Below, in pieces: positions 1-43,143 of a stretch of DNA of 43,143 nt. The notes beneath the pieces are model-generated. The model was given only the letters and a program-made list of their open reading frames with translations, had not been told where the DNA came from and made no database searches. The DNA comes from Bacteroidales bacterium (GTDB lineage: Bacteria; Bacteroidota; Bacteroidia; Bacteroidales; P3): contig JAGCOF010000055.1 of assembly GCA_017645585.1 (NCBI GenBank), positions 1-43,143 of the forward strand, in the 5' to 3' direction. Made by a program: the position numbers and the translations under genes. How positions within the stretch are numbered: position 1 is the stretch's first letter; each line of letters opens with the position of its first letter.

Positions 1-256
1 CGTGCCCCGGGCAGTCGACGTGAGCGTAGTGACGGTTGGCAGTGGTGTATTCCACGTGAGAGGTGTTAATCGTGATACCGCGAGCCTTTTCTTCGGGAGC
101 GTTGTCGATTTCATCGAAACGCTTTGCATTTGCGAGGCCCTTAGCAGCGAGGGTCGTGCAGATGGCGGCGGTCAGAGTGGTCTTACCGTGGTCAACGTGG
201 CCGATAGTACCGATGTTGACGTGCGGTTTGGAACGATCGAATTTTTCTTTTGCCAT
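1..256 (-). CDS. tuf: Elongation factor Tu, N-terminal part (cut by window edge)
   Basis: This is the first 85 codons of EF-Tu, the GTPase that carries aminoacyl-tRNA to the ribosome. The start ATG (minus strand, 254-256) opens [20 protein letters not shown]. The P-loop GHVDHGKT lies at residues 19-26, the switch I segment with [12 protein letters not shown] near 59-70, and the G3 motif DCPGH at 81-85, where the window ends. It lies 124 nt downstream of four tRNA genes on the same strand and is probably cotranscribed with them from the promoter at 872-902, the arrangement seen in many bacteria (thrU-tyrU-glyT-thrT-tufB in E. coli). The protein is intact as far as it is visible. Confidence 0.98.
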
Positions 257-380
257 TTTTAATACGTATTAAATTGTTAACAATTAATATTTTACTTTCT
301 TTCACGTTCAAAGAGGGCGGGCACAAGGCTTTCGTCCTCTGTTTTAGTTGTTTTCTCCTTCTGCTTTCGCATAAAAAGAG

Positions 381-452
381 AGCCACAGACGAGAGTCGGA
401 CTCGTGACCTCTTCCTTACCAAGGAAGCGCTCTACCACTGAGCTACTGCGGC
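381..452 (-). tRNA. tRNA-Thr (anticodon GGT)
   Basis: Read on the minus strand it folds as a standard cloverleaf: acceptor GCCGCAG pairs with CTGTGGC, the D stem is GCTC/GAGC, the anticodon stem CTTCC/GGAAG holds a loop with GGT, and the T arm is ACGAG/CTCGT. The discriminator is U. No CCA is encoded. It is the last of the four tRNAs before tuf. Confidence 0.95.
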
Positions 453-532
453 TTGCCATTCTACTCACACTCTCTTTTGAGTACCTGTTCGCGGGCGTGT
501 GCTCGGGTGGGCGAGCCTTTGCTCCGCTTTTT

Positions 533-608
533 TGGAGCGGAAGACGGGGCTCGAACCCGCCACCTATAGCTTGGAAGGCTATCGCTCTACCAAATGAGCT
601 ACTTCCGC
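533..608 (-). tRNA. tRNA-Gly (anticodon TCC)
   Basis: The minus-strand cloverleaf has acceptor GCGGAAG pairing with CTTCCGC, anticodon stem ATAGC/GCTAT around a loop carrying TCC, and a GGTTCGA-type T loop. It is the only one of the four tRNAs whose discriminator U is followed by CCA in the DNA (533-535 on the plus strand read tgg). The A-rich stretch after it can pair GCTCC with GGAGC, perhaps a 3'-processing signal (inference). Confidence 0.95.
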
Positions 609-627
609 CTGTTGAAGTTGGTCTTCG

Positions 628-709
628 TGGGGGAGGGTGGACTCGAACCACCGAACTCTTCCGAGGACAGATTTACAGTCTGTTGCAATTGCCGCTATGC
701 GACTCCCCC
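628..709 (-). tRNA. tRNA-Tyr (anticodon GTA)
   Basis: This is an 82-nt class II tRNA. The acceptor GGGGGAG pairs with CTCCCCC, the anticodon stem CAGA/TCTG encloses a loop with GTA, and a long variable arm follows, as expected for bacterial tRNA-Tyr. The discriminator is A. CCA is not encoded. Confidence 0.95.
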
Positions 710-753
710 ATTATAGTTGTCCGACTGCTCAGTTTTTCGAGGGCCGGACCTCG

Positions 754-826
754 AGCCGATGAAGGGACTCGAACCCCCGACAGGCTGATTACAAATCAGC
801 TACTCTACCAACTGAGTTACATCGGC
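754..826 (-). tRNA. tRNA-Thr (anticodon TGT)
   Basis: First gene of the tRNA-tuf unit. The acceptor GCCGATG pairs with CATCGGC (one G-U-type position allowed), the anticodon stem GCTGA/TCAGC holds a loop carrying TGT, and the T loop is GGTTCGAGT. The discriminator is U and no CCA is encoded. The promoter at 872-902 lies about 45 nt upstream. Confidence 0.95.
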
Positions 827-871
827 TTCTGTCAACTTTTCAAACAACTCTTTTTTCTCGAATTGAGGCTG

Positions 872-902
872 CAAAATTACTACTTTTTCCGATACCCACA
901 AA
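872..902 (-). promoter_or_regulatory. Bacteroidota promoter of the tRNA-tuf unit
   Basis: On the minus strand TTTG (899-902) is followed after 19 nt by TAATTTTG (872-879), matching the -33/-7 Bacteroidota consensus exactly. It faces the tRNA-Thr(TGT) gene. Confidence 0.85.
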
Positions 903-1106
903 GTTTTTTTTCAAAAAAATTTACCCACTGTTTATAATTTGTTGAAAAATAACAATCTATCCGTCCAACTTTTTTTCGCCCGCAGGTCTGTCGGCACTGT
1001 TTTCCACCACTCATCCGCCACAGGAAAGGTCTTTTTGGACCCCAACCATAGTGGTAAAAATCGAAGAAGCACACAACAAGCTGTGACACAGACATATCTC
1101 CCCATT
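903..1106. other. Non-coding spacer without recognised genes
   Basis: Between the tRNA promoter and the repeat at 1107-1185 I see no convincing gene, RNA or terminator on either strand. The short open frames here have no family resemblance and run through AT-rich and low-complexity sequence. Confidence 0.5.
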
Positions 1107-1185
1107 CACTCCGCCCTTTCTCCATCTATTCTACAACTGTTCTTCAACAGTTCTTCAAGAAAAAGTTGAAGAACTGTTGAAGAAC
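1107..1185. repeat. 11-nt-period hairpin element, copy 1 (GTTCTTCAACA type)
   Basis: A perfect 20-bp inverted repeat (arms 1139-1158 and 1166-1185) encloses the 7-nt loop gaaaaag. The left arm continues outward as degenerate 11-nt units (TTTCTCCATCT, ATTCTACAACT, GTTCTTCAACA, GTTCTTCAAGA). The decamer cactccgccc (1107-1116) ends exactly 42 nt before the loop, the same distance as in the copy at 19243. It lies 17 nt beyond the adhesin terminator. Confidence 0.85.
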
Positions 1186-1201
1186 TGATGCAGAACGATT
1201 G

Positions 1202-1230
1202 AAAAAAGGGCGGCTCCTGCGAGCCGCCCT
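1202..1230 (-). terminator. Rho-independent terminator of the T9SS adhesin gene
   Basis: A 9-bp GC stem (gggcggctc 1208-1216 with gagccgccc 1221-1229) and a 4-nt loop are followed on the minus strand by six T (1202-1207). It lies 29 nt after the adhesin stop codon. Confidence 0.9.
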
Positions 1231-1258
1231 GAGGTTACAGCGCCGTTGACGCTACGGG

Positions 1259-4200
1259 TTATTTCACTATCAGTTTGCGGACGGCGGTGGTGTTGCTGCC
1301 GGTGACGCGCACAAAGTAGGCGCCCTTGGCAAAGCCGGCCACGTTGACCGTCATCTTCGCTCCGCCAGCCTTTTCGGCAAACACCACACGACCATTGAGG
1401 TCAATGATGCTGACAATGGCAGCATCCTCGACACCCGTCAGGTCGAGGGTCACCGTGGTGGTGGCGGGGTTCGGGTAGAGGACGAATCCGTCTGCGAAGT
1501 CCACACCGTCGATGTCCTGCGATGCCACTGTGTCGGTCGTGAAGCTGACCGCAGTGCTCCACTCGGAAGTGGGCTCGTAGTTCTGACCATTGCAGAGAGC
1601 ACGCACACGGACACTGTAGCCCAGGTTGGGCAGCAAGCCGGTGAGGGTGTACGGGTTGGTGCTGGCGGTGAGGGTGGTGCTGCCGCTGACGTTGGTGAGC
1701 TCAATCTCCCACGCGTCGGCCGTCGAGGTCCAGCTGAGGGTGGCAGAGTTGGAGGTCACATTGCTGACGGCAAGGTTGGTCACCGGGTCGCACGGGAGAA
1801 TGACCACCGTGTAGTGCGTGTTGAGCGTGGCGGGGAAGCTGGCCGTGGAGGTGTCAGTGCCGCAGATGCCAACCACCTGAAGCACATAGGTGGTGTCGGG
1901 CGTGAGGCCGGTGAGCGTGGTCGAGGTGCCGTTGATGCCGCTCTGGACGGTCCAGGTGGCAGCATCCGCCAACTTGTAGTAGAGGTCATAGGAGGCCGCG
2001 CTGCCGTTCCAGGTCACATTGGCCTCACCGTTGCCGGTCATCATGGCGTTGAGCTGGGCCGGACGCTCGCAAAGGGCCGTGCCGACGCAATGGATATAGA
2101 GCTCATAGCCGGTGTGCACATAGTTGCCCGAGCAGGTGAAGGTGATGGTCATGGCGCCGGTGGTCGAGGTGGCCAGCACCGAGTCGAGGGTGTAGTTGGT
2201 GGTACCCGTGTTGGTCTTCTCATAGAGGACGGTGCCGGCGGTGCCTTCGCCGTCATAGATGGTGAGGGTGATAGACGACTCGCCCCAGCCAAACTTGCCG
2301 CCAAAGACCTGGAGTTCGCTACCGGCGTTCTCCGCACGGATGACAAGGGCCGAGTTGCTGTAGTCAGCATAGCCGGCCACAGGGCCGCCGTTGTCGTAGA
2401 CCACCAGACCGCAGGCCACCACCGTGTCGGCCGTAGCACTATTGTTCATCACGTATGTGCCGGCGCCGAAGGTGTAGCTGCTCCAGGAGCTCTGCTCCGC
2501 ACCGCAGTTGGCGCGGACATAGAAGGTGTAGATGCCGCCACCCTGGATGATGCCCATAGGAATTTCATAGTAGGGGGTGTTGAGCACGTCCACCAGCAGG
2601 CTGTCGGGAACATTGGCAATGTCAGCAGTCACGGTGTCGACATAGACCTGCCACTCAGCCTCGTTACCAAGCGGGTGCCAAGTAAAGTTGGTGTGGTCAG
2701 GGTCAATGGCATTGTGGATAGTCAGGCTGTCGACGGGGTAGCAGTCGGGCAGCGAAATGACCGTGATGCTGTCAATGGAGGCCCAGAGGTTACCAGGACC
2801 ACTGAGTTTACGGCCAAGTGCAATACGCTCGCCGGGGCCATAATAGTTGAGGAAGTTGTAGGTGTGCTCCACCCACGCAGCCTGCGAATGGTTAGGATGA
2901 TAGAGCGTGTCAATCCAGGCAATGAGGTTACCTGTAGCATCAGCCACACCAATCATGATACCGTCACCCTCACTGTCAGGACGGCACTTGGTGAAGAAGG
3001 TAATCTGCAACTTGTTGAAGTTAGCGGCGAACTGCGGCATCACGGCGGGAATACCGTTCGAGTAGGCACCGAACATCAATTCGCCGTTACCCGAGGTTTC
3101 CGGCCAATTGTTCCAACCCACAGGGCTCTGGTAGTCCCAACAGGGAGGCAGCGTGCCATCGGCACTGTAGAAGTTCTCAAAGTAGGGCACCGCCAGCAGG
3201 TCGCAGGTGGTCTGCGCGCTGAGCGGAGAGGTCCACAGGGTGTCGCTGTTGCAGAGGTAGCCCACTCGGAACACATAGTTAGTGGCAGCGTTGAGGCCAT
3301 TCACAGTATAGGTGGTGTCGTTGACGGCGACGGTGGTGTCCCAAGCGGTAGCGCTGGCGGCACGGTACTGCACCACGAAGTCGTTGTTCGACGAGGTGTT
3401 GACCCACGTCAGGTCCACGCTGTGGGCAGCAGGCGTTGCCGTCAGGTTGACAGGGTACATGCAACCCTCGTTCTTGCGGATATTGATGTCGTCAACATTG
3501 ATACCATAATAACTGCCATTGAAGCGGAAAGCCACATAGTAATTAGTATAGTGGTCCATCAAGTCGGTGTTGAACTCAAACATCTCATAGCCGTTGGTGC
3601 CGGTGACCGTGAGCAGGGGGGTGAAGGTGGAGTCGTAGAGGGGGTTGGTCATCACGCCGACCTGGAGGGTGCCGCTGTAATTGTCGGTCCAGAAGCTGAC
3701 GTAGATGGAGTCGCCATCAAGGGGCACCTGGCTGGTGGCAATCATGTCGCCACTCTCGAAAGCGAGCGAGTTGGTGCCGGTGTGGGCGTAATAGTTACCC
3801 GTCATAACGGCGGGGCTGCCGCTGACCACGTTCCAGCACGAAGGCACGCTGCCGTCGTTGTCACTTTCAAAGCTCTCCACCACGGGCAGCACCATCTCGC
3901 CGCAGGCGGTCTTGACAGTGATGGTACGTGCCACCGACGAGTCGACATTCACTTCGCAGATAGCAATCACGCTGAAGGTGTAGGTAGTGTTGGGAGTGAG
4001 GCCCGTCACCATGTGCGAGGCGTTGCCGTTGTTGGGCATAGTGTAGCCGCCGCCGTTGAAGGAGACAATGTAGTGGTCCACATTGACATCCTCGGTCCAG
4101 ACGAAGGTAAGCTCATTGCTATCCACTGCCGACAGCATCACGCCGGCAGGTGCAAAGCAGGTGGGGCAGGGATCCAAAATGATATCACTGTGGTTCACGC

Positions 4201-6781
4201 CGCTGGTGGTCGAACTGTAGACCTCAGCACCACCACCATCGTAAATGGTATATGTGATTTCACTGTCATAACTACCCGTCTGCCAACTGAAGCTAACGGG
4301 CGTACCACTGCAGACGCTCACCATGGCGGTGTCATAAATAGGAGTGCTATACAAACCCTGGCCCGGCATACTGTAGGAACCTACCACCATACCGTTCTGG
4401 GTAAAGTTAAGTTGTGCGCCGTTCCAGCCGTCACCATAGGAATCCTGTGCGGCAATAACAATATCGCACGAACCGCCGGCACAATCAGTAGTGAAACTGA
4501 TATTTCGCCATTCCGAGGTGTCGCCCGAGCAGTCGCTGGCCACATAGGCAGTATAGGCGGTGCGGGCATCAAGGCCGGTGAAGGTGTAGAAGGTATCGCT
4601 GGTGGTGTAGACGGTGCTGTCGAGGAGCACGAAGAAGTCGCTCTGGCCGTCGGGGGCAGTCCAATAGATGGTGGCCGCGTCAGCCGTGACAGTGTCGACA
4701 CCCATCAACGACACAGGCATACATGCAGGAGGTTCGATGAAGTTGATGTCGTCAATGTAAAGATACAGCTGATCATAAGACGTGAGCTGGATAGAGACAT
4801 ACTTGGTGCCAGCGGGATAGATGGCCGAGAAGGTTTGGTAACTTGAGGTAGCGGTCATTTCATCGCCCCACACAAACGAGCTGACAGAGTCGTTAGTTGT
4901 GGAGTAGCCGACCTTAAAGGTCTCGGTGTAGGAGGTACCCTGCTTATAGGCAAACTGCACCTTCACACCATTGTCGGTGCCCGTCAGCTCGGGCGAGATA
5001 AGGTACTGATTATTGTAACCATAGTAGAAACGGAAGCAAGCGTTGCCGGTGTTGGCATTGCCGGTAGTGCGACCTGTGTTGCTCGCACAGTCAACCATCT
5101 TCCAGCAACTGAGGGCGCCAGCATCCTCGAAGCCCTCGGTGAAGGGTATCTGCATAGCAGCGCAGGCGGTGCGGCCGCTGACGGTGACCGCTTCGGCATC
5201 GCCACTACCACAATTGACCACCACGCTGAAGGTATAGGGTGTGTTGGCGTTGAGGTTGTCAAAGACATAGAACAAATCAGTGATGTTGCTCTGCTCCACA
5301 GTGTCGTTGGGGCCGTAGCAAGTCACCGTGTAGGTGGCGCCGCTGTTGAGCGTATCCACCCAGCTGAGGGTGATGCTCTCGTCGCTCACACTGTCGATAG
5401 CCACGCTGCTGACACGCAAGCAGGAAGGAATCTCACTAATATAGACATCGTCGAACTTACCGATATAGCCGGTGCCGTAGGCCAACCAGGCCACGCGGTA
5501 GTTCTCGGTGGAACTGAGGTTGGCGGTATTGAACTCATACTCGGCCCAACTGCTGCCGTTGACCTGCACCAGGGGAATGAAGGTGCTGGTGTCGTGGGGA
5601 TTAGAGATGACGCCAGCCTTGATCCAGCCATTGTTGACAAAAGCCCAGAAGCGGCAATAGATATTGTCGCCGCTGACATCCATCGTGGGGCCGACCACCA
5701 GGTTGTAATTCTCATTCGAGTTGCCCTGCAGATACATGGCATAGGTACCGCCAGGGGTATGCTGCGTGGGGTTGTAGCTGCCACCGGGCTGGTCGTTCAC
5801 GCTTGGGTCGGTGCCGGCATGGATGGTGCTGTCCCAACAAGGATACCAGGCACCATTGTGGGCGGCATCTTCAAAGTCGACAAATAAAGGCAGGCTCATG
5901 GTGCCGCAGGCGGTGCGGAAGGTGCCGCCCAGGGCAACGGAGTTGTCGCTAGCCGAGCAGTTGACCTGCACGGTGTAGTGGTAGCCGGTGTTGGCATTGA
6001 GGCCCGTGAGGGTGGCCGAGTCGCCCGACGAGGTCTCAGTGAGGATGTTGGTGGCATCGCCGTCGGCCCAGTAGGTAACGGTATAGTTAGCTCCACTATT
6101 CAAACTGTCCACCCAGGTGATGACGGCGCTATTGCTGTCGACGGTTCCCAAACCGTAGCTTTGCACAGCGGGGCAGGTTACAGGCGTACCACCGGTGAAA
6201 GTGAAGGTGGTCTTGGGCATGAAGTTTTGAGCACTGCCTGTAATGTTTGACCAACTACTCGAATTGTAGCCTTGCCAGCTGGCACCATTTGCGGAGATGC
6301 CATAGAAAGAGCAGCTAGTCCAACCGCCCGTAGCGGTCTGGCTAACCTCAACCAGCAGGTTGCCACCATTGTATGTGTAACCATTGTCAAAGGTAATCTG
6401 CATCACACCGCTGCCAATCGTAAGTGAGCCGGTGTAGACAGTGGTTGCGTTGCTGACATCAGCCCAACCGTTGAGCGTGGTGGCTGTCACTTCGGTCATC
6501 TTCACGACAAAGGTGCCGGAGTAAGAGGCACTACTACCAGAGTAGAAAGTTAAGCCGGTAATTGTTCCACCATTCATGTCAATGGTGTTCACCTCAGCAG
6601 CTATATCAGCTGCAGGGTAGATAGTTTGGCAACGCAGATAAGCGTCGGCCCAAAGGCCATAGACAGGCACATTGCCGTTAGTCTCTGTGCCATCGGCAAT
6701 GGTCAGTGTGTTCTGCGCGCTTGCGACCCACGGCAGCACCATCAGTGCCACAAGGGTCAAAAAGCGTAAAAACTTTTGCAT
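1259..6781 (-). CDS. Giant secreted modular adhesin with T9SS type A sorting domain
   Basis: The product is a predicted 1840-residue surface or secreted protein. I chose the ATG at 6779-6781 (MQKFLRFLTLVALMVLPWVASAQ, a clean Sec signal peptide) over an in-frame ATG nine codons upstream. Domains in order, roughly: an N-terminal beta domain (24-200), then repeated modules of fibronectin type III plus a jelly-roll/MAM-like lectin domain. Each jelly roll opens with a motif like ACGTMSLPLFVDFED; four copies are visible. Also present are a segment with DSYGDGWNGAQL (about 780-860), a CUB-like segment with KFGWGESSITLTIYDGEG (about 1460-1575), and two further FnIII domains. The last ~75 residues hold YPNPATTTVTLDL and end FVRVTGSNTTAVRKLIVK, the T9SS C-terminal signal. 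It is transcribed alone, with its own promoter and terminator. Ligand unknown; adhesion or glycan binding is inferred from the domain types. Confidence 0.9.
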   Translation of the reverse strand: MQKFLRFLTLVALMVLPWVASAQNTLTIADGTETNGNVPVYGLWADAYLRCQTIYPAADIAAEVNTIDMNGGTITGLTFYSGSSASYSGTFVVKMTEVTATTLNGWADVSNATTVYTGSLTIGSGVMQITFDNGYTYNGGNLLVEVSQTATGGWTSCSFYGISANGASWQGYNSSSWSNITGSAQNFMPKTTFTFTGGTPVTCPAVQSYGLGTVDSNSAVITWVDSLNSGANYTVTYWADGDATNILTETSSGDSATLTGLNANTGYHYTVQVNCSASDNSVALGGTFRTACGTMSLPLFVDFEDAAHNGAWYPCWDSTIHAGTDPSVNDQPGGSYNPTQHTPGGTYAMYLQGNSNENYNLVVGPTMDVSGDNIYCRFWAFVNNGWIKAGVISNPHDTSTFIPLVQVNGSSWAEYEFNTANLSSTENYRVAWLAYGTGYIGKFDDVYISEIPSCLRVSSVAIDSVSDESITLSWVDTLNSGATYTVTCYGPNDTVEQSNITDLFYVFDNLNANTPYTFSVVVNCGSGDAEAVTVSGRTACAAMQIPFTEGFEDAGALSCWKMVDCASNTGRTTGNANTGNACFRFYYGYNNQYLISPELTGTDNGVKVQFAYKQGTSYTETFKVGYSTTNDSVSSFVWGDEMTATSSYQTFSAIYPAGTKYVSIQLTSYDQLYLYIDDINFIEPPACMPVSLMGVDTVTADAATIYWTAPDGQSDFFVLLDSTVYTTSDTFYTFTGLDARTAYTAYVASDCSGDTSEWRNISFTTDCAGGSCDIVIAAQDSYGDGWNGAQLNFTQNGMVVGSYSMPGQGLYSTPIYDTAMVSVCSGTPVSFSWQTGSYDSEITYTIYDGGGAEVYSSTTSGVNHSDIILDPCPTCFAPAGVMLSAVDSNELTFVWTEDVNVDHYIVSFNGGGYTMPNNGNASHMVTGLTPNTTYTFSVIAICEVNVDSSVARTITVKTACGEMVLPVVESFESDNDGSVPSCWNVVSGSPAVMTGNYYAHTGTNSLAFESGDMIATSQVPLDGDSIYVSFWTDNYSGTLQVGVMTNPLYDSTFTPLLTVTGTNGYEMFEFNTDLMDHYTNYYVAFRFNGSYYGINVDDINIRKNEGCMYPVNLTATPAAHSVDLTWVNTSSNNDFVVQYRAASATAWDTTVAVNDTTYTVNGLNAATNYVFRVGYLCNSDTLWTSPLSAQTTCDLLAVPYFENFYSADGTLPPCWDYQSPVGWNNWPETSGNGELMFGAYSNGIPAVMPQFAANFNKLQITFFTKCRPDSEGDGIMIGVADATGNLIAWIDTLYHPNHSQAAWVEHTYNFLNYYGPGERIALGRKLSGPGNLWASIDSITVISLPDCYPVDSLTIHNAIDPDHTNFTWHPLGNEAEWQVYVDTVTADIANVPDSLLVDVLNTPYYEIPMGIIQGGGIYTFYVRANCGAEQSSWSSYTFGAGTYVMNNSATADTVVACGLVVYDNGGPVAGYADYSNSALVIRAENAGSELQVFGGKFGWGESSITLTIYDGEGTAGTVLYEKTNTGTTNYTLDSVLATSTTGAMTITFTCSGNYVHTGYELYIHCVGTALCERPAQLNAMMTGNGEANVTWNGSAASYDLYYKLADAATWTVQSGINGTSTTLTGLTPDTTYVLQVVGICGTDTSTASFPATLNTHYTVVILPCDPVTNLAVSNVTSNSATLSWTSTADAWEIELTNVSGSTTLTASTNPYTLTGLLPNLGYSVRVRALCNGQNYEPTSEWSTAVSFTTDTVASQDIDGVDFADGFVLYPNPATTTVTLDLTGVEDAAIVSIIDLNGRVVFAEKAGGAKMTVNVAGFAKGAYFVRVTGSNTTAVRKLIVK

Positions 6782-6856
6782 AATTTTGTTGTTTTGGTTA
6801 ATAATCATTTTGTTGTATCCTTATTTTCAGCAATGTATGCAATAACGCAATACATG

Positions 6857-6885
6857 CAAATATACAAAAAAATAATTACATGCAA
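6857..6885 (-). promoter_or_regulatory. Promoter of the adhesin gene
   Basis: The minus strand reads TATATTTGC (-7 box at 6857-6864) with a partial -33 box (TTG, 6883-6885) 18 nt upstream. The roughly 70-nt leader carries an imperfect inverted repeat (ATGTAT...ATACAT, about 6833-6857), possibly a small leader hairpin. Confidence 0.65.
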
Positions 6886-6935
6886 CAATTTTTCCCGACC
6901 CATTGGGCGGAATTCAACCGACAATCCTCCCTGTT

Positions 6936-7030
6936 AACTCCGTCCTGACTCCTACTGTTCTTAGGTTGTTCTAAGGTTGTTCTTAGGTTTTTTATCTAAG
7001 AACAACCTTAGAACAACCTAAGAACAGTAG
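6936..7030. repeat. 11-nt-period hairpin element, copy 2 (GTTCTTAGGTT type)
   Basis: A perfect 35-bp inverted repeat (6952-6986 and 6996-7030) with a 9-nt loop gttttttat. Each arm holds three 11-nt units: GTTCTTAGGTT, GTTCTAAGGTT, GTTCTTAG. The decamer aactccgtcc (6936-6945) lies 41 nt before the loop, the same place as the TCC decamer of copies 1 and 3. It sits in the 350-nt spacer between the divergent adhesin and metal-uptake promoters. The rest of that spacer (7031-7115) shows nothing I recognise. Confidence 0.9.
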
Positions 7031-7115
7031 GTGTTGGTAGGGAGTGATAGCGGTATGGAGAAGGGGGGGTAAAGTGATTTTAACTTTTTTTTCTCAAAAA
7101 TAACGGCTTTTTTTG

Positions 7116-7123
7116 TAATTTTG
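7116..7123 (+). promoter_or_regulatory. -7 box almost abutting the HYC_CC_PP start codon
   Basis: TAATTTTG matches TAnnTTTG exactly and is followed by C. No clear TTTG lies 19 nt upstream. Only 8 nt separate the box from the ATG at 7132, so the transcript would be leaderless or nearly so. Confidence 0.6.
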
Positions 7124-7131
7124 CCGCCGAA

Positions 7132-7488
7132 ATGAAACGTTCAACGAACATCTTCCTGTCGGCTATCATGCTGATGATGATACTCTTGGGAACTTCAGGA
7201 GTATCTGTGGAGAAGTGTTCGTGCACGGGAAAAATCTCGTTGGCGCTACCTACAGACGGTGACTGCTGCCCCGACGAAGGCGGCTGCATGACGGTGAAAT
7301 ACATGCAACTGTCTGACTATATGCCGACGACGATTGATGGCGGGAAGACTATTGATACATTCCCTGTGCTCTGTTTGCCGATTCCATCTTTCAATCTATG
7401 TGGACACAGTTTGCTGCGTCCAACCATTCATCGCGTCGAAGCCCCTCCGGGAAATTGGGCGCAAACTGTCACGGTGCTGAGAGTCTGA
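7132..7488 (+). CDS. HYC_CC_PP-family exported protein (putative metal-related)
   Basis: A 118-residue small protein with an N-terminal signal or membrane segment (about 1-26) and conserved-looking cysteines: C29-S-C31, the pair C45-C46 followed by P, and C52. This pattern, and the position directly in front of a TonB receptor and an HMA protein, match the Bacteroidota HYC_CC_PP family, whose biochemical role is not established. The usual HYC is replaced here by KCSC. The 56-nt gap to the next gene and shared direction suggest one transcript. Copper or another soft metal as substrate is an inference from the cysteines and the HMA neighbour. Confidence 0.7.
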   Translation: MKRSTNIFLSAIMLMMILLGTSGVSVEKCSCTGKISLALPTDGDCCPDEGGCMTVKYMQLSDYMPTTIDGGKTIDTFPVLCLPIPSFNLCGHSLLRPTIHRVEAPPGNWAQTVTVLRV

Positions 7489-7544
7489 TTTTCATTGCTT
7501 GAATGTGAAAACAAACAGTCAAACAATCGAATAATCAGAAAATC

Positions 7545-9554
7545 ATGATAAAATATTTTTTCGCTGCCAGCCTTATGGTGCTGGTGGCTCTAAGTGTCGA
7601 AGCACAGAACGACACAACAATGCGTCGCACGCTGGACGAAGTATCAATTCAGCAGCGCAAAACGGAGGGAGTCTCACGTCTGGGTGGTGCCGTCAACGGC
7701 CTTCAGCTGGGACAGGACGAGCTGTTCCGAGCCGCCTGTTGCAACCTCGGCGAAAGTTTCATCACCAATCCCTCTGTCGACGTGAACTATAACGATGCCG
7801 CTGTGGGCGCCAAACAGATTAAACTGCTGGGCCTCAGCGGACAGTATGTGCAGATGCTATTGGAGAACCTGCCCGTCGCCCTTGGTGCCGCCATGCCCTA
7901 CCAACTGGGCTATGTGCCCGGAGCCTGGATGAAGAGCATCTCGGTGAGCAAGGGTGCCTCGAGCGTGAAGAACGGGCCGCAGAGCATCACGGGTCAAATC
8001 AACGTGGAATACCTCAAGCCCGAGGACGAACCCGCCCTCCAAGTCAACGTCTACGGCGACAGCCGCCTCAAGGGTGAGGCCAATGTCATGGGCAACTTCC
8101 ACCTCAACCATAACCTCAGCACCGAAGTGCTGACACACTATGAGAAGGACTTCATGCACATGGATGAAGACGGCGACGGATGGCACGACTCGCCCGCCCT
8201 CGAGCAGCTGCACCTGCAGAACCGTTGGTACTACGCCAAAGGCCGCTACATCATGCACGCCGGTTTCGGCTATCTGCATGAGAACCGCGAGGGCGGCCAG
8301 ATGAAGGATTTCGCCCCCAACCTCTACCGGGTGATGATTGAAGCCGACCGGCTGGATGCCTACATGAAGCACGCCTTCCTGCTCGACCGCAAGCACAACA
8401 CCAACCTCGCCCTGCTGGCCACCGGGAGCCTTTACAACCTCGACGGCACCTTCGGTCTTAAGGAATACTCCGACCGTCAACACAGCCTCAACACCCAGCT
8501 GGTGTTGGAGCACGACTTCAACGACATACACAATCTCTCCACAGGCCTCAGCTTCAATGCCGACCGGATGAACGAAAAGCTTCTCATCGGTACGATTGAA
8601 TCATTATCCAACCCTGCCGAGTACACTCCAGGTGCTTACGCACAATACACCTTCAAGCCCTCTTACAAGCTCACCGCAATGGCAGGCCTGAGGGTCGATT
8701 ACAGTTCGCTCTACGGCCGCAGCTACCTCACACCAAGATTGCATGTGAAATGGGTGCCTGCCGACTGGATGACCCTCCGTGCCTCCTCCGGCAAGGGCTA
8801 TCGCACACCCTATGCCCTCGCCGAGCACCATTACCTGCTCACCTCGGGACGCACCCTCGTCGTGGGCGACCTGAAGCAGGAAGAATCATGGAACAGCGGG
8901 CTCAGCCTTTCTTTCTATGTTCCCGTGATGGACCGCACGTTGACGCTCAACGCTGAATACTATTATACCGACTTTATCAACCAGGCTGTGGTGGACTTTG
9001 ACAGCGACCCCACCGCCATCACCATCGATAACCTCAACGGCACCTCCTACTCGCATACCCTGCAGGTGGACGCCAACTACGACCTCACAGAAGACCTCAA
9101 CCTGCTGGCGGCCTTCCGCTATAACCGTGTGATGTGCACCTATGGCGGGCAGCTGATGGAGAAACCCTTGCATAGTCGCTACAAAGGGCTCATCACGCTG
9201 AGCTGGAAGCCCATGCTGGCATTGTGGCAGGTGGATTTCACCCTGCAGCTCAATGGTGGCGGGCGCATCCCTGACTATCTTGACGAGAACGGGGCGTTGG
9301 TCTCCGGCGAAGAGTTCCCGGCCTACCTACAGCTCAACCTGCAGTTGACGCGCGAATTCCGCCGCTTCTCCCTCTATGTCGGCGGCGAGAACCTTACCAA
9401 CTACCGTCAGGAGAACCCCGTCATCAATGCCGCCAACCCTTGGTCCTCCACCTTCGACCCCACGCTTGTCTGGGGTCCCGTGCACGGCATCATGGCCTAT
9501 GCCGGCATACGGTTGAACTTTCCCCTGCCGGAACATAAAGACGAACACAAATAA
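7545..9554 (+). CDS. TonB-dependent outer membrane receptor (metal-uptake type)
   Basis: A 669-residue outer membrane transporter with signal peptide MIKYFFAASLMVLVALSVEAQ. A plug domain covers about residues 27-160 (LLGLSGQYVQMLLENLPV and VSKGASSVKNGPQSITGQINV are typical plug strands), followed by a 22-strand-type barrel. No carboxypeptidase-like N-terminal extension is present, unlike SusC proteins. An acidic loop MDEDGDGWHDSP (206-217) resembles the Asp/Gly-rich loop common in Bacteroidota metal-type receptors. The C-terminus carries a short charged His-containing tail (LPEHKDEHK) past the last barrel strand. Located between the HYC_CC_PP gene and an HMA-domain gene, it probably imports a metal or metal complex; the exact substrate is not shown by the sequence. 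Confidence 0.88.
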   Translation: MIKYFFAASLMVLVALSVEAQNDTTMRRTLDEVSIQQRKTEGVSRLGGAVNGLQLGQDELFRAACCNLGESFITNPSVDVNYNDAAVGAKQIKLLGLSGQYVQMLLENLPVALGAAMPYQLGYVPGAWMKSISVSKGASSVKNGPQSITGQINVEYLKPEDEPALQVNVYGDSRLKGEANVMGNFHLNHNLSTEVLTHYEKDFMHMDEDGDGWHDSPALEQLHLQNRWYYAKGRYIMHAGFGYLHENREGGQMKDFAPNLYRVMIEADRLDAYMKHAFLLDRKHNTNLALLATGSLYNLDGTFGLKEYSDRQHSLNTQLVLEHDFNDIHNLSTGLSFNADRMNEKLLIGTIESLSNPAEYTPGAYAQYTFKPSYKLTAMAGLRVDYSSLYGRSYLTPRLHVKWVPADWMTLRASSGKGYRTPYALAEHHYLLTSGRTLVVGDLKQEESWNSGLSLSFYVPVMDRTLTLNAEYYYTDFINQAVVDFDSDPTAITIDNLNGTSYSHTLQVDANYDLTEDLNLLAAFRYNRVMCTYGGQLMEKPLHSRYKGLITLSWKPMLALWQVDFTLQLNGGGRIPDYLDENGALVSGEEFPAYLQLNLQLTREFRRFSLYVGGENLTNYRQENPVINAANPWSSTFDPTLVWGPVHGIMAYAGIRLNFPLPEHKDEHK

Positions 9555-9566
9555 TACTATATCACC

Positions 9567-9875
9567 ATGAAACAGATCCTTTTAATCTTCCTCTCCAGCC
9601 TGCTGCTGATAGTGGCCGGCAAAGACCTCCGCGTGCTGGTGATGACTCCCACGCCACAGATGCATTGTGAAAGTTGCGAAAACAAAATCAAGAATAACCT
9701 CCGCTTCGAGAGCGGTGTGAAGAAAATCGAGACCAGCATCAAGGAGCAGACGGTCACAGTGACCTACGACGCCTCAAAGACCAACGTTCAGAAAATTCAG
9801 GCAGCCATGAAAAACATTGGCTACAACACTCATGTAGTGTCGGACAAACCGAAAGAAAAAGAGAAGAAAAAATAG
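9567..9875 (+). CDS. Exported heavy-metal-associated (HMA) domain protein
   Basis: A 102-residue protein: hydrophobic N-terminal segment (1-18, probable signal or anchor), then a ferredoxin-like HMA fold with metal-binding motif MHCESC (C34 and C37), the GVKKIETSIKEQTVTVTYD strand region and a C-terminal IGY motif. A lysine-rich tail (KPKEKEKKK) ends it. It starts 12 nt after the TonB receptor stop, so it is the last gene of the three-gene metal unit. By family it should bind a single Cu(I) or similar soft ion through the two cysteines and may act as a periplasmic metallochaperone for what the receptor imports (inference). Confidence 0.85.
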   Translation: MKQILLIFLSSLLLIVAGKDLRVLVMTPTPQMHCESCENKIKNNLRFESGVKKIETSIKEQTVTVTYDASKTNVQKIQAAMKNIGYNTHVVSDKPKEKEKKK

Positions 9876-9880
9876 TAAGA

Positions 9881-9910
9881 AGAAAGGCGCCTCATCGGAG
9901 ACGCCTTTCT
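9881..9910 (+). terminator. Terminator between HMA gene and ribBA (probably bidirectional)
   Basis: The stem agaaaggcg/cgcctttct (9881-9889 and 9902-9910) is extended by CTC/GAG after one mismatch, with loop atcg. TTTATTT follows on the plus strand. A weaker T-rich tail follows on the minus strand, so it may also serve the convergent ribBA unit. Confidence 0.8.
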
Positions 9911-11122
9911 TTATTTGATGTGGAGCTCGTGACCCATGCGGTCCTGCTTGGTCTTGAGGTAACGCTCGTTGTATTTGTTGGGCTCGATGACGATGGGCAC
10001 TATCTCGGTCACTTCCAAACCGTAGCCCTCGAGGCCGGTGCGCTTGACGGGGTTGTTGGTGATGAGGCGCATCTTGCTGACTTTCTGCGCACGAAGTATC
10101 TGTGCACCAATACCATAGTCGCGCTCATCGGGCTTGAAGCCGAGCTTGATGTTGGCGTCGACGGTGTCGAAGCCCTGCTCCTGGAGATGGTAGGCTTTGA
10201 GCTTGTTGACCAGACCTATGCCACGACCCTCCTGGCTCATATAGACGATGAGACCTTTGCCCTCACGCTCAATCATCTCCATGGCGTGGTGCAGCTGGTC
10301 GCCGCAGTCGCACTTGCAGGAGCCGAAGATGTCGCCGGTGGCGCAGCTGGAATGTACACGCACCAACACGGGCTCGTCCTCCCGCCACTCGCCCTTGCGG
10401 AGCACCATGTGGGTGACGCCGTTGTCAAGCTGGGTGTAGGCAATGAGGTTGAAGTTGCCCCAACGGGTGGGCAGGAAGACCTCCTCTTCCTTGCGGATGA
10501 GGGTCTCGTGAGCTATACGGTAGGCGATGAGGTCCTTGATAGTCACTATCTTGAGGCCATGCTTCTTGGCCACCTCCTGCAGCTGCGGCATACGGGCCAT
10601 GGTGCCGTCATCGTTGATGATTTCGATGAGGGCGCCGGCGGGATAGAGGCCAGCGAGGCGAGCCAGGTCGACGGCCGCCTCGGTGTGGCCGGCACGCACG
10701 AGCACGCCGCCGTTGCGGGCGCGCAGGGGGTTGATGTGCCCGGGTCGACCCAGCTGGTCGGCCTTGGTGTTGGGGTCGGCCAGGGCGCGGATGGTGCTGG
10801 CGCGGTCGTGCATGGAGACACCTGTGGTGCAGCCGTCGAGCAGGTTGTCGACGGTGACGGTGAATGGAGTACCGAGGAGCGAGGTGTTGTCGTGCACCTG
10901 CATGTCGAGCTGCAGTTCGTGGCAGCGCTGCTCGGTGATGGGAGCGCAGAGGACACCGCGGCCGTTCTTGAGCATGAAGTTGACATGCTCGGGGGTAATC
11001 TTCTCGGCGGCCATGATAAAGTCGCCCTCGTTCTCACGGTCCTCATCGTCGACCACAATAACGAACTTGCCTTCGCGGAAGTCCTCTATGGCCTCTTCTA
11101 TAGTGTTGATCTTGAATTCCAT
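9911..11122 (-). CDS. ribBA: Bifunctional 3,4-dihydroxy-2-butanone-4-phosphate synthase / GTP cyclohydrolase II
   Basis: A 403-residue enzyme supplying both precursors of riboflavin. I start at ATG 11120-11122 ([20 protein letters not shown]); longer frames upstream run into mazG and look nothing like the family. The N-terminal half is the DHBP synthase with [10 protein letters not shown] (25-34) and the acidic-loop region. The C-terminal half is GTP cyclohydrolase II with the zinc motif C-x10-C-x-C in [17 protein letters not shown] and the catalytic segment SQEGRGIGL. Both halves look intact. It follows mazG by 23 nt and is the last gene of the recA-to-ribBA run. No FMN riboswitch is visible upstream, and the spacing leaves no room for one. 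Confidence 0.95.
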
Positions 11123-11145
11123 GTATCTATGATTGTGTTTTTTTG

Positions 11146-11769
11146 TTATTGCTTGGGGGTATTGTATTGCTGGCGGAAACGGTAGTTGGCGCCACAGAGG
11201 GCGTCGTCGGCGTTGATGCCGTGGCGGCGGGCCCAATCTATCAAGGCGAAAAGATAGTCGCCAAACGCTTTCTCATCCATCTCTTCCTTCCACTCTACAC
11301 GCTCCGCTTTCCATTCCTTGTTCATGCCGGCCACTTTTTCCTGCATACGCACGGCCTTGACAAGCGAGGGGAGGCTGTCGGGCACTCCGTCGAGCACGCC
11401 GTGGCGGTCTTTTTCGCGCATCTTCAGCTGCTCCCAACTCTCACCGTGGTAGTCGTCCTTGTGGTAGATAAAGGGGTGGCGGTCGACGAGTTTGTCACAG
11501 ATGGCGTTGTAGACGTCAGCAGTAGTGAAGAGGCCCTGCTCCTCGGCAATCTTGCAGTAGAACATAATATGCATGACCAAGTCGCCAAGTTCCTTTTTGA
11601 GGTGGTCGGTATTGCCCGAGACGATGGCCTCACTGAGCTCGTGAACCTCCTCGATGGTGAGGTAGCGCAGGCTCTGGAGGGTCTGCACACGGTCCCAGGG
11701 ACACTCTTTCCTCAGGGTGTCGAGGATGTCGCTGAGGCGTTCAAATGCGGTGTACGTCGTCGACTCCAT
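11146..11769 (-). CDS. mazG: MazG-type nucleoside triphosphate pyrophosphohydrolase
   Basis: A 207-residue NTP pyrophosphatase that cleaves (d)NTPs to NMP and PPi. The core helices are clear: [27 protein letters not shown], then [22 protein letters not shown], matching the EExxE...ExxD metal site. [19 protein letters not shown] and [18 protein letters not shown] follow the MazG layout. It is shorter than the usual ~260 residues of the two-domain protein: the second domain is compressed and ends [15 protein letters not shown]. Its start lies 29 nt inside the 3' end of the rel/spoT gene, a coupling that makes sense given MazG's known link to stringent-response nucleotide pools (established for E. 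coli, inferred here). Confidence 0.92.
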
Positions 11770-13915
11770 CGATAGCTTTCAGTTTTCTAATCAATCCGTC
11801 AAGGCTCTCCACATCGTTGACATAGAGCATGATGATGCCTCGACCCACACCCTCGGAGGCTTCCAGCGTGATGGCGCGCATATTGAGTGCCAATTCCTCG
11901 GAGATGAGGCGTGTGATGTCCTGCAGGAGTCCCTTGCGGTCAATGGCGGTGAGGGCAATACCTGTGAGGAGCGAGAGTTGCTCGCCCGGACGCCACTTGG
12001 CGCGGACAATGTGGTTCTCATGGTTAGCCATCTCATCCATGGCCACCTTGCAGTTGGTGCGGTGCACCATGATTTTCCCGTCCTGCACGATACCTACCAC
12101 CTGGTCACCCTGTACGGGCTTGCAGCAAGGGGCCATCTCAGTGGGCAGATCCTCGTATTCCTTGTCAAGCAGGAAGGGATTGGTCTTAGTTTCGTGGAAG
12201 AAGAAATTAGGTTCCGGTCGGGCCTTGCCAAAGCACTCGGCGATGTGGCGCTCGTTGATGGTTCCGACAGCGATGTCGTAAAAGAGGTCGATATCAGAGG
12301 GCTGATTGAGGAAGCGCTTGAGTTGACCGAAGTTCTGGGGGTTGTTGCGAATATTAAAGCGGCGAAGGTATTCGTCCAGGCGGCGCTTGCCTTCAGCACT
12401 GTAGCCCTTACGCCAGGTGCGGAGAAAGTCCTTGATGGCCTCGCGAGCATGGGGTGTCTGGCACTCTTTGAGCCATTCTTCGGTGGGGACAGTGTTCTCT
12501 GTGGTGAGCACCTGCACCTGGTCGCCGGTGTGAAGGCGTTCGCTACGGCTGGCCACACGGGCATTGATTTTGGCACCAATGCAGTGATGGCCGAGGTCGG
12601 TGTGGATGGCGTAGGCGAAGTCAAGCACCGTGCTGCGCGACGGCAGGGTGATGGTCTTGCCGTGGGGAGTGAAAAGGTATATCTCCTTAGTGTAGAGGGC
12701 TTCCTTGAACTCCTCGACGAGGTCGAGGGCGCTCTTGTCGCTCTGCTCGAGCGAGGTACGTATCTGTGCAAGCCACTCCTCGACGGGGTTGTTATCGATG
12801 TGTTCTTCGGGGTGCGCCTCCTTGTAGAGGAAGTGGGCCGCCATGCCTTTTTCGGCTATGGTGTCCATGCGCTCGGTGCGTATCTGTATCTCCACCCACT
12901 GCCCGATGGGGGTCATGACAGTGGTCTGGAGGCTCTCATAGCCATTGTTCTTGGGGTGGGTAATCCAATCGCGGAAACGATTGGGATTAGGGTCAAAGGA
13001 GCCGGAAATCATGGCGTAGATGCGGAAGCACTCCTCCTTTTCGTGTTCACGAGGCACGCCGTGGAGGACGATGCGCATGGCGTAGAGATCGTAAATCTCG
13101 TTGAAATCCACGTGCTTGTTCTCTATCTTCTTCCAACAACTGTAGACCGACTTGACACGGGTCTTGACGGTGTAGTTGTAGCCTGCCTGGTCGAGCATCT
13201 GCCGCACGGGCTCGTAGAGACACTCCCTCAGTTGCTCGCCTATGGCGGCAGTGGCGGCTATCTTAGCAGCTATTTCAGCATACTTGTCGGGGTTGGTATA
13301 GCGCATAACCAAGTCTTCGAGCTCGGTCTTGATTTTGTAGAGCCCAAGGCGGTGCGCCAAAGGGATGTAAAGGTATGAAGTCTCGCTTGCGATGATGAGC
13401 TTCTTGGTGTCCTTCATCGAGTCGAGAGTGCGCATGTTGTGCAGACGGTCGCAGAGCTTGAGGAAGATGACATAGGCATCATTACACATCGAGAGCAGTA
13501 TCTTGCGATAGTTCTCGGCTTGTTTGCTCTCGGCCTGCTGGATGACCATAACGTCGTCAATCTTGGTGACGCCGTCGACGATGGTGGCCACACGCTCGCC
13601 GAAAACCATGCGCAATTCGTCGAGGGTGATGTCGGTGTCTTCGACCACGTCGTGCAACAGGGCGCTGATGACGGCAATGGGGCCCAAGCCCACCTCTTTG
13701 ACTGCTATCAAGGCGACAGCAAGTGGATGGAAGATGTAGGGCTCACCACTTTTTCGGCGTGTACCTGCATGGGCGCTCTTGGCCATGCGGTAAGCGCGCA
13801 GGATGCCTGCCTCTTCGTCGGCCGTGAGCGGCTTCAAATCGCGACAAGCGGCAATGAGTTCATAGTACTTGGCTTGTATCTCCAACTCTTCCCTTGCTTC
13901 GTCAATCTCGTACAT
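11741..13915 (-). CDS. Bifunctional (p)ppGpp synthetase/hydrolase, RelA/SpoT family
   Basis: A 724-residue long RSH enzyme. The hydrolase domain carries the HD motif (HDVVED at 88-93, H63 upstream). The synthetase domain carries RVKSVYSCWKKIENKH, YDLYAMRI and IQIRTERMDTIAEKGMAAH. The TGS domain begins near LFTPHGKTITLPSRSTVLDFAYAIHT. A zinc-finger/helical region with ...PVQGDQVVGIV and a C-terminal ACT domain (GIALTAIDRKGLLQDITRLI) complete it. Both active sites look intact, so it probably makes and degrades the alarmone. It starts 3 nt after the beta-barrel-like gene at 13919 and overlaps mazG, so recA, 13919, rel and mazG appear cotranscribed. Confidence 0.95.
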   Translation of the reverse strand: MYEIDEAREELEIQAKYYELIAACRDLKPLTADEEAGILRAYRMAKSAHAGTRRKSGEPYIFHPLAVALIAVKEVGLGPIAVISALLHDVVEDTDITLDELRMVFGERVATIVDGVTKIDDVMVIQQAESKQAENYRKILLSMCNDAYVIFLKLCDRLHNMRTLDSMKDTKKLIIASETSYLYIPLAHRLGLYKIKTELEDLVMRYTNPDKYAEIAAKIAATAAIGEQLRECLYEPVRQMLDQAGYNYTVKTRVKSVYSCWKKIENKHVDFNEIYDLYAMRIVLHGVPREHEKEECFRIYAMISGSFDPNPNRFRDWITHPKNNGYESLQTTVMTPIGQWVEIQIRTERMDTIAEKGMAAHFLYKEAHPEEHIDNNPVEEWLAQIRTSLEQSDKSALDLVEEFKEALYTKEIYLFTPHGKTITLPSRSTVLDFAYAIHTDLGHHCIGAKINARVASRSERLHTGDQVQVLTTENTVPTEEWLKECQTPHAREAIKDFLRTWRKGYSAEGKRRLDEYLRRFNIRNNPQNFGQLKRFLNQPSDIDLFYDIAVGTINERHIAECFGKARPEPNFFFHETKTNPFLLDKEYEDLPTEMAPCCKPVQGDQVVGIVQDGKIMVHRTNCKVAMDEMANHENHIVRAKWRPGEQLSLLTGIALTAIDRKGLLQDITRLISEELALNMRAITLEASEGVGRGIIMLYVNDVESLDGLIRKLKAIDGVDDVHRI

Positions 13916-13918
13916 GGT

Positions 13919-14500
13919 TTACCAGAAAAGGGGATATAGTCCTGTGAAAGCGCTGATTTCAAGGCTTAAGCCACAAGTAAAGAAAGGCTGCCTGCCCACC
14001 ATGCCAACACCGATGGAGAGGGATTCCCAACAGAAACGGCCGTCGCGTCGAGGAGCTGCCATACGAAGGCCCAATTCGCCACCGAGGTGGTTGCTGACCA
14101 TCACGCCCCCATAGAGGTGCCAATCGAGCATATCGCCATTGTCGGACAGACGTAGAACGGGCCCTAAAGAGACGTAGGAGTGGCTGAAGCCTCCCATTAG
14201 TGAGCCGTAGAGGCCCCACCGCTCGGGCAGATAAGTGAAATTGATACCTATAGCCAAATCGCCGTTGCCCAGCAGACCCTCCAACTCAAAAAAGAAAGCG
14301 TTGTACTCGTTGCTCAGGCGGTTGAAATAGTGATGCTTCGGCAGGTGCGCTATCGTGTCGCCAGCTTGAGTCTGTCCAATGACATTGCCCAAGGTGTCAT
14401 AGTATACCGGCGCACCCAGCACATTGCGGTTGCGGCTGGGACTTTGCGCCACTGCCGCCACCGACAGCATAAGCATCAACAATATCAGCAGACGTTTCAT
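13919..14500 (-). CDS. Exported protein, outer-membrane beta-barrel-like, unknown function
   Basis: A 193-residue protein with a clear signal peptide ([19 protein letters not shown]). The mature part alternates hydrophobic and polar residues with many Gly and aromatic residues ([26 protein letters not shown]) and ends in FW, suggesting a small outer membrane barrel. I recognise no family. Its ATG overlaps the recA stop (ATGA), and rel starts 3 nt after its stop, so it is embedded in the recA-rel unit. Nothing in its sequence ties it to DNA repair or the stringent response. Confidence 0.75.
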
Positions 14501-15531
14501 CCTTCGATGCTTGCTTTTTCTTTCAAGGCAGCACGTATCTTGCCTTCCAGCTCCTCGCAGAGCTCGGGGTTGTCGCGCAGCAGTTGTTTAAGGGCTTCAC
14601 GCCCCTGAGCCAACTTGGCATCGCCATAGCTGAACCACGAACCACTCTTGTGAATGATGTCGAGATCCACGCCCAAGTCAATAATCTCGCCCAGCTTGCT
14701 GATACCCTCGCCAAACATGAGGTCGAACTCGCACTGACGGAAGGGAGGGGCCACTTTGTTCTTCACCACGCGCACCTTCACACGGTTACCGATATTCTGG
14801 TCGCCGTCCTTGATGGCCTGGGTGCGACGTATGTCAACACGCACCGAAGCATAGAACTTCAGGGCGTTGCCGCCGGTAGTGGTCTCGGGGTTACCGAAGA
14901 GGATGCCTATCTTCTCGCGCAGCTGGTTGATAAAGATGCAGCAGCAGTTGGTCTTGCTGATGGTGGCCGTCAGTTTGCGCATGGCCTGGCTCATGAGACG
15001 TGCCTGGAGGCCCACCTTGCTGTCACCCATATCGCCGTCAATCTCGGCCTTGGGGGTAAGAGCAGCCACGGAGTCGATGACAATGATGTCAATGGCACCG
15101 GAACGAATGAGGTTGTCAGCAATCTCAAGGGCCTGTTCGCCGTTGTCAGGCTGCGACACCAGCAGGTTGTCGATGTCCACACCCAGCTTCTTGGCATAAA
15201 AGCTGTCGAAAGCATGCTCAGCGTCAATGAAGGCCGCGATACCGCCTTTCTTCTGGCACTCAGCGATAGCATGGATGGCCAAGGTGGTCTTACCGGAACT
15301 CTCAGGACCGTAGATTTCAATAACGCGGCCACGCGGGAAACCACCAACGCCCAGCGCCATATCAAGGCTGATGCTACCAGTCGAGATGACATCAAGCTGT
15401 TCATTTGGGCGGTCGCCAAGCTTCATGATGGATCCTTTGCCATAACTCTTCTCAATCTTGTCCAGCGTGCTCTGCAGTATTTTCAGTTTTTCCTGCTTCA
15501 AGGCATCTGCTTCGTTCACTTCTTTTGCCAT
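14497..15531 (-). CDS. recA: Recombinase RecA
   Basis: A 344-residue recombinase. I start at [20 protein letters not shown] (ATG 15529-15531) rather than three codons upstream, because the family begins like this. Walker A GPESSGKT lies at 75-82. Walker B ([13 protein letters not shown]), the L1/L2 loops with [21 protein letters not shown], and a short acidic C-terminus are present. Its stop overlaps the next gene by ATGA. A -7 box lies about 45 nt upstream. No LexA-type operator that I can recognise is visible in the 80-nt leader. Confidence 0.98.
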
Positions 15532-15577
15532 AATGTTCAAGTATTTAGTTTATTATTTGTTCTTCGTTTGATAGGTG

Positions 15578-15585
15578 CAAATATA
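15578..15585 (-). promoter_or_regulatory. -7 box of the recA promoter
   Basis: The minus strand reads TATATTTGC. No clean TTTG at -33 is visible. The box lies between the GH3 lipoprotein gene and recA and predicts a leader of about 40 nt. Confidence 0.6.
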
Positions 15586-15613
15586 CACTTTTTTTCTTTG
15601 CCATCGATAAAAA

Positions 15614-16798
15614 CTATAATCGAAGCCCAGGGGCCCGCACCCTGTCGGCACTCTGACGGATACGCTCTTCGGTGACTTCGCCGTCGGCCACCATCTGTTT
15701 AATGACCTTGACGGCGCGAGGCACCATATTGACGTCGTAAGTGCCGCCATTATTGCTCAAGCACAGCAGGTCGGCACCCGCCAGCACCGCCATGCGGACA
15801 GCTTTCTCAAAGCTGTACTGCTGCACGATGGCACCCATGGCGAGATCGTCGGTGACGATGACACCATCATACCCCAGCGTATCACGCAGGTAGGAGGTAA
15901 TCTTGGGCGACAAGGAGGCAGGCAATCCCGACGGGTCGAGCTGGCGGTTGATGACGTGAGCGGTCATTACCATGCCGGGGATTGTAAAGCCGAAAAGCGG
16001 TTCTTCATACGGCGTGACATAGAAGTTTTCGTTGGTCATGCGATAAGGCTCCAACTCACAGCGCTGCCAAGTGTCGGTGACGTCGACAAGCCCTTTGTGG
16101 GTGTCGCCTGTGGCGCTGCCATGACCAGGGAAGTGTTTGAAACAACTGATGACACTGTGGTTGCGCAACTCATTGGCCCAGATAAGGCAACAGCGGCGCA
16201 CCACAGCAGGGTCGCCCGAGAAACTGCGCTCAATACCTCCTATAACAGGACAGCGGGGGTTGACATTCACGTCGGCCACGGGAGCAAAGTCGAGGTTGAT
16301 ACCTATCTCCTCGAGCATCTTACCTGTGAGGTCGGCATAGTAGCGCACCGTGTCGTCGCCCTTGGCGGCACATTTCTGTGCCGACGGAATGGCGGGGAAG
16401 CCGTAACGTGTGCTGAGGCGGCTGACATAGCCACCCTCCTGATCGATGCCTATCAGCAGGCTATCAACGGTAGCAAAAGACCGCAACTGCTTGCACAGCC
16501 GCTTCAACTGTTCGGCATCCTTGATGTTGCGGCCACGGGTGCCGGTAGGCACATCATAGTCGAACAATATCACGCTGCCTACATGATAGTCGCGCAGGGC
16601 GCTGATAATCTCAATGTTTTTGTCGTAGTCCAACTCCGTGCCACGGAAGCCCACAAGCAACATCATACCGATGTCCTCGTCAAGAGTGTATTCAGGTTCG
16701 GGATCTGTAATCTGAATACTCTGAGTATTCCGATTATTCTGGTTTCCACAACCCATAAGGGCCAGCATCAACGCTATAACAGTCAGTTTCATTTTCAT
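15614..16798 (-). CDS. Glycoside hydrolase family 3 lipoprotein (beta-N-acetylhexosaminidase-like)
   Basis: A 394-residue lipoprotein (signal MKMKLTVIALMLALMG, lipobox Cys17). The GH3 TIM barrel carries the NagZ signature KHFPGHGSATGDTHKGL, which includes the catalytic His loop, and VIVTDDLAMGAI with the Asp nucleophile. By family it removes terminal beta-N-acetylglucosamine, as in peptidoglycan turnover. A lipoprotein form would act at the envelope rather than in the cytoplasm, unlike E. coli NagZ. It overlaps the recR stop by 4 nt, so pgm-recR-GH3 form a unit. Confidence 0.9.
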   Translation of the reverse strand: MKMKLTVIALMLALMGCGNQNNRNTQSIQITDPEPEYTLDEDIGMMLLVGFRGTELDYDKNIEIISALRDYHVGSVILFDYDVPTGTRGRNIKDAEQLKRLCKQLRSFATVDSLLIGIDQEGGYVSRLSTRYGFPAIPSAQKCAAKGDDTVRYYADLTGKMLEEIGINLDFAPVADVNVNPRCPVIGGIERSFSGDPAVVRRCCLIWANELRNHSVISCFKHFPGHGSATGDTHKGLVDVTDTWQRCELEPYRMTNENFYVTPYEEPLFGFTIPGMVMTAHVINRQLDPSGLPASLSPKITSYLRDTLGYDGVIVTDDLAMGAIVQQYSFEKAVRMAVLAGADLLCLSNNGGTYDVNMVPRAVKVIKQMVADGEVTEERIRQSADRVRAPGLRL

Positions 16799-17409
16799 CC
16801 TTCAAAGGGTATTCTGTGGGCAATGCTGCGGCCCAAGGTAATCTCGTCGGCATACTCGAGGCTGTCGCCCACAGCCACGCCACGTGCCAGTGTGGTAATC
16901 TTCACCCCAAGAGGGCGCAGCTGGCGGCTGAGGTAGTAGTTGGTAGTGTCGCCTTCCATGGTGGTGGGCAGGGCCAAGATGACCTCCTCGACGGGAGCGG
17001 GGTCGCCGCTCTGCACACGGTGCAGCAGACTGTCAATCTCAAGGTCGTGCACACCGATGCCGTCGATGGGCGAAATGACGCCACCCAGCACATGGTAGAG
17101 TCCTCGGTACTGCTGCGTATTTTCCAGCGCCATCACATCCTGCACATTCTCCACCACACAGACGATGCCGCGCTGACGCTTCTCGCTGGCACAGATGGGG
17201 CACACTTCGGTGTCGCTCACATTGTGACAGTGGCGGCAATGATGTAGGTCAGTCTTCAGGCGCAGCAGAGCCTCGCTGAGGTCGCGCACCTTCAATTCGT
17301 CCTCCTTTAGCAGGTGCAACGCATAGCGCAGTGCCGACCGTTTGCCCACCCCCGGCAGGGTAGCCAACTGATCCACAGCCTCTTGTAATATCTTGGACGG
17401 CAACTCCAT
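16795..17409 (-). CDS. recR: Recombination mediator RecR
   Basis: A 204-residue protein of the RecFOR pathway. The ATG at 17407-17409 (MELPSKILQEAVDQL) is preferred over an upstream TTG. A helix-hairpin-helix (LATLPGVGKRSALRYALHLL), a four-Cys zinc finger (CRHCHNVSDTEVCPIC) and a Toprim domain (GIVCVVENVQDVMALE ... YHVLGGVISPIDG) are in order. The start lies 5 nt downstream of the end of the pgm gene; the end overlaps the GH3 lipoprotein start. Confidence 0.97.
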   Translation of the reverse strand: MELPSKILQEAVDQLATLPGVGKRSALRYALHLLKEDELKVRDLSEALLRLKTDLHHCRHCHNVSDTEVCPICASEKRQRGIVCVVENVQDVMALENTQQYRGLYHVLGGVISPIDGIGVHDLEIDSLLHRVQSGDPAPVEEVILALPTTMEGDTTNYYLSRQLRPLGVKITTLARGVAVGDSLEYADEITLGRSIAHRIPFEG

Positions 17410-17414
17410 CCCTA

Positions 17415-19163
17415 TCAACCGAGGTTCATGCTCTTCTTAATGCTCTCAATCTTGGCGTCGAGGGCGTCGTTGGTCTTGTCGAAGCAATCCTTGCAGCACA
17501 ACTCGGCCTTCACGCCGAAATAGAACTTGATCTTGGGCTCGGTGCCGCTGGGGCGCACGGTAACCTTGTTGCCGCCAGCGGTGAAGAACTGCAGCACGTT
17601 GCTGGTGGGCAGGTCTATCGGTGTCACCGCACCGGTCAGCAGGTCTTTGCTCTCGTGGAGTTTGTAGTCCTTGATGCAGACCACCTTCTCGCCGTCGATT
17701 TCGGCGGGCGGGTTGCTACGGTAGTCGCGCATCATCTGCTGTATCTCCTCGGCGCCGCTCTTGCCTTTGCGCACCACACTCAGGAGGCCCTCCTTGTAGA
17801 AGCCATACTCTTTGTAGATGTCGATGAGCACGTCGAAGAAGGTCTTGCCCTGTTCGCAGGCCCAGGCAGCTATCTCGGCAATCATCGAGCAGGCCGCCAC
17901 GGCGTCCTTGTCGCGCACAAAGTCGCCAATCATATAGCCGTAGCTCTCCTCGCCACCGGCAATGAAACTCTCAATGCCTTCCAACTCACGTATCTTGGCA
18001 CCGATGAACTTAAAGCCAGTCAGCACGTCGTATATCTTGATACCGGCACGTGTGGCAATGTCGGCAGGCAGCTCGCTGGTGACGATGGTCTTCACCATGA
18101 ACTCGTTGCCCGTCAGCATCTGCTTCTCCTGCCACTGCTTGACGATATAGTAGAACAACACGCTCATCGTCTGGTTGCCGTTGAGCAGCATCCACTCACC
18201 ATCGGGACGTTTCACGGCCACGCCCACACGGTCGGCGTCGGGGTCGCTGGCGAAGACGATATCGGCGTCAATCTGCTTGGCCAGCTCCACAGCCATGCTC
18301 ATGGCGGCCTTCTCCTCGGGATTGGGGCTGGGGGTGGTGGGGAAGTTGCCGTCGGGCACAGCCTGCGCCTCCACCACATTCACATTGGTGAAGCCCAACT
18401 GCTTGAGCATACGCGGGATGAGGGTAATACCGGTGCCGTGCAACGGCGTGTAGACAATCTTCACATCGTGGTGCTTCTTGATGACCTCGGGGTTCAGCGC
18501 ATTGGCCTCCACGCGAGCCAGGTAGACCTTGTCCACCTCCTCGCCCACGATGGTGATGTTCTGCTCGCCACCGGTCATCTTCACGTCAGAGACAGCCTTG
18601 ATCTTCAGCACCTCGTCGATGACGGCCTCGTCGTGCGGCGCCGTCAGTTGGCAACCGTCGCTCCAATAGGCCTTGTAGCCATTATACTCCTTGGGGTTAT
18701 GGCTGGCGGTGAGCATCACACCCGTGTGGCACTTGAAGTGGCGCACGGCGAAGCTCAGCTCCGGCGTGGGACGCATGCCATCGAACAAGAACACCTTGAA
18801 TCCGTTGGCGGCAAGCACATTGGCAGTGATTTCGGCGAACTCGCGGCTGTGGTTACGGCTGTCGTGGCTGATGGCGGCACGCAACTCGCTCTCGCCGGCA
18901 AACTGCTGACGGACATAGTTGGCCAAGCCCTGGGTGGCCATGGCCACCGTGTACTTGTTCATGCGGTTGGTGCCCACACCCATGATGCCACGCAGGCCAC
19001 CGGTGCCGAACTCCAGGTGGCGGTAGAAACTCTCGTTGAGCTCCGTGGGGTTGGCCGCCATGTCGCGGATGGCCTGCTTCGTGGCCTCGTCATATTCTCC
19101 TTCCAGCCAGGCTTTCACATTCAGCTTGGCGCTTTCGTCGATGTTCAATGCATTGATATCCAT
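17415..19163 (-). CDS. Alpha-D-phosphohexomutase (phosphoglucomutase/phosphomannomutase)
   Basis: A 582-residue cytoplasmic mutase, the length of the Bacillus PgcA/human PGM2-like group. The active-site serine is in LTASHNPKEYNGYKAY, the Mg2+ loop is DPDADRVG, the sugar-binding loop GGEESYGY, and the phosphate-binding loop RPSGTEPKIKFYF near the end. It interconverts hexose 1- and 6-phosphates. Phosphoglucose isomerase lies 7 kb away on the other strand. It leads the pgm-recR-GH3 unit. The promoter is not obvious; the 198-nt upstream spacer holds hairpin copy 3. Confidence 0.95.
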   Translation of the reverse strand: MDINALNIDESAKLNVKAWLEGEYDEATKQAIRDMAANPTELNESFYRHLEFGTGGLRGIMGVGTNRMNKYTVAMATQGLANYVRQQFAGESELRAAISHDSRNHSREFAEITANVLAANGFKVFLFDGMRPTPELSFAVRHFKCHTGVMLTASHNPKEYNGYKAYWSDGCQLTAPHDEAVIDEVLKIKAVSDVKMTGGEQNITIVGEEVDKVYLARVEANALNPEVIKKHHDVKIVYTPLHGTGITLIPRMLKQLGFTNVNVVEAQAVPDGNFPTTPSPNPEEKAAMSMAVELAKQIDADIVFASDPDADRVGVAVKRPDGEWMLLNGNQTMSVLFYYIVKQWQEKQMLTGNEFMVKTIVTSELPADIATRAGIKIYDVLTGFKFIGAKIRELEGIESFIAGGEESYGYMIGDFVRDKDAVAACSMIAEIAAWACEQGKTFFDVLIDIYKEYGFYKEGLLSVVRKGKSGAEEIQQMMRDYRSNPPAEIDGEKVVCIKDYKLHESKDLLTGAVTPIDLPTSNVLQFFTAGGNKVTVRPSGTEPKIKFYFGVKAELCCKDCFDKTNDALDAKIESIKKSMNLG

Positions 19164-19242
19164 AGTGAAAATAATTTATAAATCTCATAACGACAACACG
19201 CAATAAATATTGCGCGCACGCACGATTATTTTTACCGCCGCC

Positions 19243-19344
19243 CTGAGTCCGCCCGTTCAACAACAATTCTTCAGCAGTTCTTCAACAGTTCTTCAATATT
19301 TTCTTGAAGAACTGTTGAAGAACTGCCGTTAAACGGTTGTTGAA
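19243..19344. repeat. 11-nt-period hairpin element, copy 3 (GTTCTTCAACA type, 89-nt core)
   Basis: Arms 19256-19296 and 19304-19344 (41 nt each) flank the 7-nt loop tattttc. The inner 23 bp and outer 9 bp pair perfectly; the 9 nt between are largely mismatched. The left arm reads as four 11-nt units (GTTCAACAACA, ATTCTTCAGCA, GTTCTTCAACA, GTTCTTCAA). A flank ctgagtccgcccg (19243-19255) is shared with copy 5. It begins 17 nt after the rnc stop codon, so it lies in the rnc 3' region and upstream of pgm. Confidence 0.9.
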
Positions 19345-19361
19345 AAGCAGGTGTCAGGGGG

Positions 19362-20087
19362 TTACAAGGCCTCCGGCGTGGCGGCGACGAGGGCCTTGTA
19401 GGTCTTCTCAGCGGCCAGCTGTTCGGCGGCCTTGATGGTGTAGTCGATGGCCGACTGCTGGGGTTGACCGTCAATGTTGACGCGGCACTCGTATTCTTTA
19501 CGGCCGCCCTCGAGCGTGCGCGAGCGCACCACCTCGAAGCTGATCTTGCGGTGGTTCTTCTGGCCCCAGTCGATGAGCTTGCCCTTGTAGTTCCAATCTG
19601 TGTTGGCCAAGGTGTCGATGTCGAGGTAGGTGCAGAGGAGCTTATCGATAATCAGGTGGCGCGTGAAGTGGAAGCCCTTCTCAAGATAGACGGCACCGAT
19701 GAGGGCCTCGAAGGCGTCGCCACCCAGGCTCTTGAAGGCACCCTGCTGGCCACGCTGGTGCTCGACGAGCTCGGGCAACCCTATCTTGCGGGCCAAGCTA
19801 CCGAGGCTCTTGCGGCTCACTATCTTGGAGCGCATTTCGGTGAGGAAGCCCTCGCCCTTCATGGGATATTTTTTGTACAGGTATTCGGCCACAATGGACC
19901 CCAACACGGCGTCGCCCAGATACTCGAGACGCTCGTTGTTGATGCGGTGACCGTGCTCGACAGACGACGAGGAACTGTGGGTCAGCGCAATATGATAGAG
20001 CTCAGTGTGCCGTGGCGTAAAGCCCAGCACATTCTTGAAGAAACGGTAAAATTCGGGGCTCTCCTTCTTCCTGGCAAACAGCGGCAT
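19362..20087 (-). CDS. rnc: Ribonuclease III
   Basis: A 241-residue double-strand-specific endoribonuclease. I use the ATG at 20085-20087 (MPLFARKKESPEFYRFF), 2 nt after the fabF stop; the longer frame runs into fabF. The RNase III signature NERLEYLGDAVLG and the second catalytic segment GGDAFEALIGAVYLEKG carry the metal-binding Glu/Asp residues. A dsRNA-binding domain follows (WGQKNHRKISFEVV ... AAEQLAAEKTYKAL). The order acpP-fabF-rnc is common in Bacteroidota. A perfect long hairpin (copy 3) lies just beyond its stop codon. Confidence 0.96.
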   Translation of the reverse strand: MPLFARKKESPEFYRFFKNVLGFTPRHTELYHIALTHSSSSSVEHGHRINNERLEYLGDAVLGSIVAEYLYKKYPMKGEGFLTEMRSKIVSRKSLGSLARKIGLPELVEHQRGQQGAFKSLGGDAFEALIGAVYLEKGFHFTRHLIIDKLLCTYLDIDTLANTDWNYKGKLIDWGQKNHRKISFEVVRSRTLEGGRKEYECRVNIDGQPQQSAIDYTIKAAEQLAAEKTYKALVAATPEAL

Positions 20088-20089
20088 GG

Positions 20090-21334
<1,245 letters not shown>

Positions 21335-21371
21335 TGCGGGGGTTGTTTTGAGGTTGGTACGTCGTTTAAAC

Positions 21372-21412
21372 GAAACGTTGAAATGCCGTTTGCGGGCACT
21401 TCAACGTTTCGG
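21372..21412 (-). other. Intercistronic hairpin between acpP and fabF
   Basis: A 12-bp stem cgaaacgttgaa/ttcaacgtttcg, one A-C mismatch, then TGCC/GGCA with a 7-nt loop fills half of the 89-nt gap. No T-run follows on the minus strand, so it is not a canonical terminator. It could attenuate or stabilise, giving more acpP than fabF (inference). Confidence 0.75.
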
Positions 21413-21423
21413 CTCAAGAAGCC

Positions 21424-21660
21424 TTATTTTTTGGCGTTCTCAATGAAAGCGATGGCGTCACCGACGGTGACGATCTTCTCAGCTTCTTCGTCAGGAATAG
21501 AAAGATCAAACTCTTTCTCAAGTTCCATAATCAACTCAACGGTGTCCAGCGAGTCGGCGCCCAGGTCGTTGGTGAAGCTGGCCTCGGGGACCACCTGACT
21601 TTCCTCAACACCAAGTTTGTCGGTGATGATGCTGACAACTTTAGTAGCAATTTCTGACAT
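21424..21660 (-). CDS. acpP: Acyl carrier protein
   Basis: A 78-residue ACP. The ATG at 21658-21660 gives [20 protein letters not shown]; the upstream in-frame extension is not family-like. The phosphopantetheine attachment site is Ser37 in [12 protein letters not shown]. The protein is acidic and helical throughout, as expected. It carries growing acyl chains for FabF, which is downstream on the same strand. A phosphopantetheinyl transferase is also encoded in this window at 31202. Confidence 0.97.
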
Positions 21661-21693
21661 TTCTTTCTCTATTTTTAATGTTAAAATCGGCTG

Positions 21694-21701
21694 CAAAGAA
21701 A
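21694..21701 (-). promoter_or_regulatory. Possible -7 box of the acpP promoter
   Basis: The minus strand reads TTTCTTTGC, one mismatch from TAnnTTTG, about 33 nt before the acpP ATG. No convincing -33 box. Confidence 0.45.
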
Positions 21702-21876
21702 CGAAAAATTTCTGACATGACAACAATATTTAACATTTCTCACCCTATCCCCAAGGGGTAATCAGCTGAAACAAAATAAGGTGCATTTTAAACTTTTTTA
21801 ACTAAACAGGTGCCGAAAATGTTGTTTTTTTACCTCTATAGACCCTGTTTTCTCCAAAATAATACCTACTGTCCAT

Positions 21877-21960
21877 TTTCTGTTTAACTACTGTTTAACT
21901 ACACTTTCTAGTCAAACAGTAGTTAAACAGAAACAAAACAGTTGTCAATGAGAAGGACTC
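21877..21960. repeat. 11-nt-period hairpin element, copy 4 (GTTTAACTACT type)
   Basis: Arms 21877-21900 and 21910-21933 pair over 24 bp with one mismatch, loop acactttct. Units are GTTTAACTACT repeated at 11-nt spacing. Read from the other strand, the decamer gagtccttct (21951-21960) lies 41 nt from the loop, as in copies 1-3, so this copy is in reverse orientation. It sits in the 394-nt spacer between divergent acpP and purN. Apart from this and the promoters I see nothing else there. Confidence 0.8.
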
Positions 21961-22018
21961 AATCAGTTCCCTGTCATTCTTATTGTCAAAAAAATACAGC
22001 CATTTCGTTTTTTATTCT

Positions 22019-22026
22019 TATCTTTG
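22019..22026 (+). promoter_or_regulatory. -7 box of the purN unit
   Basis: TATCTTTGC, an exact TAnnTTTG match, 28 nt before the purN ATG. A -33 TTTG is not clear. Confidence 0.6.
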
Positions 22027-22054
22027 CATTTTAAAACAACAATAATCCGCTCCT

Positions 22055-22633
22055 ATGAACCACCCTGTCAGACTTGCCATCCTCGGCTCGGGCAACGGCA
22101 CCAACGCACAGCAAATCAGCGAGTATTTCGCTGGTCGTACCGATGTCGAGGTCGCGTGCATCATATATAATAAGAAGGATGCCTACATCGCCCAGCGCGC
22201 CAAAAACCTCGGTATCGAGGCCCACTATTTTGGCCGAGCCGATTTCTACGAGAACGGCCGTGTGCTCGACTACCTGCGTGAGAAACAGGTAGATTGGGTC
22301 ATCCTGGCGGGTTTTCTCTGGCTGGTGCCCGAGGCCATGCTCGATGCCTATCCCAACCGCATCATCAACATCCACCCTGCCCTGTTGCCCAGGTACGGCG
22401 GCAAAGGCATGTATGGTCACCATGTGCACGAGGCTGTGGTGGCGGCCGGCGAACGTGAGAGCGGCATCACCATCCACATTGTCGACCACCAATACGACCG
22501 TGGAACCACCTTGTTCCAAGCACGTTGCAGCGTCACACCCGACGACACTCCCGACACGCTGGCAGCCAAGATACACTTGCTGGAGAAGGAACACTTCCCG
22601 AGGGTGATTGACGAAACCATTAAGCGCCGCTAA
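22055..22633 (+). CDS. purN: Phosphoribosylglycinamide formyltransferase
   Basis: A 192-residue enzyme transferring the formyl group of 10-formyl-tetrahydrofolate to GAR in purine synthesis. GSGNGTN (11-17) binds the substrate phosphate. The N-H-D catalytic set is in IINIHPALLPRYGGKGMYG and IHIVDHQYDRG. It starts a three-gene plus-strand run: the next gene follows after 2 nt. There is no functional link to those neighbours that I can name. Confidence 0.96.
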   Translation: MNHPVRLAILGSGNGTNAQQISEYFAGRTDVEVACIIYNKKDAYIAQRAKNLGIEAHYFGRADFYENGRVLDYLREKQVDWVILAGFLWLVPEAMLDAYPNRIINIHPALLPRYGGKGMYGHHVHEAVVAAGERESGITIHIVDHQYDRGTTLFQARCSVTPDDTPDTLAAKIHLLEKEHFPRVIDETIKRR

Positions 22634-22635
22634 CC

Positions 22636-23763
22636 ATGCGCATCGCCATTAATACCAGGCTTTTGCTGAAGGGGAAGATGGACGGCATCGGCTGGTTCAC
22701 CTACGAGACCACACGCCGCATTGTAAAGGCGCACCCCGAGCATACCTTCTATTTGCTTTTCGACCGCAAACCAGCCCCCGAATTCCTCTTTGCCGACAAC
22801 GTCGTGCCTCTTGTCCTATGCCCTCCGGCCAGACACCCTATCCTCTGGTGGATGTTCTTCGAACTATCTGTAGCCATGGCACTTAAACGGCACCGTATTG
22901 ACCTCTATGTCACCCCCGACGGTTTCATGCCGTTGCACCCCAATGTGCCCACCCTGTCGGTGATACACGACCTCAACTTCGAACATGCCACTGACAATCT
23001 GCGCCCCTCTCACCAGCGCTACATGACCCATTTCTTCCCTCGCTACGCCCACAACGCCACCCGTATAGCCACTGTATCGACCTACTCCAAGGAAGACATT
23101 GCCGAGACATACCATATTGATAGCAAGAATATTGACGTAGTGTATGACGGAGCCCATGAGCACTACCGCCCCCACAGCGAGGCGGAGAAAACGGCCGTCC
23201 GCAATCGCTTCACTGATGGCAAGCCCTACCTCATCTTCATCAGCACCATTCTCAAGCGCAAAAACCTGGCCAATCTGTTGCTGGCGTTCGACCGCGTAAA
23301 AGACACAGACACAAGAGGGATAAAGTTATTGGTGGTCGGCAAGCGCGTCTGGTGGCAGGACGAATTGGCCGAAGCCTACGACAACATGCGCCACCGCGAC
23401 GATGTGCTAATGCCCGGCCGTGTGGAGCCGGAGGAGTTATCGGCACTGCTTTCGGCTGCCGAAGCACTGGTCTATCCATCATACTTTGAGGGCTTTGGCA
23501 TCCCCATTTTGGAGGCCATGTATGCCGAGACAGCCGTCATTGCCTCGTGCACCACCTCCATGCCTGAGGTGGGTGGCGATGCCGTACTCTACGTAGACCC
23601 CGCCGACCCAGAAGATATAGCACATGCTATCAGCAGGTTATCCGATAGTCAACTGCGTGAAGAACTCATCGCCAAAGGACGCACCCAACGGCAGAAATTC
23701 AGTTGGGACCGTACAGCCAACCTGCTGTGGGATAGCATGAAGAAGACAATAAAACAATCATGA
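22636..23763 (+). CDS. Glycosyltransferase family 4-type protein
   Basis: A 375-residue GT-B fold enzyme. The N-terminal half begins MRIAINTRLLLKGKMDGIGWFTYE, the glycine-loop start of GT4 proteins. The C-terminal half has the sugar-nucleotide domain with FISTILKRKNLANLLLAF and the E-x7-E signature region SYFEGFGIPILEAMYAETAVIAS. Donor and acceptor cannot be read from the sequence; cell-surface polysaccharide is likely. It is cytoplasmic, with no signal peptide. It is tightly placed after purN (2 nt) and overlaps the next gene by ATGA. Confidence 0.9.
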   Translation: MRIAINTRLLLKGKMDGIGWFTYETTRRIVKAHPEHTFYLLFDRKPAPEFLFADNVVPLVLCPPARHPILWWMFFELSVAMALKRHRIDLYVTPDGFMPLHPNVPTLSVIHDLNFEHATDNLRPSHQRYMTHFFPRYAHNATRIATVSTYSKEDIAETYHIDSKNIDVVYDGAHEHYRPHSEAEKTAVRNRFTDGKPYLIFISTILKRKNLANLLLAFDRVKDTDTRGIKLLVVGKRVWWQDELAEAYDNMRHRDDVLMPGRVEPEELSALLSAAEALVYPSYFEGFGIPILEAMYAETAVIASCTTSMPEVGGDAVLYVDPADPEDIAHAISRLSDSQLREELIAKGRTQRQKFSWDRTANLLWDSMKKTIKQS

Positions 23764-24890
23764 AACGACATTGGACAAGCCTCATCGGGTTGCTGGCTCT
23801 GCTGCAATGGAGCCAGCTTCAGGCGCAAGCACCTGAGAACATGGTGTATAATCCTTCATTCGAGGAACACTCCATTTGTCCACAACGTATTGAGGCCATT
23901 GGAATTATGCAGGGGGTCGATGCCTGGTGGCAGCCCACGAAAGGCAGCAGTGACTATTTCCATCCCTGTGGCGGCCGCGAATGCCTGACACCGCGCAACA
24001 AGATGGGCAACCAAGCACCTCACAGCGGAGATGCTTACTGCGGCATCTACTGCTCGAAAGAGAACTACCGCGAGTACCTGCAAACCGAACTGAAAGAGCC
24101 TCTTGTCGCTGGCCGTCGCTACCGCGTCAGCTTCTTTGTCAGCCTGGCCGACAAGTCGTCCTATGCGGTGGCCACCCTCGGCGCACTGTTCACCAGCGAA
24201 CGCATCGCTGACACAACCTGGGAGACACTGATGCAGCGCGAGGCGATAGATGAGATGCAGGTGATAGCCACCTACTACAAGCCCCAGGTGGTCAACCCGT
24301 CCAACCGCGTCATTATCTTCATGGATCAATGGAACGAAATCAGCGGTGAATTTACCGCCGCCGGTGGCGAAAAGTATCTGACTATCGGAAACTTCAACTC
24401 TTTCAACCACTCGAGTGTTGTCGCCACCCATGCTGACAATGCGGTCCTCTCCGGGGCCTACTACTACATTGATGACGTGTCTGTTGTCTGTCTGGATTGT
24501 TCCACCGAAGCGCAAGTAACCGACCCCGTCGCCACACCTCAGAAAGGCGAAATAATCACGCTGCGCAATATTCTCTTCAACACTGATGAGAGCGTACTAC
24601 TGCCTCAATCATATAACGATCTGCACACATTGATTGACCTGCTCAATACTCATCCGACCATGAAGATTGAGCTACGCGGCCACACCGACAACCAAGGAAC
24701 CGTGGAACACAACCGTATCCTCTCCGAAGCCAGAGCCAAGGCCGTGGCCGATTATCTGGTAGCTCATGGTATTGACCGCAGCCGACTCTCCTGGCGCGGC
24801 TTCGGCAAGACAAGGCCCATCGACAGCAATGACACCCCCGAAGGGAGGCAACACAACCGGCGGGTAGAATACCTGATTACAGAAGAATAA
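23760..24890 (+). CDS. OmpA-family protein with N-terminal jelly-roll-like domain
   Basis: A 376-residue exported protein (signal MKRHWTSLIGLLALLQWSQLQAQ). The N-terminal ~230 residues form a carbohydrate-binding-like beta domain (NMVYNPSFEEHSICP ... ISGEFTAAGGEKYLTIGNF ... YYYIDDVSVV), a layout common in Bacteroidota surface proteins. A C-terminal OmpA domain (about 260-376) holds the peptidoglycan-binding Asp/Arg residues: ELRGHTDNQGTVEHNRILSE and GRQHNRRVEYLI. It probably tethers to peptidoglycan and binds a surface ligand. Its ATG overlaps the glycosyltransferase stop. Confidence 0.88.
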   Translation: MKRHWTSLIGLLALLQWSQLQAQAPENMVYNPSFEEHSICPQRIEAIGIMQGVDAWWQPTKGSSDYFHPCGGRECLTPRNKMGNQAPHSGDAYCGIYCSKENYREYLQTELKEPLVAGRRYRVSFFVSLADKSSYAVATLGALFTSERIADTTWETLMQREAIDEMQVIATYYKPQVVNPSNRVIIFMDQWNEISGEFTAAGGEKYLTIGNFNSFNHSSVVATHADNAVLSGAYYYIDDVSVVCLDCSTEAQVTDPVATPQKGEIITLRNILFNTDESVLLPQSYNDLHTLIDLLNTHPTMKIELRGHTDNQGTVEHNRILSEARAKAVADYLVAHGIDRSRLSWRGFGKTRPIDSNDTPEGRQHNRRVEYLITEE

Positions 24891-24908
24891 CTGAATACTA
24901 TATAATAA

Positions 24909-24940
24909 GAGGGGTCGTTCGATTGAACGACCCCTCTTTT
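24909..24940 (+). terminator. Terminator between convergent OmpA-type genes
   Basis: A 12-bp stem gaggggtcgttc/gaacgacccctc with loop gatt, followed by TTTTATTTG. The opposite strand has a weaker A/T tail, so it may end both convergent units. Confidence 0.88.
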
Positions 24941-24957
24941 ATTTGTTGACTGTTTGA

Positions 24958-26265
24958 TTAGTCAATCACGCGGTAGAAGCTGACGCGACGGTTGATGGCA
25001 TACTGCACATCGCCGAAGGGAGCGCTCTTACCCTTGAAGTCGACCTCGACGCGGTCCTCGTCAATACCATACTTCTTGGTGAGCAGGCGCTTGACCTCTT
25101 TGGCACGCTTCTCAGAGAGCTTCATGTTGTAAGCATCGCTGCCGGTGTAGTCAGCAAAGCCGATAACCTTAATCTTGATGTCGGAGTTGTCTTTCATCAC
25201 GCGGGCAACAGCTTTGACTTTGTCCATCTCTTCCTCGCTGACCTGCCACTCGTCAACACCATACTGCACCGAGAAGGGCATAGCATAGTAGTTGATCTGG
25301 TCGGCCTTAATCTGGTTGATAACGTTCTGCAGGCTGTCGGCAGAAGCGCTGTTGACGGTACCCTGCTTGGCCAGAGCCTGAGCGAGCTGATCTTCGAGTT
25401 CGGCAATGCGGTTCTGGAGTTTCTTCTCGTTGTTGCGGCTGGAGGCAACCTGCTGCTCAAGGTCAGAAACCTGAGTGTTGAGAGCACCGAAGTTCTCCTG
25501 GGTGAGCATGCTCTTCTGTGCGGCGATGGCCTGGTCAGCAGCAGTCAGACCGAAGTGCTTCATCACACCAATGTGGAAAGTACCATGAGTCAAATCCCAG
25601 TCTGCAAAGTCCTGCCAGAACATGACGTGATAGTCATTCATGTTGAGCTCGAGTTCGGCGTACAGCGACCAGCTGTCGGCGAAACGAAGGCTGTAACCCA
25701 AGCCGGCATCCACAACGGGAAGCACATGACCGGTAGCCAAGTTGCCATAACGGGTCTCGCCAAAGTCAGCATTGTCGATGAAGCAGTTGACACCGGCGAC
25801 ACCGAAGCCCACAAAGCCGTACCAGCTGTGACGACGGTCAGGATCGTAACCCTTAATCCAGTCAGTGAAGGAAACCTTCACCTCAGCGGTAACGGTGGTG
25901 TAGCGAGCCATGTACATGTTGTCGTTATCGAGACGACCCTTGCCGAGGGTGGCCATGGTCAAGCGATAACGGGTGTCAAGCATGTGGTTCTGCTTGTGCT
26001 GCATGAAGACATCGAAGCCAGCATTGAAGCTTCTTCTCCAGAGATCACCTTCCGCGCCGGCATTGTCACCAGCAAGACGGTCAGTGCGGCCCGAGTTTGC
26101 ATGCTGAGCCATTTCCCATGTCAGAGCGCCACCAAAACCAAGCGACCAGTTGCTGCCGAAGCTATAGCGCGGATACTCAGCCTTGCCGGTGTTCTGTGCA
26201 GAGGCGCCAACCGATGCCACTAAGAGCGACATCACAACGCCTACTCTGATTAATTTTTTCAACAT
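24958..26265 (-). CDS. OmpA-type outer membrane porin with coiled coil
   Basis: A 435-residue outer membrane protein. Signal peptide MLKKLIRVGVVMSLLVASVGASAQ. An eight-strand-type barrel covers about 25-255 (SFGSNWSLGFGGALTWEMAQ, SLYAELELNMNDYHVMFWQ). A coiled coil follows (SDLEQQVASSRNNEKKLQNR, IAELEDQLAQAL, about 270-310). The C-terminal OmpA peptidoglycan-binding domain reads KIKVIGFADYTGSDAYNMKL and ends NRRVSFYRVID. It links outer membrane and cell wall. It is monocistronic with a consensus promoter and a ~60-nt leader, consistent with an abundant protein. Confidence 0.92.
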   Translation of the reverse strand: MLKKLIRVGVVMSLLVASVGASAQNTGKAEYPRYSFGSNWSLGFGGALTWEMAQHANSGRTDRLAGDNAGAEGDLWRRSFNAGFDVFMQHKQNHMLDTRYRLTMATLGKGRLDNDNMYMARYTTVTAEVKVSFTDWIKGYDPDRRHSWYGFVGFGVAGVNCFIDNADFGETRYGNLATGHVLPVVDAGLGYSLRFADSWSLYAELELNMNDYHVMFWQDFADWDLTHGTFHIGVMKHFGLTAADQAIAAQKSMLTQENFGALNTQVSDLEQQVASSRNNEKKLQNRIAELEDQLAQALAKQGTVNSASADSLQNVINQIKADQINYYAMPFSVQYGVDEWQVSEEEMDKVKAVARVMKDNSDIKIKVIGFADYTGSDAYNMKLSEKRAKEVKRLLTKKYGIDEDRVEVDFKGKSAPFGDVQYAINRRVSFYRVID

Positions 26266-26331
26266 ATCAATTTAAATTTAATTAGTTTATATTTCTTTAC
26301 TTAACGTTAATTCACACTATTTAACGATGTG

Positions 26332-26362
26332 CAAAAATACAAATATTTTTTTATACGACAAA
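26332..26362 (-). promoter_or_regulatory. Consensus Bacteroidota promoter of the OmpA-type porin
   Basis: The minus strand has TTTG (26359-26362), 19 nt, then TATTTTTGC (-7 box 26332-26339). All consensus bases match. Confidence 0.85.
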
Positions 26363-26407
26363 AATATTTTTTTCTCTTTTTCGTTAATGTCAAGAAAATA
26401 ATGCAGT

Positions 26408-26415
26408 TACATTTG
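26408..26415 (+). promoter_or_regulatory. -7 box of the pgi promoter
   Basis: TACATTTG matches TAnnTTTG exactly, 68 nt before the pgi ATG. The -33 region is not recognisable. Confidence 0.5.
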
Positions 26416-26483
26416 TAAATTTTTCAAAAACTGCTTTCATAGAGGCATAAAAATGAGTAATTTATAATCAAATATTTCTCAAA

Positions 26484-27791
26484 ATGGAGACTATTAAAGT
26501 AAACATTGAACACACCCAAGCACACACTGCAAAAGACGAAATCAATGCACTGTTGCCCGAGATTCTTGCTGCAAAAAAACATCTTTTGACGGGCGATGCC
26601 GCCGGAAATGATTTCCTCGGTTGGGTGAACCTGCCCGACACCATAGACACAGGTATGCTGACCCGCCTCAAAGCAGATGTAGGCAGACTTTCGGCCAAAA
26701 GCCGTCTGCTGGTGGTTATCGGCATCGGCGGCTCCTACCTCGGCGCACGCATGGTGATTGAGGCCCTGCAATCGGAGTTCGCCTCGATGGTTCGCGATGA
26801 GAAACCTTATATCGTCTATGCTGGCCACACTCTTGGTGAAGACTATTACAACCAGCTACTGGCGCTGCTCGACCGCGAGGACTACAGCATTTGCGTCATC
26901 TCCAAGAGCGGCACCACCACCGAACCCGCCGTCGCCTTCCGCATTGTCAAGGCCCACCTCGAGAACAAATACGGTCGCGAGGAAGCCGCCAAACGCATCG
27001 TCGCCATCACCGACGAGCGCCGCGGCGCCCTGCACGACATTGCCGTCCAGGAGAACTATCCGATGTATGTCATCCCCGACAACGTGGGTGGCCGCTTCTC
27101 CGTGTTGACACCCGTGGGCCTGCTGCCCATCGCGATGGCCGGCTACGACATCGACCGCATGCTTGAAGGTGCCCGCGACATGCGAAACCTCTGCATCAAT
27201 AACGACACCCTCGAGGGCAACCCCGCATTGATGTATGCTGCCATCCGCAACCTCCTCTACCGCAAAGGACTCAAGGTAGAAATGCTCGTCAGCTGCCAGC
27301 CCAACCTGCGCTATCTGGCCGAGTGGTGGAAGCAACTCTACGGCGAGAGCGAGGGCAAGGAACACAAAGGTCTGCTGCCCCACAGCCTCAGCATCACCAC
27401 CGATCTGCATTCGATGGGACAATATATGCAGCAGGGCGAGCGCCTGATGATGGAGACGATGATACGCGTACGTAAACCCAACGCCACCGTCACCATCCCC
27501 ACCGACACCAAAAACCTCGACGGCATCAACTACCTGACCGACAAGAGCCTCACTCAGATCAACGACTGCGCCTCCGAAGGCACCATTCAGGCCCATGTCG
27601 ACGGTGGTGTCCCCGTGGTGGAGATTACGGTCGACCGCATCGACGAGTACACCCTCGGCCAACTCATTTACTTCTTCGAGTTTGCCTGCGGCGTCAGCGG
27701 CTACACCCTCGGTGTCAATCCCTTTGACCAGCCCGGCGTAGAAGCCTACAAACGCAACATGTTCCACCTGTTGGGCAAACCTGGCTTCTGA
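26484..27791 (+). CDS. pgi: Glucose-6-phosphate isomerase
   Basis: A 435-residue enzyme of the short bacterial form (as in Bacillus). It interconverts glucose 6-phosphate and fructose 6-phosphate. Motifs: VVIGIGGSYLGARMV, ISKSGTTTEPAVAFR, DNVGGRFSVLTPVGLLP, the catalytic Glu region in HKGLLPHSLSITTDLHSMGQ, and the C-terminal GVNPFDQPGVEAYKRNMF with the catalytic Lys. All look intact. A sigma-54-type promoter begins directly after its stop codon. Confidence 0.97.
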   Translation: METIKVNIEHTQAHTAKDEINALLPEILAAKKHLLTGDAAGNDFLGWVNLPDTIDTGMLTRLKADVGRLSAKSRLLVVIGIGGSYLGARMVIEALQSEFASMVRDEKPYIVYAGHTLGEDYYNQLLALLDREDYSICVISKSGTTTEPAVAFRIVKAHLENKYGREEAAKRIVAITDERRGALHDIAVQENYPMYVIPDNVGGRFSVLTPVGLLPIAMAGYDIDRMLEGARDMRNLCINNDTLEGNPALMYAAIRNLLYRKGLKVEMLVSCQPNLRYLAEWWKQLYGESEGKEHKGLLPHSLSITTDLHSMGQYMQQGERLMMETMIRVRKPNATVTIPTDTKNLDGINYLTDKSLTQINDCASEGTIQAHVDGGVPVVEITVDRIDEYTLGQLIYFFEFACGVSGYTLGVNPFDQPGVEAYKRNMFHLLGKPGF

Positions 27792-27809
27792 TTGGCACAA
27801 AAGTTGCAG
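27792..27809 (+). promoter_or_regulatory. Sigma-54 (RpoN) promoter upstream of the Ig-like membrane protein gene
   Basis: TTGGCACAAAAGTTGCAG fits the -24/-12 consensus TTGGCAC-N5-TTGC with GG (27794-27795) and GC (27806-27807) exactly 10 nt apart. The start of transcription is expected near 27818, only a few nt before the ATG at 27822. Confidence 0.75.
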
Positions 27810-27821
27810 CAGGCTGATATT

Positions 27822-28322
27822 ATGGAAAAAAGAATGACATTTGACGTAGATCGCACCACCGTCACCGAGGGTGACGTCGTCGAGGTGCGTTGGGACTGCA
27901 GCGGCGCCGACCGCGTGGAACTCAAGATTGACAACGGCTACAAAGCCAGCGTCCTGCCGCTGGACATCACCGGCACCAAGCGGTTCCGCCTCAACCGCTC
28001 GAAGGGGCGCACCGCATTGACCATCACCGCCTGGAAAGACGGCAAACATGGCTCAAAAACCATAAAGGTACGCGTGAAAGAGATGCCCACCACCCATGCC
28101 GAAACCGTCGACGAGAAAGGCCGCACCATGGGAAGCCTGCGTCAATGGTGGCAGCAGCAGAAACCGCGCTTGCAGGCACTGCCTGCCGACAAGCGCATAG
28201 CCATGCGCATACTGACACTCCTCGGTGTCATCCTGCTGGTCTCCCTGTTGTTTCCTGCCTTCCTCGGCATCGGCCTCATCGCACTGATGATCTACCTAAG
28301 CTATACCCTATGGAAGAAATAG
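27822..28322 (+). CDS. Ig-like domain membrane protein of unknown function
   Basis: A 166-residue protein. I start at ATG 27822 (MEKRMTFDVDRTTVTEGDVV); an upstream TTG overlaps the sigma-54 site. Residues 5-90 look like a small Ig-type beta sandwich (EGDVVEVRWDCSGADRVELKI ... KTIKVRV). A basic linker (about 100-127) precedes a long hydrophobic stretch (128-162), probably one or two membrane segments ending YTLWKK. No signal peptide precedes the beta domain, so it probably faces the cytoplasm (inference). I recognise no named family. It follows pgi closely but has its own sigma-54-type promoter. Confidence 0.75.
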   Translation: MEKRMTFDVDRTTVTEGDVVEVRWDCSGADRVELKIDNGYKASVLPLDITGTKRFRLNRSKGRTALTITAWKDGKHGSKTIKVRVKEMPTTHAETVDEKGRTMGSLRQWWQQQKPRLQALPADKRIAMRILTLLGVILLVSLLFPAFLGIGLIALMIYLSYTLWKK

Positions 28323-28334
28323 CAGCTGGCAACC

Positions 28335-28742
28335 TCAATAAATCGTAAGTAAAGTACCCTCGACCACGACGCTGTATTGATACAGCATACACGAAGTAGC
28401 GGAGCCCTCCAACGGGGCTCCGTTTATTATTTCAAACCGCGACCCACAGGCACCACAGGTAAGCATCACGGCGTCATTCTTGCTGTCAGGCTCCATCCTC
28501 ACATCGTGGTCCTTGGGACAGGCACACTCGAAGGCCGTATACTGCCCAAAACCCGCACACCTCACAATCACCCCCTTATGGCCGCAACTGACCACCACCG
28601 TGCCACCTGCATGGTTGTAGATGTTGATGAACTGCGGGTCAGTCATATCTATCGTGGCACCCTGTCCGAAGGGGGTGTCGCAGTTCTCGGGCTTGCAGGC
28701 CACAAAGAGCAGCAGCGGAAGAATGAGCAGCCAACGCTTCAT
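28335..28742 (-). CDS. Rieske-like lipoprotein with four-cysteine ligand pattern
   Basis: A 135-residue lipoprotein (MKRWLLILPLLLFVAC, lipid Cys16). The mature part follows the Rieske fold: F-E-C73-A-C75-P, then C96-G-A-C99-G-S-R-F-E, then GAPLEGSATSCMLYQY and VVVEGTLLTIY, which match the usual CPCHGSxF...GxP..GPA..L..Y order. Normal Rieske proteins use Cys-x-His and Cys-x2-His; both histidines are cysteines here. It might hold a different Fe-S cluster, a rubredoxin-like iron or zinc; the metal is not known. Its start overlaps the M28 gene stop by 4 nt. The last ~20 codons overlap an antisense terminator at 28400-28422. Confidence 0.8.
   Translation of the reverse strand: MKRWLLILPLLLFVACKPENCDTPFGQGATIDMTDPQFINIYNHAGGTVVVSCGHKGVIVRCAGFGQYTAFECACPKDHDVRMEPDSKNDAVMLTCGACGSRFEIINGAPLEGSATSCMLYQYSVVVEGTLLTIY
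28400..28422 (+). terminator. Terminator of the pgi/Ig-like unit, inside the antisense lipoprotein gene
   Basis: An 8-bp stem cggagccc/gggctccg with a 7-nt loop, followed by TTTATTATTT on the plus strand, 78 nt past the Ig-like gene stop. It lies within the 3' coding part of the opposite-strand Rieske-like gene. Confidence 0.7.
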
Positions 28743-29734
28743 TTCTCAGCGGGATAGTCGCCGTAGATGGTCTTCATGGTCACCATGGCCACCGTGCGCA
28801 GCGCCTCACGGTTGACCGAATTGAGGTCATCGGTGGTGGTGTGCCAATGCTGGAAGAAGCTGATGTTCGGGCTATTCTGCACGATATCCACCATCGGTAT
28901 GCCTGTAATCTGGTTGACATACAGGTGGTCGTCCAAGATGGCGTCGGTGTTCTGGTTGACGAAGATATTGCCATAGCCCAGCGCGGCGGCCACCGACCAC
29001 AGCTTGTCTGTCAGGCCCGGCGCATAGTAGCGGCTCACCTGCTCCTTGGTGAAGCGGGGCTCGGGTGCGCCCACCATGTCGAACAGCACACCGTAGACGG
29101 CAGTATAATAAGGTATATGGCGGTTCTGGGCCCAATACTGCGAGCCCTTGCACCAGGTATTGTCGTCGTAAACCTCGCTCCATTCGGGTAGGCCCTGGTC
29201 CTCAACGTCGAAGAAGACAATATCCACACCCACCGACGGCGGTAGCTGACTCATGCCGCGGGCCATCTCCATCAGCGTGGCCACCCCCGAGGCGCCGTCG
29301 TTGGCGCCGGGCACAGGCTTACGCTGCAGGCTCTCGTCGGGGTCGTGGTCGGCCCACATACGGCTGTCCCAATGGGCTGCCAGCAGCACACGGTGCGTGG
29401 CCTGCCGGTTGATCGAAGCAATGATGTTGCGGCCCGGCACCGTGCTGCCGTCCCAGAGGGTGGCGTTGAAGCGCTGCACGATGACCGTGTCGCACCAGCG
29501 ACCCATCTGCGCCGCCAGGTAGTCGGCACACCGCTCCCAGGCCTTGGTGCCGGGGATGCGGTTGCCGAAAGCCAGCTGCGCCTCCACAAAGGCATAGGCG
29601 CTGTCGGCATCAAACGCAGGCACCGTCACTTGCGTGTAATCCACCGACGGCGTCGACGGTGCGTCCGTCTGTTTATGCTTGCAGCCTGCCAGCACAAGCA
29701 AGCAGGCCGCAATGATGAGTGTTTTGCTTTTCAC
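28739..29734 (-). CDS. M28-family lipoprotein, glutaminyl cyclase/aminopeptidase-like
   Basis: A 331-residue lipoprotein (lipobox Cys18 in LVLAGCKHK). The only suitable start is GTG at 29732-29734. The zinc enzyme core has LLAAHWDSRMWADHD, PGANDGASGVATLMEMAR, VFFDVEDQGLPEWS and the late HWHTTTDDLN. This pattern resembles the type II glutaminyl-peptide cyclotransferases of Bacteroidales (for example the Porphyromonas enzyme), which cyclise N-terminal Gln of exported proteins. An aminopeptidase cannot be excluded. Its stop overlaps the Rieske-like lipoprotein start. Confidence 0.87.
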   Translation of the reverse strand: MKSKTLIIAACLLVLAGCKHKQTDAPSTPSVDYTQVTVPAFDADSAYAFVEAQLAFGNRIPGTKAWERCADYLAAQMGRWCDTVIVQRFNATLWDGSTVPGRNIIASINRQATHRVLLAAHWDSRMWADHDPDESLQRKPVPGANDGASGVATLMEMARGMSQLPPSVGVDIVFFDVEDQGLPEWSEVYDDNTWCKGSQYWAQNRHIPYYTAVYGVLFDMVGAPEPRFTKEQVSRYYAPGLTDKLWSVAAALGYGNIFVNQNTDAILDDHLYVNQITGIPMVDIVQNSPNISFFQHWHTTTDDLNSVNREALRTVAMVTMKTIYGDYPAEK

Positions 29735-29750
29735 TTTTTACCTTTTGCTT

Positions 29751-30314
29751 TTACTTCAGGCGCTCGGCATACTCGCAGGTGCGGGTATCGACCTTGATGC
29801 GCTCGCCTTCCTTGATGAACAGCGGCACGCGAACCTGCACGCCGGGCTCGACGGTGGCGTCCTTCATGGCGTTGGTGGCGGTATTGCCGGCGAAGCCGGG
29901 CTCGGTATAGGTAACCACGGTCTCGATAAACGGAGGCAGCTCGCAGGTCAGCGGGGTCTCGGTGTCGGCCTCGACGGTAATCTCAACATACTGACCGTCC
30001 TTGAGGAACTGCGGCGCGTTGATAATCTGCTCGGGGATGTAGATCTGCTCGTAGGTCTCGGTGTGCATGAACACGTGCATGTCGCCCTCCTTGTAGAGGT
30101 AGGTGTAGGGGCGGCGCTCCACGCGGACGATGTCAATCTTGGCACCGCTGGGGAAAGTGTTCTCCAGCATGCGGCCGGTCTTCACGTTGCGCATCTTGGT
30201 GCGCACAAAGGCAGCGCCCTTGCCGGGTTTCACGTGAAGGAATTCGACGATGGTGTAGATGTCGTTGTTGAAATTGATGCAGAGTCCGTTCTTGATGTCT
30301 GTGGTTGTTGCCAT
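29751..30314 (-). CDS. efp: Elongation factor P
   Basis: A 187-residue translation factor that rescues ribosomes at proline stretches. The KOW-like N-domain carries the tip loop [12 protein letters not shown] with Lys32, the residue at the CCA-end contact. The two OB-type domains follow ([20 protein letters not shown] and [20 protein letters not shown]). It starts 14 nt after the stop of the small membrane protein gene 30329, so the two are probably cotranscribed. No obvious modification enzyme gene is nearby. Confidence 0.96.
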
Positions 30315-30328
30315 AAATGATTGTGTAT

Positions 30329-30589
30329 TTATTTGTTGTTATTCTTTTTCTTTTCTTCGGCCAGCAGCTGGGTGAGGCGGCGCAGGTCGTTGCGCAGCTC
30401 GTCGTTCTCCTCGTCGCAGGCTTTGTAGCGGTGACGGTCCATCATCCAGCGGCAGAAAATGGCCAGCGCCAGCACCAGCATGGTCAGCGACAGACCCTGC
30501 TGCTTCAACCAGAAATAGAGTGCCGTGGCGCCGAGTATCAGCACGTATGATGCTATCTCGTAGACTTTTATCGCGGTCTTGTGACTCAT
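30329..30589 (-). CDS. Small two-segment membrane protein with C-terminal coiled coil
   Basis: An 86-residue protein with two hydrophobic segments (about 10-28 and 32-47) and a charged helical tail ([20 protein letters not shown], about 58-77) ending in KKKNNNK. No signal peptide and no family that I recognise. It is first in the efp transcript, behind a clear -7 box; the lysine/asparagine tail is unusual. Confidence 0.7.
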
Positions 30590-30609
30590 TTGGGATAAGT
30601 TTTGAAGTG

Positions 30610-30617
30610 CAAAAATA
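30610..30617 (-). promoter_or_regulatory. -7 box of the small membrane protein/efp unit
   Basis: The minus strand reads TATTTTTGC, an exact match, about 20 nt before the 30329-30589 start codon. A TTG lies about 18 nt upstream as a weak -33 box. Confidence 0.65.
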
Positions 30618-30710
30618 CATATTTTTTTTCAATTGCAACCAATTATTTATCATTCGCGCCTTGAAAAGCCACTACCTGGCTGCCTCACAGCCATTTGCCA
30701 ACACCGACCT

Positions 30711-30812
30711 TTCAACGACCGTTTAACGGCAGTTCTTCAACAGTTCTTCAAAACTTTTTTGAAGAACTGTTGAAGAACGGCTGAAGAATTGTTGTTGAAC
30801 AGGTGGACTTAG
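30711..30812. repeat. 11-nt-period hairpin element, copy 5 (GTTCTTCAACA type, 89-nt core, inverted relative to copy 3)
   Basis: Arms 30711-30751 and 30759-30799 (41 nt each) flank the 7-nt loop aactttt. Its reverse complement matches copy 3 over both arms with one difference per arm in the segments compared, and the 13-nt outer flank matches at 10 of 13 positions. Its edge lies 31 nt before the sigma-54 site at 30831. Confidence 0.92.
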
Positions 30813-30830
30813 GACGTAGTCTGTTCGGGG

Positions 30831-30848
30831 TTGGCACAATAATTGCAG
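30831..30848 (+). promoter_or_regulatory. Sigma-54 (RpoN) promoter upstream of DUF3467
   Basis: TTGGCACAATAATTGCAG matches TTGGCAC-N5-TTGC exactly, with GG at 30833-30834 and GC at 30845-30846. Transcription would begin near 30858, giving a leader of about 27 nt. The hairpin element (copy 5) occupies roughly -59 to -147, where sigma-54 activators usually bind. Confidence 0.75.
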
Positions 30849-30884
30849 TCGATTTTCGTTATCTAACCAAAAAATTATTGTATT

Positions 30885-31205
30885 ATGGCAAACAAACCTC
30901 AACCACAGCAGCAGAACCTGAAACTGAACATCGCCCCCGACGTGGCGCAAGGCACCTACAGCAACCTGGTGGTCATCAGCCACACCCCCGCCGAGGTGGT
31001 CCTCGACTTCGCCCAGATGCTCCCGGGCGGCGAAGGTGCCACCATCCGCCAGCGCATCATCATGAACCCCATTCATGCCAAACGCACCCTCGCCGCGCTG
31101 AACGACAACATCAAGAAGTACGAGCAGCAGTTCGGCACCATCGAGGAACCCCGCATGCCCCTGCCCGACGGCACCGTGCCCTACGACATTCTTGGCAAGG
31201 CATGA
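30885..31205 (+). CDS. DUF3467 family protein
   Basis: A 106-residue soluble protein. The core APDVAQGTYSNLVVISHTPAEVVLDFAQML with PGGEGATIRQRIIMNPIHAKRTLAALNDNIKKYEQQFG is typical of DUF3467, a conserved Bacteroidota family of unknown function. No signal or membrane segment. Its stop overlaps the start of the phosphopantetheinyl transferase gene by ATGA. Its upstream region carries a full sigma-54 consensus and a hairpin element. Confidence 0.88.
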   Translation: MANKPQPQQQNLKLNIAPDVAQGTYSNLVVISHTPAEVVLDFAQMLPGGEGATIRQRIIMNPIHAKRTLAALNDNIKKYEQQFGTIEEPRMPLPDGTVPYDILGKA

Positions 31206-31696
31206 GTTTTAGCGGGCAGTGGACAGTGGACGGTGGGCATTGGGTGACGCACGCCGCCCAAAGCGCCGCAGCACGGCAGCTGCTTGCCGGGTTGCTGGGG
31301 CATGAGGCTGTGGTGGAGCACGACTCCCACGGCGCGCCCTACCTGCCGGCACACCCCGAATTGCACATCAGCCTCAGCCACTGCCGCACGGCGGTGGCGG
31401 TAGCGGTGCACACCCAAGCGGTTGGCATCGACATCGAGAGCCGCCGAAAAATCAATCCTTCGCTGATCGAGCGCGTCTGCACCCCCGACGAGCAGGCCGC
31501 CATCCACCGCAGCGACGACCCCACGATGGCGTTCCTGCAACTATGGACGCGCAAAGAGGCCGTACTCAAATGCCAAGGTACGGGAATAAAAGGTTTCGAG
31601 AGTATGGTGCACGCGCTCGAGGCCGCCGACATCGCGGTGCAGGAGCTCCCCTGCGACCTGCCCGACACGGTGGCGGCGCTGGCTACGGCCGTATGA
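31202..31696 (+). CDS. 4'-phosphopantetheinyl transferase superfamily protein
   Basis: A 164-residue Sfp/AcpS-type enzyme that would attach phosphopantetheine to a carrier protein serine. I start at ATG 31202 (MSFSGQWTVDGGHW), which overlaps the DUF3467 stop. The family motifs are LHISLSHCRTAVAVAV, GIDIES (75-80, Mg-binding Asp77) and WTRKEAVLKCQGTG (115-128, Glu119). It is a single short domain rather than a full Sfp tandem. Residues 6-14 are encoded by a heptamer repeat (31217-31244). The 3' end overlaps the convergent sua5 gene by 14 nt. Substrate could be the AcpP encoded at 21424 (inference). Confidence 0.9.
   Translation: MSFSGQWTVDGGHWVTHAAQSAAARQLLAGLLGHEAVVEHDSHGAPYLPAHPELHISLSHCRTAVAVAVHTQAVGIDIESRRKINPSLIERVCTPDEQAAIHRSDDPTMAFLQLWTRKEAVLKCQGTGIKGFESMVHALEAADIAVQELPCDLPDTVAALATAV
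31217..31244 (+). repeat. Heptamer array in the phosphopantetheinyl transferase gene
   Basis: Four consecutive 7-nt units cagtgga, cagtgga, cggtggg, cattggg. They encode the GQWTVDGGHW segment close to the N-terminus. Confidence 0.75.
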
Positions 31697-32234
31697 CGGT
31701 CTCCGTTCCGTCGGCGGCAATCTTGACGATGCGACTGCCACGGGTCTCGTGGCTTTCGAACTCGGGCAGCGGCGGCACACAATAATCCACCCTGCGTTTC
31801 AGTTCCTCCTCTATTTCATTATATAATAATGGCGACGGCCGGCCGCTGAGGTTGGCGCTGGTGCTCACTATCGGCGCACCGAGGCGGCGCAGCACCTCCC
31901 GGCAGAATGTGTGGTTGGGCACACGGATGCCCAGCGTGCCATCTTCGGCCGGCAGGTTGTCGGCCACCTCGAGGTGCATCTCACCGTGCCACACCTCGCG
32001 CGGCAGGATATACGTCGTCGGCCGCTCTCCGCCGGCCACCGACCACCGGCCACCGGCCACCAGCACGAGCATGCTCTTGCTGCGGTCGCGCTCCTTGATG
32101 GCGTAGAGGCGCTCCACTGCGTCGGCGTTGCGCGCGTCGCAGCCGATGCCCCAGATGGTGTCCGTGGGGTAAAGGATGGTGCCGCCTCGCCTGAGGGTTT
32201 CCACCGTCTGTTGTATGACCTCTTCCCGGTTCAT
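31683..32234 (-). CDS. Threonylcarbamoyl-AMP synthase (Sua5/YrdC/YwlC family)
   Basis: A 183-residue enzyme for the t6A tRNA modification. Start ATG 32232-32234 (MNREEVIQQTVETLRRGG). Motifs: ILYPTDTIWGIGCDARN, the KERDRSKSM nucleotide loop, EDGTLGIRVPNH and APIVSTSANLSGRPSP. Between LVLV and the ILPREVW segment, where the family usually has about 25-30 residues of helix, the protein reads AGGRWSVAGGERP, encoded by a heptamer array. The segment is thus shortened and replaced by low-complexity sequence; activity is likely but not certain. Its -7 box lies 10 nt from the ATG. Confidence 0.9.
   Translation of the reverse strand: MNREEVIQQTVETLRRGGTILYPTDTIWGIGCDARNADAVERLYAIKERDRSKSMLVLVAGGRWSVAGGERPTTYILPREVWHGEMHLEVADNLPAEDGTLGIRVPNHTFCREVLRRLGAPIVSTSANLSGRPSPLLYNEIEEELKRRVDYCVPPLPEFESHETRGSRIVKIAADGTETVIRP
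32032..32066. repeat. Heptamer array inside the sua5-type gene
   Basis: Five 7-nt units on the plus strand: ccggcca, ccgacca, ccggcca, ccggcca, ccagcac. On the coding strand the unit is GGTGGCC. Confidence 0.8.
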
Positions 32235-32244
32235 TTTTCGGCTG

Positions 32245-32252
32245 CAAAAATA
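32245..32252 (-). promoter_or_regulatory. -7 box of the sua5-type gene
   Basis: The minus strand reads TATTTTTGC, 10 nt before the ATG. A TTTG at 32275-32278 is 22 nt upstream, slightly far. The divergent transporter promoter starts 43 nt away. Confidence 0.6.
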
Positions 32253-32295
32253 CAAAAAAATACACACATACTGCCAAAGTGTCAACTTTTTTTCG

Positions 32296-32303
32296 TATCT
32301 TTG
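32296..32303 (+). promoter_or_regulatory. -7 box of the peptide transporter promoter
   Basis: TATCTTTGC, exact TAnnTTTG match, 70 nt before the ATG. No clean -33 box. Confidence 0.6.
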
Positions 32304-32373
32304 CACATCGTTTATACCTGCGACGGATTATTAAAAACAGTTAAATATATTATTAACCAAAACATTACACATT

Positions 32374-34053
32374 ATGGAGTTTATTAGTAACTTGTGGAAA
32401 GCCAACACTCCGTTGTTCATGCTTGTGGCAGGACTGATTGTTGTCACTCCATTCATCATCTTCTATGTGCGCAAGGCACTGAAGGAACACCCCAAGGGAC
32501 TTATCCCCGCTGCATTGAGCAACATGGGTGAGCGCTTCGGCTACTACATCATGAATGCCGTGCTGACGCTGTTCATCTGCTCCAAGTTCGGTGTGCCCGA
32601 CCAGACGGCCGGCATCATGTTCGCCGGGTTCTATTTCCTGATTTATGTACTCTCTTTGCCCGGCGGTATCATCGCCGACCGCACCAAAAACTACAAGGGT
32701 ACCATCATTGCCGGTATCATTGTGATGGCTGTGGGATACGCCATATTGTCGGTGCCTGTGTTCAGCGGCCATGGTTTCTCGTGGGTCATGGTACTTACAC
32801 TCGTCGCCCTGGTTATTATTGCCTGTGGTAACGGATTGTTCAAGGGCAACCTGCAGGCTGTGGTGGGTCAGCTCTACGACGACTTCGAAGCCGAAGAGGC
32901 CAAGAAAGGCCCCGAGGCTCTGGCTAAGGCTAAAGAGAAGCGCGACAGTGGCTTCCAGATTTTCTATGTGTTCATCAACATCGGTGGTGTCATCGCCCCA
33001 TTTATCGCCCCCATCATCCGCAACTGGTGGCTTGGTACCAAGGGTTTGGTCTACAATGCCCAATTGCCCATGTTATGCCACAACTACCTGACCAACAATA
33101 TGCAGGGAAACGACATGGATAACCTCACCGCACTCACCGCCCAGTATCCCGAGGCAGCCACTGACCTGGCCAGCTTCTGCGACAGCTACATCACCGTCTT
33201 CAACACCGGTGTCCACTTCGCCTTCATCGCCTCGGTGATTGCCATGCTCATCTCGCTGACCATCTTCCTATGCACCAAGAAGGGCCTGCCCAACCCGGTG
33301 AAGAAGGAAGCCGCAGCCGCGAATGACACCAAGGAGGTTACCTACTCCGCTGAAGAGAAAGCCGCCATGGCAAAGGACGTGAAACAACGCATGGCCGGCC
33401 TCTATGCCGTGTTGGGAGTGTGCGTCTTCTTCTGGTTCGCTTTCCACCAGAACGCCGAGTCGCTTTCGCTCTTCGCACGCGACTTCGTCAGCACGTCATC
33501 CATCCCACCTGAAATCTGGCAGTGCATCAACCCGTTCCTCGTAGTCATCCTCACACCTCTCATCATGTGGATGTTCGCCTCCTTTGTGCGCAAAGGCAAA
33601 GAGGTATCCACGCCCAAGAAAATAGCCTTCGGTATGGGCATCGCAGCCTGCGCCTACCTGTTCCTGATGCTGTTGTGCATGATCAACGGCTATCCCAGTG
33701 TCAACGAGTTCCGCGGCATGCCGGTTGAGACGGCGTCGGCCATGAAGGTCGGCCCGTGGGCCCTAATTGTCACCTACTTCTTCCTCACTGTGGCTGAGCT
33801 CTTCATCAGCCCGCTGGGCTTGAGCTTTGTGTCGAAGATTGCCCCGAAGCATATCCAGGGTATCTGCCAAGGTCTGTGGCTCAGCGCCACCGCCATCGGC
33901 AACCTGCTCATCCTCCTCGGACCGGTACTGTACAATGGTATGTCCAATCTGTGGATGTGCTGGCTGGTGTTCCTTTTGGTCTGCGCCATAGCCATGTTCG
34001 TCATGTTCGGCATGCTCAAGTGGCTTGAGAAGATTACCTCCGAGAAACAGTAA
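32374..34053 (+). CDS. Proton-dependent peptide transporter (POT/PTR2 family MFS)
   Basis: A 559-residue inner membrane transporter with about 14 hydrophobic segments. The POT signature reads NMGERFGYYIMNAVLTLF in the first helix. The second signature region is FYVFINIGGVIAPFIAPII, with LSLPGGIIADRTKNYKG between. Later helices include FHQNAESLSLFARDF and WALIVTYFFLTVAELFISPLG. It should import di- and tripeptides with protons. The first glutamate of the family motif ExxERFxYY is Asn here. A ~45-residue charged loop (EEAKKGPEALAKAKEKRDSG and KKEAAAANDTKEVTY regions) lies between helices. It is monocistronic with its own terminator. Confidence 0.92.
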   Translation: MEFISNLWKANTPLFMLVAGLIVVTPFIIFYVRKALKEHPKGLIPAALSNMGERFGYYIMNAVLTLFICSKFGVPDQTAGIMFAGFYFLIYVLSLPGGIIADRTKNYKGTIIAGIIVMAVGYAILSVPVFSGHGFSWVMVLTLVALVIIACGNGLFKGNLQAVVGQLYDDFEAEEAKKGPEALAKAKEKRDSGFQIFYVFINIGGVIAPFIAPIIRNWWLGTKGLVYNAQLPMLCHNYLTNNMQGNDMDNLTALTAQYPEAATDLASFCDSYITVFNTGVHFAFIASVIAMLISLTIFLCTKKGLPNPVKKEAAAANDTKEVTYSAEEKAAMAKDVKQRMAGLYAVLGVCVFFWFAFHQNAESLSLFARDFVSTSSIPPEIWQCINPFLVVILTPLIMWMFASFVRKGKEVSTPKKIAFGMGIAACAYLFLMLLCMINGYPSVNEFRGMPVETASAMKVGPWALIVTYFFLTVAELFISPLGLSFVSKIAPKHIQGICQGLWLSATAIGNLLILLGPVLYNGMSNLWMCWLVFLLVCAIAMFVMFGMLKWLEKITSEKQ

Positions 34054-34075
34054 AACCCAGGTGCTAAACCTTACA

Positions 34076-34111
34076 CAAATTCCCTGCGGTCTTCTGATTG
34101 CAGGGAATTTG
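34076..34111 (+). terminator. Terminator of the peptide transporter gene
   Basis: A 12-bp stem caaattccctgc/gcagggaatttg with a 12-nt loop, followed by TTTTATG, 22 nt after the stop codon. Confidence 0.85.
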
Positions 34112-34143
34112 TTTTATGAATGACGTTGATTGGATATTTTTTG

Positions 34144-34151
34144 TATCTTTG
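34144..34151 (+). promoter_or_regulatory. -7 box of the seven-gene redox/acyltransferase operon
   Basis: TATCTTTGC, exact match, 36 nt before the first ATG of the operon (34188). The -33 region is degenerate. Confidence 0.6.
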
Positions 34152-34187
34152 CAGATATCATAATATTTGCAATAATTCTATAATATA

Positions 34188-35216
34188 ATGAAAAAGACGC
34201 TATTAGTCCTATTTGCGACGGCGATGGTTTTCGCAGGTTGCAAGCAAAAAACTGTGTCGGCACAGGTCGAGACAAAACCCCAGAACAGTCAGGAGGCAAC
34301 CGTCTATCTGACCCGCGACATCAGCCCCGAAGCACTGGTGAAAATCTACCAAGCGCTGGGTGTGGAGGCCACCGGCCGTGTGGCCGTGAAAATCTCCACT
34401 GGCGAGGGCAGCAATCCCAACTACCTGAAACCCGAACTGATCAAGGACCTTGTGCAGTTGGTGGACGGCACCATTGTGGAGTGCAACACCGCCTACACCA
34501 GCGGCCCCCTCAACAAAAAAGACGACCGCAACACCTCGGCCAACCACTGGAAAGTCATAGAGCGTCACGGCTTTACTCCCCTATTCAAGGTCGACATCAT
34601 GGACGAGGAGGGCGAGGTTCGCATCCCCGTGCAGGACACCACACATATCAAGTACGATATCGTGGGCAGCCACATGGAGAACTACGACTTCATGATTGCC
34701 CTCAACCACTTCAAGGGTCACCCCATGGGCGGCTACGGCGGAGCGCTGAAGAACCTCAGCATTGGCTGCGCCAGCCAGAATGGCAAGGCCTATATCCACT
34801 CGGCAGGCAGGATGGAGAGGCTCAATATGATGAAGCTATGGACGAAGTATGTCAACGACCAGGACGGCTTCCTCGAGAGCATGGCGGCGGCCGCACAGGC
34901 GGTGACCGACTACTTCGGCAAGAAGGAGGGCATCATCTATATCAGCGTGATGAACAACATGAGCATCGACTGCGACTGTGTCGACCATCCCGAGCCCGTG
35001 AAGCTTGAGGACTACGGCATCCTCGCCAGCACCGACCCCGTGGCCCTCGACCAAGCCTGCATCGACATCATCAACAACCAGGAGGTGACTGCCACCAACG
35101 ACCCCACCGACCTGCTCTCGCGCATCGACAAGCAGCATGGCCTCCACACCATCGAACATGCCGAAGCTATTGGTCTCGGAACCAGAAAATACAACCTTGT
35201 TAATATCGACAAATGA
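34188..35216 (+). CDS. DUF362 domain lipoprotein
   Basis: A 342-residue protein with lipoprotein signal MKKTLLVLFATAMVFAGC (lipid Cys18). The DUF362 core is recognisable: GRVAVKISTGEGSNPNYLKPELIKDLV, the turn VECNTAYTSGPLNKKDDRNTS, DFMIALNHFKGHPMGGYGGALKNLSIGC and ILASTDPVALDQACIDII. DUF362 proteins are often fused to ferredoxin domains; here the ferredoxin motif is absent, but the next gene carries one. A CDCVDHPEP segment adds two cysteines. Function of the family is not established. It is first in the operon; its stop overlaps the next start (ATGATGA). Confidence 0.88.
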   Translation: MKKTLLVLFATAMVFAGCKQKTVSAQVETKPQNSQEATVYLTRDISPEALVKIYQALGVEATGRVAVKISTGEGSNPNYLKPELIKDLVQLVDGTIVECNTAYTSGPLNKKDDRNTSANHWKVIERHGFTPLFKVDIMDEEGEVRIPVQDTTHIKYDIVGSHMENYDFMIALNHFKGHPMGGYGGALKNLSIGCASQNGKAYIHSAGRMERLNMMKLWTKYVNDQDGFLESMAAAAQAVTDYFGKKEGIIYISVMNNMSIDCDCVDHPEPVKLEDYGILASTDPVALDQACIDIINNQEVTATNDPTDLLSRIDKQHGLHTIEHAEAIGLGTRKYNLVNIDK

Positions 35217-36436
35217 TGAAAAGAATTCACGCAACTCTGCTGGCTGCACTCTGTCTTGTGGCCATCGGCTGTCATCAGCAGCCTGAAAAGAAAACCGACA
35301 TGCAGTATCGTCCGCTGGGTAACACCGGCCTGATGGTGAGTGATATCAGCATCGGATGCGGCGGTTTCGAGAAACTCGACAGCGCCGCATCGCTCGAACT
35401 GATGACTATGGCGCTCGACAGCGGCATGAACTATATCGATATCTACGACGCCAACCCCAAGACACGCTCCAACATCGGCTATGCCTTGCAGGGCCGTCGC
35501 GACGAGATGATTATCCAAGGCCACATAGGCACCATCTTCAAGGATGGGCAGCACACCCGCACACGTGACGTGGAAGAGGCCAAGACAGGCTTCGAGGACC
35601 TCCTCGCCCGACTCGGCACCGACCACATCGAGGTGGGCATGATCCACATCACCGATAGCCACGAAGAGTGGGACGAGCTAGACGGAAGTCCTTTCCTCGA
35701 CTATGTGTTCCAGCTGAAGAAAGAGGGTAAGATCAAGCATATCGGCGTCAGCAGCCACAATGCCGAGGTAGCGCTGCGTGCCGCCAAGAGCGGCTGGATC
35801 GAGGTCATCATGTTCTCGCTCAACCCGGCCTTCGACCGTCTGCGCGGCGGCGCCATACCCTGGGATAAGGGGGCCATGGAGAACCTGCAGGGCGGCATCG
35901 ACCCCGTGCGTGTGGAACTCTATGACTACTGTGCCACCCACAACATCGGCATCACAGTGATGAAGACCTTCGGCGGTGGCGGCCGTCTACTCGACGAGAA
36001 GACATCGGCCCTCGGAGTGGCCTACACCCCCGAGCAATGCATCGCCTACTGCCTGGCCAAGCCATGCATCAGCACCTGCATCCTCGGCATCGATAACCTC
36101 GATGAGCTGAAACGCGACCTCCATTGGCTCCATGCCACCGACGCCGAGAAAGACTACTCGAATGTAGGTCCGCGTGCTGCTGCCGACAAGGGTGGCGACT
36201 GCACCTATTGCAACCACTGCTCGCCCTGCTCGGTAGGCATCCCCATCGCCAAAGTCAACGAACTGCTCGACAAAGCCGAACGCGACGGTATGACTCCCGA
36301 GTTGCAGGCGCAGTACGATGCCCTGCCCCACCATGCGGGCGAGTGCACCCACTGCGGCGCCTGCCTCAGCCGCTGCCCCTTCGGTGTCGATATCCCCACG
36401 CAGATGGACAAGGCGAAAGCGAAGTTCGGGAAATAA
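35213..36436 (+). CDS. Aldo/keto reductase with C-terminal ferredoxin domain and predicted lipoprotein signal
   Basis: A 407-residue fusion. Residues 1-20 form a lipoprotein-like signal (MMKRIHATLLAALCLVAIGC). The AKR barrel begins at Met30 (MQYRPLGNTGLMVSDISIGC), exactly where cytoplasmic AKRs start, and continues through MNYIDIYDA, HIGVSSHNAEVALRA and GITVMKTFGGGG. The C-terminus has two Cys clusters, CTYCNHCSPC and CTHCGACLSRCP, as in AKRs carrying [4Fe-4S] clusters. At the usual catalytic Lys position the text reads IIQGHIG. Either the enzyme is exported, which would be odd for a nucleotide cofactor enzyme, or an internal start at 35300 makes a cytoplasmic form. Confidence 0.88.
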   Translation: MMKRIHATLLAALCLVAIGCHQQPEKKTDMQYRPLGNTGLMVSDISIGCGGFEKLDSAASLELMTMALDSGMNYIDIYDANPKTRSNIGYALQGRRDEMIIQGHIGTIFKDGQHTRTRDVEEAKTGFEDLLARLGTDHIEVGMIHITDSHEEWDELDGSPFLDYVFQLKKEGKIKHIGVSSHNAEVALRAAKSGWIEVIMFSLNPAFDRLRGGAIPWDKGAMENLQGGIDPVRVELYDYCATHNIGITVMKTFGGGGRLLDEKTSALGVAYTPEQCIAYCLAKPCISTCILGIDNLDELKRDLHWLHATDAEKDYSNVGPRAAADKGGDCTYCNHCSPCSVGIPIAKVNELLDKAERDGMTPELQAQYDALPHHAGECTHCGACLSRCPFGVDIPTQMDKAKAKFGK

Positions 36437-36448
36437 TCCACACACAGC

Positions 36449-37021
36449 ATGGAACCCACAGGAAAGACATACGTTGGCAGCGACGAACTCTACGCTGAAG
36501 TGCAGCGCACCCTGCGGCTCTGTGCCGAGATGAACAGCGGCTACCATACTGAGGCCGAAGTACGTGAATGCTTGCGCGAGATTACACGCAGCGAGGTACC
36601 CGACACCGTGCGCGTCTTCACGCCGCTCAATATCAACTACGGCCCCGGAGTGCGCTTCGGCGACGACTGCTTCCTCAACTTCGGATGCACGCTGCTCGCC
36701 ATCGGTGGCATCACCATCGGAGACGGTGCATTCATCGGCCCCCATTGTGTGCTGGCTACCGAGTATCACCCCGAAGACCCTGCCACGCGCCACACGCTGC
36801 TCACCAAGCCCATTGTCATCGGCCGCAATGCCTGGCTGGGTGCTGACGTCAAGGTGCTGGCAGGCGTCACCATCGGCGAGAACGCCATCGTTGCCGCCGG
36901 CAGCGTTGTGACCAAAGACGTCCCCGCCAACATGGTGGTGGCAGGAACGCCCGCCAAGGTGATTAGAATGATAAAACGCATTAACACATTCAGCCATGAA
37001 AGTATTACTGATAAACGGTAG
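36449..37021 (+). CDS. Maltose/galactoside O-acetyltransferase-type hexapeptide transferase
   Basis: A 190-residue left-handed beta-helix acetyltransferase. The N-terminal cap MEPTGKTYVGSDELYAEVQR resembles the LacA/Maa group. The hexapeptide coils are clear: GVRFGDDCFLNFGCTLLAIG, GGITIGDGAFIGPHCVLAT with His, and PIVIGRNAWLGADVKVLAGV, GENAIVAAGSVVTKDVPANM. It transfers acetyl from acetyl-CoA to a sugar-type hydroxyl; the acceptor is unknown. It ends 26 nt inside the following flavoprotein gene. Confidence 0.9.
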   Translation: MEPTGKTYVGSDELYAEVQRTLRLCAEMNSGYHTEAEVRECLREITRSEVPDTVRVFTPLNINYGPGVRFGDDCFLNFGCTLLAIGGITIGDGAFIGPHCVLATEYHPEDPATRHTLLTKPIVIGRNAWLGADVKVLAGVTIGENAIVAAGSVVTKDVPANMVVAGTPAKVIRMIKRINTFSHESITDKR

Positions 37022-37613
37022 CGCGCGTGCCAACGGCAACACGCATATCGCCCTCGAAGAGGTCGGCAATATCTTGAAGGAAAACGGTATCGACTATGAG
37101 ATTGTAGGCATCGGCACAAAACCAGTTCACGGCTGCATCGCCTGTGGACGCTGCCGTGAACTGGGGCGCTGCGTCTTCGACGACGACCTCTGCAACCGCC
37201 TCGCGGAGGAACTGGCCGAGAGCGACGCCCTAGTGGTGGGCACCCCCACCTACTACGGCCAACCCAACGGAGCCATGCTGGCCTTGATGCAGCGGCTGTT
37301 CTACTCACAGTCGCACCTGGCTATGCACAAACCCGCCGCAGGCATTGCTGTCTGTCGGCGCGGTGGCGCTACGGCGGCGTTGCAGTCGCTCACCATGATG
37401 TTCCAGCTGCAGCACATGCCGATGATTACGTCGCAATACTGGAATATCGTCTACGGCCGTGCCGAGGGCGAGGCTGCACTCGACAGCGAAGGCATGCAGA
37501 CCATGCGCGCCCTGGGCCGCAACATGGCTTTCCTGCTGAAGAGCATCCATTCGCAGGAACCTGTGCAGTACCCTGAAAGCGAAGCGTGGGAGCCGATGCA
37601 CTTCATACGTTAA
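36996..37613 (+). CDS. Iron-sulfur flavoprotein-like NAD(P)H reductase (Isf type)
   Basis: A 205-residue flavodoxin-fold protein. The FMN phosphate loop is LINGSARANGNTH. A compact cluster motif Cx2Cx2Cx5C (C47, C50, C53, C59) matches iron-sulfur flavoproteins, which carry one [4Fe-4S] next to FMN. The segment VVGTPTYYGQPNGAMLALMQR is the flavin-side helix. By family it moves electrons between a ferredoxin-like partner and a small acceptor. It overlaps the acetyltransferase gene in front by 26 nt. Confidence 0.88.
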   Translation: MKVLLINGSARANGNTHIALEEVGNILKENGIDYEIVGIGTKPVHGCIACGRCRELGRCVFDDDLCNRLAEELAESDALVVGTPTYYGQPNGAMLALMQRLFYSQSHLAMHKPAAGIAVCRRGGATAALQSLTMMFQLQHMPMITSQYWNIVYGRAEGEAALDSEGMQTMRALGRNMAFLLKSIHSQEPVQYPESEAWEPMHFIR

Positions 37614-37617
37614 TCAG

Positions 37618-37649
37618 ATTCCCACATTTCCACATTAACGCATTCCCAT
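37618..37649 (+). repeat. Octamer array in the flavoprotein/Cys-rich gene spacer
   Basis: Four 8-nt units in a row: attcccac, atttccac, attaacgc, attcccat. They fill most of the 47-nt gap between the two genes. Confidence 0.6.
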
Positions 37650-37660
37650 ATCAAAAAGAC

Positions 37661-38059
37661 ATGGACGAAAGCGGCAAACAAATAATTGCTATGGATTATA
37701 GAGGAGAAGCGATAGAATGCATCAAAGGCAATGTCCTCCAGATGCATAAACAAATATATGCCAAGTATAAAGGGGATTTTGACAGAATCTATACCGAAGC
37801 ATACAATAATGCCTCCTATATGGGTAAGGTGATTGAACCCGGGAAGGAATATGAATTGAGTTATTTGGAGTGTTCGTGCCCAAAAGTAAAAAGTGGACTC
37901 AGGAGCAACCCGGAGCAATGCGAATGTTCACGACAGAGCATTTTATTTATTCTCTCACAGCTTGAACCGGAAAGTCTGTTCGATGTCCGGATTGAGAATA
38001 CGATTCTTCGAGGGAGCGACCGTTGCACATTCAGAATAACGAGAAATTCTAAATTATGA
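37661..38059 (+). CDS. Small cysteine-rich protein of unknown function
   Basis: A 132-residue cytoplasmic protein; start ATG 37661 (MDESGKQIIAMDYRGEAIE). Cysteines lie at 20, 71, 73, 87, 89 and 122, with C-x-C pairs in LECSCPKVKSG and QCECSRQS. The ending LFDVRIENTILRGSDRCTFRI resembles the C-terminal strand of V4R/ATC-hydrolase-like small-molecule-binding domains (GxxxCxFxI). The assignment to that group is tentative. Its DNA is visibly richer in A/T than its neighbours, suggesting a separate origin. Its stop overlaps the next start by ATGA, so it is translated as part of the operon. Confidence 0.65.
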   Translation: MDESGKQIIAMDYRGEAIECIKGNVLQMHKQIYAKYKGDFDRIYTEAYNNASYMGKVIEPGKEYELSYLECSCPKVKSGLRSNPEQCECSRQSILFILSQLEPESLFDVRIENTILRGSDRCTFRITRNSKL

Positions 38060-38706
38060 CTAAGCTTCAAAACAGGCCCAACCCCGACGAGGCTTTCCCC
38101 AATCCCAATCTCCCGCGCCTTTGCTTTATCAAGAACGTGGTGAAGAACCCGCGTATCATCATTGGCGACTATACCTACTACGATGATGTGGATGGTGCCG
38201 ACCAGTTTGAGAAGCATGTCACCCATTTCTACGACTTCATTGGCGACCGACTGATTATCGGCAAGTTCTGTGCCATTGCCAGAGGGGTGGAGTTTGTGAT
38301 GAATGGCGCCAATCACCGCATGGACGGCGTGACAACCTATCCGTTCTATATCATGGGTGGCGACTGGGGCAGCGCCATCGCTCCTGTAAAAGACGAATTG
38401 CCCCTGAAGGGCGACACCGTTGTGGGCAATGACGTTTGGATTGGCCAGCATGTAACCATTATGCCAGGCGTTCATATCGGTGACGGTGCCATTATCGGAG
38501 CCAACTCGGTTGTTGCCTCTGACATTCCTCCATACGCTATTGCCGTGGGCAACCCCTGCCGGGTGGTCAAAATGCGTTTTGACGACGAGTTCATCGCCTA
38601 TCTGTTGAAGTTGAAATGGTGGGATTGGGACATAGAGAAGATTGAGGCCAATTTCGAGGCCATGTCAAGTAATGATTTGTCATTAATCAAAAAGATAAAA
38701 AAATGA
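38056..38706 (+). CDS. Xenobiotic/streptogramin-type (Vat-CatB family) hexapeptide acetyltransferase
   Basis: A 216-residue acetyltransferase of the XAT class. IIIGDYTYYDD, DFIGDRLIIGKFCAIARGVEF, MNGANHRMDGVTTYPF (catalytic His) and GNDVWIGQHVTIMPGVHIGDG, AIIGANSVVASDIPPYAI are in Vat/CatB order, including the long loop. The group includes enzymes that acetylate antibiotics, but many members act on other substrates; no resistance role can be claimed. It overlaps both neighbours by 4 nt and forms the second acetyltransferase-flavoprotein pair of the operon. Confidence 0.9.
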   Translation: MTKLQNRPNPDEAFPNPNLPRLCFIKNVVKNPRIIIGDYTYYDDVDGADQFEKHVTHFYDFIGDRLIIGKFCAIARGVEFVMNGANHRMDGVTTYPFYIMGGDWGSAIAPVKDELPLKGDTVVGNDVWIGQHVTIMPGVHIGDGAIIGANSVVASDIPPYAIAVGNPCRVVKMRFDDEFIAYLLKLKWWDWDIEKIEANFEAMSSNDLSLIKKIKK

Positions 38707-39239
38707 AGAAAGTAGTCGTTATATCAACCAGTCTTCGTCCGGGCTCGAACAGTCACGCTTTGGCGGAGCAATTTGCCAAAGGCGCTGAAGCCGCCGGACA
38801 TCAGGTGGAACTCATATCGCTGAGAGGCAAAGAGATAAAATTCTGTGTCGGCTGCCTGTCGTGCCAACAGACGGGCGCCTGCATCTTCAAGGACGATGTG
38901 CCCGCCATTATGGAGAGTGTGCTGAACGCCGACGTTGTCTGCTGGGCCACCTCCATCTACTACTACGAGATGAGCGGCCAGATGAAGACCCTCATCGACC
39001 GCATGAACGCCATGTATACAAAGGATTACCGCTTCCGCAACATCTACCTACTTACTACGGCCTTCGAGAACGAGACGCACGTCCCCATGCGCGCCGAGAA
39101 TGGCCTGCAGGGCTGGATCGACTGTTTTGGCAAATCCACACTCAAAGGCCACCTCTTCTGCGGTGGTGTGGGTGCCCCGAACGATATTGAAGGCAATGCC
39201 AAGCTGCAGGAGGCTTACGAATTAGGAACAAAAATTTGA
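38703..39239 (+). CDS. Iron-sulfur flavoprotein-like NAD(P)H reductase (second copy)
   Basis: A 178-residue flavodoxin-fold protein. VVISTSLRPGSNSHALAEQF is the FMN loop. The cluster motif Cx2Cx2Cx5C sits at C48, C51, C54, C60, with the same spacing as in the protein at 36996. ATSIYYYEMSGQMKTLIDRM is the flavin helix. It is last in the operon and ends 12 nt before a strong terminator. It is related in fold to the first copy but the sequences are clearly different, so it is not a recent duplicate. Confidence 0.88.
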   Translation: MKKVVVISTSLRPGSNSHALAEQFAKGAEAAGHQVELISLRGKEIKFCVGCLSCQQTGACIFKDDVPAIMESVLNADVVCWATSIYYYEMSGQMKTLIDRMNAMYTKDYRFRNIYLLTTAFENETHVPMRAENGLQGWIDCFGKSTLKGHLFCGGVGAPNDIEGNAKLQEAYELGTKI

Positions 39240-39251
39240 GAAAGCATTAGA

Positions 39252-39289
39252 AAAGCCCCTGCAACCACTTGGTTGCAGGGGCTTTCGTT
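39252..39289 (+). terminator. Terminator of the seven-gene operon (probably bidirectional)
   Basis: A 15-bp stem (aaagcccctgcaacc with ggttgcaggggcttt) and a 4-nt loop actt, followed by CGTTTTC. The opposite strand ends in TTTTCTAATG, so it may also stop rpsU transcription. Confidence 0.9.
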
Positions 39290-39331
39290 TTCAATGGCGT
39301 TGCTCCGATTGGGGAGCTCTCTCCGTCGGGC

Positions 39332-39529
39332 TTACTTGTCGAGCTCTTGCTGGCGCAGGTGCTGGACGTAGATGGCCTTCAGGTGCTTCTCGCGATTGAT
39401 GACGCTGGGCTTGGTGAACTGCTGACGACGACGCATCTCTTTCACCACGCCGGTCTTGTCGAATTTGCGTTTCAGCTTCTTCAGAGCTCTCTCAAGGTTT
39501 TCACCTTCTTTGATAGGAACTACGATCAT
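39332..39529 (-). CDS. rpsU: 30S ribosomal protein bS21
   Basis: A 65-residue basic protein. MIVVPIKEGENLERALKKLK followed by KFDKTGVVKEMRRRQQF is diagnostic of bS21. It ends RQQELDK. It lies 118 nt downstream of rpmB on the same strand, and I see no separate promoter in that gap. In Bacteroidota bS21 has been linked to the free ribosomal anti-SD region (established knowledge). Confidence 0.96.
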   Translation of the reverse strand: MIVVPIKEGENLERALKKLKRKFDKTGVVKEMRRRQQFTKPSVINREKHLKAIYVQHLRQQELDK

Positions 39530-39591
39530 TGCTAATACCTCTTTCTTCTTTAAGGTTAATACTAATTGTTATTTAAGACTTGTTGTCTTCT

Positions 39592-39661
39592 CTTAGAACA
39601 TCAGGTATTCCTTATGTTTATCGTTTTGGCCATTCGACCAAGACGACTTAGAACATCAGGT
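39592..39661 (-). repeat. 15-nt direct repeat spanning the rpmB stop codon and the spacer
   Basis: cttagaacatcaggt occurs at 39592-39606 and 39647-39661. The second copy covers the last codons and stop of rpmB. Between them, on the minus strand, a tiny frame MAKTINIRNT ends in the other copy (39601-39633). I do not call it a gene. Confidence 0.7.
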
Positions 39662-39887
39662 GTCCCTGGGCGGCAGCGTCGTTGAGGGCGGCGATGATGC
39701 CTTTCTTGTTGATGATGCGCATGCCCTTGGCAGAGACCTTCAGGGTAATCCACATGTCCTCCTCGGGAATGTAGAACTTCTTGGTCTGCAGGTTGGGTGC
39801 GAAGGTACGCTTGGTGTGGATACGGGAGTGCGAAACATTGTTGCCCACAATCACTTTCTTGCCGGTAATTTCACATTTCTTTGACAT
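39648..39887 (-). CDS. rpmB: 50S ribosomal protein bL28
   Basis: A 79-residue ribosomal protein. MSKKCEITGKKVIVGNNVSHSRIHTKRTF and the RTFAPNLQTKKFYIPEE segment are typical of Bacteroidota bL28. It has a consensus promoter about 70 nt upstream. In many relatives rpmG (bL33) and DUF4295 follow; here neither does, and rpsU follows after a spacer with a direct repeat. Confidence 0.96.
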   Translation of the reverse strand: MSKKCEITGKKVIVGNNVSHSRIHTKRTFAPNLQTKKFYIPEEDMWITLKVSAKGMRIINKKGIIAALNDAAAQGHLMF

Positions 39888-39952
39888 TGCAGTATAATTT
39901 TTATTGTTTTTTTACGTTAATGAACCGCGTTTTCTTTCAACGAAAACGGCGG

Positions 39953-39983
39953 CAAAAGTACTACCTTTTTCCGACATGGCAAA
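39953..39983 (-). promoter_or_regulatory. Consensus promoter of rpmB-rpsU
   Basis: The minus strand has TTTG (39980-39983), 19 nt, TACTTTTGC (-7 box 39953-39960). All consensus bases match. Confidence 0.85.
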
Positions 39984-40142
39984 ATAAATGGACGTTGATA
40001 AGTTGCTTTTTAAATCTTTTTAACATTTTGTTAAATACAACACTCTGATATACAACAATTCAAATAAAACGGTTTTTGTGGTTTTAACACTATTTTCCCA
40101 GGCAGTTAGACACCTTTTCCATTGCAATTATTAACATTTCGC

Positions 40143-41201
40143 ATGGCTTTTTGGACAAAATTGGAGGCTTGGTACAACGACTACGGACGCACCCTTCCGT
40201 GGCGTGGAATCGACAACCCGTACTACATCTGGCTGTCGGAAATCATCCTGCAGCAGACTCGCATCGAGCAGGGGCGCGACTACTACCTGCGCTTCATCGA
40301 GACCTTCCCCACGGTGGCCGACCTGGCCACCGCCAGCGAGGAGCAGGTGCTGCGCCTATGGCAAGGGCTGGGCTACTACTCGCGCGCGCGCAACCTGCAC
40401 GCGGCCGCGCAATATATTATGGATGAGTGTGGGGGCCGCTTCCCCGACACCTACGACGGCATCCTGCGCCTCAAGGGCGTGGGGCGCTACACCGCCGCCG
40501 CCATCGCCTCCTTCGCCTACCGTCTGCCCCACCCCGTCATCGACGGCAACGTCTACCGCTTCATCAGCCGCCTGCGCGGCATCGCCACCCCCATCGCCAC
40601 CGACGCGGCCTATCGGGAGTTCGAGTCCCTGCTGACACAGCTGATTGACCGCGAGCGGCCCGACCGCTTCAACGCCGCCCTGATGGACTTCGGCGCCCTG
40701 CAGTGCCGCCCGCAGCCCGACTGCACGGCCTGCCCCTTCGCCGACGAGTGCGAGGCCTTGCGCACCGGACGCGTCGACATGCTGCCCGTCAAAGCCCCCA
40801 AAGCCAAACCCAAAGACCGTTGGTTCTACTACTTCGACCTGCGCTGGCGCAAGGAGGGGGTGCAATACGGATGGATGCACCGCCGCACGGACAACGACAT
40901 CTGGCGAGGACTCTTCGAATTCGATTTGATGGAGACCTCGCAAGAATTATCACCCGACGACCTGAACACCGCCATCCAGCACTTTGCCCAAGAGGCCTAT
41001 CACCTTTCACCTATCACCTTTCATCTCTCGCCTCCCTACCTCCACCAGCTCACACACCGCACCATCCACGCCCGGTTCATACAGGCAGAATTGCCCCAAG
41101 AACCGGTTTCACATCCCGCCGACGGCATGGCAATGACCGCCCGGCAGATGAATTCTGTGCCCGTACCGAGGCTGATTGATAAGTATTTGCAGTCATTGTG
41201 A
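40143..41201 (+). CDS. mutY: A/G-specific adenine glycosylase
   Basis: A 352-residue repair enzyme removing A opposite 8-oxoG. Start ATG 40143 (MAFWTKLEAWYNDYGRTLPW); an upstream TTG is less likely. Catalytic Glu33 is in LSEIILQQTR, the HhH is LRLKGVGRYTAAAIASFAY, and the catalytic Asp is in VIDGNVYRF. The iron-sulfur motif is CRPQPDCTACPFADEC: C-x5-C-x2-C-x5-C, one residue shorter in the first loop than usual. The C-terminal NUDIX-like domain reads GGVQYGWMHRR-like sequence, then a heptamer-encoded insert YHLSPITFHLSPPY before HQLTHRTIHARF. ssb follows after 82 nt. Confidence 0.94.
   Translation: MAFWTKLEAWYNDYGRTLPWRGIDNPYYIWLSEIILQQTRIEQGRDYYLRFIETFPTVADLATASEEQVLRLWQGLGYYSRARNLHAAAQYIMDECGGRFPDTYDGILRLKGVGRYTAAAIASFAYRLPHPVIDGNVYRFISRLRGIATPIATDAAYREFESLLTQLIDRERPDRFNAALMDFGALQCRPQPDCTACPFADECEALRTGRVDMLPVKAPKAKPKDRWFYYFDLRWRKEGVQYGWMHRRTDNDIWRGLFEFDLMETSQELSPDDLNTAIQHFAQEAYHLSPITFHLSPPYLHQLTHRTIHARFIQAELPQEPVSHPADGMAMTARQMNSVPVPRLIDKYLQSL
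40998..41032. repeat. Heptamer array inside mutY
   Basis: Five 7-nt units: tatcacc, tttcacc, tatcacc, tttcatc, tctcgcc. The other strand reads GGTGATA/GGTGAAA, sharing a GGTG core with the arrays at 31217 and 32032. Confidence 0.8.
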
Positions 41202-41283
41202 ATATCTTTATTTTACCAATTCATTTTTTTGTTGTATTTTCGCATTTCAAAATATACAACTATTCAGACTAAACGATACAGTA

Positions 41284-41706
41284 ATGATTGGAGTAAACAA
41301 AGTTATCCTGGTAGGAAATGTAGGTAAGAATCCCGATGTGGTAACATTCCCGTCCGAAGGCTCAGCGCCCGTCAAGAAAGCATCATTCCCCCTGGCCACC
41401 ACCGAATACCGCCGCCACCGCGACAACGAACGCGTGGAGGTCACCGAGTGGCACAACGTAGTGTGCTGGCGCGGCCTAGCCGATGTGGCCGAGCGCATCC
41501 TCGCCAAAGGAGCTCAAATATATGTAGAGGGTCGGCTGCAGAGCCGCTCGTGGGAAGACAAAGAGGGCAACAAGCGCCACGTCACCGAGGTGGTGGCCGA
41601 CAATCTGCTGCTGCTCTCCAAGCGTCAGCAGGAGGAGATGCGCAACAATCCGCTGATGGATATCCTCAACAACGAGACCGAGCCCCTCGGCGACCTCCCC
41701 TTCTAA
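41284..41706 (+). CDS. ssb: Single-stranded DNA-binding protein
   Basis: A 140-residue SSB. Start ATG 41284 (MIGVNKVILVGNVGKNPDVV). The OB fold has FPLATTEYRRH, EWHNVVCWRGLADVAERILAKG and QIYVEGRLQSRSWEDKEGNK. The C-terminal tip EPLGDLPF is the acidic tail that recruits repair and replication partners. The linker is very short compared with E. coli SSB. A -7-like TATTTTCG upstream suggests its own promoter, although it also follows mutY closely. Confidence 0.96.
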   Translation: MIGVNKVILVGNVGKNPDVVTFPSEGSAPVKKASFPLATTEYRRHRDNERVEVTEWHNVVCWRGLADVAERILAKGAQIYVEGRLQSRSWEDKEGNKRHVTEVVADNLLLLSKRQQEEMRNNPLMDILNNETEPLGDLPF

Positions 41707-41711
41707 TCTAT

Positions 41712-41740
41712 GTACAAGAACGCTTTACGCGTTCTTGTAC
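41712..41740. terminator. Hairpin between ssb and hpf, overlapping the hpf stop codon
   Basis: A perfect 12-bp stem gtacaagaacgc/gcgttcttgtac with loop tttac. The hpf stop codon (TAA at 41725-41727 on the minus strand) is in the loop. T-runs on either side are weak (TTCTC), so termination in both directions is likely but not certain. Confidence 0.65.
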
Positions 41741-42012
41741 TTCTCAATCTGAACCTTCATGGCGTCAACGGCCTCGCTGACAGCCTGTTCGAAGGTGTCG
41801 GCCTGCTTGCTGATGAACAGTGTCTGGCCGGGCAGCGCCAATTGCAGCTCGGCTATTTTATTGTTGTCGCTCTCGGGTTTGTCTATCTTGAGGAACACCT
41901 CGCACTTGGTGGCGCGGTCGGTCATGCGGTCGAGTTTGCCGACTTTTTCGTTGATATACTTCTCGAGTTTCTCGTCGGCTTTGAATTTGGCAGTGTTGAT
42001 GATTGTGTTCAT
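41725..42012 (-). CDS. hpf: Ribosome hibernation promoting factor, short form
   Basis: A 95-residue HPF/RaiA protein that binds the 30S decoding region in slow growth. MNTIINTAKFKADEKLEKYI, VGKLDRMTDRATKCEVFLKI, ELQLALPGQTLFISKQADTF and AVSEAVDAMKVQIEKYKNA follow the family beta-alpha-beta3-alpha order. It lacks the C-terminal dimerisation domain of long HPF. It starts 24 nt after the recombinase gene on the same strand, the conserved xer-hpf pairing of Bacteroidales. Confidence 0.94.
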   Translation of the reverse strand: MNTIINTAKFKADEKLEKYINEKVGKLDRMTDRATKCEVFLKIDKPESDNNKIAELQLALPGQTLFISKQADTFEQAVSEAVDAMKVQIEKYKNA

Positions 42013-42036
42013 GGCAATTATATTTAGGGTTAATAA

Positions 42037-42939
42037 CTATTCTCTCCGTTTCCGTCCCCGGGGATGGGCCTGCCTGTAGACCTCCTTCATCCGCTCGCGC
42101 GTCACGTGGGTGTATATCTCCGTCGTCGCCAGGTTCTCGTGACCCATCAGTTCCTTGATGGCCGCCAGGTCGCCGCCCTCGTTCAGGATGTGCGTCGCAA
42201 AGCTATGGCGGAACACATGCGGCGACACACGGTCGGCGTTCGACAGCGAGGTCATGTACTTCTTCACCACGTAGTTCACGCTCTCGGGACTCATCTGCTT
42301 GCCCTTGCGGTTAACAAACAGCCACTCCACATCGCCCATCTCCTGTTGCTTTAACGCAAGATATTCCGAAATATTGTGTGCAAGCTCGATTTCTATCGGT
42401 ATCAGCCGCTCCTTGTCGCCCTTGCCGCGCACCTTCAGCGTCAGCGCCGACAGATCAGCCGACCCGTCGCGCAGCCCCACCAGCTCGGCACGGCGGATGC
42501 CCGTCTCATACAGCAGCCTCAGCATCAGCCGGTCGCGCCGTCCGAAGAAATCGTCGCCAAACAGGCCGGCGTCATAGAGGTGCTCCGTTTCGCTCTCGCG
42601 GAAGAACACCGGCAGGCGCTTGGGCTGCTTGGGCACCGACACCTTGGCCAACAGGTCCTCGCCGTAATAGCCGCGCCGACGCAGGAAGCGCAGCCAGCTG
42701 CCCACCGCCGCCATCCGGCGCCGCACCGTCCGGGGCGACTCCTTGCGCTCGATGTGCTGCAGCTCCCACTCGCGCACATCGCGCGCCGTCAGCTGCTCCA
42801 ACTCGCTCACCTCCACAGCCTTCAGATAGCACGCCAGGTCCTCCAGATCAGACATATACCAGCGCATCGTCGCCTCCGACAGGCGGCGCTCGTTGGCTAT
42901 ATAGTCACGAAAACGGGCTATGGACTCCTCCAGTTTCAT
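42037..42939 (-). CDS. Tyrosine recombinase, XerC/XerD type
   Basis: A 300-residue site-specific recombinase for chromosome dimer resolution. Start ATG 42937-42939 (MKLEESIARFRDYIANERRL). The N-terminal SAM-like core-binding domain covers about 1-90; the catalytic domain has all residues: R in TGIRRAELVGL, K in VRGKGDKERLIPI, H-x-x-R in HVFRHSFATHIL, H in LMGHENLATTEIYTH, and the Tyr nucleophile in IYTHV. It is a housekeeping Xer rather than an integrase, judged by length and neighbour hpf. Its -7 box ends 5 nt before the ATG, so the mRNA may be leaderless. Confidence 0.93.
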   Translation of the reverse strand: MKLEESIARFRDYIANERRLSEATMRWYMSDLEDLACYLKAVEVSELEQLTARDVREWELQHIERKESPRTVRRRMAAVGSWLRFLRRRGYYGEDLLAKVSVPKQPKRLPVFFRESETEHLYDAGLFGDDFFGRRDRLMLRLLYETGIRRAELVGLRDGSADLSALTLKVRGKGDKERLIPIEIELAHNISEYLALKQQEMGDVEWLFVNRKGKQMSPESVNYVVKKYMTSLSNADRVSPHVFRHSFATHILNEGGDLAAIKELMGHENLATTEIYTHVTRERMKEVYRQAHPRGRKRRE

Positions 42940-42944
42940 CGCTG

Positions 42945-42976
42945 CAAAGATACGAAAAAATACCGAACCGCGCAAA
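42945..42976 (-). promoter_or_regulatory. Promoter of the xer-hpf unit
   Basis: The minus strand has TTTG (42973-42976), 20 nt, TATCTTTGC (-7 box 42945-42952). The ATG begins 5 nt further. Confidence 0.75.
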
Positions 42977-42997
42977 AAAACTCACCAAATCCCACTC

Positions 42998-43037
42998 TTC
43001 GACTATCGTTCGACTACTGTTTAACTATAGTTAAACA
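42998..43037. repeat. 11-nt-period element, copy 6 (GTTTAACTA type, short right arm)
   Basis: Units CTTCGACTATC, GTTCGACTACT, GTTTAACTATA follow at 11-nt spacing and end in the 20-bp palindrome tgtttaactatagttaaaca. The right arm is short, so this copy may be decayed. No clear TCC decamer. Confidence 0.6.
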
Positions 43038-43068
43038 ACCACCCAAAGGTAAGAGACAGGACGGAGAT

Positions 43069-43143
43069 GATTCCTACCATTCCTCAAATGTTCTACGGCA
43101 GTTCTTTGGTCGTTCTTTGCTTTTTTCCAAAGAACGACCAAAG
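43069..43143. repeat. 11-nt-period hairpin element, copy 7 (GTTCTTTGGTC type, cut by window end)
   Basis: Arms 43104-43119 and 43128-43143 pair perfectly over 16 bp; the loop is cttttttc. Units GTTCTACGGCA, GTTCTTTGGTC, GTTCTTTGCTT are at 11-nt spacing. The decamer gattcctacc (43069-43078) lies 41 nt before the loop. The right arm runs to the window edge, so its full length is unknown. Confidence 0.8.

Follow-up and report, generated by a model that had tools for sequence, protein, structure and literature searches.

The hairpins found between genes in this DNA are part of a repeat system found in one genus of rumen Bacteroidales (120 genomes searched), in which the spacing of the units is kept while their sequence changes. 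The features observed are an 11-nt pitch, unit sequences (here called words) that depend on the species, conservation of the outer units without covariation, replacement of loops at orthologous sites, and the gene context of the arrays. A bolder reading, which we hold to be less likely than not, is a genus-wide system that would inherit its 11-bp pitch and not its sequence, the word being free and rewritten in concert at many fixed intergenic sites while the element grows from the centre of the palindrome and carries older words as its outer layers, with a putative copying machine and a putative phase-reading protein. To our knowledge the elements match no repeat family described so far, and the initial annotation had noticed something real that is larger than it described.

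The window is the whole stretch analysed (43,143 nt); its genome, G000, is 83% complete, and the window together with 20 further stretches makes up a 421-kb sample of it. Seven hairpin sites had been listed from the window, and inverted repeats were confirmed at 1107, 6936, 19243, 21877, 30711 and 43069, while the site at 42998 proved weak: its mirror spans about one unit only, next to a left side with 11-nt units, and it lies outside the set of hairpins scoring at least 15. That set comprises seven hairpins in the window, six at family sites and an unrelated one at 39252, and seven lag-11 arrays scored at least 12. Forty order-2 Markov simulations of the window yielded no score-15 hairpin and no lag-11 array; the hairpins are real and far above chance expectation. 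The 421-kb sample held 36 inverted repeats scoring at least 15. Among its 32 hairpins with arms of at least 19 nt, the arm matched itself at lag 11 in 21, at lag 7 in one and at lag 14 in one, and at no other lag from 5 to 16, including 10 and 12. Score-15 hairpins with 11-nt units have arms of 16-36 nt or more, and their core stems, about 20-36 bp long, show perfect or almost perfect pairing.

Elements of the 11-nt repeat family in the window
Element	Coordinates	Units and loop	Context
A-type	1106..1218	arms of nearly five 11-nt units, core GTTCTTCAACAGTTCTTCAA, 7-nt loop at 1159-1165, outer unit TCACTCCGCCC	
E-type	6937..7045	word GTTCTTAGGTT / GTTCTAAGGTT, 9-nt loop, outer units of the ACTCC class	flanking genes divergent
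A-type	19244..19356		between RNase III gene (19362-20114, minus) and phosphoglucomutase gene (17415-19163, minus)
F-type	21868..21942	word GTTTAACTACT, 7-nt loop	upstream of formyltransferase-domain gene (22055, plus)
A-type	30699..30811	left outer units TTTCAACGACC and GTTTAACGGCA, similar to the C word	
Partial	42990..43039	left units GTTCGACTACT (43008) and GTTTAACTATA (43019), ~1 unit mirrored	
B-type	43070..43143	word GTTCTTTGGTC, loop CTTTTTTC	right arm truncated by window end

The initial annotation had stressed the 11-nt spacing and its helical phase, and the pitch is indeed specifically present, as seen in 8-mer lags, a census of tandem periods and the spacing of short anchors. Noncoding 8-mers in the G000 sample (43.5 kb) recurred 433 times at lag 11, 184 times at lag 22 and 84 times at lag 33, whereas lags 10 and 12 gave 9 and 5 recurrences; no lag-11 peak appeared in 72 loci of other families (27 at lag 10, 60 at 11 and 73 at 12). 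Tandem arrays with periods of 10, 11 and 12 nt numbered 0, 41 and 0 in the 421 kb of G000, the count excluding arrays mostly inside ORFs of at least 100 aa and thereby hiding some elements of genome G029; after removal of every period-11 array touching the A word, 33 remained. The same periods gave 1, 4 and 3 arrays in the 72 loci of other families (1.33 Mb), and 3, 66 and 4 in 80 congener stretches (1.54 Mb), a total that is not blind, being drawn partly from contigs with known word hits. The fairer congener sample, 20 stretches picked irrespective of repeats, gave 2, 13 and 2, with period-11 arrays in 6 of the 20, while 15 further congener stretches gave 0, 7 and 1 and eight titled congener loci 0, 1 and 0. 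Unlike period 11, periods 7, 14 and 21 are represented by arrays both in congeners and in other Bacteroidota families, and periods 7 and 14 are present in G000 too.

Anchors of 6-7 bases, selected after the arrays had been inspected, are kept at 11, 22 and 33 nt while the spacer letters vary. In G000 the anchor TCGGAC recurred at 11 (16 cases), 22 (13) and 33 nt (8), with single cases at 35, 42 and 44 and none at 10 or 12, and neighbouring spacers were unlike in eight of nine cases. CGGACCA in genome G010 recurred only at 11 (52), 22 (38), 33 (24) and 44 nt (10), with unlike neighbouring spacers in 32 of 38; GTTCTTC (1 of 2 unlike) and CCAAGAG (2 of 4) carry little information. Many arrays of G000 are tandem only, with no mirror arm, and the palindromes are a subset. 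Direct repeats in helical phase, which characterize iterons, were thus found in the period census and, post hoc, in the anchor spacing. The pitch could also be conserved by a process of mutation in 11-nt steps, through slippage or duplication of a primer's length, with mirror arms made by template switching and nothing selected, which counts against an iteron reading. Many unrelated words having only the period in common would be expected of such a process, an 11-nt duplication shifts the frame in genes so that arrays should survive mainly outside them, and the primers made by E. coli primase are about 11 nt long. Plain duplication does not, however, predict an anchor that is kept while adjacent spacers differ, and the dispersed, near-identical copies, homogenised across loci, also speak against it; we regard this explanation as improbable.

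Several words coexist in G000: A (GTTCTTCAACA), B (GTTCTTTGGTC), C (GTTCAACGGTA), D (GTTGTCCCATT), E (GTTCTTAGGTT) and F (GTTTAACTACT). Allowing up to two mismatches, the 20-nt A core had 41 matches on one strand of G000 and 40 on the other, as against 0 and 0 for the reversed control, and was present in 6 of 60 relatives (36 of them of the genus) with 1 to 4 matches each. Viral contigs contained no exact match of the A core, and a phage origin was rejected on this result for the A word. The 49 A arms have the profile TGACTCCGACY NTTCNNCAAYN GTTCNNCARCA GTTCTTCAACA GTTCTTCAA, with near-invariant T and C at 11-nt steps that are kept out to -47, although the invariance of the core is partly ascertained, the core having been the search key. 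C occupies -47 and -44 of the outermost unit in 49 of 49 arms. The TCC-containing decamer reported earlier at a set distance from the loop is real for the A type, where it is this outermost 11-nt unit, TGACTCCGACY at -53 to -43 from the loop. At the loci inspected an outer end TNACWCCKACY is often common to elements of different words, and some elements lie side by side with a common junction.

Conservation of form with change of word, as first proposed for the window, was seen both within G000 and between species. Dominant words differ by species, and close relatives can have one in common: G023 and G117 share GTTCTTCAGTA, G016 and G095 share GTTCTTCAGTT/C, and the TCGGAC units of G009 resemble those of G000. 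Sampled stretches of G095 and G016 showed no sequence similarity over 300 bp. Other species carry TGTACGCTATA (G078), GTTGTCCGCTT and TGTACAATATA (G093) or TAGGTATCCCC (G024). Across the 120 genomes of the genus, GTTCTTCNNNNGTTCTTC was found in 35 (G000 included), reaching 267 and 269 matches on the two strands of G099, with 0 to 3 in the reversed control, and the TCGGAC class was found in 13, mainly G000 and G010. In 480 kb of genome G029 there were 27 elements, of which 23 measured 91 bp and four 80 bp; this density extrapolates to about 118 elements in 2.1 Mb; its 354 and 368 matches allow three mismatches and overstate the number of elements. Element lengths step by 11, with observed distances between arm starts of 71, 82 and 93. 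Because contig ends sit in or near repeats (window 43104-43143; locus L038, 19555-19651; locus L043, 1-98), the repeats may break the assembly and so be undercounted. D-type arrays lie near the end of contig C27 (L038) and at the start of C38 (L043). The nearest titled records are rumen Bacteroidales.

It had been claimed that both arms of an element always change together and that pairing is selected rather than sequence. The outer units of 24 A-type loci contradict this: likeness was 0.61 for arms of the same locus and 0.60 for arms of different loci (permutation p 0.34), and no column outside the core covaried when compensatory changes were sought (lowest p 0.109). Same-locus arms were also not significantly closer than different-locus arms in G029 (27 elements), G023 (20) or G117 (19), the closest approach being in G023 at 67-88 nt out (0.343 vs 0.311, p 0.08). 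As an account of the elements, the idea that pairing is selected and not sequence is mostly wrong, since the outer arms keep their sequence at the 11-nt pitch and do not covary, and it is opposed as well by the many arrays that have no mirror arm. A contrary case comes from G078 and G093 (two copies each), where each copy has its own order of units, mirrored across its two arms. Within a locus, copying from arm to arm or selection for pairing is disfavoured by the arm comparisons, and these four copies speak against rejecting it.

Stem-loops of RNA, selected for A-form pitch and read by a double-stranded-RNA-binding protein or an RNase, would be served by the long and nearly perfect core stems, and A-form RNA has 11 bp per turn. 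Against them stand the outer units without covariation, the existence of tandem-only arrays and the Rfam matches of the window, which at gathering score are four tRNAs only, with no element matched. An RNA function of this kind seems very improbable.

The sister species G117 and G023 are about 90% identical over kilobases. By their flanks, 8 of 20 G023 loci were paired with G117 loci; because these eight found a partner among only 22 loci of an estimated 45-50 G117 elements, the comparison suggests that most element sites are common to both species, with the reservation that both locus sets were fetched around elements and presence in both is mostly ascertained. Orthologs were found by the core, and core identity is partly ascertained in this comparison, whereas loops and flanks played no part in finding the elements. 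The loops differed between the species at all eight paired loci. Among elements passing the arm filter, the loop of all 20 from G117 was CAAAC, in either orientation, and those of G023 had GCCGC (12 of 20), GCAGC (7 of 20) or GCCAC (1 of 20). Loop identity was 0.23 between orthologs (six of the eight pairs, two having failed the arm filter) as against 0.88 and 1.00 between paralogs. Similarity among copies drops with distance from the centre, and at 32-66 nt from the loop orthologs were about as unlike as paralogs. The ends comprised one AT-type and one CG-type in 19 of 20 G023 copies, and in 16 of 20 G117 copies either two AT-type or one AT-type and one GT-type. Because the loops differ between species at every paired locus and are uniform or nearly so within each, the elements evolve in concert: the sites look old, while what they contain seems to have been replaced at many of them jointly. 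This loop replacement is compatible with gene conversion and with precise re-insertion, and the earlier suggestion of a templated origin of the copies fits it too. In G023, a longer tandem repeat (about 70 nt, with GGCTATTGAAATGAAACCCCTATGGGG) adjoins an 11-nt element at locus L072, upstream of the phosphoglucomutase gene.

In a rival reading the elements are selfish and have no host function: short, non-autonomous, foldback- or MITE-like, with arms of tandem transposase-binding subrepeats, amplified in bursts by a putative transposase and inserting preferentially into older elements. High copy numbers that vary between species (27 per 480 kb in G029, 267 and 269 word matches in G099), ACTCC/ACACC outer ends common to different words and species, the two unlike ends of 19 of 20 G023 copies and the elements side by side with a common junction are all as this reading would have it. 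Simple new insertion does not, however, account for a loop replaced at sites common to sister species; many arrays are tandem only; no Y1 transposase was found in G000, G029 or G016 by the Y1 search; no autonomous copy came to notice in passing; and target duplications could not be defined by eye in the flanks inspected, nor was there a clean empty site. Compared with the terminal inverted repeats of MITEs, the ends are often ACTCC/ACACC units, yet they are degenerate and the two can differ. The foldback transposons of animals (FB/Galileo) have long inverted arms of short tandem subrepeats in variable number and resemble the elements in this; they are eukaryotic and larger, unlike the elements, and are not known to combine a fixed pitch with a changing word. 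On balance we consider a selfish origin rather unlikely.

Homogenisation could also follow from breaks made by SbcCD at palindrome centres and repaired from other copies. SbcCD cleaves palindromes, and the fall in similarity away from the centre would suit such repair. SbcD (TIGR00619 above cut-off) is patchy within the genus: 57 of 120 genomes have it, some of the 120 being incomplete; it was missing from 9 of the 14 genomes with at least 20 GTTCTTC matches, including G029, G023 and G117 (below cut-off), and from 54 of the other 106, and its presence shows no clear link to copy number. As a general driver SbcCD is mostly refuted by G023 and G117, a homogenised pair without SbcD above cut-off, and we give this explanation next to no credence.

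Gene context was examined as the orientation of flanking genes, with crude ORF calls, and covers arrays that have a called ORF on each side, nine that fall within called ORFs being excluded. Among the 66 arrays counted, the flanking genes were tandem in 29 cases, divergent in 27 and convergent in 10; 310 background gaps gave 180, 72 and 58. The excess of divergent pairs comes mainly from G000 (15 of 31) and G010 (7 of 15), and G029 is an exception (3 of 5 convergent, none divergent). The earlier statement that no element lies inside an operon is thereby qualified: arrays do lie in gaps between genes, and many of these gaps separate genes of the same direction, where co-transcription is possible. 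With no enrichment between convergent genes, and G029 again as the exception, the elements are unlikely to be terminators, and intrinsic terminators are not favoured.

Among known bacterial repeats, passages of PMC3733652 on REP/BIME sequences (GTAG and CGTC superfamilies) describe stems of 5-13 bp with a GTAG or CGTC tag, the GTAG families being associated with transposase genes. The elements are like these in forming many intergenic palindromes per genome, in families that can be confined to a species and in paired or clustered units, and unlike them in core stems several 11-nt units long and in their ACTCC/ACACC ends. The GTAG/CGTC tag is absent from the end of the A-arm consensus, the type compared. 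As for the Y1 (RAYT) transposase linked to REP/BIME sequences, at E 0.001 PF01797 had no match in G000 (83% complete), G029, G016 or G009, although it did in 52 of 79 congeners, including G023 and G010. RAYT-mobilised REPs were rejected on the carriers G000, G029 and G016. BrickBuilt, a MITE of one species, Porphyromonas gingivalis, has 23-nt direct repeats between leader and tail segments (PMC4596501); as there described in part, it resembles the elements in its host order (Bacteroidales), dispersal, internal tandem repeats and terminal inverted repeats, and the passages concerned mention neither mirrored arms nor word change at a fixed pitch. No paper on such elements was among the PMC matches listed, subscription journals and preprints lying outside that scope.

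The explanation that we favour, with somewhat less than even confidence, is that the elements are iteron-like arrays acting at the level of DNA, read on one face of the helix, whose core is homogenised in concert by conversion or re-insertion. A short anchor (such as TTC..C, GTTCTTC or TCGGAC) repeated at 11 bp would put its copies on one side of the helix; some arrays are mirrored to form palindromes, whose outer units are degenerate and of ACTCC/ACACC type. The arrays would probably be multi-copy binding sites for a putative protein, lineage-specific and fast-changing or connected with mobility, that assembles along the DNA. Sites would persist through speciation while the loop and inner units that make up the core are rewritten jointly at many places in the genome, whether by ectopic gene conversion or by repeated site-specific re-insertion, giving each lineage its own words. 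What we infer, beyond the observations, is the binding protein, the way in which copies are made and any gain for the cell. Plasmid iterons and the parC site of ParMRC consist of direct repeats at about one helical turn, 11 bp in parC of R1; unlike the dispersed copies with changing words described here, they form one site beside a cognate gene on the replicon. Two further points tell against the iteron reading: one protein could hardly read all the unrelated words that coexist in one genome, and ordinary recombination would need unusual efficiency to homogenise many dispersed repeats of about 95 bp. If the reading is true, a bacterial genome can keep many dispersed sites with one spacing even as sister species come to differ in sequence at many of these sites, and repeat uniformity within species with turnover between species becomes directly testable in bacteria. 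A so far undescribed protein that recognises DNA by helical phase, and a putative copying process, would then be indicated for a rumen group.

Two other features of the window lie next to elements. A separate GC-rich hairpin with a T-run (1200-1232), read on the minus strand beside the element at 1107 and downstream of an fn3-domain gene (1259-6808, minus), has the look of an ordinary terminator and lies outside the repeat family. Finally, a tyrosine recombinase gene (42037-42975; PF00589, PF02899) starts right by two elements.
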